Positions 1 through 64,000 of a DNA stretch of 64,000 nucleotides are shown piece by piece. Where the stretch lies: positions 1-64,000 of the IMG/VR virus record IMGVR_UViG_3300020536_000010; one strand, given 5' to 3'. Made by a program: the position numbers and the translations under genes. The number at the start of each line of letters is the position of its first letter. Positions within the stretch are counted from its first letter, which is position 1. This DNA comes from a virus. The notes beneath the pieces were generated by a model that saw nothing but the letters and a program-made list of their open reading frames with translations, was not told where the DNA came from and did no database searches.

Positions 1-63
1 AAGAGCCTCAACATCAACCCAAGCATACTCTGTGAAATACAACCATACTTTGTGAACCTTCAT
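1..63 (-). CDS. Small protein of unknown function, N-terminal part only
   Basis: Twenty-one codons of a minus-strand gene that runs off the left edge; it begins MKVHKVWLYF. The ATG at 63 is preceded at 7 nt by AAAGGA, the same leader layout as the minus-strand gene starting at 1001, and by the promoter cassette at 89-128. No family is recognised. The conserved promoter and ribosome-binding site are the main reason to call it real. Confidence 0.6.
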   Translation of the reverse strand, partial: MKVHKVWLYFTEYAWVDVEAL

Positions 64-88
64 TTATTTATCCTTTCTAACTATGATT

Positions 89-128
89 ACACTAACATAG
101 GGGTCTGACATTTTGCAAGCGACACGCC
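89..128 (-). promoter_or_regulatory. Minus-strand promoter cassette, copy A
   Basis: Read on the minus strand: GGCGTGTCGC (128-119), a -35-like TTGCAA (118-113), an 18-bp spacer containing GTCAGACCCC, and a -10-like TAGTGT (94-89). It lies 25 nt before the ATG at 63. The same order of elements recurs at 1030-1068 and 1332-1370, each ahead of a small gene. Confidence 0.6.
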
Positions 129-205
129 GTCTTTGTTATCATTTTGTTATAATTTCTGGGGATACTACATCTTGTGTCTTAAGATCCGATTTGACCACTA
201 CATCT

Positions 206-228
206 AGGGGCGGGCCGCAGCCGCCCCT
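206..228. other. GC-rich hairpin
   Basis: AGGGGCGG (206-213) and CCGCCCCT (221-228) are perfect inverted repeats around a 7-nt centre. No T-run follows on either strand, so it is not a typical intrinsic terminator. CCGCAG in the loop recurs at 573-578 and, inverted, at 1171-1176. Confidence 0.5.
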
Positions 229-240
229 GGGGTGGTATGC

Positions 241-274
241 CAGGTAGGCAGGGCTACCAGGTAGGTAGGGCTAT
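241..274. repeat. 17-bp tandem repeat, two copies
   Basis: Copies at 241-257 and 258-274 share CAGGTAGG-AGGGCTA with two mismatches. The core GGTAGGTAGG also occurs at 1341-1350, inside promoter cassette C. Confidence 0.6.
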
Positions 275-363
275 CTAGCAGTCACCCCTGGCGACACGCC
301 ACCACCCTCCACAAAAATGTCTGATGTCTATGCTAGATTTCTGGTGTTCGAGAAAGGAACCCT

Positions 364-513
364 ATGTCCACCACCACCCCCGCCCCTGCTTTTGTCACCA
401 TTGTTGTCCCAGTTGCCTGTGACCCACACTATGTTGTTGCCCTCTATGATGACAATGACCTACTTACGTCACTTTTCTGTGAGGATTGCAATGTTGAATA
501 TTTCCCAGAATAA
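364..513 (+). CDS. Small protein of unknown function (49 aa)
   Basis: Reads MSTTTPAPAF at the start and contains single cysteines at 19 and 39 plus Cys42 (FCEDC). The ATG is preceded by AAAGGA at 5 nt and the stop is embedded in an intrinsic terminator (504-528). An overlapping frame (317-541) is longer but has no Shine-Dalgarno and gives a low-complexity proline/leucine product, so this frame is preferred. Function unknown; it looks like one of the short early or host-takeover genes common at phage genome ends. Confidence 0.6.
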   Translation: MSTTTPAPAFVTIVVPVACDPHYVVALYDDNDLLTSLFCEDCNVEYFPE

Positions 514-528
514 TCTGGGGGATTTTTT
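504..528 (+). terminator. Intrinsic terminator after the 49-aa gene
   Basis: Stem CCCAGA (504-509) and TCTGGG (514-519) with a 4-nt loop, then GGA and six T residues. The stop codon of the 364-513 gene forms part of the loop. Confidence 0.65.
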
Positions 529-612
529 AATCTCTTCGTAAATTGGTGGCCCTCCCCACCCCCCCCCTGGGGCCGCAGCACGGGGATCCGACAAAGTCAA
601 ATCCGACACGCC

Positions 613-625
613 GTTATCTGATAAC
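613..625. promoter_or_regulatory. Palindrome GTTATCTGATAAC, possible operator
   Basis: A perfect 6-bp inverted repeat around one T, followed by another GATAAC at 631-636. CGTTATCTGA recurs at 5791-5800, just upstream of the small-RNA promoter. It sits next to CCGACACGCC (603-612), a variant of the cassette element. A binding site is inferred only from symmetry and recurrence. Confidence 0.3.
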
Positions 626-672
626 GATTAGATAACTAAGAAACCAACCTATTGCAAAAAGCAGGGTATCAA

Positions 673-831
673 TTATTTGTTGTTGTTGTACCAATGCACA
701 CTCTCCACTTTATAACCAAATTTTTCTAATCTAATTATGTATTTACCTACCTGTTTATCAGGAACATAGTTTCCAATATAGGTATCATAGTCTTTTCTCT
801 CAACGGCTACCCAACACATTCTCCAATTCAT
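673..831 (-). CDS. Small protein of unknown function (52 aa)
   Basis: Starts MNWRMCWVAVE and ends in an Asn-rich tail. The ATG overlaps the stop of the preceding minus-strand gene (ATGA arrangement at 828-831), so it is very probably translated by coupling in one two-gene operon from the promoter at 1030-1068. Rich in aromatic and basic residues, with no signal peptide or known motif. The tidy overlap is the main support. Confidence 0.6.
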   Translation of the reverse strand: MNWRMCWVAVERKDYDTYIGNYVPDKQVGKYIIRLEKFGYKVESVHWYNNNK

Positions 832-1001
832 GCTACAGTTCCAACCTCAACAACATCACCATTATCTAGCGTTGCTCTAAAGCCCTTGATTTCCTTCTTC
901 CAGAACTCAGTAGTGTAGTAGCCAATTACCTCAGCTGTTTGGTCTGGGTGAAATAGTGGGTTGATTACATGTCCGTCATTTAGAAATACCATTACGCTCA
1001 T
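828..1001 (-). CDS. Small protein of unknown function (57 aa)
   Basis: Starts MSVMVFLNDG and carries an acidic C-terminal half ending EVGTVA. The ATG at 1001 has AAAGGA 7 nt upstream and the promoter cassette B behind it. It overlaps the 52-aa gene by 4 nt. The composition suggests a small soluble beta-rich protein; no family is recognised. Confidence 0.65.
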   Translation of the reverse strand: MSVMVFLNDGHVINPLFHPDQTAEVIGYYTTEFWKKEIKGFRATLDNGDVVEVGTVA

Positions 1002-1029
1002 TTGTTTATCCTTTTCTTTAGTTAGTTAT

Positions 1030-1068
1030 ACATTAGCATTGGGGTCTGACATTATTGGGATACACGCC
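1030..1068 (-). promoter_or_regulatory. Minus-strand promoter cassette, copy B
   Basis: Read on the minus strand: GGCGTGTA (1068-1061), a weak -35 CCAATA (1058-1053), a 17-bp spacer with GTCAGACCCC, then -10 TAATGT (1035-1030). It drives the gene pair at 828-1001 and 673-831. Confidence 0.6.
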
Positions 1069-1180
1069 GTAAATTCTTATTGTAGATAATCACAATGTTT
1101 ATTGAGGAAACCTACAAATCTGGGGGAATATATGTTGTATCGTAAATTATTTGCCCCACTATATGTTGGGCTGCGGCTGT

Positions 1181-1206
1181 GGGGTCTGACCTTATTGCCA
1201 GACCCC
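1181..1206. other. Hairpin downstream of the 29-aa gene
   Basis: GGGGTCTG (1181-1188) pairs with CAGACCCC (1199-1206) across a 10-nt loop. On the minus strand it lies just after the stop codon at 1215. There is no T-run, so it could be an RNA-stabilising or weak termination hairpin. Confidence 0.45.
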
Positions 1207-1214
1207 GCTAGAGG

Positions 1215-1304
1215 CTAGAACCTAACTGGTCTGCTAGCCTTAGCAAGAAACTTTCTCATTGAGAATACCTTTGCTACTACTGGGGTCTTTACTGTTTTGT
1301 TCAT
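1215..1304 (-). CDS. Basic 29-aa peptide of unknown function
   Basis: Starts MNKTVKTPVV and ends in a Lys/Arg-rich tail (KASRPVRF). The ATG is preceded at 6 nt by AAGGA and by the best of the three promoter cassettes (1332-1370). There are about seven basic and no acidic residues, so it may bind nucleic acid or membrane; that is inference. It is very short, and support comes from promoter, ribosome-binding site and following hairpin. Confidence 0.5.
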   Translation of the reverse strand: MNKTVKTPVVAKVFSMRKFLAKASRPVRF

Positions 1305-1331
1305 TTTTTATCCTTATCTTTTGATACTTAT

Positions 1332-1370
1332 ACATTATTAGGTAGGTAGGACATTGTCAAGCGACACGCC
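1332..1370 (-). promoter_or_regulatory. Minus-strand promoter cassette, copy C (consensus-like)
   Basis: Read on the minus strand: GGCGTGTCGC (1370-1361), -35 TTGACA (1360-1355), exactly 17 bp, -10 TAATGT (1337-1332). This is the clearest vegetative-type promoter of the left region and serves the 29-aa gene at 1215-1304. Confidence 0.7.
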
Positions 1371-1523
1371 AAAGATTTTAGATAACATTTTTATAACGCA
1401 GGCCGTACGGGTGCTGGCAGTGTGCAGTCTAATTTCTTGCATTTTTTACAATAGATCCTGTATCGTACATCTTTACAAAATATTCAGATTTTTGATATTT
1501 TTGATTTTTTAGAAAATCCGCTG

Positions 1524-1541
1524 TGATAAAATTGGAGAATG
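1524..1541 (+). promoter_or_regulatory. Leaderless-type promoter of the 1539 oxygenase gene
   Basis: Extended -10 TGATAAAAT (1524-1532), then 6 nt, then ATG. Transcription would begin at or next to the A of the start codon. GGAG lies too close to the ATG to act as a normal Shine-Dalgarno. Confidence 0.55.
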
Positions 1542-2135
1542 GAAGACGGTAACCAAAAATACACAGAGCAAATTAAAATAGTTAAAAACTTTATAACCTC
1601 TGAAGAGGCAGATTTCTATTTGCAATATATAAACAATAATGATCATTTAATGAAAAGAAGCCGTCTATGTGGAGAAGCAAGCAAGGTATTAAAATTTGGA
1701 AAGCAAACTTATGAAAAATATACAACCAATAAAAATCTTTCAATTATTAGTGATATTGAGCCTATCGTAAGAAATAAAATTTTCCCCAAAGTGGAACAAA
1801 CAATTAGGGCAATTTATGCAAACGAAAAAGATCTATTTTTATCTGATATATATTTTGCAAAACAGTCTAGTGGTGGGTGGGTCCAGGAGCACTCTGATCA
1901 AGAAGGTGACGCTGCCTTACATGTAAAATATAGTGGCATTATTTATTTAAATGATGTGGAAAAAGGCGGGTCTTTGGTTTTTCCAAAATTAAATTATGAA
2001 TATTCTCCAAAAGCTGGAGACTTAGTAACATTTCCATCTGCTGGAGATCAATATGTGCATTTTGTAACTACAGTATACGAAGATAGATATACTTTGCCTG
2101 TTTGGGTAACGGAAGACGAATTTTGGAAACTATAA
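1539..2135 (+). CDS. 2OG-Fe(II) oxygenase, prolyl-4-hydroxylase-like
   Basis: A 198-residue protein of the double-stranded beta-helix dioxygenase superfamily, which couples decarboxylation of 2-oxoglutarate to hydroxylation of a substrate. The iron ligands are visible as H118-x-D120 (QEHSD) and H174 (YVHFV). R183 (EDRY) fits the 2OG carboxylate-binding position. The YLND-GG---FP signature after the first motif is shared with the other oxygenases of the window. It has no signal peptide, so it should act in the cytoplasm. It sits alone ahead of a tiny Cys-rich gene and convergent to the methyltransferase operon, with its own leaderless promoter. The substrate is unknown. Confidence 0.88.
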   Translation: MEDGNQKYTEQIKIVKNFITSEEADFYLQYINNNDHLMKRSRLCGEASKVLKFGKQTYEKYTTNKNLSIISDIEPIVRNKIFPKVEQTIRAIYANEKDLFLSDIYFAKQSSGGWVQEHSDQEGDAALHVKYSGIIYLNDVEKGGSLVFPKLNYEYSPKAGDLVTFPSAGDQYVHFVTTVYEDRYTLPVWVTEDEFWKL

Positions 2136-2140
2136 TACGC

Positions 2141-2155
2141 TATAATATTTATATG
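2141..2155 (+). promoter_or_regulatory. Leaderless-type promoter of the 23-aa peptide
   Basis: TATAAT (2141-2146), 6 nt, ATG at 2153. A second TATAAT at 2131-2136 overlaps the stop codon of the upstream gene. Confidence 0.5.
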
Positions 2156-2224
2156 CGTATTATTCACAAAATGGCATGTGGCTGCAATAACAACTGCCCA
2201 TGCAAGCTTCCTGAGCCTAAGTAG
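2153..2224 (+). CDS. Cys-rich 23-aa peptide
   Basis: The product carries CGCNNNCPC, i.e. C-x-C-x3-C-x-C, between a basic N-terminus and a KLPEPK tail. The start at 2153 lies exactly 6 nt after TATAAT, like other leaderless genes here; an in-frame ATG at 2171 would give a 17-aa form. Four cysteines in nine residues suggest a metal-binding (metallothionein-like) or redox mini-protein. Its last 8 bp overlap the convergent methyltransferase gene. It may be real or chance; the promoter spacing is the main support. Confidence 0.45.
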   Translation: MRIIHKMACGCNNNCPCKLPEPK

Positions 2225-3530
2225 CCTTTCTCATTCTGATATAGGTAATAACAGAGTACTTGGTTCCTTCTTCAATCTTTGATATGCTATATTCATAGCC
2301 CTTTACTGAAGGCAAAATAACAACTTCATTTGCATTTGGCTTATAGGTCAAATTAAGCTCTGGGAACTCCAGGGCACCTCCTGAATAATCATCATTCAAA
2401 AAGTACATTATGGTAATAGCGTTTGTATCTTGATTACTACTTAATGGAAAAGATGTGCCTGTGCTATATTTCATAAGCCCTATTTGGTCATGAAGTTTTT
2501 GTGGCAATGCATTTGATTCAATATAGTCTTTTTCAACAAATCCCATAAATCCAGCAGTAACCAAAGCAATTCTTTCCTCAAATGTAACCGAAAAGTCGTT
2601 TGGATCCTTAAATTCTTGGGGGTATGGGAATGACATAGTCTGAACATAGCTTCCAGATATCATTTCCATATTCCACTCAGCCATTCCAGCATAAGTCATT
2701 TGCTCAACGTAAGGAATTAGTTGTTCGTATCCTGGTATAACATTCTTATATACAACTATTCCAGGTGCTAGATCTTCTTTTTCAATTGTTGGTGTATATG
2801 CCTGCTCTGTATTACTCATTTCTTTTCCTTCCAAATTTTTGGCTTTTCTTATACGCTCTTTTGCAATCCTGACTTGATCTTCTGACACGTCATTATAAAT
2901 AAAGTTTCTATTTAGGTTTATACAGGCGTGTGCCACCGATCCAGTACCACCCATTATATCAGCAACCGTGTCCCCTTCTTCGGAAAAGTGGCTAACTATA
3001 ATATTACAAAAATCTAGTGGAGTTGAATCGCCTGTATGGCCCTCTATGTTAATTAATTCTGCATCTAGCTGCCAAGGAATATCAATTATCATTTTTTCAA
3101 GTTCTTTGAATTTTGGACTTCCTTTGCTAAAATGCAAAAAATATACTTGAGTTTTATTATGTTTGATTTTGCTACGCTCATTATTGTTTGGCATATTGCC
3201 GTATTCCCAAATAATTGGGTGATGTGGCAATAGACTGGTTTCTTTAATTACAGAACTTATAAAATAATACAGCAGTGGTTGTGAAAGTATTCCTATAAGA
3301 ATAGAACCAGTGGGTTTTAAAGCATGCTCCATATGCTTCATAACCTTTACTAGGCGGTCAAGATACTCTTCCTGACTTCCATTAGCCATTTGTTGTTCAT
3401 AATTTCCATATTCTCCAACAGGAGCCTCACGTCCACTATTTAGTGTGCCATAATACGGCGGTAGTGTAAAAAATAAATCCACAGACTCTTTTTCTAAAAA
3501 AATCTCTGTAGCATCCTTACAATAAAACAC
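2217..3530 (-). CDS. DNA methyltransferase fused to a degenerate 2OG oxygenase domain
   Basis: Residues 1-235 look like a beta-class DNA amino-methyltransferase (N6-adenine or N4-cytosine). The catalytic motif TLPPYY (22-27) comes first and the AdoMet-binding motif DIMGGTGS (191-198) comes later, as is known for that class. DIM replaces the more usual DPF. Residues about 250-437 match the oxygenase family that begins LAPGIV, but aligned with the intact 11146 protein both ligands of HxD become S364 and N366 and the distal His becomes Y414. All three iron ligands are therefore lost, while the YFLND-GG---FP frame and K424 remain. The GTG start abuts the stop of the zinc-ribbon gene, implying coupling. 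An in-frame ATG at 2819 with AAGGA could yield the C-terminal half alone. Confidence 0.8.
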   Translation of the reverse strand: MFYCKDATEIFLEKESVDLFFTLPPYYGTLNSGREAPVGEYGNYEQQMANGSQEEYLDRLVKVMKHMEHALKPTGSILIGILSQPLLYYFISSVIKETSLLPHHPIIWEYGNMPNNNERSKIKHNKTQVYFLHFSKGSPKFKELEKMIIDIPWQLDAELINIEGHTGDSTPLDFCNIIVSHFSEEGDTVADIMGGTGSVAHACINLNRNFIYNDVSEDQVRIAKERIRKAKNLEGKEMSNTEQAYTPTIEKEDLAPGIVVYKNVIPGYEQLIPYVEQMTYAGMAEWNMEMISGSYVQTMSFPYPQEFKDPNDFSVTFEERIALVTAGFMGFVEKDYIESNALPQKLHDQIGLMKYSTGTSFPLSSNQDTNAITIMYFLNDDYSGGALEFPELNLTYKPNANEVVILPSVKGYEYSISKIEEGTKYSVITYIRMRKAT

Positions 3531-3728
3531 TTACCATTTTCCTATCGGGCACTGAGCTTGAACAAGTGTAGTCTTAAGCTTCATAAAACATCCACATTTC
3601 CTGCACTTAACAAGTCTTTTATTAAACCATGGGCATGTATTGCATATGGCTAGGCGGGATTCAATAAGTTCTTTGTCAGATCTAGGTTGGTTTGGATCAA
3701 ACAAATCAAAGAAGGTTACGTCTCCCAC
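3531..3728 (-). CDS. Zinc-ribbon-like mini-protein (65 aa)
   Basis: Contains C-x2-CPWF, then C-x2-CGCFM and a C-terminal CPIGKW, the pattern of a compact zinc-binding fold. It is clearly paralogous to the 78-aa protein at 10910-11146 (both share KCGCFM, the TT/TK-L spacing and the CP-GKW end). In both places the gene directly precedes an oxygenase of the LAPGIV type, so the pair probably works together. The GTG start at 3728 is chosen because TATAAT lies 7 nt upstream. Role unknown; a partner or adaptor of the oxygenase is inference. Confidence 0.75.
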   Translation of the reverse strand: MGDVTFFDLFDPNQPRSDKELIESRLAICNTCPWFNKRLVKCRKCGCFMKLKTTLVQAQCPIGKW

Positions 3729-3744
3729 AGATAATATTATAGCA
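3728..3744 (-). promoter_or_regulatory. Leaderless-type promoter with GTG start
   Basis: On the minus strand TGCTATAAT (3744-3736) is followed by 7 nt and GTG at 3728. TTGACA occurs about 15 bp upstream of the -10 (read through 3762-3757), a short but plausible -35. Confidence 0.55.
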
Positions 3745-3843
3745 TAGGGGGCTTATTGTCAATACCTGGCATATTAGGTATATTTGCACATATTAGCACA
3801 TATTGTGGTTTGTTGTGCATGGTATCTCTATATACCGCCGAAT

Positions 3844-4083
3844 TTAATTTAAAACCCTATTCATTATTTTACTGTATATAGATTTTTCTAGAGCTAAAAG
3901 GTCTATGTCGTTTTTGGCAGCGAACTTAATTACCTCTTCTTTTGCCAAATCTGCCAAATCCTCACGCATATATTCCAATCGCTCGTAAAAATTTTCTAAA
4001 TATTTTTCTTCAATATGTGGGCCATCACAATCCCAGCTGCTAACGCAAAATGGGCATAAATACTTTCCGTCATTAAGTCTCAT
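3844..4083 (-). CDS. Small CPFC-containing protein of unknown function (79 aa)
   Basis: An N-terminal CPFC (about residues 10-13) and a nearby Cys19 suggest a partial zinc-knuckle or redox pair. The remainder is acidic and helical, with Glu/Leu-rich heptad-like spacing (ENFYERLEYMREDLADLAKE). It overlaps the end of the upstream hydroxylase gene by 11 nt, so it is the third gene of the minus-strand unit read from 5306. No family is recognised. Confidence 0.6.
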   Translation of the reverse strand: MRLNDGKYLCPFCVSSWDCDGPHIEEKYLENFYERLEYMREDLADLAKEEVIKFAAKNDIDLLALEKSIYSKIMNRVLN

Positions 4084-4669
4084 CTAAGAACCTTATTCCT
4101 TGTAGATATTCTTCTGGAAGCACATCCAACAAAAGATGAATCCTATGATCTTTTCCGTTATTTCTTACACTATGATAATTTATATTATTAAGTTCATACA
4201 ATTTACCTACTTCAAGGTTTCTTGCTTCGGATCCCGCACTAAATATTACATGCTCATTAGTTTTGATTGGAATATGAAATCTTCTAGCGGTATATAAAAC
4301 ATCTGACCTATCCTTATGTGTACGAATTCTGCCTCCTGGTTTTAAGCTAATCAGCTCCGAACGGATTAATTTACCGCCTACAAGCTGTTCTAGCTTATTT
4401 ACCAAATTCTGATATTCCGCTTTTGCATACTCGTTTACAAATTTTCTGCTAGTTATACAGTCTATTGGAGAACCGATTCCATGAGCATAGTCTAAGGATG
4501 TTAGCTCAATTGCAAAGGTATCCTTGTGAGTAGGATGAGTTTCTTGTCTAGTAGTATTTAGTAACCACTCTTCGTAATAAGACAAAATTTCTTTTTTTAT
4601 ATTAGATATTGAGACCTCACCAAATTCCATAAAATTCCAATTATCACGTTTGTTTTTTAAGGTACTCAT
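4073..4669 (-). CDS. Aspartyl/asparaginyl beta-hydroxylase-like 2OG oxygenase
   Basis: 198 residues with a single beta-helix oxygenase core. H118-x-D120 (RTHKD), distal H166 (NYHSV) and R176 (DHRIHLLLDV) fit the iron and 2OG ligands of the aspartyl/asparaginyl hydroxylase family, which differs from the prolyl-hydroxylase type of the other paralogues. The ATG at 4669 is preferred to an upstream TTG because GGAGG lies just before it. It overlaps the sulfotransferase-like gene by 26 nt and the next gene by 11 nt, so the three are one operon. The substrate is unknown; a protein or small metabolite is possible. Confidence 0.75.
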   Translation of the reverse strand: MSTLKNKRDNWNFMEFGEVSISNIKKEILSYYEEWLLNTTRQETHPTHKDTFAIELTSLDYAHGIGSPIDCITSRKFVNEYAKAEYQNLVNKLEQLVGGKLIRSELISLKPGGRIRTHKDRSDVLYTARRFHIPIKTNEHVIFSAGSEARNLEVGKLYELNNINYHSVRNNGKDHRIHLLLDVLPEEYLQGIRFLDET

Positions 4670-5306
4670 ACGCCTCCAGATCAAACGAATTTAATTCTGT
4701 TATCAAGTTATTATACTTGCTTCTTAACCTATCCTTAATAGGTCTAGACTGATTTATTTTATTACCGACTATTTTAACACCTAGAATATCACTAATTTTA
4801 TCATATCTATTAGTATCATCAAAATCTATTAATATTGTTTTATTTTTTTCTATAGTTTTTGAAAAAGATAAAATATCTGTATCGTAGTTTTTTACGAACC
4901 AACAACTTTCTGCTCTATATAATAGGTTTGATATATTATCATTATATTTTTCTATATCTATTTCACCAGTTAAAAATTTTGAATTAATATTTACAAAGTT
5001 TTCTATTTTTCCAGTATCTATATACATTTCAATTAATTCGGAAAATGTTAAATGTGGATAATGTCCAAGATGATAACTAATATAGCTAAATGTTAAGTCT
5101 ACTGGATTTCTAAATATTGCAAAATTAACGTCTGTATCTTTTATTGGAGTAGTTGCAAAATGACCACTGACAATATCATATTCAGAAAAGTTATTTGGAA
5201 GTTTACGGTTATGTCTGGAAAAAATATTACCAGGCAGACTATGAACTGCAAATTCTCTTATAAATATACCACTAGTTCTGGGTATGTGCAAATGATAAAC
5301 AGACAT
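4644..5306 (-). CDS. Sulfotransferase-like protein
   Basis: The N-terminus HIPRTSG (7-13) matches the 5'-phosphosulfate loop of PAPS-dependent sulfotransferases (typical form HIPKTGGT). GHF (48-50) and FRNPVDLTFSYISY (65-78) match the 3'-phosphate-binding segment (typical R-D/N-P). Such enzymes move sulfate from PAPS to carbohydrate or other hydroxyls. At 220 aa it is near the minimal length of the family. Ser12 replaces the second glycine of the typical loop, so activity is uncertain. It leads the minus-strand operon with a -10-like TACAAT 7 nt before its ATG. A role in glycan or small-molecule modification is inference. Confidence 0.65.
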   Translation of the reverse strand: MSVYHLHIPRTSGIFIREFAVHSLPGNIFSRHNRKLPNNFSEYDIVSGHFATTPIKDTDVNFAIFRNPVDLTFSYISYHLGHYPHLTFSELIEMYIDTGKIENFVNINSKFLTGEIDIEKYNDNISNLLYRAESCWFVKNYDTDILSFSKTIEKNKTILIDFDDTNRYDKISDILGVKIVGNKINQSRPIKDRLRSKYNNLITELNSFDLEAYEYLKKQT

Positions 5307-5319
5307 ACTATATATTGTA
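5306..5319 (-). promoter_or_regulatory. Leaderless-type promoter of the sulfotransferase-like gene
   Basis: TACAAT on the minus strand (5319-5314), 7 nt, ATG at 5306. It lies back to back with the plus-strand -10 at 5340-5345. Confidence 0.45.
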
Positions 5320-5339
5320 CCAAAATTAAAAAAAGCCCA

Positions 5340-5357
5340 TATAATAATCTTATTATG
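5340..5357 (+). promoter_or_regulatory. Candidate promoter of the small membrane protein gene
   Basis: TATAAT (5340-5345) lies 9 nt before the ATG at 5355, with no Shine-Dalgarno, so the message would be leaderless or nearly so. Confidence 0.4.
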
Positions 5358-5594
5358 TCAATTGAATCATGGATCGGCATTATAGTCGGAATTTCAACAA
5401 TAATTACCTCAACTGGTCTAGGAGTTCGCTGGCTCGTAAGGCATTATTTTGCAGAAATTAAATCTGAGCTTAAGCCCAATAGTGGATCAAGCATTAAAGA
5501 CCAGGTAACAAGACTTGAAGACAGAACAGAAAAGCTTGAAGAGAAGCTAGATAAGCTATATGATACTCTTTTAGACCATATAGCTCGTAAATAA
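5355..5594 (+). CDS. Small membrane protein with coiled coil (holin-like candidate)
   Basis: 79 residues. One hydrophobic segment (about 6-29) is followed by a charged linker and a coiled-coil-like tail (about 48-75, RLEDRTEKLEEKLDKLYDTL). This layout, one transmembrane helix plus a cytoplasmic coiled coil, is seen in many small phage membrane proteins, including holin-type proteins. The start at 5355 is chosen because the hydrophobic stretch then begins near residue 6, whereas a longer frame upstream would overlap the divergent promoter. It is far from the lysins at 11.7-12.9 kb, so holin is only one option. Confidence 0.6.
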   Translation: MSIESWIGIIVGISTIITSTGLGVRWLVRHYFAEIKSELKPNSGSSIKDQVTRLEDRTEKLEEKLDKLYDTLLDHIARK

Positions 5595-5805
5595 TATATA
5601 TAATATATAAACTATCTAGATATAAAGATATAGTGTATAATATATATAAATATTAAATATATTAAATAATTAAAGAATATATATGCTACCAGATATTTGT
5701 CCAAAATACAAGTTAAATTTGATAACTCTTTTATAACAATTTTATAAACTTTATATAACAAGCCTTTATTTACTTGATTTTTTATAATTTCGTTATCTGA
5801 TTTGA
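5595..5805. other. Very AT-rich intergenic stretch
   Basis: Runs of TATA/ATAT repeats with no open frame worth calling and no ribosome-binding site. Numerous TATAAT-like hexamers here are not interpretable because the composition is almost pure A and T. The region ends at CGTTATCTGA (5791-5800) before the small-RNA promoter. Confidence 0.5.
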
Positions 5806-5811
5806 TATAAT
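5803..5811 (+). promoter_or_regulatory. Extended -10 promoter of the putative small RNA
   Basis: TGATATAAT (5803-5811). By the 6-nt rule seen at leaderless genes, transcription should start at 5818, the first base of the hairpin stem. No clear -35 is visible. Confidence 0.55.
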
Positions 5812-5817
5812 AGGTTT

Positions 5818-5871
5818 GCTAGTACTTAGAGTTGTCTCTCATACCCACACTACTTTAAGTACTAGCTTTTT
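5818..5871 (+). ncRNA. Putative 50-nt hairpin RNA
   Basis: An 11-bp perfect stem (GCTAGTACTTA at 5818-5828 with TAAGTACTAGC at 5856-5866) encloses a 27-nt pyrimidine-rich loop and is followed directly by five T residues. With its own extended -10 six bases upstream, the unit reads as a self-contained promoter, hairpin and terminator, ending before the next promoter at 5887. Alternatives are a plain terminator or an attenuator with a large loop. Target and function unknown. Confidence 0.5.
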
Positions 5872-5886
5872 ATTTATATTAGTAGG

Positions 5887-5901
5887 TATAATAATACTAT
5901 G
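5887..5901 (+). promoter_or_regulatory. Leaderless-type promoter of the 5899 gene
   Basis: TATAAT (5887-5892), 6 nt, ATG at 5899. Confidence 0.6.
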
Positions 5902-6273
5902 TCTTGCTCTCCTGAAATTTTTGGTGCTAACCCTGCAAATGTTAAATGGCAGGTCGTTAGAGGCGATACCGCATCTCTAAGGGTAGATTTCTACGAAAAT
6001 GACGAAGAAACCCCATTTGATACCTCAGATTGGACATTTTCAGCAACCAGTTATGATTTTAGGGGAGATATTCTAGACGAGCTAGAAGTAGAAGGCTATG
6101 CAGGATATGTTATTATTACAGCCCCAGCCGAAATCACAGAGTTTTGGGGCAATGGGTATAGCTCAACAGTTGCAGAATTGGCATTTGATTTACAAGTAGA
6201 CATTGATGGAACCACCTGGACACCACTAATCGGAACAATAACAGTTCTTGGAGATGTTACGGGGACACTATAA
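5899..6273 (+). CDS. Virion beta-sandwich protein with RGDT motif (124 aa)
   Basis: Contains VVRGDTASLRV near residues 19-29 and a C-terminal GTITVLGDVT. The same frame of motifs occurs in the proteins at 7106 and, most clearly, 13501 (VVRGDTAAFRV, ILEDVT). This arrangement resembles the small N-terminal beta-sandwich domains of phage baseplate or fibre-anchoring proteins, but no firm family name is claimed. It opens the plus-strand fibre region with a leaderless promoter. Likely a tail-tip or fibre-adaptor component. Confidence 0.6.
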   Translation: MSCSPEIFGANPANVKWQVVRGDTASLRVDFYENDEETPFDTSDWTFSATSYDFRGDILDELEVEGYAGYVIITAPAEITEFWGNGYSSTVAELAFDLQVDIDGTTWTPLIGTITVLGDVTGTL

Positions 6274-6359
6274 TGCCAGTTATTAAGATTTCTAATAATG
6301 TACCACAAATTCCCCCAGTTATTAAAGTTGGTGGAAAGGTTTTTAAGACAACCAAGTAG
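6273..6359 (+). CDS. 28-aa basic peptide of unknown function
   Basis: The ATG overlaps the preceding stop (TAATG at 6271-6275), a tight coupling signal. The product begins MPVIKISNNV and is Lys/Val-rich without acidic residues. The stop (6357-6359) overlaps the AGGAGA ribosome-binding site of the collagen-like gene. It is compact enough to be real, but nothing indicates a role. Confidence 0.4.
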   Translation: MPVIKISNNVPQIPPVIKVGGKVFKTTK

Positions 6360-6367
6360 GAGATGGA

Positions 6368-7087
6368 ATGTCTATTAGCAAAAGCATGGATTTTCCATCA
6401 AGCAAAAAAACCAACTATGCCAAATTAGCACAACAGGTGCAGCAGCCAGAAAATGCTGTTTCTTATATTCCAGTTCCAGGTCCGCCAGGGCCAAAAGGCG
6501 ATCCAGGCTCAGCAGGTGTTCGTGGAGATAAAGGTGATCGTGGAGAAAAGGGTGATCGTGGAGAAAAGGGAGAACCAGGTAAAAATGGTAAAGATGGAAA
6601 AACCTACCTTCCAGTTTATGAGCAAGATGTTGGTTGGGCAAGATATACAAATTCTAAAGATTTAATGTTTAAGCTTGGGGCAGATGAAGGAGAAGATGGC
6701 TGGGTAACAGTATTTGTCGAAGCTTCAAAAACGAAAAATGAAGACTTTTTGCCAAGAGATACTGGAAGCCTTTATAATTCAGAAGCCAGAAAGATAATGC
6801 TTAAATCATTAAAGGTTGGATCTCAGGTAACTGTAGCCTACACCTTTTCAGTAGAAACATTTTCGAATAATACTGAGCTTTGGATTAGAACATATCTTCC
6901 AGCATCTGATAAGGCCATAAGCACCCTAGTTGGAACCCTAAAATATCAATTTGAATATGAAATGTCAATTGTTCAAAAATTTTATATAGAAAGCGAACAA
7001 AGTAGGTCTGGGGGAGCAATTCCACAAATTAGAACAGACCTTAATGCAATAGCAAAACTACACTCAATTGAGATTTCTGTAGCTTAG
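6368..7087 (+). CDS. Collagen-like tail fibre protein
   Basis: 239 residues. After a Gln-rich N-terminal segment, residues 38-79 form 14 uninterrupted Gly-X-Y triplets rich in GDR, GEK and GEP. A globular C-terminal domain follows (about 80-239). Collagen-like triplets form trimeric rods, and phage fibres often use them as shafts. Only the early triplets carry proline in X or Y. AGGAGA precedes the chosen ATG by 4-5 nt. The region encodes many prolyl-hydroxylase-like proteins, so hydroxylation of this shaft is an attractive but untested idea. Probably a receptor-binding or side fibre. Confidence 0.75.
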   Translation: MSISKSMDFPSSKKTNYAKLAQQVQQPENAVSYIPVPGPPGPKGDPGSAGVRGDKGDRGEKGDRGEKGEPGKNGKDGKTYLPVYEQDVGWARYTNSKDLMFKLGADEGEDGWVTVFVEASKTKNEDFLPRDTGSLYNSEARKIMLKSLKVGSQVTVAYTFSVETFSNNTELWIRTYLPASDKAISTLVGTLKYQFEYEMSIVQKFYIESEQSRSGGAIPQIRTDLNAIAKLHSIEISVA

Positions 7088-7090
7088 TCA

Positions 7091-7108
7091 TGCTATAATA
7101 GGCCTATG
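7091..7108 (+). promoter_or_regulatory. Leaderless-type promoter of the 7106 gene
   Basis: Extended -10 TGCTATAAT (7091-7099), 6 nt, ATG at 7106. Confidence 0.65.
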
Positions 7109-7465
7109 GCATTTCCAGGTACTTATAACATTAATTATTATCAGGGCGACCTGTATGAGTTTAATATTTACCCAAAAGACTCTACTGGGTCAACTTTCAA
7201 TTTAAGCGGATATTCAACTAAGTTTACTATTTCTACAACTCGTCCAGCAGGACCTACAACATATGAAGGCATAGCCACTATTTCAGATAATGCTGTTTTG
7301 TGTCAAATACCTGGCGGTATTGGAAAACAGCTAACACCTGGAACAACATATCAGTATGACGTTCAAATTAAAAAGCCAGTAGCAGGCGGTGCAGATAAGA
7401 TTTATACCCTTCTAAGTGGACAGATTACAGTAACAGCAGATGTTACAAGGATGGCTGGAGATTAA
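7106..7465 (+). CDS. Small virion beta-sandwich protein (119 aa)
   Basis: Same size and layout as the 5899 and 13501 proteins: an N-terminal strand with QGDLYEFNI in place of RGDT, a Ser/Thr/Gly-rich middle, and the closing LLSGQITVTADVT. The shared C-terminal GxITV--DVT points to one fold. It overlaps the next gene by 1 nt (TAATG), forming a two-gene unit. Probably a fibre-anchoring or tail-tip protein; the exact role is unknown. Confidence 0.55.
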   Translation: MAFPGTYNINYYQGDLYEFNIYPKDSTGSTFNLSGYSTKFTISTTRPAGPTTYEGIATISDNAVLCQIPGGIGKQLTPGTTYQYDVQIKKPVAGGADKIYTLLSGQITVTADVTRMAGD

Positions 7466-8058
7466 TGGCTGAGGTTCTTTTATCTTCAGATGATCTAACT
7501 GTTCTTGGTGGCCCAGCAGAAATTAGTCTAGATGTTGATTTTGGACCACAGGGAGAGCGTGGAAGTTTAATATTTTATGGTAGCCAAAAGCCAGACGCTT
7601 TTAGTTTTCCAACAGATCTAAAGGTATATGACATATACATTAACGTTAACCCAACAGATGATGAATATCAGTTTGTATATCAATACTTGCCAGAAGTTGG
7701 TGGTGCATTAAATTGGGCAAAAGTTCTTAGACTAAGTCCAACCATTTATAGCTATAACCAAACAGTAGCTTTTGATTCTAGCGGAACATCGTTAGACCCA
7801 ATAGAAATTCTATTATCTAATTTTGTTTCAGAAGATTTAATTGGCACATATTCCTCTGACGATTTCAATGTGCAAGTTAATATACTAAATGAAAATCCAG
7901 TAAGCATTGGAACAACAGTATTAGATATAACCCCTGGATCTATTCAGGCTCTACCAATTTCGATAAAAGCTATAGAGTATTCTTCTGGCTCTTGGCAACC
8001 ACTTACAGGCTCACAAACAGTACATATCTTGGTTACCCTAAAGAACAATATCTCTTAA
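7465..8058 (+). CDS. Virion/fibre protein of unknown function (197 aa)
   Basis: The N-terminal part has GPQGERGS and a YGSQKPD-like segment typical of fibre adaptor domains. The remainder is Ser/Thr/Asn-rich and beta-type, with no enzymatic motif. Translation is coupled to the preceding small beta-sandwich gene through TAATG. The single Gly-Pro-Gln-Gly-Glu-Arg-Gly stretch is too short to call collagen. A structural role is inferred from composition and neighbours. Confidence 0.55.
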   Translation: MAEVLLSSDDLTVLGGPAEISLDVDFGPQGERGSLIFYGSQKPDAFSFPTDLKVYDIYINVNPTDDEYQFVYQYLPEVGGALNWAKVLRLSPTIYSYNQTVAFDSSGTSLDPIEILLSNFVSEDLIGTYSSDDFNVQVNILNENPVSIGTTVLDITPGSIQALPISIKAIEYSSGSWQPLTGSQTVHILVTLKNNIS

Positions 8059-8065
8059 ATTCATG

Positions 8066-8092
8066 TGATATAATTTGAATTGGTGATAGTTT
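8066..8092 (+). promoter_or_regulatory. Extended -10 promoter with short leader
   Basis: TGATATAAT (8066-8074) followed by a leader carrying GGTGAT (8082-8087) ahead of the ATG at 8093. Confidence 0.6.
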
Positions 8093-8824
8093 ATGGCTTC
8101 TGAAAGTATTGGCTCAATATACCCAACGCAAATTCCTGGGTATGACGATGCTGCTGACATCAAGGCAGCCCTAAAACTATATCATTATGGATCTGTTACT
8201 GTTCCAACTGTAGATGAAATAGGAACTGATCCAGGAGAGATAGTAGCCAATTCTGTTGCAGGACACCTTAAGGCATTAGACACTAGAATAGATTTGGTAG
8301 AAGCTGTTGGCGTTGGATCTGATTACGCTACAACAGAACCAGTTTCACCAGCAGATGGTTTTATTTGGGTAGATGCAAATAGTACAGCACCAACACCAAC
8401 CTCACCAAATTGGCAATTAATTTCTTCAGGATCTATGCTAGGAGCATCAATCAGCGTATCTGGCATCGATGGACAAAAATTTTATATCTTATTAAATAAC
8501 TGGAGTCATAACAATACGATAGATGATGGATTAAGAATTAGGTTTAACTCTATCTCTACAGCATCTTATGTTTTATATCCAGACTCAACACCAGCAAACG
8601 GGTTTGACCTTGGAGAAGTCACGGACTCGTCTACTCAAGTAAACATTATTAGTGTAGATTTATCTGCAACTGCATCTTTGGTTAAACCAGTAGCAATAAC
8701 TGGAACTGGCGAGTCACATACTGGATACTTTATTAATTCTACAGCAATTACATCTGCACAAATATCGCTTGCCAACGGAGGAAGTTTTGACAGTGGAACA
8801 TATCAAGTTTGGAGCTACGAATAA
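8093..8824 (+). CDS. Tail fibre / structural protein (243 aa)
   Basis: The N-terminal third has a helix-like segment (HLKALDTRIDLVEA) that ends at VSPADGFIWVDANS, a motif close to PVSPDNGDMWFD in the 17050 protein. Such segments mark junctions between fibre shaft modules. The C-terminal half is Ser/Thr-rich beta structure ending GTYQVWSYE. It shares a TAATG junction with the next fibre gene. No enzymatic signature is seen. Confidence 0.55.
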   Translation: MASESIGSIYPTQIPGYDDAADIKAALKLYHYGSVTVPTVDEIGTDPGEIVANSVAGHLKALDTRIDLVEAVGVGSDYATTEPVSPADGFIWVDANSTAPTPTSPNWQLISSGSMLGASISVSGIDGQKFYILLNNWSHNNTIDDGLRIRFNSISTASYVLYPDSTPANGFDLGEVTDSSTQVNIISVDLSATASLVKPVAITGTGESHTGYFINSTAITSAQISLANGGSFDSGTYQVWSYE

Positions 8825-9471
8825 TGACAACTATTTCCTCTAACTCAAAAGTTGCCTATATCTACGATAGTGCAACAGACACTTGGTATCCAACAGCTGG
8901 TATAGCAAGCACATCTGCAAATTATTCTTGGACAGGAACTCACTCTTTTGGATCTACTACCACTTTTCAAAATTCTGTAACATTTGAAAATGTTCTTAAT
9001 GCTAAGGCTGGGGTTAATAATTTTCAGAATCCAGCAGCCAGAGATGCAGCAATAACATCACCAACTAATGGAGTTGTTGTTTTTGTTAGAGACGATGCCA
9101 ATGGAAATCAAATTAATCAGATACAGTATTACTTTAATGGATTCTGGATTAGCTATGGCGTAACTATTGATGAAAAAACAATATCCTATACGATTGCCCT
9201 TAATGATGTTAATAAACTTATTAAGGTAAATAGCTCTTCTAACCTAGAGGTTCTTATTCCCGTACACTCATCAGTTAATTTTCCAATTGGTTCAAGATTA
9301 GAAATTTATAGGGCTGGAACTGGAGAAGTTACTATTGCTGCAGTTAGTGGTTCTGGTGTAGTTGTAAGAAGCAAATTAAATAATAATAGGATATCAACTC
9401 AATATTCTGGTGCTATGATCACTAAGATTGGCACAGACGAGTGGCATTTGATTGGTGATTTGAAGGCATAG
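8824..9471 (+). CDS. Tail fibre protein with shared C-terminal module (215 aa)
   Basis: The ATG at 8824 overlaps the upstream stop. The last 90 residues (NFPIGSRLEIYR, then a Gly/Val-rich stretch, then DEWHLIGDL) match the end of the 665-aa fibre (NFPIGTSIDVLR, then NTWVAFGDL), so both carry one terminal domain that likely folds as a beta-sandwich at the fibre tip. The middle VVFVRDDANG and YYFNGFWISYG resembles display-type fibre segments. Probably a short receptor-binding or tip protein. Confidence 0.65.
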   Translation: MTTISSNSKVAYIYDSATDTWYPTAGIASTSANYSWTGTHSFGSTTTFQNSVTFENVLNAKAGVNNFQNPAARDAAITSPTNGVVVFVRDDANGNQINQIQYYFNGFWISYGVTIDEKTISYTIALNDVNKLIKVNSSSNLEVLIPVHSSVNFPIGSRLEIYRAGTGEVTIAAVSGSGVVVRSKLNNNRISTQYSGAMITKIGTDEWHLIGDLKA

Positions 9472-9480
9472 GAGGATGCA

Positions 9481-10668
9481 ATGGTAAATGCATTTGGTTA
9501 CTATGCATCTGCAAAGGGAATGGTTTTGGTTCCAAACCTTTCTGAACTTACATCGGCTGCAGCCATCTCCGAATTAGAGTCTGAAGGCTTAAACTATTCT
9601 CTGGGTGCTGATGTAGATACTACAAATGCAGCCTTAGATAACCTAGTTGCAGCACAAGATCCAGCTGCAAATACCCTGGTTGATTATGAAACTGTAGTTC
9701 AATTTAGTCTTTACAATCTTGTTTCAGTGCCACCGTTCTTCCCGCCATTCTTCCCATTTTTCCCATTCTTTCCAAGTTTCCCATCAACACCATCAGTTTC
9801 TGTTTCAGCAACAGCAATTAGCGATACACAAATTAACGTAAGTTGGTCATTTACAAACTTTACAGCACAATCTTTTCAAATAACAAGAACTGGTGCCCCA
9901 CCATCTCCAAATGTATATCCGCTTGTAAATTCAACCGATACGACCTTTACAAATCTAGGTCTTACATGTAATTCAACATACACATATGACATTATATTTT
10001 ATAGCGGTCTAGATGGAACAGGAACACAGCTAAGCGGATCTGCAACAGCAACAACCTCAGCTTGTGCAGCTATATTTGCAATTACTAGCACATCATCAGG
10101 CCCAACAAGTATTACATATTCATGGGCGAATCCTCCAGCAGGAACCACCTCTTATAGTGTATTCTATGCAACTGAGGATGTCCCTAGTACGCCAGTCAGT
10201 ACAACATCAACAACCTATACTTTTGAAAGTCTAACCCCAAACACTACTTATCAGGTTTATACACAAGCTAGAAATTCAGGTGGCACACTATTGGCAACGG
10301 CATCTGCTTCTGTTTCAACACAACCAGTTTCATCACCATTCTTCCCTCCTTTCTTCCCACCCAGCTTCCCATTCTTCCCACCATTCTTCCCACCGTCATT
10401 CCCGTCATTCCCAGACTTTCCACCCAGCTTCCCACCAGAATTTGGATCAACAACCTATTATGGATGTTGTGGAGATGCAACTTCAGTAACTGGCACATAT
10501 GCTAGCCTAAGTGCTGCAACAACTGCAATGGAACAATTCTGTGCTACTGAAACAATGACTCCTTTAGTTAGTGGACCTAGCACATCGCCAATTTCTTGTT
10601 TGTGTGGTGGTCTCCCAGAGCCATACCCAGGACAGTGTTTCTGTAGTGGAGGAGTATGGATATGCTAA
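9481..10668 (+). CDS. PASTA / fibronectin-III adhesin with Phe-Phe-Pro repeats
   Basis: Residues 16-79 fit a PASTA domain (VPNLSELTSAAAISELESEG, then AAQDPAANTLV), a fold known to bind peptidoglycan fragments or beta-lactams. Residues 84-101 and 285-320 are runs of FFP/FPP units. Between them lie two fibronectin-III-like domains (SWSFTNF at about 121 and SYSWANPPAGT at about 215). The last 75 residues hold about ten cysteines, including CLCGG and CFCSGG, and look like a disulfide-bonded tip. AGGAGG precedes the ATG. This is a likely cell-wall-binding virion adhesin; the FFP segments are highly unusual. Confidence 0.75.
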   Translation: MVNAFGYYASAKGMVLVPNLSELTSAAAISELESEGLNYSLGADVDTTNAALDNLVAAQDPAANTLVDYETVVQFSLYNLVSVPPFFPPFFPFFPFFPSFPSTPSVSVSATAISDTQINVSWSFTNFTAQSFQITRTGAPPSPNVYPLVNSTDTTFTNLGLTCNSTYTYDIIFYSGLDGTGTQLSGSATATTSACAAIFAITSTSSGPTSITYSWANPPAGTTSYSVFYATEDVPSTPVSTTSTTYTFESLTPNTTYQVYTQARNSGGTLLATASASVSTQPVSSPFFPPFFPPSFPFFPPFFPPSFPSFPDFPPSFPPEFGSTTYYGCCGDATSVTGTYASLSAATTAMEQFCATETMTPLVSGPSTSPISCLCGGLPEPYPGQCFCSGGVWIC

Positions 10669-10670
10669 AA

Positions 10671-10692
10671 TATAATAAAAAGGAAGACAATA
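10671..10692 (+). promoter_or_regulatory. Weak promoter and leader of the 10693 gene
   Basis: TATAAT (10671-10676) overlaps the end of the previous gene's flank, and AAGGA lies ahead of the ATG at 10693. The AT-rich context lowers certainty. Confidence 0.35.
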
Positions 10693-10908
10693 ATGACAGA
10701 CGCTGAAGCATTAATAAAAAGATTTGCATTTGTAGTGGATGGAGATGTTATAGGAGTTATCCATATTCCAAACACCGCTCCAAATTATGAAAGACTTTGG
10801 GCTGGACTAAGCTCTAACCCAATAGTTGTAGAATCAACTATTGATCCAGACATTAATTATGGCTGGTCCTATGACGGAGAAACTTTTACAGCACCAGAAA
10901 GTATCTAA
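10693..10908 (+). CDS. Small protein of unknown function (71 aa)
   Basis: An acidic 71-residue protein with FAFVVDGDVIGVIHIPN near the N-terminus and a closing NYGWSYDGETFTAPES. The form resembles small phage proteins that describe a virion-associated value-plus-sequence fold, but no family can be named. AAGGA precedes the ATG, and 1 nt separates its stop from the zinc-ribbon gene start, so both belong to one unit. Confidence 0.55.
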   Translation: MTDAEALIKRFAFVVDGDVIGVIHIPNTAPNYERLWAGLSSNPIVVESTIDPDINYGWSYDGETFTAPESI

Positions 10909-10909
10909 T

Positions 10910-11146
10910 ATGAGTAAGATATCTCCATGGCAACAATGGAAACAAAATTTAGGAGAAACTCGTCCTTGGGACCTTATAAATCCTCAAACTCAATGGGCAA
11001 CAGAAGAGGTCTCAACAAACAGGTTTGATATCTGTAAGTCTTGTCCAGAATTAATTAAGCCAACATCTCAATGTAAAAAATGCGGATGCTTTATGACTGC
11101 AAAAACAAAGCTAGCTTTGGCAACCTGTCCATTAGGTAAATGGTAA
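10910..11146 (+). CDS. Zinc-ribbon-like mini-protein (78 aa)
   Basis: The N-terminus SPWQQWK leads to C-x2-C (ICKSC), C-x2-CGCFM and CPLGKW. It is the paralogue of the 65-aa protein at 3531-3728 and, like it, is followed directly by an oxygenase gene beginning ELAPGIV. The start at 10910 follows the previous stop by one base. The six cysteines would form one compact zinc site. The conserved pairing suggests it acts with the oxygenase, perhaps as adaptor; that is inference. Confidence 0.75.
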   Translation: MSKISPWQQWKQNLGETRPWDLINPQTQWATEEVSTNRFDICKSCPELIKPTSQCKKCGCFMTAKTKLALATCPLGKW

Positions 11147-11742
11147 TGAATAAAAAAGAGCTTGCCCCTGGAATTGTTCTTTATAAAGATATTTTTAATG
11201 GATATCAAACTTTAATTTCAGATATAGAAAATGCTGTAGATTCAAAGATTACTAGTTGGAGCCAGGCATCAGTAGTAGAGAAAAATTTTGATGGCATTAA
11301 CACAGAATCAAGGGATACCCTTAGTCTTATAGTTCCACACCTTAATAATTTGTCACCAAATTTATCAATACCGCCAAACTCTTTTAACTATAATCTCAGT
11401 AAAATATTTTTTAAAGTTTTTGATCCATTTGAAAGAGATTACATGTTTATGTATAATGTTTGGGCACCAACACACGACCAATACAGTATATTAAAATATG
11501 GAGTTGGCCAAAAATTTATAAATCATATTGATGATTGCCAAGATTATCACCGTAGAATTTCTACTGTTTATTATGTTAATGACGATTATGTTGGCGGAGA
11601 GATTGAGTTTCCAAGATTTAACATATCATATAAACCAAAAGCAAATGAGCTATTAATATTCCCATCAACATATGTATATAATCATTCTGTGAACAGAGTA
11701 ATAGAGGGTACTCGCTATTCTATTGTTAGTTGGCTAAAGTAA
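11146..11742 (+). CDS. 2OG-Fe(II) oxygenase, LAPGIV type
   Basis: 198 residues beginning MNKKELAPGIV. Iron ligands H127-x-D129 (INHID) and H180 (YNHSV) and the 2OG-binding R190 (GTRYSIV) are all present, with YYVNDDYVGGEIEFP between. It is the intact relative of the dead domain fused to the methyltransferase at 2217-3530. The start at 11146 overlaps the zinc-ribbon stop (TAATG) and has AGGT at a good distance; an ATG 6 nt upstream is the alternative. The 3' end overlaps the convergent lysin gene by 17 bp. Substrate unknown. Confidence 0.88.
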   Translation: MNKKELAPGIVLYKDIFNGYQTLISDIENAVDSKITSWSQASVVEKNFDGINTESRDTLSLIVPHLNNLSPNLSIPPNSFNYNLSKIFFKVFDPFERDYMFMYNVWAPTHDQYSILKYGVGQKFINHIDDCQDYHRRISTVYYVNDDYVGGEIEFPRFNISYKPKANELLIFPSTYVYNHSVNRVIEGTRYSIVSWLK

Positions 11743-12262
11743 AGGTAGTCCAGGCAGACCAATCTTTGCCACCATTTGACATATGGTATGCAATCTTGGC
11801 ATTTGTCAGGGGATTAAATAAATCCTCATTTTTGCTTAATCCATATTTAACTCTACGATCTTTCCCCATAGAACCAGTCATATTGATTTGAAATAGTCCA
11901 TAGCAATTACTTGATCTATTTAATGCATATGGTCTATTGGTAGATTCTAGAAAAACTATTCTTTGTGCTATCTTAAGTCCCTTGCCAGAAAATCCAGCCT
12001 TTTGTAATATCTTCGTAATTTGAGGATCAGAAAATCTAAACTTTCTGCTTTCTGGATTTAGCCAAGGCCTAGGTGTTATGATTTTGATATTTACTCTATC
12101 AAATGCCTGCAATCTTTGTATAAAGTCCCAATTGCCAGTTTTAACAGTTTGCGTATAGATGACTGGCTTTTCTTCAGCCAAAGCCTGTGGCTGGCTAGAG
12201 CCAAGAAGGATAGCCCCTATTGACCCAAAAACTACTAATGATTTTTTAGTCAAGGGGGACAT
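11726..12262 (-). CDS. Lysozyme-like / lytic transglycosylase (SLT-type) endolysin
   Basis: 178 residues with a signal-peptide-like N-terminus (KK, hydrophobic 8-21, ALA-EE at 27-31). The catalytic domain shows E106 in FLESTNRPYA and YGLFQINMTG (121-130), the Glu and G-x-x-Q-I-N motifs of transglycosylase/lysozyme-fold enzymes that cut the glycan strand of peptidoglycan. The secretion signal suggests export by the host system. It overlaps the upstream NlpC/P60 gene by 17 nt, so the two lysins are co-translated from the promoter at 12936-12944. Its end overlaps the convergent oxygenase gene. Confidence 0.82.
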   Translation of the reverse strand: MSPLTKKSLVVFGSIGAILLGSSQPQALAEEKPVIYTQTVKTGNWDFIQRLQAFDRVNIKIITPRPWLNPESRKFRFSDPQITKILQKAGFSGKGLKIAQRIVFLESTNRPYALNRSSNCYGLFQINMTGSMGKDRRVKYGLSKNEDLFNPLTNAKIAYHMSNGGKDWSAWTTFTLAN

Positions 12263-12884
12263 CCAAAACCCTAACAAACCTTATTTCTGCATTATCAAAA
12301 GCTGGGCTGTCTAAAGATATGATTTCTGTTCTATCACCCTTATTGAAGCCAGCATGAATTACTTTATTGTTTCCAATGTAAATAGCAGAGTGGTTGAAGT
12401 TTTTATATCCTTTATTTCTAAATACCACGACATCTCCAGGCTTTGGATCTTTTACCTTTGGCTTCATCCATCCCTGCTTGCTTGCAGAATGTGGAACTTC
12501 TTTTCCCAGTCCTTCATAAAACCAAACAACAAGACCTGAGCAGTCCCATCCTCTGGGGGTAGAGCCACTAAAAACATACCAAGTTCTATTGGCATATTTT
12601 CTAATTTCTTTAATTCTTTTAGCAATGTGTCTTTTATTCTCAAATTGCTGTTGTTTAATTCTTTGTTCTTTTAGCTGTGCCGCTGCTCTTTCTGCAGCTA
12701 TTTTTTCAAGCATGGTTTTATTATTTCCATATTCAATCATGGCATCAATAAAAGAAGGGGCTGCTTCTTTCGAAAGGTTGGTTTGGGTATTTTTGTTAAT
12801 ATTGTAATAGTCAGAATAACCAACGGCAGAAGAGCATGCCACAAGAACTACTGTTAAAGTGCTTACTGTTGCAAGTTTTTTCAC
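12246..12884 (-). CDS. NlpC/P60 peptidoglycan peptidase with lipobox
   Basis: 212 residues from a GTG at 12884, chosen because AGGAGG lies 6 nt upstream; a longer frame would begin near the promoter. The N-terminus is a signal sequence with lipobox LVAC (14-17), so it may be a lipoprotein. A charged helical linker (about 58-95) precedes the NlpC/P60 domain with C115 (WDCSGLV), H165 (NHSAIYIG) and a third polar residue near H177. These enzymes cut peptide stems in peptidoglycan and are typical lysins or cell-wall entry enzymes in phages of Actinobacteria. It forms a two-gene lysis operon with the transglycosylase. Confidence 0.85.
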   Translation of the reverse strand: MKKLATVSTLTVVLVACSSAVGYSDYYNINKNTQTNLSKEAAPSFIDAMIEYGNNKTMLEKIAAERAAAQLKEQRIKQQQFENKRHIAKRIKEIRKYANRTWYVFSGSTPRGWDCSGLVVWFYEGLGKEVPHSASKQGWMKPKVKDPKPGDVVVFRNKGYKNFNHSAIYIGNNKVIHAGFNKGDRTEIISLDSPAFDNAEIRFVRVLDVPLD

Positions 12885-12908
12885 ACTGCACCTCCTATAA
12901 AGCACAAA

Positions 12909-12929
12909 AACACCTTTTTTAAGGGTGTT
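12909..12929 (-). terminator. Leader hairpin / attenuator-like terminator of the lysis operon
   Basis: On the minus strand AACACCCTT (12929-12921) pairs with AAGGTGTT (12916-12909) and is followed by more T residues. It lies just after the predicted start of the lysis transcript and before the AGGAGG of the NlpC gene, where early termination could limit lysin expression. On the plus strand it has no gene to terminate. Confidence 0.45.
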
Positions 12930-12935
12930 CAATAA

Positions 12936-12964
12936 ATTATACCACTTTTTGGTCATTTTGTCAT
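12936..12964 (-). promoter_or_regulatory. Minus-strand promoter of the lysis operon
   Basis: Extended -10 TGGTATAAT (12944-12936) with ATGACA 17 bp upstream as a near-consensus -35. It overlaps the divergent plus-strand promoter at 12964-12972. Confidence 0.65.
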
Positions 12965-12982
12965 GTTATAATTATTTTTATG
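12964..12982 (+). promoter_or_regulatory. Leaderless-type promoter of the 12980 gene
   Basis: Extended -10 TGTTATAAT (12964-12972), 7 nt, ATG at 12980. It is back to back with the lysis promoter. Confidence 0.65.
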
Positions 12983-13483
12983 GCAACTGATAAAACTACT
13001 AATTATGAGATACCGTTTCCAAAGTCAACTGATTTTGTTAATGTCCATGGAGATTTGGAAGATCTGGCAAATAAGATAGATACAATTCTTCCATCCGCAT
13101 CATATTCTCAGCTTGCAGTTTTGAATAACAGTGGGGCAACAGTAAATGCTGGAGACCCTGTATACGTGACTGGCTATACAACTAAAACTACGGTTGCCAG
13201 AGCCACCTCTTCAACAACGCAGGCTATTCTTGGTTTAGCAAAAACAAATATTCCAAATGGAGATAGTGGTATCATCGTGGTATCAGGCATTCTAGAAAAT
13301 ATTAATACATCTAGTTTTACTGCTGGAGATATTTTATATGCTGGTTCATCAGGCGGACTAACAACAACTCAGGATGTTGGTGGGGCAGTTGGTATTGTTG
13401 CATATGCAGCAGAAACAGGTCTTGTCATTGTAGAGGCAAAGGGTAATGGAACTTGGGGGGCACTAAAAGCTGGATTAGCTTAA
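12980..13483 (+). CDS. Structural protein with beta-repeat domain (167 aa)
   Basis: After a short N-terminal helix (GDLEDLANKIDTIL), residues about 40-155 are Gly/Thr/Val-rich beta strands (NAGDPVYVTGYTTKT, then TAGDILYAGSSGGLT), the DUF-like pattern seen in phage decoration and fibre proteins where a repeated value is described along a shaft. No catalytic motif is present. It starts a new plus-strand unit after the lysis operon. Likely a fibre shaft or decoration component. Confidence 0.55.
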   Translation: MATDKTTNYEIPFPKSTDFVNVHGDLEDLANKIDTILPSASYSQLAVLNNSGATVNAGDPVYVTGYTTKTTVARATSSTTQAILGLAKTNIPNGDSGIIVVSGILENINTSSFTAGDILYAGSSGGLTTTQDVGGAVGIVAYAAETGLVIVEAKGNGTWGALKAGLA

Positions 13484-13485
13484 TG

Positions 13486-13503
13486 TGATATAATACGACT
13501 ATG
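13486..13503 (+). promoter_or_regulatory. Leaderless-type promoter of the 13501 gene
   Basis: Extended -10 TGATATAAT (13486-13494), 6 nt, ATG at 13501. Confidence 0.65.
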
Positions 13504-13911
13504 GCTACTACTAGAGGTTCTGCATCAGCTTATTCTGTTGGAAACAATCCACCAGTTGTTACTTGGACAGTCGTTCGTGGAGATACTGCTGCATTTAGAG
13601 TATATGTTACAGATGATGAGCGTCAGCCACTAAACATTCCAGATTGGACCATTAATATGAAAATGAAACGTCCAGCCAACCCAATCATTCCCCCAGTATT
13701 TACAGATTCTGCAACTTTACTTCTCACACTTACTCCAGCTGCAGACCCAGATGACGAGCCAGGAGAGTTTACGGTATCGCTGACTGCCGAGCAAACTCAC
13801 GATCTAGAAACTGGAGATATTTTTGACATTCAGCTATCTTTGCCACAAGACGAGATTGTTTGGACGGTAGCCCAGGGTGCTATGATTATTCTTGAGGATG
13901 TAACTGACTAA
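13501..13911 (+). CDS. Virion beta-sandwich protein with RGDT motif (136 aa)
   Basis: VTWTVVRGDTAAFRVYVTDD near residues 19-38 is almost the same as in the 5899 protein, and the end (MIILEDVT) matches GTITVLGDVT there. The middle is Pro-rich (KRPANPIIPPVF). Three copies of this small protein in one fibre region suggest that each anchors a different fibre. It overlaps the next gene by 1 nt (TAATG). Confidence 0.6.
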   Translation: MATTRGSASAYSVGNNPPVVTWTVVRGDTAAFRVYVTDDERQPLNIPDWTINMKMKRPANPIIPPVFTDSATLLLTLTPAADPDDEPGEFTVSLTAEQTHDLETGDIFDIQLSLPQDEIVWTVAQGAMIILEDVTD

Positions 13912-14132
13912 TGGCTACAGCAGTCATTACTAATAAATCAAACCTAGCTAGAAAGATAGAATCTAAAAACTATTCTAGATTTACTATCGTGCCATCCAGA
14001 AAAATTGTTCGCATTGATGAAACATTACCATTTAGAATTCGTTTAACAAATATCATGGTTCCTGGATATAATCAAAATAATATTCCAGGTATTGGACTTC
14101 AGATTATAGGTTACAGCAACTATATTCTCTAA
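13911..14132 (+). CDS. Small basic structural protein (73 aa)
   Basis: Basic N-terminus (NKSNLARKIESK) followed by hydrophobic beta-like segments (SRFTIVPSRKIVRI, FRIRLTNIMVPGYNQ). Its coupling to the RGDT protein by a TAATG junction is the strongest support. No family is recognised; a chaperone or connector for the neighbouring fibre is possible. Confidence 0.5.
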   Translation: MATAVITNKSNLARKIESKNYSRFTIVPSRKIVRIDETLPFRIRLTNIMVPGYNQNNIPGIGLQIIGYSNYIL

Positions 14133-14151
14133 TTGTTTTAATAAACGCTTG

Positions 14152-14166
14152 TATAATTAGAGCATG
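14152..14166 (+). promoter_or_regulatory. Leaderless-type promoter of the 14164 gene
   Basis: TATAAT (14152-14157), 6 nt, ATG at 14164. Confidence 0.6.
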
Positions 14167-14610
14167 GCAAGAACCTCTATTTCCTATGTAAAAACACGTT
14201 TCGAGACTGGAGATCGTCCATCTCAAGAAGACTATGTTGATTTAATTGATACCGTTGCTGGCCAGGCTACAGACCTGGGAACATCTGGTAACAATGAGAA
14301 CACAATCACAGGTATTGAAAACCCAACCGTTATTGACAGCTTTGATGCAACGGTATGGAGAATGGTCAAATATATTATTTCTATTGCAAAGACATCAGCA
14401 GGAGATAATAAGTTCTATGCCACAGAATTGACCCTATTGGTTGACGGAGAAGACGTTTCCGTTAGCGAATATGGCACAATAGACAACGATGGGAATATGG
14501 GAACCATTAGTGTCTCTAGGGCTGGCAATACAGTAGCAATTACTGTTACCCCAGATCCAGCTATTAAGCCAGTCACAGTACGTTACGCACGTATTGGACT
14601 TAAGGCATAA
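14164..14610 (+). CDS. Stand-alone fibre terminal-domain protein (148 aa)
   Basis: Residues about 60-148 match the last 90 residues of the 795-aa fibre: a strand with KFYATELTLLVDGEDVSVSE corresponds to TEIAKVLLTMDTSDNIAITE, then NMGTISVSRAGNTVAITVTP corresponds to DLGSISADVNGNDVRLRVTT. It is therefore a separate copy of a fibre tip module. The N-terminal segment resembles a short attachment helix. Possibly an alternative tip or a trimerisation partner of the next gene product. Confidence 0.6.
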   Translation: MARTSISYVKTRFETGDRPSQEDYVDLIDTVAGQATDLGTSGNNENTITGIENPTVIDSFDATVWRMVKYIISIAKTSAGDNKFYATELTLLVDGEDVSVSEYGTIDNDGNMGTISVSRAGNTVAITVTPDPAIKPVTVRYARIGLKA

Positions 14611-14628
14611 CTAAAAGGAGATATAAAA

Positions 14629-17016
14629 ATGGCAACAGTCGTAAAAGACTTTAAGGTAAAAAATGGTCTGATTGTTGAAGGAACTACTGGTACCATCAAC
14701 AATTTTGATATTTTAACAAAAAGCTCTGCAGACCAAACATATATTACAAATTTGGTTGGTGGAACAGGAACAGCACTTAACACACCAGACACACTCGTAA
14801 AGCGGGATGGCTCTGGTAATTTTGCTGCTGGAACAATTACAGCAAATCTTACTGGTAACGTAACTGGTACAGTATCTGATATTTCAAACCACGATACAGA
14901 TGACCTAGACGAAGGAACAACAAACAAGTACTTTACTGATTCTCGTGCTAAGACATCAGCAGCTGAGTTGCTTACGGGTGCAACACTAACAAACATTACT
15001 ATTACTGGTACTGGATCTGGTCTTACAATTACAGCAGAAAATGGTGTAGATGACTCTACAACAGACGACCTTGATGAAGGCACAACAAACCTTTATTATA
15101 CAAACCAGAGAGTTGATGACTACATCAATGCATCTATTGACACTGATGACATTTCTGAGGGTGCTACAAACAAGTACTTTACAGAGGGACGAGTTCACGA
15201 TGCTCTATCTGCTGGAGATGGTCTAGACTATAACTCCACAACTGGTGAATTCTCTGCAGATCTTGGATACGGTCTACAGTTTGATGGCTCTGGACAGATT
15301 GAGGTTGATGGCTCAGTAATTGCAACTGACCAAAATCTATCTGACGCAATTGATGCTCACAACGTATCTTCTGGAGTTCACGGAGTAACTGGAGATGTTG
15401 TTGGTACAACAGATTCTCAGACTCTGTCAAACAAGACTCTCGGATCTAACCTAGATGCTGGAACACACAGAATTACAAACCTTAGCGACCCATCAAGCTC
15501 ATCTGATGCAGCTACCAAGGCATATGTTGATTCATATGCTGAGGGTCTTCACATTCACGCATCAGCAGTTGCTGCTACCACAACAAACATTAGCATAGCT
15601 AATGACCTTATGGTTGGAGACACTATTGACGGCGTTAATCTTGCATCTGGAAACCGTGTCCTTGTAAAGAACCAGACCAATGCTGCAGAAAATGGTATTT
15701 ATGAAGTTCAGCCATCTGGATCTGCTCTTCGTGCAGCAGACTTTGATGCTCCAGCTGAAGTAAACGGTGGTGACTTTATCTTCGTAACTGGAGGTAACGC
15801 TAACGACAACACTGGTTGGGTACAGACATCTACAGGCGTAGTTACAATTGGAACTGACCCAATTACCTTTACTCAGTTCTCTGGTGCTGGCACATACCTT
15901 GCTGGAAATGGTCTAGACCTTAATGGCAACACATTTGAAATTGATGAAACCGTTGTTGCTACTAGAACATGGGTTGGGGAAGAGCTTGATGCACACGTAG
16001 ATCTAGAAAGCGGTGTGCACGGTGTAACTGGTGATGTTGTCGGTACAAGCGACACTCAGACTCTTACCAATAAGACTCTTGGTTCTGGAACAGTGCTTGG
16101 TGCAAATCTTGATGCAACCAACACATACAAGGTTACAAACCTTGTAGACCCAACATCCAACCAGGATGCAGCAACCAAGAAGTATGTTGATGATGAAGTT
16201 TCTGATGTTGCTGGAGACCTAACTACACACCAGAATGCTACAACTGGTATTCACGGTGTAACTGGAAACATTGTAGGAACCTCCGACAGCCAGACACTAA
16301 CAAACAAGACAATTGATGGATCTAGCAATACACTTTCAAACATTGCAAATGCATCTCTTGTAAATGATTCTGTTACAGTAAATGGCAATGAGGTTGAGCT
16401 TGGCTCAAGCATCACGCTTGACACTGACGATGTTGCAGAGGGCACTACAAATAAGTACTTCACTGACAACCGTGCCAAGGATGCAGCAGGATATTTGCTA
16501 GAAAATGCATCACAGACAAATATTGCAATCGTTTATGATGAAGTAAACCGCACATTGTCTGTTACAGCAGAGAATGGTGTTGCAGATTCAGACACTGACG
16601 ATCTAGCTGAAGGCACAAGCAACCTTTACTTTACTGATCAGAGGGCAATTGATGCTCTAGAGGGAGTTACACCAAACTTCCCAGCAGTGGAGATTGATTC
16701 TGTTGCAAAGCAGGTAGCTGCAGAAGCTTCTGTCCCAACTGCAAGCACAAGCACTGCAGTTTCATGGGCTAAGGCAGACTACAGATCAGCTGAATTCCTA
16801 GTAAAATTTGCTAGTGGATCTCACACAGAAATTGCAAAGGTACTTCTAACAATGGACACTTCTGACAACATTGCTATTACAGAATATGCAATTGTCGGAA
16901 CCAACGGAGACCTTGGCTCAATTTCTGCAGATGTAAATGGAAATGATGTAAGACTACGTGTTACAACTGTAAACAACAACTCAACAGTTGCTGTGGTTGG
17001 AACACTACTAAAGTAA
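14629..17016 (+). CDS. Large tail fibre protein with repeated shaft modules (795 aa)
   Basis: Starts MATVVKDFKVKNGL, a fibre N-terminus shared with the 17050 protein. The shaft repeats DDLDEGTTN-YFT/YYT followed by a RA/RV segment at least five times, and also repeats GVHGVTGDVVGT-D-QTL-NKT. A middle module (about 290-440) is nearly the same as one in the 665-aa fibre (LVKNQT, GDFVFVTGG, NDNTGWVQT, TIGTDPITF). The C-terminal 90 residues form the tip domain also found in the 14164 protein. AAGGAGA precedes the ATG. A long trimeric side or tip fibre for host recognition is the natural reading. Confidence 0.8.
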   Translation: MATVVKDFKVKNGLIVEGTTGTINNFDILTKSSADQTYITNLVGGTGTALNTPDTLVKRDGSGNFAAGTITANLTGNVTGTVSDISNHDTDDLDEGTTNKYFTDSRAKTSAAELLTGATLTNITITGTGSGLTITAENGVDDSTTDDLDEGTTNLYYTNQRVDDYINASIDTDDISEGATNKYFTEGRVHDALSAGDGLDYNSTTGEFSADLGYGLQFDGSGQIEVDGSVIATDQNLSDAIDAHNVSSGVHGVTGDVVGTTDSQTLSNKTLGSNLDAGTHRITNLSDPSSSSDAATKAYVDSYAEGLHIHASAVAATTTNISIANDLMVGDTIDGVNLASGNRVLVKNQTNAAENGIYEVQPSGSALRAADFDAPAEVNGGDFIFVTGGNANDNTGWVQTSTGVVTIGTDPITFTQFSGAGTYLAGNGLDLNGNTFEIDETVVATRTWVGEELDAHVDLESGVHGVTGDVVGTSDTQTLTNKTLGSGTVLGANLDATNTYKVTNLVDPTSNQDAATKKYVDDEVSDVAGDLTTHQNATTGIHGVTGNIVGTSDSQTLTNKTIDGSSNTLSNIANASLVNDSVTVNGNEVELGSSITLDTDDVAEGTTNKYFTDNRAKDAAGYLLENASQTNIAIVYDEVNRTLSVTAENGVADSDTDDLAEGTSNLYFTDQRAIDALEGVTPNFPAVEIDSVAKQVAAEASVPTASTSTAVSWAKADYRSAEFLVKFASGSHTEIAKVLLTMDTSDNIAITEYAIVGTNGDLGSISADVNGNDVRLRVTTVNNNSTVAVVGTLLK

Positions 17017-17049
17017 AATAAAATATAGATAACAGGAGAGTGGTAGATC

Positions 17050-17505
17050 TTGGCTACAACAGATAAAGACTTTAAGGTCAAAAATGGCTTGCAGGTTGCA
17101 AGTGGAGGTTCGTTTGGTGGTGCAGTAACAGTTGGCACACCAAGCCTAGCTGACCATGCTGTAACTAAGTCTTATGTTGATGCTCTAATTGGCGGTATGC
17201 CAGTTGGATCTACCCCTCCTGTTTCTCCAGATAATGGAGACATGTGGTTTGATACGCTAACAGAAAGAGTTAACGTATACTATGGCGGTACATGGTTAAC
17301 CATAGCAGTAATTGATGACACCCTGAATATTCCACAACACATTCACGATACATCAATTGACGGAAATGGCTTAATCGTAACTACTTTTACAAGTGGTGGA
17401 AGCTTTAATGATCCACAGGGAGCACCAGTAGATGGTGGTGGACCAGACACAACTGTTTGGACACTAACACTTGATGGTGGAAGTCCTGTAGATAACTTTA
17501 ACTAA
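17050..17505 (+). CDS. Short fibre-related protein (151 aa)
   Basis: The TTG start at 17050 is supported by the N-terminus (MATTDKDFKVKNGLQVA), which mirrors the 795-aa fibre. AGGAGA lies about 10 nt upstream. After TKSYVDALIGG the protein has PVSPDNGDMWFD and YYGGTWLTI, the surface-display motif of fibre proteins. It is a truncated or condensed cousin of the neighbouring fibres; a chimeric origin by recombination is plausible. Confidence 0.6.
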   Translation: MATTDKDFKVKNGLQVASGGSFGGAVTVGTPSLADHAVTKSYVDALIGGMPVGSTPPVSPDNGDMWFDTLTERVNVYYGGTWLTIAVIDDTLNIPQHIHDTSIDGNGLIVTTFTSGGSFNDPQGAPVDGGGPDTTVWTLTLDGGSPVDNFN

Positions 17506-17513
17506 AATAGCGG

Positions 17514-17558
17514 TATAATAAAAGAGTATGGGCAGAACCCATTAGGAGAAAAGTATAA
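17514..17558 (+). promoter_or_regulatory. Promoter and leader of the 665-aa fibre gene
   Basis: TATAAT (17514-17519) overlaps the region just after the upstream stop. A 30-nt leader carries AGGAGA before the ATG at 17559. Confidence 0.55.
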
Positions 17559-19556
17559 ATGGCAACTAGAATGCAGCAACGCAGAGGAACTGCGGCACAA
17601 TGGACAGCAGCAGACCCAGTATTGGGTGCTGGTGAAATAGGTTTTGAAACTGACACTGGTAAATTTAAGATGGGTGATGGCACTAGCTCATGGACTGAGC
17701 TGTACTACTTCCTAGACTCAAATGACCTTGACCTAGGCGGAAGCCTTGATGATTATGTTCCTCTAACCCAGAAGGGTGCTAACAATGGTGTTGCCACACT
17801 TGACTCTGCTGGAAAAGTTCCTCTTACTCAGCTAGGAAATATCATTGACGGTGCTCCAGAGGCACTAAATACTCTTAATGAGCTTGCTGCAGCAATCTCA
17901 GACGATCCTGACTTCTATACTAATATTACTGACATAACCTCAGATATTGCTGATTTAAACACATCTTATGGAGACCTGTTTACTTCTGTAGGTATCGTAT
18001 CATCTGCTGTCAGTGATCTCACAACAGATTTGGGTACAGCAGAAACAAATATTACAACATTAACAAATGACCTAAATACTTTAGAAACTACTGTATCTGG
18101 GGTTCAAGGCTCTTTAGCAACAGCAGAAACAGATATTGATAATCTTCAATCAGAGGTTTCTGGTCTAGAGACAACCGTAGGCAATCTAGAAACAGAAAAG
18201 GCTCCAACGGCTAGTCCAACGTTTAGTGGAACGGTAGTTCTTCCATCAACAACATCTATTGGCGATGTTAGCAATACAGAGATTTCTTATCTTAACGGAG
18301 TTACCTCTGATATTCAGACACAGTTAGATGGAAAGCTTGCTTCTTCTACAGCCTCTTCAACCTATGCCCCACTTTCTGGGCCAACTTTTACTGGAACAGT
18401 AACCCTTCCATCTACAACAAGCATTGGCTCTGTATCTGACACAGAGCTTGGATACTTGAATGGCGTTACATCAGATATTCAGACACAGCTTAATGCTAAG
18501 GCACCAACGGCTGATCCAACCTTTACAGGAACTGTTTCTGGTGTTACAGCAACACATGTCGGACTTGGCAACGTAGACAATACGTCTGATGCCAACAAGC
18601 CAGTTTCTACAGCTACTCAGACTGCTTTAGATGCAAAGCTAAGCCTTTCTGGTGGCACAATGACTGGTGCACTGACTCTGTCTGGTGCACCTACAGAGGC
18701 TAATCACGCTGCAACTAAAGCTTATGCAGACTCTATCTCTGAAGGTCTTCACGTTCACCCATCTTGTGTTGCTGCAACTACAGCAAATGTTAACCTATCA
18801 AATGCTCTTGAAAACGGAGACGTTCTTGATGGAGTCACCCTTGTAACTGGCGATCGTGTTCTGGTTAAAAACCAAACAACAGCTAGCGAAAATGGTATTT
18901 ATATTGTTCAGGCTTCTGGAGCTGCCCTACGGGCCTCTGATTTCAATGAGCCACTAGAAGTTGATGGCGGAGACTTTGTTTTCGTAACAGGCGGTACTGT
19001 TAATGACAATACTGGATGGGTTCAGACAGCTACTAACGTAGTTACTATTGGCACTGACCCAATTACTTTTGTTCAGTTTGCTGGAGCTGGAACTATTACA
19101 GCTGGAACTAACGTAAGCGTAAATGGCTCAGAGATTTCTGTTGTAAACAACCCAACATTTTCTGGACTCGTTACAGCAGCAGCTGCTGGTGTTGCGTTCT
19201 CTGACGGAACTCAGACAAAAGAAGGTGTTCCATCACGTACAGCTATAACACAGGTTACTGCAGCATATAACTTGTCTACTGGTGGCCTTTCACTTAGAGA
19301 TGGACTTGTTGAAGTATCTCACACTGGTGGTTCTGCAGTTGCAGTTACAATTCCAGCAGATTCTACTACAAACTTCCCAATTGGTACATCAATAGATGTT
19401 CTAAGAACAAATACTGGTGGTGTATCGATTGCTGGTGCTGCTGGCGTAACAGTTAATGCAACACCAGGCCTAAACCTCCGTGCTCAGTGGTCTTCTGTAA
19501 CTCTCTTTAAGAGAGCTGCAAATACCTGGGTAGCATTCGGAGACCTTGCATCTTAA
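17559..19556 (+). CDS. Tail fibre protein with tropism-determinant-like N-terminus (665 aa)
   Basis: The first 45 residues (QQRRGTAAQWTAADP, AGEIGFETDTGKFKMGDGT) match the conserved N-terminal attachment domain of many phage tail fibres. A coiled-coil stretch follows (about 120-220, with repeated L-T-D-L-T/N-LE heptads), then repeats of PTFTGTVTLPSTTSIG and STATQTALDAKL. The module at about 380-510 is shared with the 795-aa fibre, and the last 95 residues are shared with the 8824 protein. It is very likely a main host-recognition fibre. No enzymatic residues are evident. Confidence 0.82.
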   Translation: MATRMQQRRGTAAQWTAADPVLGAGEIGFETDTGKFKMGDGTSSWTELYYFLDSNDLDLGGSLDDYVPLTQKGANNGVATLDSAGKVPLTQLGNIIDGAPEALNTLNELAAAISDDPDFYTNITDITSDIADLNTSYGDLFTSVGIVSSAVSDLTTDLGTAETNITTLTNDLNTLETTVSGVQGSLATAETDIDNLQSEVSGLETTVGNLETEKAPTASPTFSGTVVLPSTTSIGDVSNTEISYLNGVTSDIQTQLDGKLASSTASSTYAPLSGPTFTGTVTLPSTTSIGSVSDTELGYLNGVTSDIQTQLNAKAPTADPTFTGTVSGVTATHVGLGNVDNTSDANKPVSTATQTALDAKLSLSGGTMTGALTLSGAPTEANHAATKAYADSISEGLHVHPSCVAATTANVNLSNALENGDVLDGVTLVTGDRVLVKNQTTASENGIYIVQASGAALRASDFNEPLEVDGGDFVFVTGGTVNDNTGWVQTATNVVTIGTDPITFVQFAGAGTITAGTNVSVNGSEISVVNNPTFSGLVTAAAAGVAFSDGTQTKEGVPSRTAITQVTAAYNLSTGGLSLRDGLVEVSHTGGSAVAVTIPADSTTNFPIGTSIDVLRTNTGGVSIAGAAGVTVNATPGLNLRAQWSSVTLFKRAANTWVAFGDLAS

Positions 19557-19576
19557 TATTAAGGAGAAAATAGAAC

Positions 19577-20401
19577 ATGGCAGTAGGAAAAAGACCTGGT
19601 AGAAGGTCACAGGCATCAAACGACTTTCTAGAGCCAAAGGCACCAACAAGCGTATCTGCTACTAACGTTGGAACTGGGAGGGCATTTAATGATGGTGCTG
19701 CCACAGTTACTTTTTCTTTACCTGGTGATTCTCCAGCAGCTACTTCTTATACAGTAACAGCTACTGCTTCTGGTCAAACAACCAGGACTGCTAGCGGAGC
19801 TACATCACCATTAACAGTAACAGGTCTTGTTGGTGGAGTAACCTATACAGTTAGCGTTACTGCAACTAATAATGCTGGAACATCTGCCGCTTCTTCTTCA
19901 ACCACTGTTGCCATTACTACAGTACCAGGAGCACCAGCTGCCCCGTCAGTTGCTTCAACTGTTATAAATCAAGACTCTATTTCTTGGTCTGCACCAAACA
20001 CTGGTGGAAGTGCAATTACTGGATACCGTTGGGAAAGTAGCGACAATAAGTCAAACAACGTTGCTTCTAACGTTACATCCGCTACAGTAACACAAGAAGG
20101 TGGAACTTCTCAGACATATAAGGTTCGTGCAAGCAATGCTAATGGAGACGGTGCATTTTCTCCTAATTCATCTAGCGTTACTACGTTTAGTCCTTTCTTC
20201 CCGCCATTCTTCCCATTCTTCCCGCCATTCTTCCCGCCGTTTTTCCCATTCTTCCCATTCTTTCCACCATTCTTCCCATTCTTCCCATTCTTCCCATTCT
20301 TCCCACCATATTTCCCATCGTTTGGACCATTTTTCCCACCATTCTTCCCACCATTCTTCCCAAGCTTCCCAGGTGGAGCTGGAGGGTCTAAGTTCTTCTA
20401 A
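19577..20401 (+). CDS. Fibronectin-III protein with long Phe-Phe-Pro repeat tail
   Basis: Residues about 20-205 form two fibronectin-III-like domains (SYTVTATASG, SVTATNNAGTSA; then SISWSAPNTGGSAITGYRW, YKVRASNANGDG). Residues about 206-268 are an almost pure alternation of FFPP and FFPF units, ending GGAGGSKFF. The same kind of repeat is in the 9481 adhesin. The plus strand here is a near-pure pyrimidine tract, mostly TTC and CC(A/G). AAGGAGA precedes the ATG. Such hydrophobic proline repeats are unlike known fibre shafts; they could pack as a rod, bind membrane or bind hydrophobic surface layers. Confidence 0.7.
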   Translation: MAVGKRPGRRSQASNDFLEPKAPTSVSATNVGTGRAFNDGAATVTFSLPGDSPAATSYTVTATASGQTTRTASGATSPLTVTGLVGGVTYTVSVTATNNAGTSAASSSTTVAITTVPGAPAAPSVASTVINQDSISWSAPNTGGSAITGYRWESSDNKSNNVASNVTSATVTQEGGTSQTYKVRASNANGDGAFSPNSSSVTTFSPFFPPFFPFFPPFFPPFFPFFPFFPPFFPFFPFFPFFPPYFPSFGPFFPPFFPPFFPSFPGGAGGSKFF

Positions 20402-20420
20402 GATAAGATAATAAAACAAA

Positions 20421-20446
20421 GCCCAGAGATGTCGTCTCTGGGCTTT
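20421..20446 (+). terminator. Intrinsic terminator at the end of the fibre region
   Basis: Perfect 9-bp stem GCCCAGAGA (20421-20429) and TCTCTGGGC (20435-20443) with a 5-nt loop and a short T-run. A promoter follows immediately. Confidence 0.8.
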
Positions 20447-20447
20447 G

Positions 20448-20465
20448 TGCTATAATTTAGTTATG
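20448..20465 (+). promoter_or_regulatory. Leaderless-type promoter of the oxygenase operon
   Basis: Extended -10 TGCTATAAT (20448-20456), 6 nt, ATG at 20463. Its upstream part lies inside the terminator hairpin, so no classical -35 is available. Confidence 0.7.
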
Positions 20466-21200
20466 ACAAATAATTGGCTAACAAAAGATAGATCAGAAAC
20501 AGATTCAAATAGAATGCCAGAAAGATTTACACAGGCTGGAATTTTAGTTACTAATCCAGCATTGGGCATTAATATATACAACCAGGCAATCGATGAAAAA
20601 ACTTGTGACTATATTATTGAAACTTTAGAAAATAACCTTAATGGGCAAACAAAATATTCTTGGCAGGGTGCAAAAGTAACTGAGGCAGACACTGTTCTTG
20701 AAGAGGCTCGAAAGTGCTTAGATTTTAAAGTAAGTTCAAATAATCTTGGGCCAAGAGATAACCATAATTCAAGCCTATATGACATGCACGAAATTGCTTT
20801 TCGTTCAATAAAGCCAAACGTTGATGACTATGGAATGTATTGGGGTGTTGGGGTAAATTTTTTTGAAGCATTTAATTTTGTCAAATATGATGGACCAGGA
20901 ACACACTTCAAGATTCATGCTGATCATGGACCAGCATATGTTACAACCGTATCTGTAGTGGCATATGTTAATGATGACTATGAAGGCGGAGAGCTTTACT
21001 TTCCACGGTTTAATCTAAAGCTAAAGCCAAAAAGGGGAGATGTCATGGTTTTCCCATCAACATATATTTATGAGCATGCATCTAACGATATGATTAACGG
21101 AACAAAGTATTCTATCGTAATTATGACTGACTACAATAATCGTGGTGGATTAAGAAACTTTAACTACCGTCAAGAAGATATGAATAAAATATATTATTAG
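20463..21200 (+). CDS. 2OG-Fe(II) oxygenase (245 aa)
   Basis: First gene of the oxygenase operon. Iron ligands H152-x-D154 (KIHAD) and H205 (YEHAS); K215 (GTKYSIV) takes the 2OG carboxylate position, as is known for prolyl 4-hydroxylases. The AYVNDDYEGGELYFPRFNL core is typical of the set. The ATG at 20463 is preferred over an upstream TTG because it lies 6 nt after TATAAT. It is most like the next gene (both have Y-NDDYEGGEL and GTKYSIV), suggesting tandem duplication. Substrate unknown. Confidence 0.88.
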   Translation: MTNNWLTKDRSETDSNRMPERFTQAGILVTNPALGINIYNQAIDEKTCDYIIETLENNLNGQTKYSWQGAKVTEADTVLEEARKCLDFKVSSNNLGPRDNHNSSLYDMHEIAFRSIKPNVDDYGMYWGVGVNFFEAFNFVKYDGPGTHFKIHADHGPAYVTTVSVVAYVNDDYEGGELYFPRFNLKLKPKRGDVMVFPSTYIYEHASNDMINGTKYSIVIMTDYNNRGGLRNFNYRQEDMNKIYY

Positions 21201-21207
21201 GAAAATT

Positions 21208-21912
21208 ATGAGTGCACAAGAAGATTTACAAAAAAGAATAGAAGATTTTTATAAAATTGATGAAATTACTTGGTCATCAATAGATGATCTAGGAAGCGGA
21301 ATTTTTTTATTTAGGAATGTCCTGCCAACCTCAATGAACATTATTGAAAGGCTAGAGTCAGTTTTGCAAGACCCCTCTAATCAATATAAATATGCAGAAG
21401 CAATGGTTGGCTATGGAATGAAAATCCCAGAATATAGAGATTGCTATGATTTTAAGTATAAAAAGACTGACATTCAACACGACAAAAGTGAAGCATCTAT
21501 AAAGCTTCAACAGCTATGGGATGAGGTTTATTTTAGGCAGTTGCAAGCAGTAAAATACTATTGCAAGGTTCACAATATTGGAGAGCTTAGATATTGGGAG
21601 GCAATGAATTATGTAAAGTATGGTCCAGGACAGCACTTTCAAGAGCATTCAGACAATGGGTTTTCTTATAACTGTGTAGTTTCTTTGGTAGCATATCCAA
21701 ATGATGATTATGAAGGCGGAGAGCTATTTTTTAGGCTCCAAAACTTAAATATTAAACCAAAGGCTGGAGACTTATTTGTATTTCCTTCAAACTTTATGTA
21801 TCCACATAGAGCTATGCCAGTTACTAGTGGGACAAAGTATTCTATAGTTACAATGCTAGATTATTCGGACAAATATCATAGACCAGATTTTTATCAGGAG
21901 ACTGGGAATTAA
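21208..21912 (+). CDS. 2OG-Fe(II) oxygenase (234 aa)
   Basis: Ligands H147-x-D149 (QEHSD), H200 (YPHRA) and K210 (GTKYSIV). A long N-terminal region (1-125) is rich in Glu/Lys/Tyr and may shape the substrate pocket. GGAAAA lies before the ATG and the stop overlaps the next start (TAATG). It is close in sequence around the active site to the 20463 protein, but the N-termini differ widely, which suggests different targets. Confidence 0.87.
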   Translation: MSAQEDLQKRIEDFYKIDEITWSSIDDLGSGIFLFRNVLPTSMNIIERLESVLQDPSNQYKYAEAMVGYGMKIPEYRDCYDFKYKKTDIQHDKSEASIKLQQLWDEVYFRQLQAVKYYCKVHNIGELRYWEAMNYVKYGPGQHFQEHSDNGFSYNCVVSLVAYPNDDYEGGELFFRLQNLNIKPKAGDLFVFPSNFMYPHRAMPVTSGTKYSIVTMLDYSDKYHRPDFYQETGN

Positions 21913-22631
21913 TGGCTAAAGTTTTTGTATATACCTCTGGTCAGATGGCAAAAATAGACCAATTGCCACTGCATCGTGATTGGATGGACACTACGTTTGA
22001 TAGACATGCCTATCACTGTTTTCCAGTATCATTATCTAATAGGCTAGGTTGGGGAATTTCATTTCCAGAAGATATAACTTTTATTTGGGATGGCATAAAT
22101 GATTCAACTGGAGATCATGTTAAAATATTATCTGGTTCTAAATACGCTCATCCAAATCGTGGCAATAGAACGATTAGCTTTTACACAGATATCACATTTT
22201 TTGAAGAAAATGGTAAAAATATAACTCTTTTGACAATGCCAGTGCCAAATCAATTTATCAGGGGTGCTCAATGTATGACAACCCTATTGAGCACATCTGT
22301 GCTTGCTAGTGATCTGCCAATTGCCTGGATGATAACAGAACCAAATATAGAAATAACAATTCCAGCTAATACTCCAGTAGCAGCAGTTTTGCCAGTATCA
22401 TTAGCAGATATTCAATCACATGAGATAGAAGTTCGTAATGGCAGGCCACCATATGAAGACAATGAGTGGAATAATAAAATGCGTGATCGTGGTATTGTAA
22501 GTCAAGAAAAAAATTCAAGAGGGGAGTGGACACATTTTTATAGGGATGCTATTGATCACAATGGAGATCCTATTGGACATCACGAAGCAAAAAAGATAGT
22601 TATGAAGGTTACAAATAATGCCAAAAATTAA
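21912..22631 (+). CDS. Beta-barrel-like protein related to the next gene (239 aa)
   Basis: I do not recognise a firm family. The central segment (ITLLTMPVPNQFIRGAQ, then EITIPANTPVAAVLPVSL) aligns in layout with the 22618 protein (GYSVLYSQPFGR, then GVLPAGTAYAQMIPFKR). Both therefore look like one double-stranded beta-helix or cupin-like fold, but no HxD motif is evident. It is coupled to the oxygenase on each side by 1-nt and 14-nt overlaps. A role with the oxygenases, perhaps substrate binding, is inferred from position only. Confidence 0.55.
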   Translation: MAKVFVYTSGQMAKIDQLPLHRDWMDTTFDRHAYHCFPVSLSNRLGWGISFPEDITFIWDGINDSTGDHVKILSGSKYAHPNRGNRTISFYTDITFFEENGKNITLLTMPVPNQFIRGAQCMTTLLSTSVLASDLPIAWMITEPNIEITIPANTPVAAVLPVSLADIQSHEIEVRNGRPPYEDNEWNNKMRDRGIVSQEKNSRGEWTHFYRDAIDHNGDPIGHHEAKKIVMKVTNNAKN

Positions 22632-23343
22632 ATTTATAACAAATAGGCCATGGCTTTCTGAAAAAGACCCATCTGCCCCAGAACCAGTTTCTAAAAGTCT
22701 TCCAGATTGGTATAAAAATGCAGATAGATATGCAAAAATGTCTAATGGACAGCATTTGATTGGCCCAGATAAAGGAAAAATTCCAACATGGAAGGCATGT
22801 CCAGCCTTATACGATATATTTGTAACTGGGTATACTTATAAAACCCCATGCGATATTGAGTTTTATCTTAATGATAATGATGAAATTTCTGTAAGAGTTT
22901 CTAATCAAAAGTACCATGATTTTGTTCATTTAAGACCACCAATGCAGCAATTTGAGCATCCAAAAGGATATTATAAAAAGCATTTTGCCTGGTGGCCAGA
23001 CTGGGCGGTAGCAGTTCCAGATGGATATAGTGTATTATATTCTCAACCATTTGGAAGATATGATTTGCCATTTCTTACAACTAGCGGTATTGTAGATAAT
23101 GACAAGGTAAACTTGCCAGGAACTTTTCCATTTTTTATTCAAGAAGGATGGACTGGAGTCTTACCAGCAGGAACTGCATACGCACAAATGATTCCATTTA
23201 AAAGAGAAGACTGGGAATCAGAATATGAAATTAGTACATCTGAGACTATAATGAAAAAGAATTTTGAAAATGTCAAAAAATATAGGGTTCCAAATGGTGG
23301 AGTATACTTAAATGAGGTCTGGGAGAGAAGAAAATATGAATAG
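22618..23343 (+). CDS. Beta-barrel-like protein of the oxygenase operon (241 aa)
   Basis: Contains NRPWLSEKDP and KSLPDWYKN near the N-terminus, then PDGYSVLYSQPFGR, SGIVDNDKVNLPGTFPFF and LPAGTAYAQMIPFKRE. This motif order recurs in phage genomes beside 2OG oxygenases in my general recollection, but I give no family name. It overlaps the preceding gene by 14 nt. No signal peptide or membrane segment is present. It may be a partner or a divergent oxygenase without visible metal ligands. Confidence 0.6.
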   Translation: MPKIKFITNRPWLSEKDPSAPEPVSKSLPDWYKNADRYAKMSNGQHLIGPDKGKIPTWKACPALYDIFVTGYTYKTPCDIEFYLNDNDEISVRVSNQKYHDFVHLRPPMQQFEHPKGYYKKHFAWWPDWAVAVPDGYSVLYSQPFGRYDLPFLTTSGIVDNDKVNLPGTFPFFIQEGWTGVLPAGTAYAQMIPFKREDWESEYEISTSETIMKKNFENVKKYRVPNGGVYLNEVWERRKYE

Positions 23344-23358
23344 AAATAGGAGTTGTTT

Positions 23359-24027
23359 ATGGAAAATTTAGCAAATAATAGTGTGGTTGACAGAGTCTCT
23401 ATAACTCCGTCTGGATTTTTTGGATCTTCCTCAGAAAATATTGTAACATTAGAAGATTTTATGACTGAATATGAAATAACTAGATTAAATGATTTCATAA
23501 GGTCTAATGAAAATTGGGATATAACTGAAACTCACTATAATGAAAATGGAACGGTTATTTATGATTCTGGATATTGGGCTAATCGTGTAGCGACTTATCC
23601 AACAATTCAAAAAACAAACCCAGAAATACCTGAAATTATAGAAGGCATGGTTGCAAGATTAAAGATTGAAGTAGACAAGTTTTTTGGTGTAGATGCTTTG
23701 CCAACTAGCCCAGCCATGGTTAGATGGCTTCCTGGCCAATTTCAAATGCCGCATGCAGATAAAGAATTGCACACTGGTCCAGACGCTGGAAAGCCCAATG
23801 ATTTTCCATACTATGACATTGCTGGACTTTTTTATGTTAATGATGACTATGAGGGGGGAGAGCTATACTTTCCAAACCAAGGAATTCAGTTTAAACCTAA
23901 AAGGGGAGCTGCCTACTTCTTCCCAGGAGATATGAACTATATACATGGTGTAACAGAGATAAAGTCTGGAATCAGGTATACAGTTCCATTCTTTTGGACG
24001 ATACTATCTCATAAGGGCAATTCTTAG
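23359..24027 (+). CDS. 2OG-Fe(II) oxygenase (222 aa)
   Basis: Ligands H132-x-D134 (MPHAD), H196 (YIHGV) and R206 (GIRYTVP). The frame LFYVNDDYEGGELYFPNQGIQFKPKRG is intact. The ATG at 23359 has AGGAG 6 nt upstream and is preferred to a TTG two codons before. The N-terminal 110 residues include DFMTEYEITRLNDFI, an alpha-helical cap common in prolyl-hydroxylase-like enzymes. Substrate unknown. Confidence 0.88.
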   Translation: MENLANNSVVDRVSITPSGFFGSSSENIVTLEDFMTEYEITRLNDFIRSNENWDITETHYNENGTVIYDSGYWANRVATYPTIQKTNPEIPEIIEGMVARLKIEVDKFFGVDALPTSPAMVRWLPGQFQMPHADKELHTGPDAGKPNDFPYYDIAGLFYVNDDYEGGELYFPNQGIQFKPKRGAAYFFPGDMNYIHGVTEIKSGIRYTVPFFWTILSHKGNS

Positions 24028-24031
24028 GCTA

Positions 24032-24059
24032 TGGTATAATCTTAATTGGAGAGTGGTTT
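24032..24059 (+). promoter_or_regulatory. Internal promoter of the oxygenase operon
   Basis: Extended -10 TGGTATAAT (24032-24040), then a leader with GGAGAG before the ATG at 24060. It would let the last four oxygenases and the dehydrogenase be expressed separately. Confidence 0.6.
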
Positions 24060-24818
24060 ATGGCAAATTTAAACAATATGAATAGGTTAACTGACGACAT
24101 TGTTATCTATGAAAATTTTATATCATCAGAAGAGTGTTCTAAAATTATTAAGCTTTTAGATAAGGTGGCAGAAAAAGGCACTATGACTTGGATGCCAATA
24201 TCTTTTTATGAGTCGTATTCTTCAGTTTTGCCACAAGACGATGATCCAGAAATTGAAGAAGAGGGGTTGCCAGGCAATATATTTTCTAGCATTAAAGATG
24301 GGTTTATTCAGGCTGTGGCATCCGTACATAGCATAGATCCAAAAACTGTTGTGCAAATTGGGTATCACACTCAAAAGTGGGAGCCAGGGGCATATGCAAG
24401 AATACACTCAGACAATACAGATGAACATGGAAATACTGGCCCATTTGCAAGAAGTAGATATGCCGCATTTCTTTATTTAAACGATGATTTTTCTGGAGGA
24501 CTATTAAAATTTCCAAAGCAAAATATAGAGATTTCTCCAAAAGTGGGAATGTTGGCTGCTTTTGACGGGGGCTTTAACAATATGCACGAAGTTACACTAA
24601 TTGAGTCTGGAATCAGATATACAATAGGATCTTTTTGGGATGACCGTGAGGAAGATGCATATCCACAAGAAGTTAGAGATGCCTGGGCAGATGAAATGAA
24701 ACAGATTAGAGAAAAGCAAGAAATCGAAAGAAAAGAATGGCAAGATTTGCTTAAAGACGGGTATAAAATAGATATGGATGGCAATAAATATAAGGTGGGG
24801 CAAGACGACAATGATTAA
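24060..24818 (+). CDS. 2OG-Fe(II) oxygenase with charged C-terminal extension (252 aa)
   Basis: Ligands H116-x-D118 (RIHSD), H176 (NMHEV) and R186 (GIRYTIG). After the catalytic domain a charged helical tail (about 193-240, rich in Glu, Lys and Gln) is unique among the paralogues and could be a coiled-coil contact. The N-terminal DDIVIYENFISSEECSKII is a typical entry helix of the family. It overlaps the next gene by 8 nt. Confidence 0.87.
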   Translation: MANLNNMNRLTDDIVIYENFISSEECSKIIKLLDKVAEKGTMTWMPISFYESYSSVLPQDDDPEIEEEGLPGNIFSSIKDGFIQAVASVHSIDPKTVVQIGYHTQKWEPGAYARIHSDNTDEHGNTGPFARSRYAAFLYLNDDFSGGLLKFPKQNIEISPKVGMLAAFDGGFNNMHEVTLIESGIRYTIGSFWDDREEDAYPQEVRDAWADEMKQIREKQEIERKEWQDLLKDGYKIDMDGNKYKVGQDDND

Positions 24819-25470
24819 TCAGCTAAAAGAAATTTTAAAGAAAAATAATATATCATTTGAAGAAATTACGGATGAGCTAGTATCTATTGAAAATTTTTTA
24901 ACAGATAATGACTTAGAGTTTCTTTTTAATCAAATAAATTCCGCTTCACAGGAAGATTGGGAAGTGGAATATTTAGCTAACCTAAAAAGCTTTTGTTTAG
25001 AAAAATTTGGTAGAGATGATGTAGAAAATCTTGTGGCTGAAGGAAAGTTTGAAATAACACAAAATTGGTCTGACAAAAATCTAAATGTAAGTGAACACCC
25101 AGAATATCGTATTTTTTATAAAAGGCTTGCCTCTCTTGTAACAGAAGCAGACGAAACACTGATGCTTAGTGGTCTTGCTACAATACAAAGAATGCAGCCA
25201 GGGGTAGAGCTAAAATCACATACAGATCAGCATACAGATCCATCAATACGTTATGCTGCAATTATTTATATTAATGATGATTATGAAAATGGTGAGCTGT
25301 TCTTTAGAAATCTTGGAATAAAGCTTAAGCCAAAACCAAAAACTCTTCTTATTTTTCCAGGAAATGAGCAATATGAGCACGGGGTTGACTTTGTTTCAGA
25401 AGGTCCAATAAGATATGTCTTAGTCGGATTTATTAAGGAAAAGGGTTTTTACGAAAGGAATAAATTCTAA
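24811..25470 (+). CDS. 2OG-Fe(II) oxygenase (219 aa)
   Basis: Ligands H137-x-D139 (KSHTD), H190 (YEHGV) and R201 (PIRYVLVGF). The core reads YINDDYENGELFF, with Asn for the usual first Gly of GGE. The start at 24811 overlaps the previous gene; no strong Shine-Dalgarno is seen, so coupling is likely. Its N-terminal 110 residues are more acidic and helical than in the neighbours. Confidence 0.87.
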   Translation: MINQLKEILKKNNISFEEITDELVSIENFLTDNDLEFLFNQINSASQEDWEVEYLANLKSFCLEKFGRDDVENLVAEGKFEITQNWSDKNLNVSEHPEYRIFYKRLASLVTEADETLMLSGLATIQRMQPGVELKSHTDQHTDPSIRYAAIIYINDDYENGELFFRNLGIKLKPKPKTLLIFPGNEQYEHGVDFVSEGPIRYVLVGFIKEKGFYERNKF

Positions 25471-25471
25471 A

Positions 25472-26176
25472 ATGAAAAAAAATATTTTAAATGATATGGT
25501 TTATTATTATGAGGATGCCGTTTTAAACTTTGACAAAGTTATGGAAACGATTAAAGAGCTAGACATAATTGGCCCATCCGATGCCGTTCCTTTATGGCAA
25601 GACTGGACTTCATCAAATGATAAAACATTTATATATGGACAAACCCAAACATTTGATATTAATCAAATTAATAAAATGGATGAGCCATATAAGAGTAAAT
25701 TAGCATTTATATATAACAACATCATGGAATCGTTCTACGAAGTCTCAAAAGATTATGCAAATTCTATAGGAGATTTAGATGAGCCAAGACTTTTCCCAGT
25801 ATTTAATATTAAAAAGTATAATACTGGTTCTGCAATGGGTGCACACTATGACCAATTAGATGGGGATAAAACATTGCGGTATTCTTTGGTGATGTATCTT
25901 AATGATGATTGTGATGGTGGAGAAATTTCATTTAAGCTATCTGAATATGAAGATCACAATAAAGTTGCAAGTCCAGACTTAGATTATGCTGTTGCTGTAG
26001 AAAAAAATCAAATAGATTTTGGGGTAAAGCCAAGTGCTGGAAGTATTATAATTTTCCCATCTTCTGCACCATATTATCATATTGCTCACACAGTAAAATC
26101 TGGTTTTAAATATATGGTTCCAAGTCACTGGATTCATAATGATATGAGTATGAGAGATGGCAGAAACAGCATATAA
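25472..26176 (+). CDS. 2OG-Fe(II) oxygenase (234 aa)
   Basis: Ligands H125-x-D127 (GAHYD), H203 (YYHIA) and K213 (GFKYMVP). A 40-residue insertion (about 155-190) stands between the GGEISF strand and the final PSAG-IIIFPS segment, longer than in the neighbours. It starts 2 nt after the previous stop and overlaps the next gene by 20 nt. Function within the operon unknown. Confidence 0.86.
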   Translation: MKKNILNDMVYYYEDAVLNFDKVMETIKELDIIGPSDAVPLWQDWTSSNDKTFIYGQTQTFDINQINKMDEPYKSKLAFIYNNIMESFYEVSKDYANSIGDLDEPRLFPVFNIKKYNTGSAMGAHYDQLDGDKTLRYSLVMYLNDDCDGGEISFKLSEYEDHNKVASPDLDYAVAVEKNQIDFGVKPSAGSIIIFPSSAPYYHIAHTVKSGFKYMVPSHWIHNDMSMRDGRNSI

Positions 26177-27017
26177 TTTTGATATTGAAAAAATACAAGA
26201 TACGGTATGGGTTTTTAAAAAAGCAATTAAAAATCCAGAATCTTTTATAAAATATTTTGAAGAAAATAAAAAATGGAAAGATTGGTATACTCTTGGTAGG
26301 TCAGCCAATGGCACTCTTTTTTCAACAAGTTTTGATACATTTCCAACAGAAGAAGAGTGGAAAAGGAAAAAGCATGAATCACCACATAATGACTTTAAAA
26401 GCCCAGGCTATTATGAAAATAAAATTAATGATTTATTTTATAATACCACAAGGCTATATGTTGAAGAAAACAATTTAGTATTTGATAACTGGATTTATAA
26501 TGGTTGGGGTATAGCAAAGTATATCCCAGATCCACAGGATAATACAGAATATGCTATGTTTCATCATACAGACTTTCAAAGAGAATTGGCCTATAATCCT
26601 GGATCTAAGTTTGCCATTACTGTTGTTTTTTATCTTAATGACAACTATGATGGCGGAGACGTAATGTTTAGGTTTTTAGATGATAATGATATGTCAATAA
26701 TTAAAGAAGACTATTCTTATAAGCCACAGGCTGGAGATATTGTTGTTTTTATGTCTGGCCATCCACATTATCATGGAGTAAAAAAAGTCAGCAATGGCGA
26801 AAAATATATTATAAGAGCATATTGGAAATATGACTATCTTGGACATCCACTTTGGTTAAAATTGCAAGAAAAATATGGAGAAGATGTTTGGAGACAATTA
26901 GAAAAAGAGCGATTAAGATTTAGTAGAAATACAGATAATATAAAAATGATTAATAATGTTCAGTTTTGGATAGAGTTCGAAGAATATTATAAAAAAGAAC
27001 TGGGATCTTTGGATTAA
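26157..27017 (+). CDS. 2OG-Fe(II) oxygenase (286 aa)
   Basis: The longest of the set. Ligands H137-x-D139 (HHTDF), H206 (HYHGV) and K216 (GEKYIIRAYW). The N-terminal 110 residues carry a lysine- and tryptophan-rich helical domain, and the C-terminal 60 residues (WLKLQEKYGEDVWRQL) add a further helical piece. It overlaps the previous gene by 20 nt and the dehydrogenase by 1 nt (TAATG). Confidence 0.86.
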   Translation: MAETAYNFDIEKIQDTVWVFKKAIKNPESFIKYFEENKKWKDWYTLGRSANGTLFSTSFDTFPTEEEWKRKKHESPHNDFKSPGYYENKINDLFYNTTRLYVEENNLVFDNWIYNGWGIAKYIPDPQDNTEYAMFHHTDFQRELAYNPGSKFAITVVFYLNDNYDGGDVMFRFLDDNDMSIIKEDYSYKPQAGDIVVFMSGHPHYHGVKKVSNGEKYIIRAYWKYDYLGHPLWLKLQEKYGEDVWRQLEKERLRFSRNTDNIKMINNVQFWIEFEEYYKKELGSLD

Positions 27018-27685
27018 TGAAAACAGCAATAGTTACTGGTGCAAGCAAAGGCGTAGGTTATGCGACTGTAAAGCTTTTATCGGAAAATGGATATAGGGTT
27101 ATAGCTGTTTCAAGAGACCTATCCAAGATTTCTAATCTGGAATCTGGCAATGTTGAAATATACAAATTAGACATAACAAGAAAAGACGAAATACTGGCAT
27201 TTGCTGAGAAGTATAAAAATATTTCTCTAGATCTTCTTGTTAACAATGCAGGTGGTGGTTCTGGACCAACCAAAATTATTAATGAAACAATGGAAAATTT
27301 TAGAATAGCATATGATATTAATGTTGCTGGGCCAATGTATTTATCCCAACTTTTTGTTCCCTGCCTTCAAAAATCAGAGTCTCCAACAATAATCTTTGTG
27401 ACATCTTTGTCTGGCAAGATTCCATATAGGAATGGCGGTAATTATACTAACGCAAAAAGAGGAGAAATGGCATTAGTTGATACAATGAGGATGGAGTTTC
27501 CAGAATATGGGATTAAGATTACAGAAATATGTCCTGGCACCATAGATACCCAAATTGAGAAAAAGAATCATGCCTTAACTGCAGAAGATATGGCAGAGGC
27601 TATTCGCTGGGTAGCCTCATTGCCAAAACATTTTAATGTAAATCATCTAGAAGTTAGCCATATTTTAAATAGTAAGTATATGTAG
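27017..27685 (+). CDS. Short-chain dehydrogenase/reductase (SDR)
   Basis: 222 residues of the classical NAD(P)-dependent SDR fold: TGASKGVG (7-14) binds the cofactor, NNAG is at 76-79, a catalytic Ser lies near 130-132, and Y143-x3-K147 (YTNAK) completes the active site. SRD at 32-34 after the second strand may favour NADP, though this is inference. It closes the oxygenase operon by a TAATG junction, so it may oxidise or reduce the product of one of the hydroxylases. Slightly shorter than the usual 250 aa, mainly at the C-terminus. Confidence 0.88.
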   Translation: MKTAIVTGASKGVGYATVKLLSENGYRVIAVSRDLSKISNLESGNVEIYKLDITRKDEILAFAEKYKNISLDLLVNNAGGGSGPTKIINETMENFRIAYDINVAGPMYLSQLFVPCLQKSESPTIIFVTSLSGKIPYRNGGNYTNAKRGEMALVDTMRMEFPEYGIKITEICPGTIDTQIEKKNHALTAEDMAEAIRWVASLPKHFNVNHLEVSHILNSKYM

Positions 27686-27693
27686 GCTACTTG

Positions 27694-27716
27694 TGGTAAA
27701 CTATAGGTGGTGATTT
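27694..27716 (+). promoter_or_regulatory. Promoter and leader of the large tail gene
   Basis: TGGTAAACT (27694-27702) resembles an extended -10, and GGTGGTG lies ahead of the ATG at 27717. Confidence 0.4.
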
Positions 27717-30700
27717 ATGTCTACTCCATCTAGTTTGTATGCCGAAAAAATTTTTTCTGAGCATCCAATAGCGTTCTGGCCCCTTGACGACAAGGCAGAT
27801 TATGTGTCGCTTATATCCGAAACAAATAGAGATTTGCGTTTATGGGATACAGACAACGGAACTGTCGAAAACATTACTTCTATATTAGACGAACCATTTT
27901 CAGATAGTTTTGTGTCTAGAGTTTCGGCATCATCAGCAACTGGAGATAATTTTTTTGTTTCTGCAGTTAGCCCAAATTTAATAAATTTTAATGTTTTAAA
28001 TGAAGATCTTTCTACTTTTGCTATAGGTGCATTTGTTTATACTAGCAGCTCTTATATTTCTGGATTTGAAATTGGATATCAATATTTTGATGAATCTAGC
28101 GGAGAGTTGGTAGAAAAAACAAAATTTTATTCAACTGAAATAGTTAATAATTGGATTTTTATTTCAGAAACATTCAATATGCCAACAGACAATGTTTCAG
28201 CTAGGCTAGTAATTAAGGCTAAATTTTTTAATGGCGATAGTCTTTCAAACTATAAATTTTTAGTTAATGGTATATCTTTTGGACAATGGTCTGAAGAGTT
28301 CAATGCCTCATCTTTAGGAATTACTCCAGTAGAATTGCCATCAAACATATTCAATGCTGAAAATATTTTTGGAATTGAGGCAAAAGCCTATGGGTTGCAG
28401 GACCTTGACGGCTATTATTTAGTTAGAAAAAATGCATTATCTGCTAAAAATTCTGGAATCCCCATGGTTTTTGGGGCCTCAAATAGTACTATAATTCAAC
28501 AAAGTGGTGGAGCAATTCCATCATTAATAATTCCTGGTCAAGGATTTTTAAATAATTCTGGCAAATATAAGGATTACACTTTTGAGTTTTGGACTAGAAT
28601 TAATTGTAACTCAGTAGTAGAAAAAAGAATTTTTGGAAATATACGTGGAACAGATGGAGTTTATGTTCAGGGATCAACAATAATACTAAAGGTTGGAGAT
28701 TACCTAATTAGGCACTATGTTGGAGAATGGTATAGGCCAATGCTAATTCAGATTAGGTATTCTACATCTTCGATTAGTTTATTTATTAATGGAGAACAGG
28801 TAGGTGAAACACTTATAAATGTTGATAATGTAGATTTCCCAGAAAAAAACCAAACAGCAGGAAGCATCATTTTAGATAATGATTGGCTAGGATTTTGGTC
28901 ATATGACGATGTGGCCCCAATCGAGATTGATGGCATAGCTATTTATGGATATAGGGTTCCACTTCAGGTAGCTAAAAGAAGATTTGTTTATGGCCAAGGG
29001 GTTGAGTTTCCAGAAAATATTAATAATGCTTATAGTGGAAGTTCCGTCTTTATTGACTATCCATTTTCTAAGTATGCCAAAAACTATCAATATCCATCAT
29101 TAGGGAAGTGGGTTCAGGGTGCCTATGACAACTTGGCTATTAATGGAAATGCGATTGAATTTCCACAATACTCTGCCCCAGAAGCGAAGTTTAGCAATAA
29201 AACAAGCTCTGAGTGGATTATAGATTTGGAAAATGCACAAAATGAAATTAATGATAACTTTATTAAGTTTAGGCCAAATAGTAGTTGGGATTCAACCAAT
29301 GGCCAGCTATTTTTTGAAAATTTTAATTTAGCTAATGAGCAGCTAAAAGCTTTTTATATTATTTGTAAAGAGATTTCAACGCCAACTACAGAACAAACGC
29401 TGATTGCAATTGAGAATAGGGCAACTGGAAATGTTTTCGAAATAACCCTAGACAGTGATAGCATTAACTATAAGTTGTGGGAAAATGGAAACTATTCATT
29501 ATTATTATCAAAATCTAGACAATACTTAAATGGTGTTGGGGAAAAAGCAGTTATTGGAATAGATCTCCAAAAATTCTCCAGCTACTACGGTGAAAAGATC
29601 GCAGACTTTTTTGGAAAACTAACCACAATGTCTATTTACGTTGGCTCAACTAAAAATTTATCAAATACATTTTTAGGTAATATATATGAAATTGGTTTTT
29701 GTTCATTAAAGAATTTATCTAAAATTTCTTCTATTTTTGCTGCCGATGGCCTAAGCTTTGCTGACACATTCATTGACGGCTCTGAGCTATATACAAATAC
29801 GGCAGATGCTGGAGAAGACGTTCAAGAGTCTGCTATTTTTCAATTCTTATATGACGGTGGAACTCTTGGCCAATACTCATATTCTATTTTAGAAAATCAC
29901 ATACCTAGCTACGGAGTAATTGCAGGAGAAGATTTATCTGGATTTGGGATATTGGTTGAGGCAGACTCATCTTGGCAAGATCAAATCCCTCTATCATTTT
30001 TTGCTAAAGAAACTACTGATTCACGTGGAGACTCAAGGCTTGATCTAGATTTTATCCAATTTAATATTAATTATCCAGCACCATCTATTTTTGTTCAGGA
30101 AACAGAAGAGGGTTCGTGGACATATGCAGAGCTACAGTCTGAATATGCCAATCCAATACAAAGAACCTATGATTCTTTAGATAATCAGCTTTTTACTGGT
30201 TTTCAAAATTATGAAGATTTAAAAAATAAATCTGTAAGCACCTATAAATACGACACCCTAAATTCTATAGTAAAAACATACATAACATTTCAATTGCTTG
30301 AAAATGGGGCTAATAGATCACTATCTACATTTACAAATACAGAGCTTGCACCTAAAAATGGAATTGTTGTACCTGGGTCAAACTGGATAAACACAAAGTA
30401 TGAGGTTGTTGATAATATGATAATTTATCCACCCCAGTCAATTTCCTTTAATAATCTTGCTATTGTTACTCATATTGAAATATCTTCTAGAAATATTAAA
30501 AATACTCCAATTTCTATTAAGTCCCTAGAGTATGCATCCATGGCACTTTCTGACACCATGCCAACATCCATTGGGACTAGATTTGGTAATGACATTTATC
30601 CATATAGAAAAGAAGGGTTCTATCTTACATATAAAAAACAAAATCCATTCTCTATTTATAAGGGAAGCACTCCCTATTTATATTTAACTAGAAATAGTGG

Positions 30701-31421
30701 AATAACCATAAGGGGCGGATATGACCCATTGATAAATAGGGGTATTTCCATACCACTAAATAATTCAAAATCAGATAATTTTAAAGTTATAGCAATGCAA
30801 ATGGCATTAAGGTTTGACGAAGACTTTTTTCCATATGGGGCAATGCAGCTTTTCGAGATTCAGAGTAAAAACTCTTACATTCGTGTATATGCTGCTGCAA
30901 GTGATCCATCTGGAAAACGTGCAAAACTATACGCTATTAATTCTAGGGGAGAGTTAGAAAATGGAATAGCGTTTTACCTAAATGGAAAAATTGTAAAGGA
31001 TCCAGTTTTAACCATAAAGGAGTGGGCAATGCTTGGTATAAGATTTGCAAATATTCAAGAATTTTCTAATTTTGCTGGGGCACTTAGGCTAACCGCACCA
31101 CTGACATATAATAATATTTCTTATTACAAATCAACTAATCTTCAAGAGGTTCAAAATGAGATTACAAGGCCTTGGTTTAAGGTTAAAAACCTTGGCTCAT
31201 TAACTCTAGATTGGGGCTTCTGGCCATCATATCTTTGGGATGGCGTTTTGTTTATAGCAAAAACTAGCTATTATGGAGTAGACCCATCAGACATATATAA
31301 GATATATACAGGAACAAATAAAATAATTATTGATGATGAAATAGAGTCTGTGTTTGGAGATTACCAATATTCAGTCAAAGAAAACATAGAGTGGCGTTCT
31401 CAGGTATACCAGGCAGTATAA
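27717..31421 (+). CDS. Large minor tail protein (1234 aa)
   Basis: Starts with SLYAEKIFSEHPIAFWPLDD, a common N-terminus of phage proteins with concanavalin/LamG-like jelly-roll domains. Segments such as YTFEFWTRINCNS, SLFINGEQVGE and DWLGFWSYDDVAPIEIDGIAIY repeat the LamG strand pattern (FEFW, FING, DEIAIY), and at least two such domains can be traced (about 250-420 and 980-1200). No peptidase or glycosidase motif is seen. Glycan binding at the tail tip is likely. It lies just upstream of the portal region, unusual because most tail proteins follow the tape measure. Confidence 0.7.
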   Translation: MSTPSSLYAEKIFSEHPIAFWPLDDKADYVSLISETNRDLRLWDTDNGTVENITSILDEPFSDSFVSRVSASSATGDNFFVSAVSPNLINFNVLNEDLSTFAIGAFVYTSSSYISGFEIGYQYFDESSGELVEKTKFYSTEIVNNWIFISETFNMPTDNVSARLVIKAKFFNGDSLSNYKFLVNGISFGQWSEEFNASSLGITPVELPSNIFNAENIFGIEAKAYGLQDLDGYYLVRKNALSAKNSGIPMVFGASNSTIIQQSGGAIPSLIIPGQGFLNNSGKYKDYTFEFWTRINCNSVVEKRIFGNIRGTDGVYVQGSTIILKVGDYLIRHYVGEWYRPMLIQIRYSTSSISLFINGEQVGETLINVDNVDFPEKNQTAGSIILDNDWLGFWSYDDVAPIEIDGIAIYGYRVPLQVAKRRFVYGQGVEFPENINNAYSGSSVFIDYPFSKYAKNYQYPSLGKWVQGAYDNLAINGNAIEFPQYSAPEAKFSNKTSSEWIIDLENAQNEINDNFIKFRPNSSWDSTNGQLFFENFNLANEQLKAFYIICKEISTPTTEQTLIAIENRATGNVFEITLDSDSINYKLWENGNYSLLLSKSRQYLNGVGEKAVIGIDLQKFSSYYGEKIADFFGKLTTMSIYVGSTKNLSNTFLGNIYEIGFCSLKNLSKISSIFAADGLSFADTFIDGSELYTNTADAGEDVQESAIFQFLYDGGTLGQYSYSILENHIPSYGVIAGEDLSGFGILVEADSSWQDQIPLSFFAKETTDSRGDSRLDLDFIQFNINYPAPSIFVQETEEGSWTYAELQSEYANPIQRTYDSLDNQLFTGFQNYEDLKNKSVSTYKYDTLNSIVKTYITFQLLENGANRSLSTFTNTELAPKNGIVVPGSNWINTKYEVVDNMIIYPPQSISFNNLAIVTHIEISSRNIKNTPISIKSLEYASMALSDTMPTSIGTRFGNDIYPYRKEGFYLTYKKQNPFSIYKGSTPYLYLTRNSGITIRGGYDPLINRGISIPLNNSKSDNFKVIAMQMALRFDEDFFPYGAMQLFEIQSKNSYIRVYAAASDPSGKRAKLYAINSRGELENGIAFYLNGKIVKDPVLTIKEWAMLGIRFANIQEFSNFAGALRLTAPLTYNNISYYKSTNLQEVQNEITRPWFKVKNLGSLTLDWGFWPSYLWDGVLFIAKTSYYGVDPSDIYKIYTGTNKIIIDDEIESVFGDYQYSVKENIEWRSQVYQAV

Positions 31422-31424
31422 TAT

Positions 31425-31442
31425 GGTATACTTATGGTTATG
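31425..31442 (+). promoter_or_regulatory. Promoter at the head of the packaging/capsid unit
   Basis: TGGTATACT (31424-31432) lies 7 nt before an ATG at 31440 and 1 nt before another at 31434. A second TATAAT (31417-31422) overlaps the previous stop. Confidence 0.5.
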
Positions 31443-31808
31443 AAAAAGCAAAATCCTAATCAAATTGGTAAGTCTAAGATCACAGTTTTAGATAAAAACT
31501 ACGATTGGGGTATATATGTTTGGCAGAGAGAAAACGGAAAGTGGTTTACGGATGGTCAGGGAAACATCCTAAACATTCCGTCCCATAGGGGAGATGAGAT
31601 ACAGCTGCATAAGCTACGCCAAGCTGCAGCTTATCATGGCGAGCCTAATGGCAAGCCAGTATTTTTTGCTGGGATGGGCCGTGTATCGGATGAAGAGTAT
31701 TCTGAGCAAATAGACAGAATGAAAAGCGGCCTAATCCCAAATCTTAATGACCTTGGTGCAGTGGCAGCAGCCAAAAAGACCATTGAAATGTACGGAGACG
31801 AAGAATAA
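31440..31808 (+). CDS. Small protein upstream of the portal (122 aa)
   Basis: Starts MKKQNPNQIGKS. The text after it has YDWGIYVWQRENGKWF, then LNIPSHRGDEIQLHKLRQAA and a Gly-rich GMGRVSDEEYSEQ segment. I do not recognise a family. It is coupled to the portal gene by a 1-nt overlap (TAATG). The start at 31440 is preferred to 31434 by the promoter spacing. A role in head assembly or packaging is inferred from position only. Confidence 0.55.
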   Translation: MKKQNPNQIGKSKITVLDKNYDWGIYVWQRENGKWFTDGQGNILNIPSHRGDEIQLHKLRQAAAYHGEPNGKPVFFAGMGRVSDEEYSEQIDRMKSGLIPNLNDLGAVAAAKKTIEMYGDEE

Positions 31809-33436
31809 TGTCAGAAGAGCTTTATATTAGAGATCTTGGCCTGCCAGATACAGAAAAAGAAAATAATGTTTTTAAGGAACAGGATCCATTTAATAAGTCT
31901 TGGGATGAACTTAAGGGCTTGTCTGGCTTAGATAAAAATTTTAAACGTAGGTCAGATAGAATGGCCAAGGCCTATGACATACAGGTGCCAAAAAATATTA
32001 ACACAACATCGCCAGCCTATCTGGATAGTGCCCTTGCAATTAGTTCTGGAACAGACGGTGCGTCATCAAAAGAGATTAATCCAGGAAGCGTATATCGTAA
32101 CGGATACGGCATGTTTGATGTTATTACCCCACCATGGAACCTATACGAGCTAGCTAACTTTTATGACACATCATTTGCCAACCACGCAGCCATTGATGCA
32201 AAGGTAGAAAATACTGTTGGTCTTGGATATGACTTCCATGTCTCTGATAGAACAATGATGGCTTTAGAATCAAATGATAATGATTCAGCAAGAGACAAGG
32301 CACGTAGACGCATTGAAAGAATGAAGATAGAGATGCGTGATTGGCTAGAGAATCTCAATGACGAAGAATCATTTACAAACCTTATGATGAAGGTGCTGAC
32401 TGACTATGAGTCAACTGGCAACGGATATCTTGAGATTGGTAGAACGGTACGTGGAGAGATTGGATATATTGGTCATATTCCAGCTACCACAATTCGTGTT
32501 CGTAGGCTTAAAGATGGTTTTGTTCAGGTTATTGGACATAAGGTTGTATATTTTAGAAATTTTGGAGCATCAAATCCAAATCCAATTACTGGAGATCCAA
32601 GACCAAATGAGATCATTCACTTTAAGCAATATTCTCCGCTAAATACTTACTATGGTATTCCAGACATTATGTCTGCCGTCTCTTCTTTACACGGAGATCA
32701 GCTTGCATCGCAATACAATATTGACTACTTTAGCAACAAGGCTGTTCCACGCTATGTGGTTACTCTTAAAGGTGCAAAACTATCCTCTGAGGCAGAAGAC
32801 AAACTATTCAGATTCTTACAAACAAATCTAAAGGGGCAAAGCCATAGAACACTGTACATTCCACTGCCAGGAGATACCGAACAAAACAAAGTTGAGTTTA
32901 AGATGGAACCCATTGAGAATGGTGTCCAGGAAGCTTCATTTAACGAATACAGACTACGAAATCGTGATGATATCCTAATTGCACACCAAGTTCCACTTTC
33001 AAAGATTGGAGGCTCCGATGCCTCTAATATTGCAGCCTCTCTTTCTCAGGATAGAACATTTAAGGAGCAGGTAGCAAGACCACTACAAAGAACCATTGAG
33101 AAGCTAGTAAACAGAATTGTTAAGGAAAAGACTGACATTTTAGAGCTAAAGTTCAATGAGTTAACTTTGACAGACGAGATAGCCCAGTCTCAAATTTTGG
33201 AAAGATATGTAAAGACGCAGATTATGGTTCCAAATGAGGCCAGGGAGGTCCTTGGTCTGCCACAAAGGCCAGATGGCGACAGCCCCTTTGTAATGTCACC
33301 AAGACAAGCTACAGACGCTAGAGCAAATTTGGCTGGCAATAGGCAAAGAGATGCCGAAAGAACAAATAATGCGTCAGATAGCCCAGCTACTATATCAGGA
33401 AGGAACGCTCAGGGCGAAGGCCCGTCATCAGAATAA
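31808..33436 (+). CDS. Portal protein
   Basis: 542 residues, the usual length for a siphovirus portal. Features include NFYDTSFANHAAIDAKVENT (a helical clip/wing region), a stretch YLEIGRTVRGEIGYIGHIPA, and the portal-like KQYSPLNTYYGIPDIMSAV, plus the C-terminal charged tail (NRQRDAERTNNASD). These match the HK97-type phage_portal family in pattern. Twelve copies form the DNA-entry vertex. It is followed by the prohead protease, as usual. Confidence 0.85.
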   Translation: MSEELYIRDLGLPDTEKENNVFKEQDPFNKSWDELKGLSGLDKNFKRRSDRMAKAYDIQVPKNINTTSPAYLDSALAISSGTDGASSKEINPGSVYRNGYGMFDVITPPWNLYELANFYDTSFANHAAIDAKVENTVGLGYDFHVSDRTMMALESNDNDSARDKARRRIERMKIEMRDWLENLNDEESFTNLMMKVLTDYESTGNGYLEIGRTVRGEIGYIGHIPATTIRVRRLKDGFVQVIGHKVVYFRNFGASNPNPITGDPRPNEIIHFKQYSPLNTYYGIPDIMSAVSSLHGDQLASQYNIDYFSNKAVPRYVVTLKGAKLSSEAEDKLFRFLQTNLKGQSHRTLYIPLPGDTEQNKVEFKMEPIENGVQEASFNEYRLRNRDDILIAHQVPLSKIGGSDASNIAASLSQDRTFKEQVARPLQRTIEKLVNRIVKEKTDILELKFNELTLTDEIAQSQILERYVKTQIMVPNEAREVLGLPQRPDGDSPFVMSPRQATDARANLAGNRQRDAERTNNASDSPATISGRNAQGEGPSSE

Positions 33437-33440
33437 AAAC

Positions 33441-33490
33441 TGCTATAATGGTATGTTGTTTATAACAATTTGATAAAAAAGCGATATAAT
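33441..33490 (+). promoter_or_regulatory. Two candidate -10 elements before the protease gene
   Basis: TGCTATAAT (33441-33449) and TATAAT (33485-33490); the second lies 9 nt before the ATG at 33500. Confidence 0.5.
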
Positions 33491-33499
33491 TAGAATACA

Positions 33500-34843
33500 A
33501 TGACTATATCTAAAGCACAGTGGGATATGGATGGAGACAACGTTCGTTTGTCTATGCCATTCAGCAAGGTTGATCAGGAGCGTAGAATCGTTTCTGGATT
33601 TGCCACACTTGACAATGTAGACAAGCAGGCAGACATAGTAACCACAGAAGCTTCTCTCAAGGCATTTGCCAAGTTCCGTGGCAACATTCGTGAAATGCAC
33701 CAACCAATCTCTGTTGGCAAGATGGTTAATTTTAAAGAAGACAGATACTTTGATCCAGAAAGCAAGAAGTTCTATTCTGGCGTTTTTGTATCTGCATATA
33801 TTTCTAAGGGTGCACAAAACACCTGGGAAAAAGTTTTGGATGGGACACTTTCTGGTTTTTCCATTGGCGGAAAGATGAATAAGTACGATGATATGTATGA
33901 TGAAAAAATGGAAAAGACTATTCGCATAATCAAAGACTATGATCTAATTGAGCTATCTTTGGTAGACAATCCAGCAAATCAGTTTGCAAACATTCTGTCT
34001 GTTGAAAAGGTGAATGGCGTAGATATGATCAAGGGGGAAAACCTTGACGTTGAGTTTGAGAATGTTTTCTGGGATAGAGAAAACGGTATCGTAAAGGTAT
34101 CATCAGAAGAATCAGAAGAGAGTCCAATTAATGGAACTCTAATGAAAAATATAGGTTTCGTTGAAAAAAATGACAGCGAAAAATCAGAAATGATAAAATT
34201 CTTAGTTGATAGTGCTAAAGGCATTAATACTTCTAAGATGAAAAAGGAGGAAGATCCTATGAATGAAACAACTGAAAACATTGTTGAAAAGAACGATGAT
34301 GTAGTTGAAGAAGCACAGGTCGCTCCAGAGGCAGATGCCGAAACCACAGCTGACGTAGAGAAAGCCTATTCTGAAGAAGACAAGGACAAGGAAGAAAAGT
34401 CCATGGACGAAGAGGAAAAGAAGGCTGACGACATGAAGGAAGACGAAGAAGAAACAATGAAGTCTGAAGACATGGAAGAAGCAGCTAAGGAAGAAGTATC
34501 AAAGTCAGACGAAGTTATTGCTACTGCAGTAGCTGACATTAAAGACACTCTTACATCAGCCTTTAGCGATCTAGCTGAAACTGTTAAGTCTTTGCACGAA
34601 CAGGTTTCAGAACTAAACAAATCTCTTGGCATCGTCAAGGGAGAGCTATCTTCTGTAAAGGGAGAGCTTTCTCAGGCCAAGTCAGAATTTGACAATTTTG
34701 GAAAGCGAGTAGATGCTGTGGAAGCCGATACCGCTTTTCGTAAGTCTGGCGATCTAGGCGAGATCGTACAGGTTCAACCAGAAAAGGTTGAAAAATCCCT
34801 ATGGGGCGGACGTTTCCTCAAAACTGCCGACTTATTTAAATAA
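33500..34843 (+). CDS. HK97-type prohead protease with acidic scaffold domain
   Basis: 447 residues. The N-terminal domain (about 20-170) has the HK97 prohead-protease frame, with catalytic H67 (REMHQP) and S121 (LSGFSIGG) and the closing LIELSLVDNPANQ. The C-terminal half is very acidic and helical (runs of Glu/Lys/Asp, then a coiled coil KSLHEQVSELNKSLG), as in scaffold proteins that shape the procapsid and are then cut. An internal ATG at 34259 with a strong AGGAGG could produce the scaffold alone. Downstream gene: capsid. Confidence 0.88.
   Translation: MTISKAQWDMDGDNVRLSMPFSKVDQERRIVSGFATLDNVDKQADIVTTEASLKAFAKFRGNIREMHQPISVGKMVNFKEDRYFDPESKKFYSGVFVSAYISKGAQNTWEKVLDGTLSGFSIGGKMNKYDDMYDEKMEKTIRIIKDYDLIELSLVDNPANQFANILSVEKVNGVDMIKGENLDVEFENVFWDRENGIVKVSSEESEESPINGTLMKNIGFVEKNDSEKSEMIKFLVDSAKGINTSKMKKEEDPMNETTENIVEKNDDVVEEAQVAPEADAETTADVEKAYSEEDKDKEEKSMDEEEKKADDMKEDEEETMKSEDMEEAAKEEVSKSDEVIATAVADIKDTLTSAFSDLAETVKSLHEQVSELNKSLGIVKGELSSVKGELSQAKSEFDNFGKRVDAVEADTAFRKSGDLGEIVQVQPEKVEKSLWGGRFLKTADLFK
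34259..34843 (+). CDS. Possible nested in-frame scaffold protein (194 aa)
   Basis: An ATG at 34259, in frame with the protease gene (residue 254), is preceded by AAAAAGGAGG at 8 nt, the best kind of ribosome-binding site in this genome. The product would begin MNETTENIVE and contain only the acidic and coiled-coil scaffold region. In phage lambda a nested gene makes scaffold this way; here it is inference from the strong internal signal. Confidence 0.5.
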   Translation: MNETTENIVEKNDDVVEEAQVAPEADAETTADVEKAYSEEDKDKEEKSMDEEEKKADDMKEDEEETMKSEDMEEAAKEEVSKSDEVIATAVADIKDTLTSAFSDLAETVKSLHEQVSELNKSLGIVKGELSSVKGELSQAKSEFDNFGKRVDAVEADTAFRKSGDLGEIVQVQPEKVEKSLWGGRFLKTADLFK

Positions 34844-34870
34844 GACAAAAATCACTTAGGAGGTGACAAT

Positions 34871-36001
34871 ATGTCGGAAGAGATTATTAAGAATCAGCCA
34901 GGTGAGTCTGGTGAACTAGGTGGCACTGCTCCTGGTACTTTCCAAGGTCAGGGTGCATTTGCATCTGGTGGTATTGGTGGAGTAACAGATCCAGGTCCCA
35001 ACACACTGGGTAACATTCCTAACGCTGAATATGGTCTAACAACTGGACCAAACGCCGTAAATCCTTCGGGTGATGCAGGCAGTGGTATTCTACGCCCTGA
35101 ACAGGCACGTAGGTTTATTGACTACGTATGGGATGCAACTGTACTCGCCAAGGATGGTCGCCGTGTAACTATGCGAGCTAACACCATGGAACTTGAGAAG
35201 GTTAACGTTGGTGAGCGTGTAATTCGTGCTGCAGCCCAGGCTGTAGGTAACTACGAAAACACTGGTGCTCAGTTCTCTAAGGTTGAGCTATCAACCAAGA
35301 AGATCCGTCTTGACTGGGAAGTCTCAGCTGAGGCTCTTGAAGACGGTATTGAGGGGGCTGCACTAGAAGATCACCTAGTTCGTTTGATGACAAATGCATT
35401 TGCAAATGACATTGAAGACCTAGCAATCAATGGTACAGGCACTGGCTCAGACGCATTCCTTTCAATTATGAACGGTTTCGTCAACAAGGTAAAGACCAAC
35501 GGAGATGCTCACGAGGCTGTAGTAACAGTCGCTGACAACGCATGGACACCAGAGGTTATGCAGGAAATTATTCTTGCTATGCCACGTAAGTACCGTGCAA
35601 TCAAGTCAAACCTGAAGTTCTACGCAGGTACTGACGCATTCCAGGGTATCGTTAAGAACAACGGTACACTATCTGACGCAATTGCTGAGGCTCTTGGAAA
35701 GAATGGTAACACCCAGGCTAATACCCAGGCTTACCTAGATGGACAGGGCCAGACATTTGGTGGTGCTCGCACTACCCGTGTTCTAGGAATTGACGTTCAG
35801 GAAGTTCCTTACTACCCAGATGGTTACATTGACCTCACATTCCCAGCCAACCGTGTTTGGGGATTCCAGAGAGACATCACTGTAAACCGCATGTACCAGC
35901 CAAAGAAGGACACAATTGAATACACAGTATTCGTTCGTTTTGGTGTACAGTGGGAAGAAGAGGACGCTATTGCGTTCGCTGACGCAGCTGCTGACAGCTA
36001 A
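34871..36001 (+). CDS. Major capsid protein (HK97 fold)
   Basis: 376 residues following the protease/scaffold gene. An N-terminal arm rich in Gly/Pro (about 1-70), GSGILRPEQARRFIDYVWD as the start of the mature core, NAFANDIEDLAINGTG, EVMQEIILAMPRKYR and a C-terminal YTVFVRFGVQWEEEDA match HK97-type capsid layout. The strong AGGAGGTG before the ATG and the C-ending codon choice (AAC, ACC, TAC) fit very high expression. The first ~50 residues could be a cleaved delta-like segment. Confidence 0.88.
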   Translation: MSEEIIKNQPGESGELGGTAPGTFQGQGAFASGGIGGVTDPGPNTLGNIPNAEYGLTTGPNAVNPSGDAGSGILRPEQARRFIDYVWDATVLAKDGRRVTMRANTMELEKVNVGERVIRAAAQAVGNYENTGAQFSKVELSTKKIRLDWEVSAEALEDGIEGAALEDHLVRLMTNAFANDIEDLAINGTGTGSDAFLSIMNGFVNKVKTNGDAHEAVVTVADNAWTPEVMQEIILAMPRKYRAIKSNLKFYAGTDAFQGIVKNNGTLSDAIAEALGKNGNTQANTQAYLDGQGQTFGGARTTRVLGIDVQEVPYYPDGYIDLTFPANRVWGFQRDITVNRMYQPKKDTIEYTVFVRFGVQWEEEDAIAFADAAADS

Positions 36002-36018
36002 AATATAGAAACAAATTG

Positions 36019-36050
36019 AGGGGGCAGGGGCATCTAGCTCCTGCCCTCTT
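36019..36050 (+). terminator. Intrinsic terminator after the capsid gene
   Basis: A long stem around AGGGGGCAGG (36019-36028) and CCTGCCCTCT (36040-36049), with a 5-nt loop ATCTA inside, then TTATT. A new promoter follows at 36062. Confidence 0.75.
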
Positions 36051-36061
36051 ATTCATTAATC

Positions 36062-36093
36062 TGTTATAATTAAAGTAAATATAGGGAGAATAT
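36062..36093 (+). promoter_or_regulatory. Promoter after the capsid terminator
   Basis: Extended -10 TGTTATAAT (36062-36070), leader with AGGGAGA before the ATG at 36094. Confidence 0.65.
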
Positions 36094-36582
36094 ATGTCAG
36101 AAGAAAACAAGGATGAAGAAATTATTCCTGCTGTACTGGAGCCAGGAGAGCCTCTTATCTCAAAAGAAACAGCCGAATCATTCCAGGCATTCATTGATGA
36201 AAGCTTGACTGAGAAATATGCTGAGGCAGTTAAAGAAGCAGAAAAGGCAGCTGAGACAGTTGCAGAGCCAGAAAATGTAATTACCAATAAGGTTCAAAAT
36301 CCTGTAGTTGGTGATGGCACTGTTCAAGGAATTACCGCTGTTGAAAATGGAGTTATTGGTACTGGTAAAGTAGCCAAGAAGCCAAAGGCTTCGGCAAAGA
36401 AGGAAGAGACTAAAGTTGAAAAGGTTGCTATTCACTCAACCAAAAATGTAACTTGGAGTGGGGTTGGAAAGGTTTATAGGGGTTATAACTTGGTAACTCC
36501 AGAGCAGGCAGAAAAGTGGCTTACTCGTAATCACACAAGACTTGCAACACCACAAGAAGTTGCTCAGGAGTTTAACAAATAA
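36094..36582 (+). CDS. Head-associated protein with charged linker (162 aa)
   Basis: An acidic N-terminal half (PGEPLISKETAESFQAFIDESL), an Ala/Glu-rich helix, a short Lys-rich linker (KKPKASAKKEETK) and a C-terminal domain IHSTKNVTWSGVGKVYRGYN and TPEQAEKWLTRNH. The last part resembles the small head-tail or fibre-associated domain found after capsid genes in phages of Actinobacteria. The next gene starts directly after the stop. Confidence 0.6.
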   Translation: MSEENKDEEIIPAVLEPGEPLISKETAESFQAFIDESLTEKYAEAVKEAEKAAETVAEPENVITNKVQNPVVGDGTVQGITAVENGVIGTGKVAKKPKASAKKEETKVEKVAIHSTKNVTWSGVGKVYRGYNLVTPEQAEKWLTRNHTRLATPQEVAQEFNK

Positions 36583-37461
36583 ATGGAAATATTGAGGGTT
36601 CCGCCATACGAGACTGATGTAACAATTACTGTTAGTGCTCCAAGCACTGAGTACGAGTACACCATTTTAGATATGGCGGATTCTTCAATAACTAATGGAG
36701 AAGCCACCTCTAATTTATCTTCAAAAATAACAATATCTTTACCAGCATTTTATGATAATACATACACAATATCTATCAATGATGACGAGTATATTATAGA
36801 TGTAGTTAGGCCGTATGTTGATCCAAATACAAAAGGAGAGACGGCAACTGATGTCGAAGAGTATAGGAAAAACGAAGAGCTTGCTAGAGCGATTATTGAT
36901 TCAATAATTGAAGACGGATTCTATTATAAAAAGAAATCCTATTCTATAACTGGCCTTGGTGCAGATATTTTGCCAGTATGGGGAGATATCAAAAAACTCT
37001 TAAAGCTATATGAAAATAATGTTCTGATCTTTGATGCAAATAACCCAAATGATTATTTAATTCATTATGAAGTTGCCAAGGGTGGTTTGGGCATTCAGGA
37101 AAAAACAACAGAAATAATAAATAGAAACGAGTCTGCACCTACACTTCTTCCTGCAGCAGGCTCAGACATGCTGGATTTAAATTTTGTTTATAGAGGATTT
37201 CCAAGAAGCTTTGATTATCTTGTTGTTGGGGAGTTTGGATATAAAAAGATTCCATCAGATATTGTTAGAGCAACAGAGTTGCTTGTAGAAGACATTTCTT
37301 GTGGAAGATTAGACTACTATAAGAGATACATATCTGACTACAACACAGATCAGTTTAAGATCAAGTTTGATGCTGGCGTTTTTGACGGGACGGGGAATAT
37401 TCTGGTAGACAAGATACTTTCAAAGTATCGCAGGCCTATTAAGACATTGGGAGTTTTGTAA
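36583..37461 (+). CDS. Head-tail connector protein (292 aa)
   Basis: Position after the capsid gene and before other neck genes fits the adaptor that docks on the portal. The N-terminal 100 residues form beta strands (EYEYTILDMADSSI, TYTISINDDEYII), then a helical segment (EEYRKNEELARAIIDSII) and SITGLGADILPVWGD. The C-terminal ELLVEDISCGRLDYYKRYIS is typical of gp6-like connector helices, though identity is not certain. Coupled to the next gene by TAATG. Confidence 0.6.
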   Translation: MEILRVPPYETDVTITVSAPSTEYEYTILDMADSSITNGEATSNLSSKITISLPAFYDNTYTISINDDEYIIDVVRPYVDPNTKGETATDVEEYRKNEELARAIIDSIIEDGFYYKKKSYSITGLGADILPVWGDIKKLLKLYENNVLIFDANNPNDYLIHYEVAKGGLGIQEKTTEIINRNESAPTLLPAAGSDMLDLNFVYRGFPRSFDYLVVGEFGYKKIPSDIVRATELLVEDISCGRLDYYKRYISDYNTDQFKIKFDAGVFDGTGNILVDKILSKYRRPIKTLGVL

Positions 37462-37910
37462 TGGCATGTGGAGACAAAACAGACTTTGCATTTCCAATGG
37501 AAGCAGATATATTTTACCCAATAGTTGAGCAGGGTCCGCTTGGCAATGTTAAGAAAAATTGGATTTTAGATAGAACAATTGCATGTAACTTTAATACTAC
37601 TGGAACAGCCTGGAAAGAAGAAGTAAAGCCAAACGTTGATCTTACTCAAGATAACATTATGCTAGGCAGAACTAAAGAAGATTTAAGAATCTCAAGCAGA
37701 CAGGCCAGCAATGCAATAACAAATGTTATTGTTACAAACATAAGAGATAAAAACTGCAATCCTTTATACATAGAAACATCTGGCCCAAGAAAGGGAAAGT
37801 CTACTATATTTGAAATTGCAACAAATCAACCTTTTGTTGGTCCATTTGGAAGTGTTGAATATTATAAAATAGTCATTCGTAGATCAGAAAATCAGGCGGC
37901 AGATATATAA
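37461..37910 (+). CDS. Head closure / neck protein candidate (149 aa)
   Basis: Second gene of the neck cluster. It has one central beta-rich region (KNWILDRTIACNFNTTG), LTQDNIMLGRTKEDLRIS and FGSVEYYKIVIRRSENQ. The size and order fit a head-closure (stopper) protein of siphoviruses, but no signature is diagnostic. It begins MACGDKTDFAFPME and overlaps both neighbours by 1 nt. Confidence 0.5.
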   Translation: MACGDKTDFAFPMEADIFYPIVEQGPLGNVKKNWILDRTIACNFNTTGTAWKEEVKPNVDLTQDNIMLGRTKEDLRISSRQASNAITNVIVTNIRDKNCNPLYIETSGPRKGKSTIFEIATNQPFVGPFGSVEYYKIVIRRSENQAADI

Positions 37911-38578
37911 TGATAGCCTTAAAAATTAATAATAAACAGTTTATGAGAGATATGGACAACACCATTGGTTACATGTTTGGTTTTATTGACGGAGTAAAGC
38001 AAGGCTTCCCGTCATTTTTAAGACAGCTTGGTGCCATCTCAGTAGAGGGTTTAAAACAATATATTGATTCTAATGCCAGGGTAAATCCACAGCTAATGCA
38101 TCACGTATACGAATGGTATCAAACTGGTTCACCAGACGCTAGATTGTTCGATATATCATATATAGTAAATGGGGCAGGTCTTTCTTTTAATTCTACATTT
38201 AGACAATCTATATCTGTAAAGAATGGCTCAAAAGTTCCATTTTATAATAAAGCAGAAATTATGGAAAATGGCATTCCAGTAACCATTGTTCCAAAACAAA
38301 GAGTCCTTGTTTTTGAGGAAAACGGTGAGGATATATTTACATCTAAACCAGTTAGAGTTGACAATCCTGGTGGAGAAGTTGAGGGGGAATATAAAAAAGT
38401 GTTTGATTCATTTTTTAGCAGATACTTTAGACAATCATTTTTAGAAATTACTGGAATAGCCAGTTATTTGCGTAACCCAAGGGACTTTAGTGTAAACTTT
38501 AGTTCTGGTAAAAGAGGCGGAAGATCTAGAGGAATTAATGTTGGACAAAAGTGGATTCAGAGGGCGGGCTTAGTATAA
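37910..38578 (+). CDS. Neck / tail completion protein candidate (222 aa)
   Basis: N-terminal MIALKINNKQFMRDMDNTIG and a helical FPSFLRQLGAISVEGLKQYID resemble the HK97 gp10-like tail-completion family, which reads as a helix followed by a beta barrel. The central VPFYNKAEIMENG and IPVTIVPKQRVLVFEE fit the barrel, and the basic end (FSSGKRGGRSRG) may contact DNA or the portal. Coupled to the next gene by a shared TAATG. Confidence 0.55.
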   Translation: MIALKINNKQFMRDMDNTIGYMFGFIDGVKQGFPSFLRQLGAISVEGLKQYIDSNARVNPQLMHHVYEWYQTGSPDARLFDISYIVNGAGLSFNSTFRQSISVKNGSKVPFYNKAEIMENGIPVTIVPKQRVLVFEENGEDIFTSKPVRVDNPGGEVEGEYKKVFDSFFSRYFRQSFLEITGIASYLRNPRDFSVNFSSGKRGGRSRGINVGQKWIQRAGLV

Positions 38579-39156
38579 TGGCAATATCTTACCCACCTAT
38601 ATTTATTAATGATTATCTGTCTCAGAAAATACCATCAGCTCTTGGCAGAGAGAGGTTTACTGCTGGAATCATGAGATTTTTCCCAACAGCCCCAACAGAC
38701 TTGCAGGCCCTAACTGAAACATTTCCAGAAGCATCTGCAGATGTTTTTGCAGTTTATGACAGAATGTTTAAAATGCGTAGACGAGCATTCCCTCATATCA
38801 AGGATGAGCAGTTGCTTTATTATTTTTACAAAATGCATAGCGATCCAGAAGCTCTTATTTTTGCAACTCAGGTAGTCCAAGACTTGCTAGATCGTGGAGA
38901 TGAGTCAGCAGCAGACCTTAACGAGTGGATTATGAGCAGTCCAGATTATGACCCAATAACTGGGCTATACAAAGAAGAGTTTCTACCCGTATTTTTTCAT
39001 GATATCAAGATCTACCAGCTAGAAGAAACTAGAGACATTATTGACTTTGGAACAGCTAGGACTTATGCTGGAAACAAGATAATTATTGACTATTGCTATC
39101 ACACTAAAGGCTATTCTACAGGAAGTTCCTCATATAACGATACTGCTATTCGATAA
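38578..39156 (+). CDS. Tail terminator / neck protein candidate (192 aa)
   Basis: The ATG at 38578 overlaps the preceding stop. The product is helical and charged (RMFKMRRRAFPHIKDEQ, YFYKMHSDPEALIFATQ, VVQDLLDRGDESAADLNE). It lies between the completion protein and the tail tube gene, where the tail terminator normally sits. No family was recognised from the sequence itself. Confidence 0.5.
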   Translation: MAISYPPIFINDYLSQKIPSALGRERFTAGIMRFFPTAPTDLQALTETFPEASADVFAVYDRMFKMRRRAFPHIKDEQLLYYFYKMHSDPEALIFATQVVQDLLDRGDESAADLNEWIMSSPDYDPITGLYKEEFLPVFFHDIKIYQLEETRDIIDFGTARTYAGNKIIIDYCYHTKGYSTGSSSYNDTAIR

Positions 39157-39161
39157 AAGAC

Positions 39162-39224
39162 TGGTATAATTAAGCTGAGGAAACATCGCCCACTTATTCC
39201 ATATAGAAAAAAGAGGTGAAAATT
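39162..39224 (+). promoter_or_regulatory. Promoter and leader of the tail tube gene
   Basis: Extended -10 TGGTATAAT (39162-39170) and a roughly 48-nt leader with AGAGGTG at 39211-39217 before the ATG at 39225. Confidence 0.65.
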
Positions 39225-39848
39225 ATGGCATATACACGTGGTTCAAGTAACAACATTATCGTTGGTGCAGCAGCCCTCTTCACATATGAAGATGGTTTGC
39301 TAGCCGACGGCGACTTGCCAGCATATGTAGATGACGTGTCTTACAAGACAACGCTATCTGCTGATGCTGACTTCCGCAACGTTGGTTACACAATGAACGG
39401 TCTAGAGATCGTCTTCCAGCCTGACTTTGGTGAGGTACAGGTTGACCAGGTTCTAGACGTTGCTAAGCTATACAAGCAGGGTATGCAGGTTAACCTGAAT
39501 ACTACCTTTGCAGAATCTACACTAGAGAATCTTCTCTTTGCTGTAGCTGGAAAGGACTCTGACCTGACTACCGTTGCAGGAAATCCAACAATGAACCTGT
39601 CCGCAGGTGACATTGGTGAATGTCCAGTAGAGCGTGGTCTAGTTGCAGTTGGTCCAGGCACTGGTGACTGTGCAGCTTCCGACCAGATTGAGCGTGTTTA
39701 CGTTGCTTACCGTGCACTCTCTATTGAGAGCGTAACAGTGGGTGCAAAGCGTGACGAAGCTACAATGTTTGAAGTTTCGTTCCGTCTGCTTCCAAATGAT
39801 GACGCATCATACGGAAAGATTGTGGACCGTACAATCCCAGCTAGCTAA
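39225..39848 (+). CDS. Major tail tube protein
   Basis: 207 residues, beta-rich, with N-terminal MAYTRGSSNNIIVGAAALF, FQPDFGEVQVDQVLDVAK and a C-terminal EVSFRLLPNDDASYG. Its place between neck genes and the two chaperone genes is the standard tube position. Codon use is shifted to C-ending codons like that of the capsid gene, consistent with an abundant protein. The ATG at 39225 is preferred to an upstream GTG because AGAGGTG lies 7 nt before it. Confidence 0.8.
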   Translation: MAYTRGSSNNIIVGAAALFTYEDGLLADGDLPAYVDDVSYKTTLSADADFRNVGYTMNGLEIVFQPDFGEVQVDQVLDVAKLYKQGMQVNLNTTFAESTLENLLFAVAGKDSDLTTVAGNPTMNLSAGDIGECPVERGLVAVGPGTGDCAASDQIERVYVAYRALSIESVTVGAKRDEATMFEVSFRLLPNDDASYGKIVDRTIPAS

Positions 39849-39869
39849 ACCTAGCTTATAACTTAATAG

Positions 39870-39902
39870 AACTGCCCTAGCAATTGGTTGCTGGGGCAGT
39901 TT
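39870..39902 (+). terminator. Intrinsic terminator after the tail tube gene
   Basis: AACTGCCC-TAGCAA pairs with TTGCTGGGGCAGTT around a TTGG loop, followed by a T-rich stretch. A promoter follows at 39908. Confidence 0.8.
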
Positions 39903-39907
39903 ACTTT

Positions 39908-39925
39908 TGGTATAATAGTATGATG
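39908..39925 (+). promoter_or_regulatory. Leaderless-type promoter of the long chaperone gene
   Basis: Extended -10 TGGTATAAT (39908-39916), 6 nt, ATG at 39923. This selects 39923 over an ATG 3 nt upstream and other starts further upstream. Confidence 0.7.
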
Positions 39926-40618
39926 GCCACTAGAGTGTATGAAACAGCAATTATCAAGCTAATAGATGGCACTCTAATTGAAATATCCCCATTAAAAATT
40001 AAATATTTAAGACAATTTATGGATGCCTTTGAGTTTGTAAAAACTGCCAAAGATGACGACGAGGCCATATTTTTTCTTTCTGAATGTGCAAGGCTTTGCA
40101 TGCAACAGTATTATCCATTAATAAAAACAATATCTGAGTTAGAAGATAATATTGATTTAAAGACTATTTATAAAATTATTGATATTGCAGCTGGGGTAAA
40201 AATTCAAAAAGAAAGCAATAAAGAAGTTAAAGATCAAGCAATTAGTAGTGGGGCAGATTGGTCTGGGCTAGATCTTGTTAAGCTAGAGGCTGAGGTATTT
40301 TTAACTGGTATTTGGAAAAATTATGAAGAAATGGAAGCAAGCATTTCGATGCCAGAACTAACGTCTATCTTAGAAACAAAAAGAGAGCTTGAGTATAATG
40401 AAAAAAAGTTTTTTGCAGCAATACAAGGAGTTGATTTAGATAAGCAAACAGGAAAGTCTGATTCAAATGCTTGGGAAAAACTTAAGGCAAAAGTGTTTAG
40501 CAAAGGAAAGACTAGCGATCCAAATGACATAATTTCCCTTCAGGGGGATGCTGCCAAAAGGGCTGGGTTTGGTATTGGTATGGGTCTGGGGTATGAAGAT
40601 TTAACCAAAAAAACATAG
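39923..40618 (+). CDS. Tail assembly chaperone, long form (231 aa)
   Basis: Residues 1-98 align with the whole 103-aa protein at 40669: IKLIDG, SPLKIKYLR, FLSECARLCMQQ and DLKTIYKI in order. Residues about 105-231 are a separate helical, charged extension (FLTGIWKNYEEM, SILETKRELEYNEK). In lambda-like phages the long form arises by a programmed frameshift from the short one; here it is a separate gene. It binds the tape measure during tail assembly by analogy with G/GT proteins. Start chosen by promoter spacing. Confidence 0.7.
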   Translation: MATRVYETAIIKLIDGTLIEISPLKIKYLRQFMDAFEFVKTAKDDDEAIFFLSECARLCMQQYYPLIKTISELEDNIDLKTIYKIIDIAAGVKIQKESNKEVKDQAISSGADWSGLDLVKLEAEVFLTGIWKNYEEMEASISMPELTSILETKRELEYNEKKFFAAIQGVDLDKQTGKSDSNAWEKLKAKVFSKGKTSDPNDIISLQGDAAKRAGFGIGMGLGYEDLTKKT

Positions 40619-40624
40619 TGTCTA

Positions 40625-40668
40625 TGCTATAATTATTAAAGCCAAAAGCCTTTAGGGAGGAATTAATA
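40625..40668 (+). promoter_or_regulatory. Promoter and leader of the short chaperone gene
   Basis: Extended -10 TGCTATAAT (40625-40633) right after the long form's stop, and AGGGAGG before the ATG at 40669. Confidence 0.6.
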
Positions 40669-40980
40669 ATGGCAATTACCGTAAGCGAAGAAAAAACAAT
40701 TAAACTATTAGATGGACAGGAAATTACAATTAGGCCTTTGAAGGTTTCCCTTCTAAGACCATTTTTGAAAAAGTTCCAAGCTATCCAGGATGTTGCAGAA
40801 GACAATGAGAAGTCAATGGATCTTTTGCTAGAGTGTGTCCAGATTGCTATGCAGCAATTTAAACCAGAGCTAGCTGAGGACATCAAGGCACTAGAAGAGG
40901 TTTTGGACCTTCCAACAGTCTATAAGATTGTTGAAGAGGCATCTGGAAACTCAACTATTTTTGGTGCATTAAACAAGTAA
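40669..40980 (+). CDS. Tail assembly chaperone, short form (103 aa)
   Basis: Corresponds to the G-type chaperone: IKLLDGQEIT, RPLKVSLLR, LLLECVQIAMQQ and DLPTVYKIVEE. Only 31 bp separate its stop from the tape measure start, so there is no room for a frameshift extension. It has its own promoter and a strong ribosome-binding site, which could set an excess of short over long form. Paralogue of the 39923 protein. Confidence 0.75.
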   Translation: MAITVSEEKTIKLLDGQEITIRPLKVSLLRPFLKKFQAIQDVAEDNEKSMDLLLECVQIAMQQFKPELAEDIKALEEVLDLPTVYKIVEEASGNSTIFGALNK

Positions 40981-41011
40981 ATATGATTTAGCAACTAGGA
41001 GGTGCTGATGA

Positions 41012-44000
41012 ATGGCTGATGATATTAGATCTGACATTAGAATTGGTGTCGATACGTCCCAGGCTATTGCAGAAATTAAGCAGCTGCAAAGACAAATATC
41101 TCAGCTAAATACTCAGCTAATCAAAAGTGGTGCCCAGCAGGCACAATCTGCACAAAATATTCAAAGAGATTTAATTAAAAATATTAATTCTACTGGAAAG
41201 TTTGCAGCAAATGTAAGAACAATTTCTACAACGGCAGAATCATTTACAACTGCTCTTGAAAGAAATAAACTCTCTATGGGGGAGTATTTTAGATATGCTG
41301 GTGCCTCTACAAAAACATTTGGCAGATTATTCAAAAATGAATTTGCCACTATTGAAAAAGTTGCTCGTGAAAGAGTAAAAACTCTTCAGACTCAGTATAT
41401 AAAGCTAGGTCGTGACGCTAATGGTGCTATGAAGGCCATTTCGGTACGACCTTTAGCTTTAGATATGGAAAGCCTTGCAACCAAAACAGCTCTTGCAGCT
41501 CAAAGGCAGCAATTATTTAATCAACTTCTTAAGCAAGGCTCTACAAATCTTTTAAATTTTGGTAAAAATACCCAGTGGGCTGGTCGTCAGCTTATGGTTG
41601 GTTTTTCTATTCCACTTGCTTATATGGGTGCAGCTGCTGCTAGAGAATTTAGAAAAATAGAAGAACAAGCCATTAGATTCAAGCGTGTTTATGGAGATGC
41701 TTTTTCAACTCAAGCAGAAACAGACAAAGCTTTAGAAAACATGAAACAGCTTGCAGATGAATTTACAAAATACGGTATTGAAGTAAATAAAACTTTAGAG
41801 TTAGCAGCCGATGTTGCCCAGATGGGTCTTAAGGGTGCAGATTTACGTGCACAGGTAACAGAGGCTACTAGGCTTGCAGTCCTTGGTGAGGTAGAACAGC
41901 AAGAGGCTATGGCAGCTACAATTTCTGTTACAAATGCATTTGGAACAGCAGCAGAAGACCTGGCTGAAAAAATAAACTTTTTAAACGCAGTTGAAAACGA
42001 AACCGTGACTGCAATTCAAGATTTAACTATTGCTATTCCAAAAGCTGGTCCAGTAGTTAAGCAGCTGGGTGGAGATGTGGAAGACTTGGCATTCTTCCTA
42101 ACAGCCATGAAAGAGGGCGGCATTAATGCATCAGAAGGTGCTAACGCACTAAAGTCTGGTCTTGCATCTTTAATTAATCCAACCGATAAAGCAGCAGCGA
42201 TGCTTCAAGGATTTGGAATTAATCTTAGACAAATTGTTGAAGTGAATAAAGGAAATGTTACTGGCATTGTTATTGACTTTGCTAAAGCACTTGATACCCT
42301 AGATCCACTTAGCCGTGCAAGAGCTATAGAGCAGTTATTTGGAAAATTCCAGTTTTCTAGGCTCTCAACGTTGTTTCAGAATGTTGTAAAAGAAGGAACT
42401 CAGGCATCAAAAGTTTTGGCACTAGCTAGCAAAGATGCTGGGGAGTTGGCCATTATTGCAGAACGAGAATTAAAGCGTGTTGAAGAGTCCCCATTATTTA
42501 AGTTTCAAAAACAACTTGAAAAATTCCAGGCTGCACTAGCCCCATTAGGAGAGCAATTTTTAAAGGCAATAACACCATTGCTTGAGTTTGGAACGGATGT
42601 TCTTAAAAACTTTAATAATATGAGCGAAGGGGCTAAACAGTTTGCAGTAATAGCAGCTACAGTTGTGGCAGGTATAGGTCCAGTATTTTTGATGATGTTT
42701 GGTCTTATTGCTAATGGTGCTGCAAACATTATTAAGCTTTTTGCCAATTTAGCAAGAATATTTACTGGAGTTGGAAAAAACTCTAAAGACTTGGGCATAT
42801 CAACAGAATATATGACCCAGCAGCAACTAGAAGCTGCAGCTGTAGCAGCATCTCTTAATCAAACACACTCTAAGTTAATTCAAACATTTACTTCTGAGGC
42901 GGCAGCTATAGATAAGTTAGCAATTTCATATGGTAAAGCAATTCTTCAGCAGTCCAGACTTCTCGGTGTTGATCCAGTGACTGGAGTGCCACTTGGTGCT
43001 GGTCCAAAAGCAAGACCGCCTAAAAAATTAGCAAGGGGAATTGTTTCTGTTCCAGGTCCAAAAGGTGCAGGGGACGTTGTCCCAGCCATGCTATCTCCTG
43101 GAGAAGCAGTTATTCCAACCAAACAATCACAAAAATATGCTGGTTTAATCCAGGGTATGATAGATGACAATATTCCTGGATATAGTGTTGGTCGTAATCC
43201 ATTTGCAGGATTATTAAGAAAAAATCAAAATAATCCAATTGGAACAGTTTTAAACTTTATTTTGGGCAGAGGAAAATCACTTACAGAATACGAAGGGATG
43301 GCAGCTCGTAGATTTTTAAGGTCTCGTCCAAATATTGCAGTAAGAATGCCAATGGATAAGTTTAGTGAGCTTGCTTCTACCCCAGGCCAAAGATATAAGA
43401 GTCTTTTTGAAACAGGTTTTAGTAAAGCAGGAGATACCACAGCTAAAAGAGCACAGGCAGAGGCAAAGATTTTTGGTCTTCCAGAAAATATTGATCCATC
43501 AATGCGTCCAGTTTATGGGTACTTATATAAAAAAGAAAGAGGGCTTTATGATCCAAGACTTCCACTTAGGACAAGATTAGCTAATAAGCTTTTTGGAAGG
43601 GCTGGGTCATCAACACGTGGCAGTGAGTTAAGACATATATTTGGTTCTACTGGATCACTAATGAATCCAAAAACATTTAATTATGGCAATATTGCTATGC
43701 TTTTAAACAAGAGAAAAGTTGGAAAGCGTACAACATTTACTTTTGGAGACAGCTATCAGTCTCGCAATAATGAGTATGCAACGCCAGCACCTTTTGGCAC
43801 ATTAAGTGCAAGAAAAATAAAAGGTGCTTACACATCAAAGGATAAAGACTTCTTTGAGGCCCAGATTATGGGAGGATTTACTCTAAAAGATGTTAGAAGA
43901 ATTGTTGCTACAGAACCAGCTCTAATTCCACAAATTCAAAGAATATTGCAGGCCAATGGACTTAAAATTCCAGTAGGAATGCCAAGATTTTCCATGATGC

Positions 44001-47000
44001 AAAGACTTCAAAAGCTAGTTTATGGTAAAAAAATGTATGAAGAAAGACTTCCATTTACAGCCAAATATGGTCCAAAGGCTGGCAAATATACGATGCCACC
44101 AGTTAAAATTGGAAATAGAAGGGTTTGGCTAAATAATAGTTCTAGTGACGGCTTAGTTGGCACTGCTGTTAAAGACCAAACACAATCTAAAGCAAGAAGA
44201 GATCCACCATTATATTTTGATAAAAGCACATACTTGACGGCGGCTCATATGGAGCAGGCTGGGGTGTTAGGACAAAATCGCCAAGATTTTGAAAGAACTA
44301 TGCGAATGCATTTGGCAGATATGCGTAGAACTGGATTTATTAGTCAGGCAGAAGAAAGGCAGGCACAATCTAAGTTAGTTAATCTATTAGATACCTATCA
44401 GACAAAACAAAAAGCAGAAGTTTTTGCTAGCTATAGAGACAAGGTTGAATTTTTACCAAAAACTCTTAATCCAGAATTTGATACAACAAAAATACCTATT
44501 AAAGAATACATGAAAGATTTTTCTAGAATGCCAAAAGGATTAATAGGTTCTGGGATTTTGACAAGGATTCCTGATGATGCCAATATCCCAAATAAAGTAT
44601 TAAGAAGATATATTTTAACCTATAGAAAATCAGTGTTATCTTCAATAAAAGCACAAATGAATGCTGGAGCAACAGAATTAACAAATGAATCAATGTACCC
44701 AGCTTTCCAGGCAGCTGAACGCAAAGCTGAAATGTCAATTAAAGATCCAGGCATGAGAAGGCTTATACAACGAATTAATATGGAAAGCAATTTCCCAATG
44801 ACAATTGGTTACAATAAAGCAGGCGGCTCTGGATACTCAAGAGGAAGCTCAATTCTTAAAGAAAAATCTTATCAAAAGTTATTGCAAAAATTAAGAGAAA
44901 GAGGGGACTCAAGGCTTGAAGCTATTTTCCCAGGAATTCTAGATAAGGTTGACAAATATTATGTAAGTCAATCTAATATACAGGTTCCTAGAGATATGAA
45001 GGGGCAAATACAGCAATATATAGCAAATATGCCTGGAGGCAGAAATCAAAGAATTGCTACCTTAAATCAACTAATAGAAGATCTTCGTGGACTAACTCCA
45101 TCACAAAAAAGAGATGTGCTTAATAGGTTTATTTCTGGTCCAGTTCCTGATATAAAGCCAAAGACTAGTCTGCCATATCCAGTAAAGACACCTGTAGAAA
45201 GAAAAAAGGTAAGTCCAAAAAATTCATTTACAAATATAGACGATATAACTTCTCAAGCTTTTCTTCGCCGTAAAGGATTTTCTGTTGGATCACTAACAAG
45301 GATGCTATTGCCACTAATAGGACTTGCTGGCATTGCACAATTGTTCGGATCTAGTGGAGTTCTTAAAGCAGCAAACGGTGTGTTTTCAGTTCCAGGGCCA
45401 AAGGGTGCAGGCGACATAGTCCCTGCAATGCTTTCTCCAGGGGAATCAGTAATTCCTGCTAGACAATCAGCTAAATATGCCCCATTAGTTCAAGCAATGA
45501 TTAATGATAGCGTACCTGGATATAACGATGGTTTGCCTCCAAGTGTTGCAGCTAAAATGGGATTTAGAACACCAGCAGATGTTAATATTGCTAATTCACA
45601 AGAACTTGCAAAACAAACTGCAAAGGCAGGCGTATCGGAAAATCTTAAAAAAGCTGGAGCATTTGTTTCTAAAGTTGCCAAATCAACTGGGCAAAGGGCT
45701 ATTGCTGCAGCTAACAATTCTCCAGTTTTAGCAGCTTGGGCAGCAAAAACTTTTGGCAATGATATTGCAACTACTGGAGGAAGAACTTTTGAAGCAGGTA
45801 CTGGTGCAGAAATAAGGACAGATAAGCGTGGTATACAATATGGGTACATTCCTGGTCAGGGAAGAGTTTCTGTAGAGACTGCAAGAACAGCACAGGCAAA
45901 TGTCAACCAAGCTGCAGCCCCAAGAATGCCTGGTGCTGGAGCTGGCATGGGCCTTTCTGTGCTTGGTATGGGTGCAATGGCATATGGAATGTCTGGACAG
46001 CCAGGTTCTCAAATAGCTGGGGCACTCTCCATGCCATTAATGCTAGCCCCTATGCTTTTGCCAATGCTTGCAAATCCAATTGGCAAAGTCATCGCTGTTC
46101 TTGCATTATTTGCTGGAGCTATGTTCTTCTTACAAGAACAACTAAAAAATGCTCGCAAAGAAGGAATAAAAACTGCAGAGGCAATGACTATGACTGCAGA
46201 AAAACTACAAAAGATTTCTGAATTTTCTGGCAAGGTCACTGCGTCTGAACTAGCAGAGCGAAAGAGAGAAGATCAATTAACTGGTCAAGGATCTATAAAA
46301 CGTCAATTTGGTCAAACATTTTTAGAATCAGACATTGGCAAACAAATGCTAGCAGATGTTTCAAATATGCCTGGCAATAGAGCATCAAATATAGCCAATC
46401 AATTATCTTATGCAGTTCTTCAGGGTGCATTATCTCAACAGCAGGCAGCAAGCATTGGTGCCGCACTTAGTACTGAATTAAAAGATTTTTCAATTACAAC
46501 AAAAGTAACAGGTCAACTAGCTGCTTTATTTGGACCAAATGGTCAAAATTTACTAAAAGATCCTCTAGAAATTGCAATTGCTATCCAAGAGCAATCTGGC
46601 AGAGAGCAAGAAAAGTCCTATGAAAATGCAATTCAAAAAATAGAAGATAATGCAGCTATACATGGTGGAACTATTGGAAACTTAATTGGCGGCGGCATTA
46701 TGACTGCCGCTGGTGCAGTTATGGTTGCCACAGGATTCCTTGCACCATTAGGTCTTGCAATTAGTGCAGCTGGAATAGGAACTATGGTTGCATCTGGAAT
46801 TAATGAGGGGGTTGCAGATGGGATTGAAAATGCAAAAGCTGCAGCTATTGCAATTATTGCTGGAACAGAGCAGATTCGACAAAATCAAGGGCTGCTGGAT
46901 TCAGTAGAAAGTAGATATAATACCCAAATTGATGAACTAGAAGCTAAAAAAGAATCTGCAAAAACAGATAAAGAACGTTTAGAAATAGAAGATAAAATAA

Positions 47001-49999
47001 ATTCTAAAATTATAGAAAGAGATAATGCCCTTGTAAAGCTTAAAGGGAAAAATGATGAAATTTATAATAATTTAATAAAACAAGCCAAACAATTAGGCCC
47101 AGAAAATTTTCAAGCAACATTTGAGCAAGCTTTAGATTATAGAGCAGAAAATGCTCCACAAATAGTTAAAGATCAACTTGAAATTGCAAAGTCAGCACTA
47201 AAGGGGATGGAAGACAGTGATTTTAAAATTAGCTTACAGCTTGGGCTATTGTCTGAAGAATTTGATGCAACCACAGTTACTAATTTAATTAATTTAAATA
47301 AAGAGTCCAATGGAGAGATTGAGAAAAGCTTTAAGTTACTTGTAAGAGCAGAAGGAACTGCAAAAGCCAACCAGCTTATGCAAATTTTAAGCTCCTCCAA
47401 CCTAACAGCAACAGAGGTTGATGTAATAATGAATTATACAATGTCTAATAAACAAGATTTTGATACTGATTTAGAAGCTATTTCTCAGATTGTCGGAATG
47501 GCTGGAGAGTATGGTCTTGTTGTTAAGCCAACAGTAGAAAACATAGAAGAAGTCGGAAAATTTATTAAGGAAACAGAGAATTTAGATACTGGTAAGCCAA
47601 TTACAAGAAAAATACTTACTCAGTATCTAAAAGAGGGTGAGGGGGCAGACGGAAAGCCACTTAGTGCAAAGGCAATAGAAGAGCTTCAATATATGTTGGA
47701 TAATTGGGATGTTCTTACAAATGGAACGAATAAGCTTAATTATCAGGTCATGGTCGATTTCTTAATTGGAAATGCTAGCGATGCTGCAATTCAAGCTTTT
47801 TATTTAGCAAATAATCCAAAAGAATACGCTAAATTTATGGAGGGTGGACCACTTATTAATACCCCAGATGGTCCAGTAGGGTTTATAGATGAAGATGAAA
47901 GAGCAAAGATGCGAGCCTATTTCTTTGGACAGGGCAGCGGCGGCGATAATGATGACCCAGGTGAGGGAACACCCCCTGGTGGAGACACAGGAACCCCAGA
48001 AAATGTGCTAAAGCAATATGCAGATAGGTTAAAACGTATTCGCAATGCAGCAATTGATACCACAGGAACTGTGGATGAATTAATTAAAAGATTTAATATT
48101 TTAATGAAGCCTGGCTCAGCAACATCTACACTTTTCCGTGGCACTGACCAAAAACTATTATTTGCTGGATATAGCAAACAATTTATTGATGCTGTAATGT
48201 CAATGGATGAGGCAACAAGGTCTAAATTTGTATCTATTAAAAATGGAATCATAAAGGTTACTCAAGCAGGAAAAGACCTTAATGCTGCCATGTCTGAAAT
48301 AACACTTGGTGATGCTCAATTTAATATTGCTTCTGGCGTAGCAGACGTTAGAATGCAAATGCGAGCAATGGAAATATTAACCAAAGACTATGGAATGTCG
48401 GCTAAAGAAGCTTTTGAAATGGCCAAAGATGCATCTCTTGCATATGCAATAGTTACCAGAGGAACATCTGGTGAAATTCAAGATTTAATTAAGTGGACTG
48501 AAACACTTAGGCAAGAAAATGAAAAATTTGCAAGGTCTACCCCAGAAGGAATGCAGGCATTCTTAAGGGGTGAGCTAGATAAGGTTTTAGGGGCATTAGA
48601 TCTTGCAGATCAATATTTCCAAGCTCAAGAGCAGGCTGTAGAAAGAGACTTCCAAGACAAGATTGACCCAATTGCAAAATTAATTCGTGCAGCAGAACAA
48701 GACATAGTTAATTATCAAGACAAGATTGACGATCTTAACTATCAGCTAACATTAATTGAAGATCAAGAAAGCAAAATTAATGATGAATATGATAGAAAGT
48801 TAGAAGCTTTAGATAAAATTGAGCGAGCTAATGACTCTATTGCTGCACAGCAAAAGTCTCAGTTAGCATTAGCAGATGCACTTAGCCAGGGAGATATTTC
48901 AGCAGCAGCACGGGCAGTTCAAGAGATTAGATCCCAGGCAGCATCTGACAGTATTCAGTCACAAAGGAATCTTCTTGAAGAAGATAGACAAAGAAGGCTT
49001 GATGCGTTAGCGGTATCACTTAATGGAAAACTTCTCACTAGAAAACAGATTGAGGAAGAAATAAAGACATTGCAGTTCGAAATTGCTAAGATTGAAGAAC
49101 AAAGGCTTGAGCCAAATCAAAAGCTTGTAAGAGAATATGAAATACAAAGAGATCTTGCTTTGGAAGCAATTGGTGAAAATGGATACCTTGGAAAGACAAA
49201 AGCTGAGTGGGACAAAATTGCAATAGCTGCAAATAAGGCTACTGTTGAGTCAAAGGCATTTAATGATTCTGTTGTTGCAATTCTGTCATCAATAAAGGGA
49301 TTTACTTTTGGTCCAGATGGCAAGCTGCTACCATTTAATATAGAAGAATTTAAACAAGGTCTAACCCCACCAGAAAGCCCTAGCAGCGAAGAGCCAAATA
49401 CAAATGAAAATCCTGAAGATAGCATATACACTGGCCCATCACGAGAAGAGCTTCGTAAACAACTTGACGCACTTTATATAAAAATTAAAAATGCCGAGGC
49501 CTACATAGCTAAAATGAAAAAAGCTGGAAAACGTTTAGAAGCTGCAAATGCAACAGATAAATTAAATCAATATCTTGCTGAAGAGAAAGCACTGAGGGCA
49601 CAATTTAATGCAGCTCCTATGGGTGGTTCTGGTGGAGGTGGTGGTGGTCCAGCCCAAATGATGATGGCTAAAGGTGGTATGGTTCCAAAATATCTAAGAA
49701 TGGGAGGTCTATTACCATATAAAGCTGAGGGTGGTTCAATATTTAAGCCATTGGGAACAGACACTATTCCAGCAATGCTTACTCCTGGAGAATTTGTAGT
49801 TCGTAAATATGCCGTAGATAAATTTGGCGTAGATAGGCTAAAGGCCATAAATAGTGGCACATACAAGGGTGACTCAGTGTATAATTATGAGGTAAGTGTT
49901 AATGTCCAAACTGACGCAAACCCTGATCAAATTGCCAGGGCAGTTATTGGACAAATAAGACAGATTGAGTCCCAAAGAATTAGGGGGAATAGGTTCTAA
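41012..49999 (+). CDS. Tape measure protein (2995 aa)
   Basis: One of the longest genes in the window, directly after the chaperones. AGGAGGTG precedes the ATG. The first third is helical (QAIAEIKQLQRQISQLNTQ). Three copies of a D-x-x-PAML-PGE motif (about 680, 1460 and 2916) are a hallmark of actinophage tape measures, as I recall. Hydrophobic segments near 1430-1450 and 1650-1715 may insert in membrane during DNA entry. The C-terminus (YNYEVSVNVQTDANPDQIA) is the conserved tail end. By the ruler rule of about 0.15 nm per residue the tail would be near 450 nm; that is arithmetic, not measurement. Confidence 0.88.
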   Translation: MADDIRSDIRIGVDTSQAIAEIKQLQRQISQLNTQLIKSGAQQAQSAQNIQRDLIKNINSTGKFAANVRTISTTAESFTTALERNKLSMGEYFRYAGASTKTFGRLFKNEFATIEKVARERVKTLQTQYIKLGRDANGAMKAISVRPLALDMESLATKTALAAQRQQLFNQLLKQGSTNLLNFGKNTQWAGRQLMVGFSIPLAYMGAAAAREFRKIEEQAIRFKRVYGDAFSTQAETDKALENMKQLADEFTKYGIEVNKTLELAADVAQMGLKGADLRAQVTEATRLAVLGEVEQQEAMAATISVTNAFGTAAEDLAEKINFLNAVENETVTAIQDLTIAIPKAGPVVKQLGGDVEDLAFFLTAMKEGGINASEGANALKSGLASLINPTDKAAAMLQGFGINLRQIVEVNKGNVTGIVIDFAKALDTLDPLSRARAIEQLFGKFQFSRLSTLFQNVVKEGTQASKVLALASKDAGELAIIAERELKRVEESPLFKFQKQLEKFQAALAPLGEQFLKAITPLLEFGTDVLKNFNNMSEGAKQFAVIAATVVAGIGPVFLMMFGLIANGAANIIKLFANLARIFTGVGKNSKDLGISTEYMTQQQLEAAAVAASLNQTHSKLIQTFTSEAAAIDKLAISYGKAILQQSRLLGVDPVTGVPLGAGPKARPPKKLARGIVSVPGPKGAGDVVPAMLSPGEAVIPTKQSQKYAGLIQGMIDDNIPGYSVGRNPFAGLLRKNQNNPIGTVLNFILGRGKSLTEYEGMAARRFLRSRPNIAVRMPMDKFSELASTPGQRYKSLFETGFSKAGDTTAKRAQAEAKIFGLPENIDPSMRPVYGYLYKKERGLYDPRLPLRTRLANKLFGRAGSSTRGSELRHIFGSTGSLMNPKTFNYGNIAMLLNKRKVGKRTTFTFGDSYQSRNNEYATPAPFGTLSARKIKGAYTSKDKDFFEAQIMGGFTLKDVRRIVATEPALIPQIQRILQANGLKIPVGMPRFSMMQRLQKLVYGKKMYEERLPFTAKYGPKAGKYTMPPVKIGNRRVWLNNSSSDGLVGTAVKDQTQSKARRDPPLYFDKSTYLTAAHMEQAGVLGQNRQDFERTMRMHLADMRRTGFISQAEERQAQSKLVNLLDTYQTKQKAEVFASYRDKVEFLPKTLNPEFDTTKIPIKEYMKDFSRMPKGLIGSGILTRIPDDANIPNKVLRRYILTYRKSVLSSIKAQMNAGATELTNESMYPAFQAAERKAEMSIKDPGMRRLIQRINMESNFPMTIGYNKAGGSGYSRGSSILKEKSYQKLLQKLRERGDSRLEAIFPGILDKVDKYYVSQSNIQVPRDMKGQIQQYIANMPGGRNQRIATLNQLIEDLRGLTPSQKRDVLNRFISGPVPDIKPKTSLPYPVKTPVERKKVSPKNSFTNIDDITSQAFLRRKGFSVGSLTRMLLPLIGLAGIAQLFGSSGVLKAANGVFSVPGPKGAGDIVPAMLSPGESVIPARQSAKYAPLVQAMINDSVPGYNDGLPPSVAAKMGFRTPADVNIANSQELAKQTAKAGVSENLKKAGAFVSKVAKSTGQRAIAAANNSPVLAAWAAKTFGNDIATTGGRTFEAGTGAEIRTDKRGIQYGYIPGQGRVSVETARTAQANVNQAAAPRMPGAGAGMGLSVLGMGAMAYGMSGQPGSQIAGALSMPLMLAPMLLPMLANPIGKVIAVLALFAGAMFFLQEQLKNARKEGIKTAEAMTMTAEKLQKISEFSGKVTASELAERKREDQLTGQGSIKRQFGQTFLESDIGKQMLADVSNMPGNRASNIANQLSYAVLQGALSQQQAASIGAALSTELKDFSITTKVTGQLAALFGPNGQNLLKDPLEIAIAIQEQSGREQEKSYENAIQKIEDNAAIHGGTIGNLIGGGIMTAAGAVMVATGFLAPLGLAISAAGIGTMVASGINEGVADGIENAKAAAIAIIAGTEQIRQNQGLLDSVESRYNTQIDELEAKKESAKTDKERLEIEDKINSKIIERDNALVKLKGKNDEIYNNLIKQAKQLGPENFQATFEQALDYRAENAPQIVKDQLEIAKSALKGMEDSDFKISLQLGLLSEEFDATTVTNLINLNKESNGEIEKSFKLLVRAEGTAKANQLMQILSSSNLTATEVDVIMNYTMSNKQDFDTDLEAISQIVGMAGEYGLVVKPTVENIEEVGKFIKETENLDTGKPITRKILTQYLKEGEGADGKPLSAKAIEELQYMLDNWDVLTNGTNKLNYQVMVDFLIGNASDAAIQAFYLANNPKEYAKFMEGGPLINTPDGPVGFIDEDERAKMRAYFFGQGSGGDNDDPGEGTPPGGDTGTPENVLKQYADRLKRIRNAAIDTTGTVDELIKRFNILMKPGSATSTLFRGTDQKLLFAGYSKQFIDAVMSMDEATRSKFVSIKNGIIKVTQAGKDLNAAMSEITLGDAQFNIASGVADVRMQMRAMEILTKDYGMSAKEAFEMAKDASLAYAIVTRGTSGEIQDLIKWTETLRQENEKFARSTPEGMQAFLRGELDKVLGALDLADQYFQAQEQAVERDFQDKIDPIAKLIRAAEQDIVNYQDKIDDLNYQLTLIEDQESKINDEYDRKLEALDKIERANDSIAAQQKSQLALADALSQGDISAAARAVQEIRSQAASDSIQSQRNLLEEDRQRRLDALAVSLNGKLLTRKQIEEEIKTLQFEIAKIEEQRLEPNQKLVREYEIQRDLALEAIGENGYLGKTKAEWDKIAIAANKATVESKAFNDSVVAILSSIKGFTFGPDGKLLPFNIEEFKQGLTPPESPSSEEPNTNENPEDSIYTGPSREELRKQLDALYIKIKNAEAYIAKMKKAGKRLEAANATDKLNQYLAEEKALRAQFNAAPMGGSGGGGGGPAQMMMAKGGMVPKYLRMGGLLPYKAEGGSIFKPLGTDTIPAMLTPGEFVVRKYAVDKFGVDRLKAINSGTYKGDSVYNYEVSVNVQTDANPDQIARAVIGQIRQIESQRIRGNRF

Positions 50000-50640
50000 T
50001 GGCTACATCAGCATATATGGCAGGTCGTAAAAAATATCAGCGACCACAGGCTATGCTTTGGTCCAACAACTCTGGAACCCTTTCAAATGGCTTTTATATA
50101 CCCAATGGATTAGAAATTGGATCAGATCCAGGAGCTGTTACAGATGAATCATTATTGGATGAGTTTTTAATTTTATCTGATGATAATAGAAGGCCAATTG
50201 AGTTTAGCCCAACTAGAATCGAAAATCGTAGAAGAATGGTTAATGGTCGTATGAGATCGTATCACATTGCAGATAAGCTAACTATTTCTACATCCTGGGA
50301 TATGCTTCCATCTAGATCTTATAAGTTAAGGCCAGACTTTGTTCAGGCAACTGGAAAATCAGAATATTATAATGATAGAGATTTTGAGTATACTACTGAT
50401 GGCGGAGCTGGCGGAGTAGACTTAGTAAATTGGTATGAAAATCATAAAGGATCATTCTGGGTATTTCTTGCTTATGATAAGTATTCTGTTTTTGGAGATG
50501 ATGATGCAGCCTACGCTCATCTAGGAAAATACAATCAGTTAATAGAAATGTTTATATCTGACTTTTCCTATAGTGTTGTTAAGCGTGGTGGCACAACACA
50601 TGACTTTTGGAATATTTCGGTAACGCTGGAAGAGGTTTAA
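49999..50640 (+). CDS. Distal tail protein candidate (213 aa)
   Basis: First gene after the tape measure (TAATG junction), as the Dit-like hub protein is in most siphoviruses. It is rich in aromatic residues and beta strands: RPQAMLWSNNSGTLSN, EFSPTRIENRRRMVNGRMRSYHIADKL. The C-terminal FISDFSYSVVKRGGTTHDFWNISVTLEEV forms a strand-rich end typical for hub proteins. Assignment is by position and composition. Confidence 0.6.
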   Translation: MATSAYMAGRKKYQRPQAMLWSNNSGTLSNGFYIPNGLEIGSDPGAVTDESLLDEFLILSDDNRRPIEFSPTRIENRRRMVNGRMRSYHIADKLTISTSWDMLPSRSYKLRPDFVQATGKSEYYNDRDFEYTTDGGAGGVDLVNWYENHKGSFWVFLAYDKYSVFGDDDAAYAHLGKYNQLIEMFISDFSYSVVKRGGTTHDFWNISVTLEEV

Positions 50641-53600
50641 ATGTTTCAAAATGAAGAACTTTTAGACCATCTACAAACATCTTCTGTAATTAGAACCAAT
50701 TCTGCAGTCATTGCTGAATGGAATATGAACATTGCAGAAAATATTTTAAAGATTGGTAATTATAGATACCGCCCATCAGAGGGGCCGTCTACAAAGTACG
50801 GACTTCCAGTGTCTGCATTTGATGAAATTGATAACGGTAATTTTTATACTAATGCCACTGACGCTGATGTAGTTATTGATGGTGGGTTAGATGATGAAGG
50901 TATACCACTAACGTTTACGTCTAAAAAACAAAAAGAAAAACTATTATATTCTTTAGAAGATTGTTTTGGAAAATTTAGACCAAGATCTGGAATAAATAAG
51001 CTTAGATATTTCAAAGATAGTTTTAGTCATTTTACAAATATTAATATGATTAGACGACCTAGATATTATATGGCACACAAAGATGATTCATTTAAATACT
51101 GGTCCTCATACAGGACGGAAGATGGCATTGAGCGTGGAATAGCAAATAAATTAATTAATGGACAACACTTTATTGATGACGCATCACCATTTGTTGTATA
51201 TAAGAATATTGTGCCATCCAATAGAATTATTGTAAAAATGCAAACAAATGTTGGAGAGATTGATCTTGGACCTTTTGTTAATAATGCTGGCTCATTTTCA
51301 GATCCATTTTATGGAAATCAGAATCAAACTACTCCAGTAAAATGGAAAGTCCAAATATTAAAAAATAATAATTGGACAGATATAATTTCATTTAATTCTG
51401 CATCAGCAAGAAGAGATGGTAGTCCAATTATAGGGCCAGATGGCTATGTAGAACTTTCTTATGGTCTTAAGATTCCAGAACGATACCGTGATATTTTTAT
51501 TAAAGCAGAAGAATACACAACAGATACTTTCTTGCCAGAACAATCAGTTAATGGCTATGCCTACTTAGTTAAAGAGCAAGAGTCTGATCTTGGAACATAT
51601 CATATATGGATAAATGAATTTAACGGATATCAAACATTTACTCCAGAATACGGATGGTATTTAGAAGAGTCTCAGGTAGATAGGCTTACAAACTTTGTAA
51701 CAGACTTAACTGCCCCAGTTTCATATCAGGACACTACTACTGGACAAACAAAATATAGAGAATTTGAAGAGATTTCTGGCATTAGGATAGTCATTGATAC
51801 GATGAATAAAGTAGACTCAACGTTTGATCTTATTGAGCTGTCACCTAGACTAGTCGTAGACATATCAGAAAAGGTTGAATCCTTTAGTTTAACAAAATCT
51901 GCATCTGACCTAGGCAACAGCGGAATGCCAGTTGGTCAACTATTGGCTGGTGTTGGAACTATAGAGCTATTTGACTATGACTTAGCATTTAGCTCAACAA
52001 ACACAAATAGTATAATTAAAAATTATTTAACAAAAAATATTCAGTTTAAGCTTTATGAAATAGTTATTGATGTTAATGGATCTGATTATTATATTCCAAT
52101 TAAAACAATGTATTCTGAGGGATTTCCAGAAATAAATACAAATGATAGGTCTGTTTCTCTTAGCCTTAGAGACCTTTTCTTTTATTTTGAGTCAAAAACT
52201 GCACCACAAATACTTGTACAAGAAGCATCATTAAGCTATACCGTATCAATGCTGCTTGACTCAATAGGCTTTTCTAATTATTTATTTAAACGAATAGATA
52301 ATGAGTCAGAGCCAATTATTCCATACTTTTTTATTGCACCAGATAAAACAGTTGCACAGGTTCTAAATGAAATTGCTATATCTACTCAAAGTGCCATGTT
52401 TTTTGATGAGTACAACAATTTGGTTGTAATGACAAAAGAATACATCTTGCCATCAAATGATGAAAGAGATGTGGATATTGTTCTTTATGGAACTAAAGAT
52501 TTTGAGGCAGAAGGACAAATTTCTAACAAAACCACAAATGCAAAGCTTGCAAATATTGTAGAAATTGCTAGTCAAAAAGATGATGTTTTTAATGATGGGA
52601 AAATAACTTATTCTACAAGATATATTCAAAGATCTGTTGGGTCAATCAGACAAGCAAGTATGATTGACCAAGACAAAGTTTGGATTTATAAGCCAGCTTT
52701 GCTTTGGGAGGTGGCAGGAACCGAAAATACTAAATCACAAAATGACGTACTTGGAAATCAGTCAAGTTATGCATTGTCTGCAATACCACTTAAATCAGAT
52801 TTGCTAGAGACTCCACCAACTGTAGTTAATGGAATTATACAAAATAATACTATGGATTTTGGTGAAAGTGTTTATTGGATGACAAGGTATAATGGATATT
52901 TTTATGCTAATGGAGAAGTTATCAAATATGATGCCATTGAATTTGAAATTCCTGGAGTACAAAAAAGAGTTGTTCAAACAAATAATAATGGAGATTTATC
53001 TTTAAATATTGTAACTTCTGGAGGCATTGGCAAGGTATGGATTACAAGCGTAAGAGAGTATCAAAAATATTTTGCACAATTACCATTTAATGGGAAAATG
53101 TATCCAACAGGAAGAGTCAGAATATATTCTGAACCAAATTATAGAACTATCAATGGACAAACTACCCTTGCAAATGGTGCCGTAGCAAAACACGGTAGAG
53201 GTCAATTTGGAACGCCAATTGTTAGTCATTATGCTGGTCTATCTTCTTATTGGACATCAAATTCAAATGTTCGTGGCTGCACTATGAAAAGCTCACAGCT
53301 ATTTGGAACAGCAATTGAAACTTCTATCTCTGTTGGTGCAGCAGGAATTAATAACGCACTGGCCCAAACATCTTCTAGAACTGGCATTATTAAAAACTTG
53401 CTAACATATACTCCGTCATATGAAAATATTTCTAAAAATATTATTGCCCCAGGAACAGTCCAGTCTTCTGCCTTAGTATTTACTGGGCCATCGTTTACAA
53501 CCACTGAAACCCCTATAGATTTTATATCATATGTTTATAAACCACTTAATACATTACAAAATAAATTTAAACATTTTGGATCTAGAATTCGTCTTATTGG

Positions 53601-55011
53601 AAAAGTTGAAAATAACGAAAACAGTAGTCAAAGTCCAATTGGGGCATCTTCTTATTATTTGGGGCAAACAAATAATCCAAACCAGCCAGCAATAATTTCT
53701 GGTGCCTCTGGCGGAATTGGCGTACTTATGAATCCAGAAACAAACAATGGCTATTATCTTGAAATAGTTGCATTAGCTGAAGACGGCGTTCTAGACTCCT
53801 ATGAAAATTCTGCCGATTTACATAACATATTATTCTATAAAATTGGTAAGCCTAGTATTGGCGAGACATCCAAGGCAGTCCCCATTAAGCTTTGGGGTGG
53901 AACTGCACAAATTTTAATAGATAATGGTCAGTTTGTTGGACAATATAGGATGGCAAATGAAAAAAATCCAACAGTGTACGATCTTGCAGTAGAGTATGAG
54001 GATATTGGCACAACTAGAAAATTTTTCTTGTATATAAATAATAGGCTTATTGCAACAGTAATAGACAGCCAGCCATTACCAATATATAACAATATGTGTT
54101 TATTTGTTCGTGGCGGTGCCAGGGCAATGTTTGAAAACATTTATGCAATAACAAATAACTATTCTCAAAATACTTCATATGCATTAAGCACTCCAGTAAG
54201 TGCTGTGTTTTCTTCAGATGAAATAGACATAGATGAGGCATTTAGAAAATATGCTTTAAGTGGTGTAATACAGGCTAGTTATTTGTCAAGCATTAGCCCA
54301 TCAGAACCCCCCAAATATAACATGTATTATGAAGAATTTGGAACCATAATGAGAGAAGCAGCTTACTTTAACATCAGGTATGATAAAGCATATCCAGCAT
54401 TATATGCCAAGCTATCTCCAACATTTAATAAATTAAAAGGCTATACCACTTCTGGATTTTTAGCAAGTTCCTACGGTGCAGAATTTATGATTTTCAATGC
54501 AACGGACACAGTTCTGAGTCTTGATGAAACAAGTGGAAACTATTTAAGAATTCAGGGTGTAACATTTACGCAAGAATCTCCACACGATTTAACAGTGGAT
54601 GAATATTTTGATAAAAAGAGTGACCACTCAAATCCACAATTTTCTGGGCAACAGTTAGTCTCCTATCCAGGAAAGGCAAAACAAGAATATCAGGATATCA
54701 AAATTAGTAGGCTGACGCACGGAAGAAAAGAGTTTACACTTGACACGCCATATATTCAATCACATGATGATGCTGAAAATCTCATGGGCTGGATGATATC
54801 AAAAATTATGAAACCGAGAAAATCTATTGGCGTAAACCTGTTTGGCTTGCCAATTTTGCAACTTGGTGATATAGTTAGTATTAACTATAAAGACAGTGAT
54901 AATGTAGATATTGTCGCACCAGAAGATTCCAGGTTTGTTGTTTATCAAATAGAATACTCTGCAAATCCAGATGGACCAGAAATGACTGCGTTTTTAAGTG
55001 AGGTGAAATAA
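50641..55011 (+). CDS. Large minor tail protein / baseplate hub (1456 aa)
   Basis: The second gene after the tape measure is usually the tail-associated hub or lysin-like protein. Here LSPRLVVDISEKVESFSLTKSASD and KNIQFKLYEIVIDVNGSDYY resemble gp27-like hub strands. The middle (NATDTVLSLDETSGNY and earlier DQDKVWIYKPALLWEV) is beta-rich. A conserved closing part FGLPILQLGDIVSINYKDSDNVD fits the hub C-terminus. No peptidase motif was seen. It contacts its neighbour by a 1-nt overlap. Likely the central tail-tip protein. Confidence 0.6.
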   Translation: MFQNEELLDHLQTSSVIRTNSAVIAEWNMNIAENILKIGNYRYRPSEGPSTKYGLPVSAFDEIDNGNFYTNATDADVVIDGGLDDEGIPLTFTSKKQKEKLLYSLEDCFGKFRPRSGINKLRYFKDSFSHFTNINMIRRPRYYMAHKDDSFKYWSSYRTEDGIERGIANKLINGQHFIDDASPFVVYKNIVPSNRIIVKMQTNVGEIDLGPFVNNAGSFSDPFYGNQNQTTPVKWKVQILKNNNWTDIISFNSASARRDGSPIIGPDGYVELSYGLKIPERYRDIFIKAEEYTTDTFLPEQSVNGYAYLVKEQESDLGTYHIWINEFNGYQTFTPEYGWYLEESQVDRLTNFVTDLTAPVSYQDTTTGQTKYREFEEISGIRIVIDTMNKVDSTFDLIELSPRLVVDISEKVESFSLTKSASDLGNSGMPVGQLLAGVGTIELFDYDLAFSSTNTNSIIKNYLTKNIQFKLYEIVIDVNGSDYYIPIKTMYSEGFPEINTNDRSVSLSLRDLFFYFESKTAPQILVQEASLSYTVSMLLDSIGFSNYLFKRIDNESEPIIPYFFIAPDKTVAQVLNEIAISTQSAMFFDEYNNLVVMTKEYILPSNDERDVDIVLYGTKDFEAEGQISNKTTNAKLANIVEIASQKDDVFNDGKITYSTRYIQRSVGSIRQASMIDQDKVWIYKPALLWEVAGTENTKSQNDVLGNQSSYALSAIPLKSDLLETPPTVVNGIIQNNTMDFGESVYWMTRYNGYFYANGEVIKYDAIEFEIPGVQKRVVQTNNNGDLSLNIVTSGGIGKVWITSVREYQKYFAQLPFNGKMYPTGRVRIYSEPNYRTINGQTTLANGAVAKHGRGQFGTPIVSHYAGLSSYWTSNSNVRGCTMKSSQLFGTAIETSISVGAAGINNALAQTSSRTGIIKNLLTYTPSYENISKNIIAPGTVQSSALVFTGPSFTTTETPIDFISYVYKPLNTLQNKFKHFGSRIRLIGKVENNENSSQSPIGASSYYLGQTNNPNQPAIISGASGGIGVLMNPETNNGYYLEIVALAEDGVLDSYENSADLHNILFYKIGKPSIGETSKAVPIKLWGGTAQILIDNGQFVGQYRMANEKNPTVYDLAVEYEDIGTTRKFFLYINNRLIATVIDSQPLPIYNNMCLFVRGGARAMFENIYAITNNYSQNTSYALSTPVSAVFSSDEIDIDEAFRKYALSGVIQASYLSSISPSEPPKYNMYYEEFGTIMREAAYFNIRYDKAYPALYAKLSPTFNKLKGYTTSGFLASSYGAEFMIFNATDTVLSLDETSGNYLRIQGVTFTQESPHDLTVDEYFDKKSDHSNPQFSGQQLVSYPGKAKQEYQDIKISRLTHGRKEFTLDTPYIQSHDDAENLMGWMISKIMKPRKSIGVNLFGLPILQLGDIVSINYKDSDNVDIVAPEDSRFVVYQIEYSANPDGPEMTAFLSEVK

Positions 55012-55559
55012 TGGATGCACTGCCCATGTCAACTAGCAATGAGGCATACAATAATTTAAATGCTAGACTATCACAATTGGAGTCCCAGGTTTCCTCTGTC
55101 AAAATTGCTACACAGGAATTAATAGATATTGTTGATGATGCAATTCCAGCAGACCAAAAAATAGAAGCAATGACTAACCTATTATTTGAAGATATAGGTG
55201 GTCAAGAAATAATTAGTATTATTAGAAATGATATTGTTAATGGTCAGAATGTTACATATCAGCCAATTACAAATATTACAAGTCTTTATTATCAGTATAA
55301 TCCACAAAACATTTTAGCAGTACAAAAAACAGATAGGGATTACTTTAAAAATTTCCCAATTATTTTATACAGCAAGGTTCCAGAATGCGGAAGCGGCTTT
55401 GATATTGACGGTAATCAGCAGGTGCCAAACTGTGATTATATCTACATACATCCAACAAGCGGGGATCTTGTAATAGATTTAATTAATATGAGGCTAGAAG
55501 AAGAGGTAGAGGTTCAGATTATTTCTAAACTAAGCGACCTACATGATACAATATACTGA
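55011..55559 (+). CDS. Minor tail protein with N-terminal coiled coil (182 aa)
   Basis: N-terminal AYNNLNARLSQLESQVSSVK is a short coiled coil. The middle has SLYYQYNPQNILAVQKTD and FKNFPIILYSKVPECGSGFDIDGN, and DYIYIHPTSGDLVIDLINMRLEEEVE ends the domain. Cysteines 124 and 134 are the only two and may pair. Probably a tail-tip structural protein. It overlaps the upstream gene's stop. Confidence 0.5.
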   Translation: MDALPMSTSNEAYNNLNARLSQLESQVSSVKIATQELIDIVDDAIPADQKIEAMTNLLFEDIGGQEIISIIRNDIVNGQNVTYQPITNITSLYYQYNPQNILAVQKTDRDYFKNFPIILYSKVPECGSGFDIDGNQQVPNCDYIYIHPTSGDLVIDLINMRLEEEVEVQIISKLSDLHDTIY

Positions 55560-55568
55560 GGAAAAATA

Positions 55569-56753
55569 ATGATTACAAATACTGGAAAGGGCATTTTAGC
55601 TAAATACTTGATTGGTCAAGCACCAGCATATGCTTCATATATTGCTGTGGGCTGTGGCCCCTCTGCTTTAGAAGATGACACCCCTGGTTTTACCACAGAG
55701 CAAAAAGAAGAATATGCTGAAAAAAATGCACTAGACTTTGAAATGTTTCGTGTGCCAATTATTTCTAAGGGGTATGTTAATGAAAACAATCTTACAAAGC
55801 TGGTACTAACAGCAGAGTTGCCAACAGAAGAAAGATATGAAATAACAGAAGTTGGAATATTTTCAGCAGAATCCAACCCATCAGCGGGTGCGTTTGACAG
55901 CAAAAACTTTTATTTATTTAATCAGACAGAGGGCTGGGAGCACCACACACAATCTTTGATTAAAGAAATTCCAACTATATATACGCCATTAGATGAAAAC
56001 GATATTATTCTTGGAGAATATATTGTTAATGGAACACTACAAGAAACTCCAGTATTTCATACTAACGCAGATAATAGAACATTTACAAATGAAGAAAGAG
56101 TTCTTAGAAATGAAAGATGTAGATTTTTAAATAATATGCTAATGGTTGTTGGAGATGATGCTTCTTTAACTACTGATTCAATACAGCAATTGTCTGTTGT
56201 TGCTGGTAGCAATCATATACATAAAACTGGAACATCTTTAACATTTAATAGAAATGCCCCAACAGATCGGCTCAAACTTGCATTTTCTTTAATAAATAAA
56301 AATGGAGAATCTTCGACAGTACCAGACAATGTAAAAATTTTAATTCAGTTTTCTTCTTCAGATACATCTTCTACTGGTGAATATGCAAACTTTACTGTCA
56401 ATATTGACCACACTGGGTTTACAGCTGGCACTGCACCACAAGAAGCAAACTTTACAACACAAAGATATTTTGTTGTTTCAAAACAATTACAGGAGCTATA
56501 TTATACCTCAGCATTTAACTGGGAAAGTGTGACAGTTGCCAAAATATTTGTTGAGGTAGAAAAAAACGGAGCACCATCTTCCGATTACTATGTGGCTCTA
56601 GATGCAATGAGATTGGAAAATTTAACAACAACAAATCCTTTATATGGTCTTACTGGGTATTCAGTGCTAAAAACAGATGGGGCATTGCCAATTGTTAAGC
56701 TAGCTAATACTGCAAATTATATAGAATTTAGAATAGCCATTGGAGTGGAATAA
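55569..56753 (+). CDS. Minor tail protein (394 aa)
   Basis: Starts MITNTGKGILAKYLIGQAPAYASYIAVGCGP, a segment I have seen at the start of phage tail proteins, then beta-rich regions (YEITEVGIFSAESNPS, VFHTNADNRTFTNEERV). The C-terminal part has a jelly-roll-like alternation (AKIFVEVEKNGAPSSDYYVALDAMRLENL). GAGGAAAA before the ATG. A tail-tip adhesin or structural component; no enzyme motif. Coupled to the next gene by TAATG. Confidence 0.55.
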   Translation: MITNTGKGILAKYLIGQAPAYASYIAVGCGPSALEDDTPGFTTEQKEEYAEKNALDFEMFRVPIISKGYVNENNLTKLVLTAELPTEERYEITEVGIFSAESNPSAGAFDSKNFYLFNQTEGWEHHTQSLIKEIPTIYTPLDENDIILGEYIVNGTLQETPVFHTNADNRTFTNEERVLRNERCRFLNNMLMVVGDDASLTTDSIQQLSVVAGSNHIHKTGTSLTFNRNAPTDRLKLAFSLINKNGESSTVPDNVKILIQFSSSDTSSTGEYANFTVNIDHTGFTAGTAPQEANFTTQRYFVVSKQLQELYYTSAFNWESVTVAKIFVEVEKNGAPSSDYYVALDAMRLENLTTTNPLYGLTGYSVLKTDGALPIVKLANTANYIEFRIAIGVE

Positions 56754-57184
56754 TGGCAGATCGTGGAATTAAAAAAGTTGTGATTCCAAAGTCTACGCTA
56801 CCTAGTGTCACATTAGATAATAAATATTTTGTTAGATATAGGATAGTCTCTCAGGACAAAAATAGAGTTTCTGCGTGGTCACCAACATTTGAGCTAAATG
56901 CTATAACGCCTACGCCATTACTGGCATCCAATGTTACATACTCTATCAATAATAAATTAGTTAATATAGCCTGGATAGATCCAGAGCTAAGAAATAATTA
57001 CGATATTTTTATTAAATCTGATTCTGGTGCATATACCTATTATGGAACCGTAACTGGGCAAAGTTATAGCTTTTTAACTAATGCTACAACCTCTATACAG
57101 TTTGCCATCCAGATATCTAGTATTTCTAAGGAAAAAAGCGAGATCCTAGAAATCTATGAATCTAGCGTCATATCTTTGGTATAA
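56753..57184 (+). CDS. Fibronectin-III-like minor tail protein (143 aa)
   Basis: The first 45 residues hold YFVRYRIVSQDKNRVSAWSP, the late strands of a fibronectin-like domain, then a second partial repeat (VNIAWIDPELRNNYDIFIK, YYGTVTGQSYSFLT). This fold is frequent at phage tail tips. Overlaps the previous gene by 1 nt. Confidence 0.55.
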   Translation: MADRGIKKVVIPKSTLPSVTLDNKYFVRYRIVSQDKNRVSAWSPTFELNAITPTPLLASNVTYSINNKLVNIAWIDPELRNNYDIFIKSDSGAYTYYGTVTGQSYSFLTNATTSIQFAIQISSISKEKSEILEIYESSVISLV

Positions 57185-57202
57185 TATTAGTTTAGGAGAA
57201 AA
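57177..57202 (+). promoter_or_regulatory. Promoter and leader of the 57203 gene
   Basis: Extended -10 TGGTATAAT (57177-57185) overlaps the stop of the previous gene. AGGAGAA lies before the ATG at 57203. Confidence 0.6.
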
Positions 57203-57655
57203 ATGCCAATTATTCCGATTCCAGAACGTGGTCAGCCACTAGACCTAAGCTATATTGCTACAATAGCCGAAACAGTAAATAACCTATCCAAAGAGCTATC
57301 ATACTCTTCAAAAAAATATGCATCGGTTGAAAGCCCAAGAGCATCTATTACAAGGCAAGATCTTAAAGTTACAGACATGAGGGTTGTAGCAGGGGCCTAC
57401 GATCTTGCTCAAAATTTTTCTGTAAACGCTGGTCAGAAGGTACAGTTTACTTATAACTTTGCAAGCTCAGACTTTAAATATCCACCAATTGTTACTGCAA
57501 CTCCAGAGGCTGTATCAGTAACAGATAGCGGAACGGACGTATCTGTAACAATTACATCAGTTACCTCATCCAGAGTTGATGGCGTTGTACGTTTTAATAC
57601 AAGCGGTACCGCTTCAATTCGTATAAATATTATTGCTATTGGACTTCCAAGCTAG
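57203..57655 (+). CDS. Minor tail protein (150 aa)
   Basis: N-terminal helix IATIAETVNNLSKELSYSSKK, then a beta sandwich typical of receptor-contact or H-type tail proteins (KVQFTYNFASSDFKYPPIVTAT and SSRVDGVVRFNTSGTASIRINIIAIG). The last gene of the virion module before the transition to regulation and replication genes. AGGAGAA precedes the ATG. Confidence 0.55.
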   Translation: MPIIPIPERGQPLDLSYIATIAETVNNLSKELSYSSKKYASVESPRASITRQDLKVTDMRVVAGAYDLAQNFSVNAGQKVQFTYNFASSDFKYPPIVTATPEAVSVTDSGTDVSVTITSVTSSRVDGVVRFNTSGTASIRINIIAIGLPS

Positions 57656-57664
57656 GTGATATCC

Positions 57665-58195
57665 ATGCCATTAATGGATATGGAATCTTATAATAATGCA
57701 CCTGTAATTCCTGGGAATAAAAAAGTCTGGTTCTTAAATGGGGACTTGGTAAGAATTCATCATTTAAATAAATCTAATGGCATTATGTCAGTCTTCAATA
57801 TTATTAAAGATCAAATAGAAAGTTGCCTAATTTCTGATTTTAAGAAAAATAGAGAAAGAGCTTATACAGTTGGTCAAACTGCCCAGCTTGTAAATAGGCA
57901 TAAAAAGTACTTGCCAAATTTAATGAAACGTGGTATAATCCCATTTCCAACTGGCTCACAAAAAGGTGGGGCAACTGGATGGCAAGTACGAAGCTACTAC
58001 TCTGAATCACAGGTAAGGGAGATTCGTGATATACTGGCCTCCTACCATATGGGTAGACCAAGAAAAGATAAATTAATTACAAATGATATAACGCCTTCTC
58101 CACAGGAGTTGACACGGAGAATGGGCGATGGTATACTTACATATACCAAAACCGAAGATGGTAGATTTATACCAATTTGGTCAGAGTCTATATAG
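57665..58195 (+). CDS. MerR-like helix-turn-helix DNA-binding protein (176 aa)
   Basis: Residues 67-125 contain YTVGQTAQLVNRHKKYLPNLMKRGIIP and YYSESQVREIRDILASY, the layout of a winged HTH of the MerR / excisionase type (helix, turn, recognition helix, wing). AGGTGAT lies before the ATG at 57665, which is preferred to a GTG three codons upstream. At the boundary between virion and replication genes it may regulate the switch or act in DNA processing. Target sites unknown. Confidence 0.7.
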   Translation: MPLMDMESYNNAPVIPGNKKVWFLNGDLVRIHHLNKSNGIMSVFNIIKDQIESCLISDFKKNRERAYTVGQTAQLVNRHKKYLPNLMKRGIIPFPTGSQKGGATGWQVRSYYSESQVREIRDILASYHMGRPRKDKLITNDITPSPQELTRRMGDGILTYTKTEDGRFIPIWSESI

Positions 58196-58202
58196 GAAGA
58201 AA

Positions 58203-58418
58203 ATGGGTATGAATAACGAAGACACTAAGGTTCGTGTAGCATTGGGCTATACGCTTAACCTAGGCAACTTTCAGTCTCTACGAATTGATGTAGAAGTTCA
58301 AGACAACAAGCGTGAAGGCGAAAACACCAATGACGCTTTTGAGCGGGTATATGCTTTTGTCGAAGATAAGTTAGCCGCCAAGGTCAAGGAAGCTGCTGCT
58401 GAGGTAGAGGCTAAGTAA
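58203..58418 (+). CDS. Small protein of unknown function (71 aa)
   Basis: Reads MGMNNEDTKVRVALGYTLNL at the start and a strand-helix pattern (LRIDVEVQDNKREGENTND, FERVYAFVEDKLAAKVKEAA) with a highly charged C-terminus. Small proteins of this type are common before replication genes in phages of Actinobacteria, in my general knowledge. AGGAAGA precedes the ATG; a second in-frame ATG lies 6 nt later. Confidence 0.6.
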   Translation: MGMNNEDTKVRVALGYTLNLGNFQSLRIDVEVQDNKREGENTNDAFERVYAFVEDKLAAKVKEAAAEVEAK

Positions 58419-58733
58419 ATGGCTGATCGCAAAGACCAGATGGCTTTGCTCAGCAAGTTTGAAAAGCACTATAAGTTTAAGTATAATCAAAAACCAAACT
58501 TAAACAGATGGGCAGAGGCCTGGGCAGCAGATGCAATTATAGATTCTTACGGCATTCATATTTGCTATGAAATGCTAGAGTATTATTTTGATGTATCCCC
58601 AGCCCCAACATGGAAGAATTTTGCAGGCAATATAGGAAGCCTAATTGAAGCTAAGTCACGAATAGACGATGACAAAATTGAAAGAATTGAAAGAAGAAAG
58701 AAAGCGAAAGAGTGGTTAAGTGAAAATCAGTAA
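58419..58733 (+). CDS. Small helical protein upstream of the helicase (104 aa)
   Basis: N-terminal KFEKHYKFKYNQKPNLNRWAE and a central YGIHICYEMLEYYFDVSPAPTW, with a basic C-terminus (ERIERRKKAKEWLSE). The helical content and place two genes before the DnaB-like helicase suggest a helicase-loader-like role; this is inference. It starts immediately after the previous stop and overlaps the next gene by 14 nt. Confidence 0.55.
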   Translation: MADRKDQMALLSKFEKHYKFKYNQKPNLNRWAEAWAADAIIDSYGIHICYEMLEYYFDVSPAPTWKNFAGNIGSLIEAKSRIDDDKIERIERRKKAKEWLSENQ

Positions 58734-58923
58734 AGCTAGGTCACTAGCCAAATCTATAACTTGGAGAATTATTGCCATTTTAAGCACCTTTGTGGTTGGA
58801 TACGTATTAACTGGTAGTGTAGACTTTGCTGCCTCACTGGCATTACTCTCAAATTTAATTAACTTTATTCTTTATTATTTTCACGAAAGACTTTGGCTTA
58901 GGGTTAGATGGGGTAGACAATGA
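58720..58923 (+). CDS. DUF2061-type small membrane protein (67 aa)
   Basis: Two hydrophobic segments (about 15-33 and 37-53) with the motif ARSLAKSITWRIIA at the start and YYFHERLWLRVRWG at the end, matching the DUF2061 family pattern (SLAKTITWRI then YYFHERLW). Function unknown. It starts with GTG inside the previous gene and overlaps the helicase start by 4 nt, so it is translationally coupled to both. Its presence in a replication operon is unexpected; a membrane anchor for replication is speculation. Confidence 0.8.
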   Translation: MKISKARSLAKSITWRIIAILSTFVVGYVLTGSVDFAASLALLSNLINFILYYFHERLWLRVRWGRQ

Positions 58924-60140
58924 ATAGTGCAGAAGATAGACTAATTTCGGCAGTACTTGAAGACAAGCAGCTTCATGTTTTGCTACAGGCAGATGTAGAA
59001 AAGATACTTAGAACTCATAATGATATTTGGCAGTTTATTCGTAGATATGCTGAGATCAATGGGTCTGTTCCACCAAAGTCTATTGTTGTAGATAAGTTTA
59101 GAGATTTTTCTCCAGTAGAGGGTATTGGCACAACCAAGCATCACTTAGAAGAGCTTCAGGCAGAGTACCTTGAAAATAGCATTAAGGAAATCTTAGTTTC
59201 TGCAGCCACTGAAATTCAAAACGGCAGCAGTGCAAATGCCCTTGAATCATTAATTACAAAGACATCAGAACTTAAGAAAAATACTTCTGTAATTAGGGAT
59301 ATTGATGTGACTGACCTGCATTCAGCCATTGAATACTATAAGCAACTACAGCGAGAGCAGGAGCTAGGTTCTATTGGAATTAAAACTGGACTGCCAGGGT
59401 TTGACAATTACTTACCAGCTGGAATTACTCCAGGACAGCTAGGTGTATTTTTGGCCTATCCAGGCATAGGTAAATCTTGGTTAAGCCTTTATTTCGCCGT
59501 ACAGGCCTGGAAACAGGGCAAATCTCCGATGATCATAAGCCTTGAAATGGGCGAGGCAGAGGTTCGTAATCGTGTATATGCCATTATGGGTGAAGGGCTG
59601 TGGTCTCACAGAAAGCTTTCCAGTGGACAAGTTAATATAGATGATTTGACAAGATGGCACGAAAAACATCTTTCTGGTAAACCAGAGTTTCATATTATTT
59701 CTAATGATACTGGTGGAGAAATTACACCATCTGTTTTGCGTGGAAAAATAGATCAATACAGGCCAGACTTTGTTATTGTTGATTATCTGCAGCTAATGAG
59801 TCCCAATGCAAAGGCAGATAACGAAACGGTACGTATGAAGAACTTGTCTCGTGAACTAAAACTTATGGCTATATCAGAAGAAGTTCCAATTATTGCAATT
59901 TCTTCTGCCACGCCAGATGATGTTACTAAATTAGACACAGTCCCAACTCTTGGTCAAACAGCTTGGTCACGACAAATTGCTTACGACGCTGACTGGGTTT
60001 TGGCCCTAGGGCGTGGTGCTAACTCAGACGTTATTGAGTGCGTATTTAGAAAAAACCGTAATGGGTTTATGGGGGACTTTTTGGTTCAGGTTGATTTTGA
60101 TAAAGGCTGGTATAGATATAAAGATTTTGAGGATAAGTAG
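58920..60140 (+). CDS. dnaB: DnaB-like replicative helicase
   Basis: 406 residues. The N-terminal domain (about 1-100) with SAEDRLISAVLEDKQLHVLL is DnaB-like. The C-terminal RecA-type ATPase has Walker A AYPGIGKSW (about 179-187), Walker B DFVIVDYLQLM (about 283-293) and a further ISSATPDDVTKL. It unwinds the fork 5' to 3' ahead of the polymerase, by family knowledge. Slightly shorter than host DnaB (about 450), mostly at the N-terminus. It is translated in coupling with the DUF2061 gene. Confidence 0.88.
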   Translation: MNSAEDRLISAVLEDKQLHVLLQADVEKILRTHNDIWQFIRRYAEINGSVPPKSIVVDKFRDFSPVEGIGTTKHHLEELQAEYLENSIKEILVSAATEIQNGSSANALESLITKTSELKKNTSVIRDIDVTDLHSAIEYYKQLQREQELGSIGIKTGLPGFDNYLPAGITPGQLGVFLAYPGIGKSWLSLYFAVQAWKQGKSPMIISLEMGEAEVRNRVYAIMGEGLWSHRKLSSGQVNIDDLTRWHEKHLSGKPEFHIISNDTGGEITPSVLRGKIDQYRPDFVIVDYLQLMSPNAKADNETVRMKNLSRELKLMAISEEVPIIAISSATPDDVTKLDTVPTLGQTAWSRQIAYDADWVLALGRGANSDVIECVFRKNRNGFMGDFLVQVDFDKGWYRYKDFEDK

Positions 60141-60141
60141 T

Positions 60142-60156
60142 TATAATTAATACATG
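60142..60156 (+). promoter_or_regulatory. Leaderless-type promoter of the 60154 gene
   Basis: TATAAT (60142-60147) lies just after the helicase stop, 6 nt before the ATG at 60154. Confidence 0.55.
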
Positions 60157-60480
60157 CTTAACCTACACCATAAGGCAATTAAAAGATTTAGCCTGGATGG
60201 AAACATCCACGATGACTCTGCCATTGCCAGGCTTAAAAGTGAATACATAAAGCTATTAGTTGCAGAAATGAGGTTATCTGGGTATGTGCCAAGACTTGAC
60301 ATTAACCCCGATTTTACGCTAAGCTATAATGAAGAAAAAAGATATTTTGAGTTTAAGATAAGTTTATACGGAATTTATATAGGAAAGAAACAGAGTGAAT
60401 GGATACTAGGAATAGACGAGATAAGACCAATTTATATTCAAGAGAGCAAATCAAAAGAATTCTTGAGGGAGCAGGCCTAG
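60154..60480 (+). CDS. Small protein between helicase and primase (108 aa)
   Basis: N-terminal KRFSLDGNIHDDSAIARLKSEYIKLLVAEMRLSG (a helix pair), then a beta half (PRLDINPDFTLSYNEEKRYFEFKISLYGIYIGK). No motif is recognised. It overlaps the primase gene by 82 nt in another frame, an unusually long overlap, so both starts deserve checking. A replication accessory role is inferred from context. Confidence 0.55.
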   Translation: MLNLHHKAIKRFSLDGNIHDDSAIARLKSEYIKLLVAEMRLSGYVPRLDINPDFTLSYNEEKRYFEFKISLYGIYIGKKQSEWILGIDEIRPIYIQESKSKEFLREQA

Positions 60481-61343
60481 ATATAGAGTCTGAGGTAGAT
60501 ACAGACTTTATTGTGTTTTGTCCATTTCACGCAAACAATCGTACCCCAGCTGGCGAAGTAGATAAAAATTCTGGCATATTCTTTTGTTTTTCCTGCCACC
60601 ACGTCTGTGATCTAGTAGAGCTTATAATGCATGTCTCTGGTAGAAAATATTTTGAAGCTGTTAGGTTTATCAAAAGTAAGGAGCAGCAATCTTCTGTACT
60701 AGATACTTTAAATAAAAAATTGATAGATGTCCCAGAATACACACAATTTGATCAAATACTGATTAAACGATTAAACACTCAGGCATTAGAATCTCCAAGA
60801 GCAATGAGATATTTTGAGGGCAGATTAATTAATGAAGCTTCTGTTAGAAAGTTTGCCCTGGGCTTTTCAGAAAAGCAAGACATGGTTACAATTCCAGTAC
60901 ATTCTCCAGATGGCATGGAAGTTGGATTTGTTGGAAGATCTATTGAAGGCAAAGACTTTAAAAATACACCAAAGCTGCCAAAGGCTAAAATTTTATTTAA
61001 TCTTCACAGGGTTAAATCATCCAAAAAGGTTTATGTAGTTGAGTCATCGTTTGATGCCATAAGGCTAGATCAATGCGGATTTCCAGCGGTGGCTACATTG
61101 GGGGCAAACGTCTCAAACTACCAAATAGACCTACTCAAAAAATACTTCAATAACATTTGCGTTATTGCAGACAATGATGAAGCAGGCGGTAATATGAAAG
61201 ACAAGATTATTGAACATCTTGGCTCTCGTACTATCGTAATAAATATAGATAAAAAATATAAAGATATAGGCGATATGACAGATGAGGCAATCAAATTAAT
61301 TGATGAATCGTTTGACAAATCTATTGCCACAATGCTAAAATAA
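60399..61343 (+). CDS. DnaG-type primase
   Basis: 314 residues. The zinc finger CPFH (about 41-44) with CFSCHHVC (about 64-71) lies at the N-terminus. A TOPRIM domain follows, with KKVYVVESSFDAI near 211-223 (glutamate) and ADNDEAGG near 257-264 (Asp-x-Asp). These match DnaG-like primases that make RNA primers. Shorter than host DnaG (about 600 aa); it lacks a separate C-terminal helicase-binding domain. The ATG at 60399 has a weak AGGAAAG about 11 nt upstream. Confidence 0.87.
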   Translation: MDTRNRRDKTNLYSREQIKRILEGAGLDIESEVDTDFIVFCPFHANNRTPAGEVDKNSGIFFCFSCHHVCDLVELIMHVSGRKYFEAVRFIKSKEQQSSVLDTLNKKLIDVPEYTQFDQILIKRLNTQALESPRAMRYFEGRLINEASVRKFALGFSEKQDMVTIPVHSPDGMEVGFVGRSIEGKDFKNTPKLPKAKILFNLHRVKSSKKVYVVESSFDAIRLDQCGFPAVATLGANVSNYQIDLLKKYFNNICVIADNDEAGGNMKDKIIEHLGSRTIVINIDKKYKDIGDMTDEAIKLIDESFDKSIATMLK

Positions 61344-61369
61344 GAAGCTAAAAATATAGGAGAATATAT

Positions 61370-62026
61370 ATGAGCGTAGTAAAAGGGCTAAAAAATATCA
61401 ATGCACTACTTGATAAGCCAAAGTATGATGAAAACAAGGCCAAGGTTCGTTGGCTAAAGCTTGCAGACGGACAGTCTGTAAAGATTCGCTTTATTGAGGA
61501 ACTAGATGAGGATAGCCCAAGCTATTCTGAAGACCGTGGTCTTGCTCTAGTTGTTAAGGAGCACACCAATCCAAAAGACTACAAGCGTAAGGCTGTAGAT
61601 ACTATGGATACAGAGGGTCGTGACTGGGCAGAAGAAATGCACCGCAAAGATCCAAAGGCTGGATGGAGAGCACGTCTTCGTTTTTATTGCAACGTGCTAG
61701 TTGATGATGGGCTAGAAGATCCATATGTTGCAATTTGGTCTATGGGTGTAAGCAAGCAGTCATCTTTTAATACTATCCGTGAGTATGCTCTTGAGACTGG
61801 AAGCATCTCTAATCTAACCTGGAAGCTAAAGCGTAACGGCCAGGGCACTGAGACAAGCTACACTCTCATTCCTTCGACTCCAGATAAGGAGCCGTTTGTG
61901 TGGAATGATGTTCGCCCATTCCCACTTGAGTCTGCCCTAAACAAGGTGCCTTATGCTGAGCAAGAGGCATTTTACCTAGGGTTTGACACACCATCTTCCA
62001 ATTCTAATTCGAATATGGATTGGTAA
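61370..62026 (+). CDS. Single-stranded DNA-binding protein-like (218 aa)
   Basis: Starts MSVVKGLKNINALLDKPKYD, then a beta-rich core (KVRWLKLADGQSVKIRFIEEL) and a middle with RLRFYCNVLVDDGL and VAIWSMGVSKQSSFNTIREY. The C-terminus ends SNSNSNMDW, an acidic-aromatic tail as in SSB and gp32 proteins. AGGAGAA before the ATG and C-rich codon use suggest good expression. I judge it an ssDNA-binding replication protein by layout; there is no diagnostic motif. Confidence 0.6.
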   Translation: MSVVKGLKNINALLDKPKYDENKAKVRWLKLADGQSVKIRFIEELDEDSPSYSEDRGLALVVKEHTNPKDYKRKAVDTMDTEGRDWAEEMHRKDPKAGWRARLRFYCNVLVDDGLEDPYVAIWSMGVSKQSSFNTIREYALETGSISNLTWKLKRNGQGTETSYTLIPSTPDKEPFVWNDVRPFPLESALNKVPYAEQEAFYLGFDTPSSNSNSNMDW

Positions 62027-62034
62027 GATAATCT

Positions 62035-64000
62035 ATGTCCTATGTTGGTCTGCATGTCCACACTCATTACAGTTTGTTTGACGGTATAGCTACTCCTTTG
62101 GAGTATATAGAACGTGCAAAAGAACTGGGTATGAATGCATTAGCAATTACTGACCATGGCTCCCTGTCTGGTCACAGAGAGTTCTTTAGAGCTGCTAATG
62201 AGAGTGGCATCAGGCCAATATTGGGTGTAGAAGCCTATATCACATCAGATAGATTTGATCAAAGAGATAATGAAGAAAGAAAAGGTCTTATAGACCTTGT
62301 TTATAACCACACAATTATTCTTGCTAAGAATCAGGATGGCCTAGAAAATTTAAATAAGCTTAATGAGATTGCTTGGACAGAGGGTTATTTTAAAAAACCA
62401 AGAATAGATTATGAAGTCCTAGAGAAATATTCTGAGGGACTTGTTGTTCTTTCAGGATGTCTATCTGGTGCACTGGCAAAGGCAATTGAGGCAGAAGAGC
62501 TAGCAGAAGCAAAAAGAATTATAGAGTGGCACAAGCGTGTGTTTAAAGATGACTATTATATTGAGGTAATGCCACACAATCCAGCTACAGTTAATAAGCA
62601 ATTATTAGAATTAGCAGACGAATTCGAAGTCAAGGCAGTTGTAACTCCAGACTGTCACCATGCACACACAGATCAAAAAGAGATACAAGAATTAAAGCTA
62701 ATCCTAAACACTTATGCAAATAAGATTACAAAAGATGCAACGTATGAAAAGTCACTAAAACATTCTAACTTAATGGATAGATTAGACTACCTATATGGTT
62801 CAGACAGGCAAATGTCTTTTAATAAATTTGAAATTCACCTACTTTCCGATGAAGAAATGCACAGAGAAATGGAAAAGCAGGGCATTGATAGGGAAGATAT
62901 CTATACCCATACTATAGAAATTGCAAATAAGGTAGAGGACTACGACATCAAAGACCACCTTGATCTGCTTCCAGTTCAGTATCAAAAACCAGATGAAGAG
63001 CTTAGAAAGTTAGCACTTGAAGGCCTTGAGGCCAGAGGAATAAAGGATAACCAAAAATATTTGGATAGGCTAGACGAAGAGCTAAAGGTAATTCGTGATA
63101 AAAAGTTTGGGCCATACTTCTTGGTTGTTCGTAATATGATTGCTTGGGCTAAAAAAGAAGGCATTATGGTTGGACCAGGCCGTGGATCTTCCGCTGGCTC
63201 ATTGCTGTGCTATGCGTTGGGAATAACTGATATTGATCCAATTAAATATGGCCTTCTTTTCTTCCGTTTTATTAATCCAGAACGTAATGACTTTCCAGAC
63301 ATCGACACTGATATCCAGGATTCACGCCGTGAAGAGGTAAAGGACTATCTTGTTAGGCAATATCGTCACGTAGCGTCTATTGCTACCTTCTTAGAATTTA
63401 AAGATAAGGGCGTGGTGCGTGATATTGCACGTGTTCTTAATATTCCATTATCAGATGTAAATAAAGTTATGAAAGTTGTAGATACCTGGGACGACTACTG
63501 TACGTCAAAACAGGCTGCCTGGTTTAGAGAGAAATATCCTGAGATTGAAAAGTATGGAGAGCAGCTTCGTGGTCGTATTAGAGGAACTGGTATTCACGCT
63601 GCTGGTGTTGTTACTTCTAAGCATCCAATTTTTAAGTATGCTCCAATGGAAACACGAACATCGCCAGGAAGTGGAGACAGGATTCCTGTAGTTGCAGTAG
63701 ACATGGAAGAGGCAGAACGCATTGGGTTAATTAAGATTGATGCCCTTGGTCTAAAGACCTTGTCTGTTCTGCGTGATACCCTTGACATCATTAAAGATAG
63801 AACTGGTCAAGATATCAACCTATTAGAAATTGATATGGAAGATCCAAAGGTATATGAAATGCTATCTTTTGGATACACCAAGGGAGTTTTTCAGTGTGAA
63901 GCTACACCATACACCAACTTGCTTGTAAAAATGGGAGTCAAGAGCTTTGCAGAGCTTGCAGCGTCTAACGCTTTGGTTAGACCAGGTGCAATGAATACTA
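62035..64000 (+). CDS. dnaE: DNA polymerase III alpha-type (C-family) with PHP domain, 3' end missing
   Basis: 655 codons are present and the gene continues past the window edge. The N-terminal PHP domain shows HVHTHYSLFDG (7-17), AITDHGSLSGH and TPDCHHAH, i.e. the metal-ligand histidines appear intact, so a PHP exonuclease is plausible. The polymerase core shows GPGRGSSAGSL (about 379-389) and PDIDTDI (about 420-426), the position of the catalytic aspartates (PDFDVDF in host enzymes). It synthesises phage DNA. The start at 62035 follows the SSB-like stop by 8 nt. Confidence 0.9.
   Translation, partial: MSYVGLHVHTHYSLFDGIATPLEYIERAKELGMNALAITDHGSLSGHREFFRAANESGIRPILGVEAYITSDRFDQRDNEERKGLIDLVYNHTIILAKNQDGLENLNKLNEIAWTEGYFKKPRIDYEVLEKYSEGLVVLSGCLSGALAKAIEAEELAEAKRIIEWHKRVFKDDYYIEVMPHNPATVNKQLLELADEFEVKAVVTPDCHHAHTDQKEIQELKLILNTYANKITKDATYEKSLKHSNLMDRLDYLYGSDRQMSFNKFEIHLLSDEEMHREMEKQGIDREDIYTHTIEIANKVEDYDIKDHLDLLPVQYQKPDEELRKLALEGLEARGIKDNQKYLDRLDEELKVIRDKKFGPYFLVVRNMIAWAKKEGIMVGPGRGSSAGSLLCYALGITDIDPIKYGLLFFRFINPERNDFPDIDTDIQDSRREEVKDYLVRQYRHVASIATFLEFKDKGVVRDIARVLNIPLSDVNKVMKVVDTWDDYCTSKQAAWFREKYPEIEKYGEQLRGRIRGTGIHAAGVVTSKHPIFKYAPMETRTSPGSGDRIPVVAVDMEEAERIGLIKIDALGLKTLSVLRDTLDIIKDRTGQDINLLEIDMEDPKVYEMLSFGYTKGVFQCEATPYTNLLVKMGVKSFAELAASNALVRPGAMNT

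Follow-up and report, generated by a model that had tools for sequence, protein, structure and literature searches.

2OG oxygenase genes are numerous in phages of aquatic bacteria, and the usual interpretation is that they reprogram host metabolism. T4-like cyanophages contain one to five 2OG-Fe(II) oxygenase genes per genome and cyanophage S-SCSM1 contains 24 (PMC9602691), so that a high count alone is already known. The statement in an initial annotation of the DNA studied here, that one or two such genes are common in phages, understates this background. Auxiliary metabolism is the prevailing view of the cyanophage genes (PMC9602691, PMC11561400), and the function of phage 2OG oxygenases has "not been specifically investigated" (PMC9602691). 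A search of the literature available without subscription yielded no earlier description of phage prolyl hydroxylases acting on fibres or of DUF6065, a family encountered below.

The virus record IMGVR_UViG_3300020536_000010 is a contig of 79,037 bases from an actinophage-like siphovirus of aquatic bacteria; its positions 1 to 64,000 form the analysed stretch (the window). The window offers a testable alternative to the metabolic interpretation: a conserved, horizontally exchanged cassette in which seven prolyl-hydroxylase-type enzymes accompany one candidate protein substrate, whose sequence is extreme and easy to recognise.

Results

Profile searches placed nine genes of the window in PF13640 with 31.6-60.3 bits, above the curated Pfam gathering score of 27 bits (starts at 1539, 11140, 20463, 21208, 23353/23359, 24060, 24811, 25472 and 26157). 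A tenth gene, at 4073, matches PF05118 (Asp_Arg_Hydrox) at 44.3 bits (cut-off 22.6 bits). Sequence and alignment show the HxD...H iron triad and the basic R/K residue for 2OG binding in all ten, which by profile and ligands are members of the 2OG-Fe(II) dioxygenase superfamily with predicted oxidation activity. The initial annotation had proposed ten intact genes, family membership solid from motifs, a dead copy fused at 2217 and an operon of seven intact oxygenases, two further genes and an SDR, all of which the profile scores and ligand residues bear out. The observation is far beyond chance because the domains are mutually homologous (22-47% identity) and under purifying selection. A PF13640 search of the whole record gave eight matches, with 1539 falling below the first-pass level of that search, and this number is in line with the 3-13 PF13640 genes per record in 30 relatives. 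Since the whole-record counts in the relatives come from loci found with operon queries and are selection-biased, a portal-anchored control was made (see below).

Seven of the oxygenases lie in one late operon (20463-27685, plus strand) inside the late structural gene block, and the gene order of the operon is kept over more than 100 contigs. The P4H-like oxygenases 1 and 2 are encoded at 20463..21200 (HAD...H...K; PF13640 1.1e-10) and 21208..21912 (HSD...H...K; 8.7e-15); in the former, H152, D154, H205 and K215 are invariant across 31 orthologues, and the profile of the latter matches Bacillus P4H at 2e-5. Oxygenases 3 to 7 follow at 23353..24027 (HAD...H...R; 3.4e-7; ligands kept in 137 orthologues), 24060..24818 (HSD...H...R; 1.3e-7), 24811..25470 (HTD...H...R; 4.2e-10), 25472..26176 (HYD...H...K; 5.5e-10) and 26157..27017 (HTD...H...K; 2.5e-12). 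Oxygenase 4, to which at least 599 stretches of IMG/VR are related, is one of the operon's most widespread members. The last gene, at 27017..27685, encodes a short-chain dehydrogenase/reductase (SDR; PF00106 2.9e-38) with the catalytic YxxxK. The solved structures closest to it, 3asu and 2jah among them, belong to generic SDRs.

Two further proteins are encoded between oxygenases 2 and 3. The DUF6065 protein (21912..22631; PF19541 1.3e-22) had no match among 50,697 GenBank phage records, and a profile scan of cellular genomes led to a single phage-like contig (5.3 kb, from a Chitinophagaceae MAG), which we dropped as a clue to the host because it is probably mis-binned. The beta-rich protein at 22618..23343 (phrog_7084, 1.7e-32) has a weakly dUTPase/dCTP-deaminase-like fold in its AF2 model (pLDDT 88), with weak Foldseek matches to dUTPases (best 6e-4, low TM of 0.25-0.6); it gave no match to dUTPase or dCTP deaminase by Pfam profile or by PDB sequence up to E = 10. 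A haloviral homologue stands beside thymidylate synthase. Profile comparison of the two proteins gave a weak similarity (hhalign prob 54), by which homology is neither proved nor excluded.

The best 50 PDB matches of the AF2 model of 20463 (pLDDT 84) are all peptidyl prolyl hydroxylases (E 1e-10 to 1e-7, TM 0.45-0.69), led by algal P4H including the (Ser-Pro)5 complex 3gze. A joint profile of the nine oxygenases matched Bacillus P4H at 7e-17, followed by prolyl 3-/4-hydroxylases. According to the model, 20463 has a predicted P4H-type double-stranded beta-helix fold, the other members being assigned by profile only. Fold and profile place the oxygenases among the peptidyl prolyl hydroxylases; proline hydroxylation itself we infer from genetic coupling only. 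The Fe ligands are kept in every covering sequence of the groups of 20463, 21208, 23353, 24060, 25472 and 26157 (43-137 orthologues), and 100 of the 101 close orthologues of 24811 retain the motif. The operon genes are under purifying selection, with median dN/dS values of about 0.03-0.13 per gene (0.25 in one near-identical pair). Degradation of the paralogues in related phages, named at the outset as an observation that would speak against a pathway, was not seen. In searches for TET/JBP (PF12851) and defence systems, nothing exceeded the curated cut-offs except a generic PADLOC '2OG' profile and methyltransferase matches; 23353 and 24811 reached 15.9 and 17.7 bits with the TET/JBP profile (cut-off 34.9).

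Outside the operon, P4H-like oxygenases are encoded at 1539..2135 (plus strand; HSD...H...R; PF13640 9.7e-9) and at 11140..11742 (plus strand; HID...H...R; PF13640 3.7e-16). The gene at 2217..3530 (minus strand) encodes a DNA N4/N6 methylase (PF01555 1.5e-21) whose C-terminal approximately 190 aa are homologous to 11140 (31% over 199 aa, 9e-32). In this 2OG domain both iron histidines are lost, with NQD in place of HxD and Y in place of the distal H; dN/dS of the gene is 0.16. The Asp/Asn beta-hydroxylase-like oxygenase at 4073..4684 (minus strand; HKD...H...R; PF05118 2.2e-11) is paired with a sulfotransferase-like protein at 4644..5306 (minus strand), in whose family the putative PAPS-binding motifs HxPRTxG and RNP..S are invariant. 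Three of six relatives of the latter match PF03567 (1.7e-7), whereas the window copy gives no PF03567 match; relatives also match heparan sulfate 6-O-sulfotransferase in the PDB at 5e-4. In four relatives (L075, L085, L086 and L088), this pair is located within the oxygenase operon.

Directly upstream of the operon, at 19577..20401 (plus strand), is a gene that was absent from the initial annotation. It encodes an fn3-domain protein (PF00041 1.4e-12) with a (PFFPPFF)n tail at aa 206-262, as read from the sequence, which is the proposed substrate. The spelling of the tail varies among relatives (PHFPP, FFSPP, GFFAPP) and the prolines stay; a Hint-like C-terminal segment sometimes follows. Further candidate substrates are a collagen-like (GXY)n protein at 6368..7087 (plus strand; PF01391 9.4e-9) and a PASTA and fn3 protein with two PFFP tracts at 9481..10668 (plus strand; PF03793, PF00041), upstream of the oxygenase gene 11140. 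On the other side of the tail gene, at 17559..19556 (plus strand), lies a fibre protein gene with an Mtd_N (major tropism determinant N-terminal) domain (PF18454 2.6e-14), the C-terminus of which is different in the cassette-less relatives L366 and L367. The downstream border is formed by a large tail-associated protein (27717..31421, plus strand), which in relatives comes after the cassette or, where the cassette is lacking, after a class II ribonucleotide reductase (RNR). The RNR can thus take the place of the cassette, which makes the site a hotspot for accessory genes and more than a fibre locus.

A protein with a Pro-aromatic tail is encoded ahead of every IMG/VR operon copy that has sufficient upstream sequence, either adjacent or about 6 kb away (four contigs). 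By a strict rule, a PFFP protein precedes 68 of 75 operons. The exceptions have PHFPP repeats instead of PFFP (L040), a tract in another frame at the contig start (L146), a same-strand tract about 6 kb upstream, with metabolic genes inserted in between (L113, L125 and L129, of which L132 is a close relative), or a cut contig (L107). In the reverse direction, an independent scan of the DNA for the pattern gave 62 PFFP ORFs with at least 2 kb downstream, of which 54 have an oxygenase within 2.5 kb, and PF13640 genes are present in 27 of 31 whole records with PFFP ORFs. For the portal-anchored control, 24 portal relatives were picked regardless of tail or operon: all seven with PFFP have 5-7 PF13640 genes and all 17 without it have 0-2 (p = 3e-6). 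Records with too little upstream sequence were set aside, among them L286 with an identical portal and no oxygenase, whose contig extends only 444 bases upstream of that gene. Starred branches of the portal tree force at least seven changes, and tail and operon change together in seven of seven independent pairs (p = 0.016). The order holds with five genes inserted between tail gene and operon and at 36-50% protein identity, and among records with enough sequence none has five or more of these oxygenase genes without the tail protein. Repeated joint gain and loss of tail and operon is well supported by these observations.

As a separate observation, 117 PxFP tails occur with 20463 and 22 FFxPP tails without it (5 exceptions). 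We rejected this covariation as a sign of enzyme-substrate matching, since two changes suffice on the o21208 tree, which offers only two independent pairs and reflects a single clade split.

Discussion

With about even confidence, we interpret the locus as a mobile fibre-plus-hydroxylase cassette that hydroxylates virion-fibre prolines. Late in infection, the fn3 protein carrying the (PFFPPFF)n tail would be made together with the seven prolyl-4-hydroxylase-type oxygenases, which would hydroxylate the tail prolines, and possibly other residues, ahead of virion assembly. The second PFFP protein and the collagen-like protein would probably be hydroxylated as well. In this way, a very hydrophobic Pro/Phe tract may become a hydroxyproline-rich fibre tip, adhesive or stabilised, where the fibre binds its receptor. 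The SDR might oxidise the hydroxyl made by the oxygenases, and the DUF6065 and dUTPase-fold proteins might act as scaffold or substrate-presenting partner. The tail protein is accordingly a putative substrate, proline the presumed modified residue and the virion the presumed location. Of the dedicated pathway suggested in the initial annotation, the module stands by its gene order, retained ligands and low dN/dS, whereas the density of oxygenases as such is not unique. Among the targets considered there (virion fibres, a host surface or a small molecule), virion fibres are the best supported, given that the operon is always accompanied by the Pro-aromatic-tailed fn3 protein and adjoins the Mtd_N fibre gene. 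The fold of 22618 and its haloviral homologue point toward nucleotides instead, and the need for seven enzymes is not explained by fibre hydroxylation.

It is rather unlikely, though it would agree with the prevailing cyanophage view, that the oxygenases, the SDR and their partners make or break a small molecule or shift the 2-oxoglutarate/nitrogen metabolism of the host, with the fibre gene as a mere neighbour. The SDR resembles generic metabolite dehydrogenases, the exchange site can hold an RNR and one sub-lineage has metabolic genes inserted beside the operon. However, the best structural relatives all act on peptidyl proline, the enzymes lie inside the structural gene block and repeated coupling to one Pro-aromatic-tailed structural protein would be unexpected.

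The partners are adjacent in most genomes at a site that exchanges with RNR, and co-transfer by linkage alone would also give joint gain and loss, which counts against fibre hydroxylation. That fibre and operon merely share a recombination hotspot, as independent passengers without joint function, is nevertheless improbable, as active exchange should separate such passengers, whereas no sufficiently long record has five or more of the oxygenase genes without the tail protein and the order persists across insertions and divergence. Modification of a protein or polymer on the host surface, for instance as a means of excluding superinfecting phages or of matching the fibre of the phage itself, would also account for coupling to a receptor-binding fibre and would fit the sulfotransferase-like gene in the operon of some relatives; with a conserved core lacking secretion signals and glycan enzymes, and an operon that is part of the late structural block, we regard it as quite improbable. 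Hypermodification of dNTPs or DNA by dUTPase-fold proteins and oxygenases, to which the fold of 22618, its haloviral homologue, the methylase fused to a dead 2OG domain and the sub-threshold Tet_JBP matches in two members could be related, is very improbable, given that the Tet_JBP scores are far under the cut-off and much weaker than the P4H fold and profile evidence, that the operon showed neither a glycosyltransferase nor any other gene for base modification and that the PFFP coupling would be left unexplained.

If fibre hydroxylation is the function of the cassette, it would represent a pathway by which the receptor-binding fibres of phages mature enzymatically, a phage counterpart of the maturation of collagen or of plant and algal hydroxyproline-rich glycoproteins. 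Some phage 2OG oxygenases now classed as metabolic genes would then have a virion-level role, their counting in viral metagenomics would change, and compact peptide hydroxylases that act on a defined repeat would become available. The broader proposal that a tailed-phage family makes hydroxyproline-rich receptor-binding fibres, some perhaps sulfated or Hint-processed, via a dedicated multi-enzyme prolyl-hydroxylase pathway moving from phage to phage as one cassette is tentative, with somewhat less than an even chance of being correct.

Comparison with known systems

The oxygenases share the fold, the HxD...H and K/R residues and the nearest structural or profile matches with peptidyl prolyl 4-hydroxylases such as Chlamydomonas P4H-1, which acts on Pro-rich peptides, PBCV-1 vCPH, Bacillus anthracis P4H, Pseudomonas PPHD/EF-Tu and PHD2. 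Unlike the solved P4Hs, to which sequence identity is about 15%, they occur as seven diverged paralogues in one phage operon. The 2OG genes of T4-like cyanophages likewise belong to PF13640 and occur in multiple copies per genome, but have only 23-35% identity with partial coverage to the window genes, too little to be classed as orthologues, and are read as host-metabolism AMGs, in contrast to the fibre reading presented here. By portal protein (47%), the nearest isolates are Streptomyces siphoviruses of the BE/StarPlatinum group, in which 20463 has no relative; the search matched cyanophages only. Mtd-type receptor-binding fibres have the Mtd_N domain in common with the gene upstream of the cassette, the match being confined to this N-terminal domain. 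Collagen-like and fn3-bearing phage tail proteins resemble those of the window in carrying fn3 domains and GXY repeats on tail-associated proteins, whereas the tail described here is a Pro/aromatic repeat that is bundled with hydroxylases.

Results

The initial annotation had recognised ten intact HxD/distal H/R/K ligand sets, and all of them were found again, in the nine genes that exceeded the PF13640 gathering score in a profile search and in 4073, which exceeded that of PF05118. The operon 20463-27685 was likewise confirmed to contain seven intact oxygenases (20463, 21208, 23353, 24060, 24811, 25472 and 26157), accompanied by a DUF6065 protein (21912), a phrog_7084 protein (22618) and an SDR (27017). 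In the orthologue groups of six operon enzymes, the iron ligands were invariant wherever the column was covered, and dN/dS of the individual operon genes was mostly 0.02-0.17. A simple pattern detected the full motif in 927 of 939 oxygenase ORFs from IMG/VR loci. The dead copy proposed at 2217 was verified as the C-terminal domain of a DNA N4/N6-methylase (2217-3530), in which both histidines are gone; this domain is homologous to oxygenase 11140 (31%, 9e-32). Since the histidine loss is common to all relatives and to a free-standing homologue (L285:5980-6597), while dN/dS of 2217-3530 is ~0.16, the 2OG domain looks like a conserved pseudoenzyme.

Directly upstream of the operon, gene 19577-20401 encodes fn3 domains followed by a PFFPPFFPFFPPFFPPFFPFF... 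tail, and itself follows the gene of an Mtd_N-type fibre protein (17559-19556). Downstream follow the large tail-associated protein 27717 and then the portal protein. A second PFFP protein (9481-10668) has oxygenase 11140 behind it, and a collagen-like protein is encoded at 6368-7087. The Phe codons of the fn3 protein's tail (20192-20362) are TTC 26 : TTT 4 compared with 37 : 261 in other genes examined, perhaps through T-run avoidance or recent repeat expansion. An Asp/Asn-hydroxylase and sulfotransferase-like pair occupies 4073-5306, and is found inside the operon, directly behind the fn3-tail gene, in the related loci L075, L085, L086 and L088.

The window covers positions 1-64000 of an IMG/VR virus record 79,037 bases long. 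The portal protein (31808-33436) shares 47% identity with those of Streptomyces siphoviruses, StarPlatinum and BoomerJR among them, and the record encodes, outside the window, a class Ib ribonucleotide reductase (RNR) whose small subunit has an entry named nrdF2 as its closest PDB match; an actinobacterial host is therefore likely. Lysis genes for an NlpC/P60 endopeptidase and a lysozyme-like transglycosylase lie on the minus strand (11726-12956).

Operon-bearing contigs were obtained by two protein-anchored IMG/VR scans. The order fn3-tail, 20463, 21208, DUF6065, 22618, 23353, 24060, 24811, 25472, 26157, SDR recurs with local variation in at least about 140 contigs, with protein identities from 100% down to ~36%. 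A PFFP protein was present within 2.5 kb upstream (strict rule) in 68 of the 75 operons having upstream sequence. Outside this rule, L040 has PHFPP repeats, L146 has a tract at the contig start in another frame, and L107 is truncated by its contig; in L113, L125 and L129, with L132 belonging to the same group, the tract is a further ~6 kb away, upstream in the same orientation and beyond inserted metabolic genes. The five metabolic-looking genes in L125:1092-5443 possibly include IMP dehydrogenase-like and PLP-enzyme-like ones, as judged by eye. In more distant operons the tails are of the FFSPP or GFFAPP kind and frequently lead into a segment starting with CI[HDE][EQ]DT and ending with HN; in L096:5041-6318, L036:1963-3342 and L085:6561-8042 its start reads CI[HD][EQ]DTL. 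We read this segment as a Hint-like (intein-type) domain, which suggests that the fibre processes its own C-terminus; the single copy tested against Pfam gave no reported match. In a reverse search seeded by DNA encoding PFFPFFPPFFP, and thus blind to oxygenases, an oxygenase lay no more than 2.5 kb from 54 of the 62 PFFP ORFs whose downstream sequence spanned at least 2 kb. PF13640 genes were present in 27 of 31 whole records.

As control, portal relatives were gathered regardless of tail or oxygenases, giving 24 records in which sequence upstream of the portal gene extends for at least ~12 kb (one ~10.5 kb). The seven with a PFFP pattern contained 5-7 PF13640 genes each, and the 17 lacking both this pattern and the FFxPPxFF spelling contained 0-2 (Fisher p = 2.9e-6). 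On a quick portal tree to which the previous cassette-bearing records were added, the cassette of tail protein and operon required eight state changes, at least seven of them forced by well supported branches. Tail and operon changed together in 7/7 independent pairs (sign test p = 0.016), although for the added records the two traits received a joint score. Two relatives that lack the cassette have a class II (B12-dependent) RNR at its site between the fibre and the 27717-type protein (L366:7810-9840 and L367:4964-6994). Because tail and operon co-vary in portal relatives and an RNR replaces the cassette, the comparative data indicate that it is an exchangeable unit of fibre protein and enzymes; they also show a coupling of tail and enzymes, with the qualification that linkage alone co-transfers neighbours as well.

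Discussion

The reading to which we commit is virion fibre maturation, in which the tail's role as substrate, the residue modified and the benefit are all inferred. The operon would be co-expressed with structural genes, and its hydroxylases would act on the Pro-aromatic tail, so that an insoluble-looking Pro/Phe tract becomes hydroxylated. Oxidation of a hydroxyl is a possible role of the SDR, and the Hint-like segment may process the tail; in relatives, an Asp/Asn-hydroxylase and a sulfotransferase-like gene are also part of the operon. Profiles of 20463 and 21208 matched Bacillus prolyl 4-hydroxylase (1.6e-6 and 2e-5). A joint profile built from all nine PF13640 genes matched it as well (7e-17), with prolyl 3-hydroxylase 1, PBCV-1 vCPH, algal P4H and PHD2 ranking next. 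The best 50 matches of an AlphaFold2 model of 20463 (pLDDT 84) were all peptidyl prolyl hydroxylases, with Chlamydomonas P4H (2jig) and its (Ser-Pro)5 peptide complex (3gze) on top. The principal discordant clue is 22618-23343: its model (pLDDT 88) weakly resembles dUTPase/dCTP deaminase, and it has homologues of 25-31% identity in HF1-like haloarchaeal viruses, of which the HSTV-2 copy adjoins thymidylate synthase.

In the literature searched, we found no description of a pairing of fibre and hydroxylases, and DUF6065 had no match among GenBank isolates, whose oxygenases are related only distantly to those of the window. The oxygenase count itself is no novelty, because 2OG oxygenases are well known from phages and sometimes numerous, with 1-5 per T4-like cyanophage and 24 in S-SCSM1 (PMC9602691).

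Follow-up and report, generated by a model that had tools for sequence, protein, structure and literature searches.

Does a phage protein in which a methyltransferase-like domain is followed by a prolyl-hydroxylase fold deprived of its iron ligands still work as an enzyme, or have its two halves been retained for something else? The question is raised by a gene in the window, that is, the whole 64,000-nt stretch of viral DNA analyzed here (positions 1–64,000 of the IMG/VR record IMGVR_UViG_3300020536_000010; the full record has 79,037 bases). The large terminase of this virus is 54–57% identical to terminases of Streptomyces phages, hence an actinobacterial host is likely; the virus probably infects freshwater actinobacteria. 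The features of the locus are listed in Table 1.

Table 1. Coordinates of the fusion gene, its motifs and the related genes in the window.
Feature	Position	Strand	Basis or remark
Fusion gene starting with GTG, 437 aa; N-half methyltransferase-like, C-half a dead prolyl-hydroxylase fold	2217..3530	-	
N-half, residues 1–237, beta-class (N6_N4_Mtase, PF01555) fold	2820..3530	-	PF01555 and Foldseek
C-half, residues 238–437, from internal start M238; prolyl-hydroxylase (DSBH) fold, no metal site	2217..2819	-	
Motif IV TLPPYY	3450..3467	-	Catalytic D/S/N position is L23, codon 3462–3464
Motif I DIMGGTGS (SAM-binding), residues 191–198	2937..2960	-	D and GxG retained
Shine-Dalgarno GGAAGG, 7 nt 5′ of the internal ATG	2827..2832	-	Duplex -9.1 kcal/mol
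S364 and N366, in place of the HxD iron ligands	2433..2441	-	Alignment
Former distal His iron ligand, now Y414	2289..2291	-	Alignment
2OG C5-carboxylate anchor position, K424	2259..2261	-	Alignment
Zinc-ribbon gene (DUF6171, phrog_13558)	3531..3728	-	Same frame as the fusion, only its TAA stop between
Second zinc-ribbon gene	10841..11146	+	Overlaps the intact oxygenase paralogue
Intact C-half paralogue (HxD...H, R), 2OG-FeII_Oxy_3	11140..11742	+	PF13640, 3.7e-16

The region 2217–3530 on the minus strand is a single open frame of 437 codons counted from a GTG. The frame is identical in four further assemblies with the whole gene and in two more with its 3′ part; as several assemblies agree on it, an assembly error or a sequencing slip in the window is ruled out. 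Hence the fusion of a methyltransferase-like half with a half of the 2OG-oxygenase fold, proposed in a preliminary description of this DNA, holds. On the upstream side, the TAA at 3531–3533 alone parts the zinc-ribbon and fusion frames, and its read-through would yield a three-domain protein.

A full-length alignment of the two-domain protein with single-domain relatives misplaced the C-termini of methylases onto the oxygenase half, so the halves were modeled separately. The C-half is a paralogue of the protein encoded at 11140–11742 (34% identity over residues 243–435, E = 2.4e-30). Its AlphaFold2 model, built from 26 sequences, has a mean pLDDT of 89.4, and the best matches among solved structures are the viral vCPH, an algal P4H, a Bacillus P4H and PHD2, with Z of about 16–17, so that the retention of the oxygenase fold, also proposed earlier, is upheld. 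Compared to P4H-type 2OG-Fe(II) oxygenases (PF13640; PHD2, vCPH 5c5t, Bacillus P4H), the C-half is alike in the DSBH fold throughout the domain and in the basic residue anchoring 2OG, but differs from them in the replacement of all three iron ligands and in a PF13640 score of 24.3 bits, below the gathering cut-off of 27. The anchoring residue is K424, aligned on the 2OG-binding arginine; most relatives have R in this position, and K is also present in some relatives with an intact triad, e.g., L065.

In the alignment with the intact paralogue, S364, N366, and Y414 fall on its H, D, and H, which bears out the reported loss of all iron ligands down to the residue numbers. Alternative iron ligands or another 2-His site are excluded, as the C-half contains one histidine and no cysteines. 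The H, D, H triad is present in 82 of the 90 aligned oxygenases; the eight sequences lacking it are those of the window, of six fused relatives (one with the same sequence as the window), and of the stand-alone protein from contig L007. In the latter, N and P occupy the first two ligand positions, and, except for Y in place of the distal His, the replacements are not conserved across the dead clade. The dead sequences are monophyletic (support 100/100) in the maximum-likelihood tree of 61 oxygenases, with 2.27 changes per column on the stem and 0.13–0.34 on the tips. The dN/dS values are 0.15–0.18 among the window, L003, and L004 (0.17 for the window compared to L004, with 59 synonymous and 49 nonsynonymous changes), and about 0.4 in comparison with L007. 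The long stem, the short tips and purifying selection fit a change of role rather than decay. According to the model, the C-half is a prolyl-hydroxylase fold lacking the metal site, and the tree indicates a single origin of this state, with the iron ligands lost once.

The N-half matches PF01555 with E = 1.5e-21 (77.8 bits, compared to the cut-off of 26.7), and the best PDB matches of its model identified by Foldseek are the beta-class N4-cytosine and N6-adenine enzymes 8s9m, 1boo, and CcrM (E = 1.7e-14 to 8s9m and 8.2e-14 to M.PvuII). It resembles the beta-class amino-methyltransferases (PF01555; M.PvuII, Adineta vaga N4CMT, CcrM) in the motif order IV...X...I, the SAM motif I, and the fold, while differing from them in having LPPY in place of [DSN]PP[YFW], in a shorter region preceding motif X, and in being fused to another domain. 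Motif I lies C-terminal to motif IV, with its D and GxG present. Thus, out of the two beta-class motifs named in the preliminary description, DIMGGTGS is indeed intact, whereas TLPPYY, although present, is not a normal catalytic motif, having Leu for D/S/N.

Residue L23 aligns on the D/S/N preceding PPY both in phage methylases and in the solved N4C enzyme 8s9m. Among 112 aligned sequences this position is occupied by D in 80, S in 22, N in two, a gap in six, L in one (the window), and H in one (L118); in other words, D, S, or N occupies it in 104 out of 105 other phage methylases with an aligned motif IV residue, and only the sister L118, the relative nearest to the fusion clade (34% identity), departs from this. 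A second relative, L198, has HPPYF at motif IV. Scanning 2.9 million viral contigs with two patterns yielded no further methylase with FTLPPYYG, and the matches to FT[L/x]PPYYG outside the clade were chance frames, except for three methylases with C or S. The stretch from W108 to motif X is shorter in the N-half than in its relatives. Motif X was also considered as a second lost motif and dropped, as the canonical methylases most closely related to the N-half belong to the SPPYW/GHSGFP type, which lacks the KP lysine. The model of the N-half has pLDDT of 79 and is weak at residues 29–48, just past motif IV, and 120–123; the weakness at 29–48 means that the active-site geometry cannot be judged.

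Given Leu in place of the catalytic D/S/N, the N-half is probably not a normal amino-methyltransferase; by its motifs, it is likely to be inactive as such and may be another pseudoenzyme that has kept its SAM motif intact. The earlier assignment as an ordinary DNA methyltransferase is therefore not sustained, motif IV having Leu here and His in the nearest relatives. Still, Leu in motif IV does not prove inactivity, as phage ParB-type methylases with CPPYY exist, and we know of no activity assay on an LPPY motif IV. The main rival explanation, which was also the initial one, is that the DNA methyltransferase is active and carries a non-catalytic domain for targeting, the N-half guarding phage DNA from restriction and the dead domain binding DNA or the zinc-ribbon partner. 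It agrees with the PF01555 score far over the cut-off, the intact motif I, the active N4C/N6A enzymes as the nearest solved structures, and dN/dS of about 0.13–0.17 in the N-half, calculated on few changes; the CPPYY methylases also point to some tolerance at the motif IV residue. Moreover, the N-half is the sole PF01555 protein of this genome, there being no second match to this family in the 79-kb record, which may itself be a fragment. However, the residue contacting the target amino group is Leu here and His in the sister lineage, against D, S, or N in the other phage methylases, and the stretch from W108 to motif X is shorter than in relatives; we consider this explanation rather unlikely.

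The loss of catalytic signatures in both halves could also be expected of a decaying pseudogene, in which the catalytic residues of both domains were lost as unneeded. This is highly improbable: decay is rejected on dN/dS, which is about 0.15 in both halves and 0.25 between the N-half relatives L197 and L198, and the full copies contain no stop or frameshift.

The fusion is seen in only six contigs, 90–100% identical, which are close relatives and may include one lake population sampled repeatedly; with contigs so closely related, the fusion may be recent, with products that are independent of each other. None of 50,697 phage records covers 80% of the query, and no such fusion was found in GTDB genomes by a scan reaching close relatives only; the IMG/VR scans relied on short patterns and mainly recovered close relatives. 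A literature search outside subscription journals yielded neither a published description of such a fusion nor a paper on DUF6171. Within this scope the initial impression that no such fusion was known stands, and the protein is a novel variant of known folds.

The gene order varies between relatives. In the window and in contigs L001–L006 the methyltransferase and the dead oxygenase form one gene, and wherever a contig extends far enough, this gene follows the zinc ribbon. In L007 (IMGVR_UViG_3300031951_012505) the zinc-ribbon gene is followed by its TAA, two bases, and the ATG of the dead oxygenase, with no methyltransferase. In L198, the methyltransferase-like gene stands alone and ends eight bases before the zinc-ribbon gene, with no oxygenase adjoining; this locus shares with the window a neighborhood containing the small membrane-protein gene (5160–5594 in the window). 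As each half occurs alone beside the same zinc-ribbon gene in related phages, the fused arrangement is derived. Its simplest history is an insertion of the methyltransferase, because the zinc ribbon is directly upstream of the oxygenase ORF, often overlapping it, in 67 out of 80 viral loci; alternatively, the methyltransferase may have been deleted in L007. The dead state is shared by the unfused L007 protein, hence the iron ligands were probably lost before the fusion arose.

The intact paralogue at 11140–11742 likewise is directly behind a zinc-ribbon gene. With the pairs of a DUF6171 zinc ribbon and a 2OG oxygenase from aquatic phages, the C-half shares the oxygenase lineage and the position behind a DUF6171 gene, but the pair in question contains a dead oxygenase and is split by a methyltransferase-like domain. 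In four loci (L061, L062, L064, L032), zinc-ribbon genes flank the oxygenase, one upstream and one downstream, and in a cyanophage zinc-ribbon neighborhood the annotation lists hypothetical proteins only.

The ATG of M238 corresponds to the start codon in L007, and the C-half counted from M238 corresponds to the whole stand-alone protein. The Shine-Dalgarno sequence of M238 ranks among the strongest 4% for 267 internal in-frame ATGs, and it equals or surpasses those of roughly three quarters of the 40 gene starts compared in the window; the one at the GTG start is also good (-7.7). Comparison of the window with L004 reveals six differences in 711 positions before the M238 ATG (0.8%) and 108 in 603 from the ATG on (18%; p = 1e-31), with the first difference past the boundary 11 nt after the start of the ATG. 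This step in divergence suggests that the C-half has been exchanged as a unit with its edge at the internal start, and together with the strong internal Shine-Dalgarno sequence makes a separate C-terminal product likely. Hence the gene is likely to have two products, the 437-aa fusion and a 200-aa C-terminal protein starting from M238.

The strong Shine-Dalgarno sequence and the allele boundary at M238 could be interpreted further, as two independent proteins in one frame, where most of the C-half is made from M238 and the fusion arises incidentally, through loss of a stop between two overlapping genes, all the more as the halves occur singly in relatives and the start of the L007 protein matches M238. 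We consider this unlikely, since the frame is free of stops in six contigs, including alleles with C-halves 18% apart, and since the good Shine-Dalgarno sequence of the GTG start implies that the fusion should be made.

Overall, selection has kept both halves, and this suggests that two former enzymes now act by binding something. The explanation we tentatively prefer, with a probability slightly below even, is that two enzyme folds have been fused, both off their ordinary chemistry, and now form a non-catalytic binding or regulatory unit. 2OG oxygenases paired with zinc ribbons are common in these phages, and the C-half descends from them, having lost its iron ligands once; at a later step a methyltransferase-like gene, which retains the SAM-binding motif I but has the catalytic D/S/N changed to Leu, would have been placed, in frame, exactly between the stop of the zinc-ribbon gene and the start of the oxygenase. 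The retained grooves suggest binding: the old substrate groove of the dead hydroxylase domain could hold a peptide or a partner, either the zinc-ribbon protein, which by gene order would be the likeliest partner, or a target of the active paralogues, whereas the N-half could contribute a SAM- and/or DNA-binding module, perhaps with nucleic acid as its ligand. Competition with the active paralogues or their regulation also is possible, given some ten further genes of the 2OG-oxygenase or Asp-hydroxylase type and a collagen-like protein. A more specific version, possible but held with low confidence, is a phage double pseudoenzyme, that is, a scaffold of a SAM fold and a prolyl-hydroxylase fold with an internally started C-terminal isoform and a zinc-ribbon partner, which captures or senses proteins (or SAM/2OG) during infection.

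Analogies can be drawn for both halves. The N-terminus of the vaccinia virus protein C16 may resemble the PHD2 fold. The N-terminal region of C16 binds PHD2, a prolyl hydroxylase, and inhibits it (PMC7693908); as C16 comes from a eukaryotic virus and has no methyltransferase domain, it is only an analogy to the fusion protein. METTL14, the inactive partner of METTL3, has a methyltransferase fold with EPPL in place of DPPW and a degenerate active site (PMC5023411), providing a precedent for keeping this fold without a functional active site; again, this is only an analogy, since the active site of METTL14 is reported to be degenerate throughout, whereas motif I of the N-half is intact, and since the 79-kb record yielded no second PF01555 match that might serve as an active partner.

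Many phage 2OG oxygenases have no known target, and a catalysis-free clade under selection offers a handle on what the fold binds. The module comprised of the zinc ribbon, the methyltransferase-like protein and the dead oxygenase is reshuffled one whole gene at a time, and its members can become fused. Should neither half be active, the automatic label “DNA methyltransferase” is wrong for this clade.

The window also contains approximately ten more genes of the 2OG-oxygenase or Asp/Asn-hydroxylase type, at 1539–2135, 4073–4684, 11140–11742, 20445–21200, 21208–21912, 23353–24027, 24060–24818, 24778–25470, 25472–26176, and 26157–27017; the PF13640-like members of this set that were aligned have kept H, D, and H. 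At 6368–7087, 9481–10668, and 19577–20401 lie genes for a collagen-like G-x-y protein and for proteins carrying long PPFFPPFFP repeats rich in proline, and the related phages L197 and L198 have PTPTP or PTPAP repeats instead. The collagen-like and proline-rich repeat proteins are plausible targets of prolyl-hydroxylase-type enzymes. A variable region, at 3844–5306, is a cassette comprised of a sulfotransferase-like gene, an Asp/Asn hydroxylase, and a small Cys-containing gene. The genes of this cassette are absent in L007 and divergent in L001 and L004, and the L198 neighborhood holds a glycosyltransferase, so the region looks like a hot spot for modification genes.
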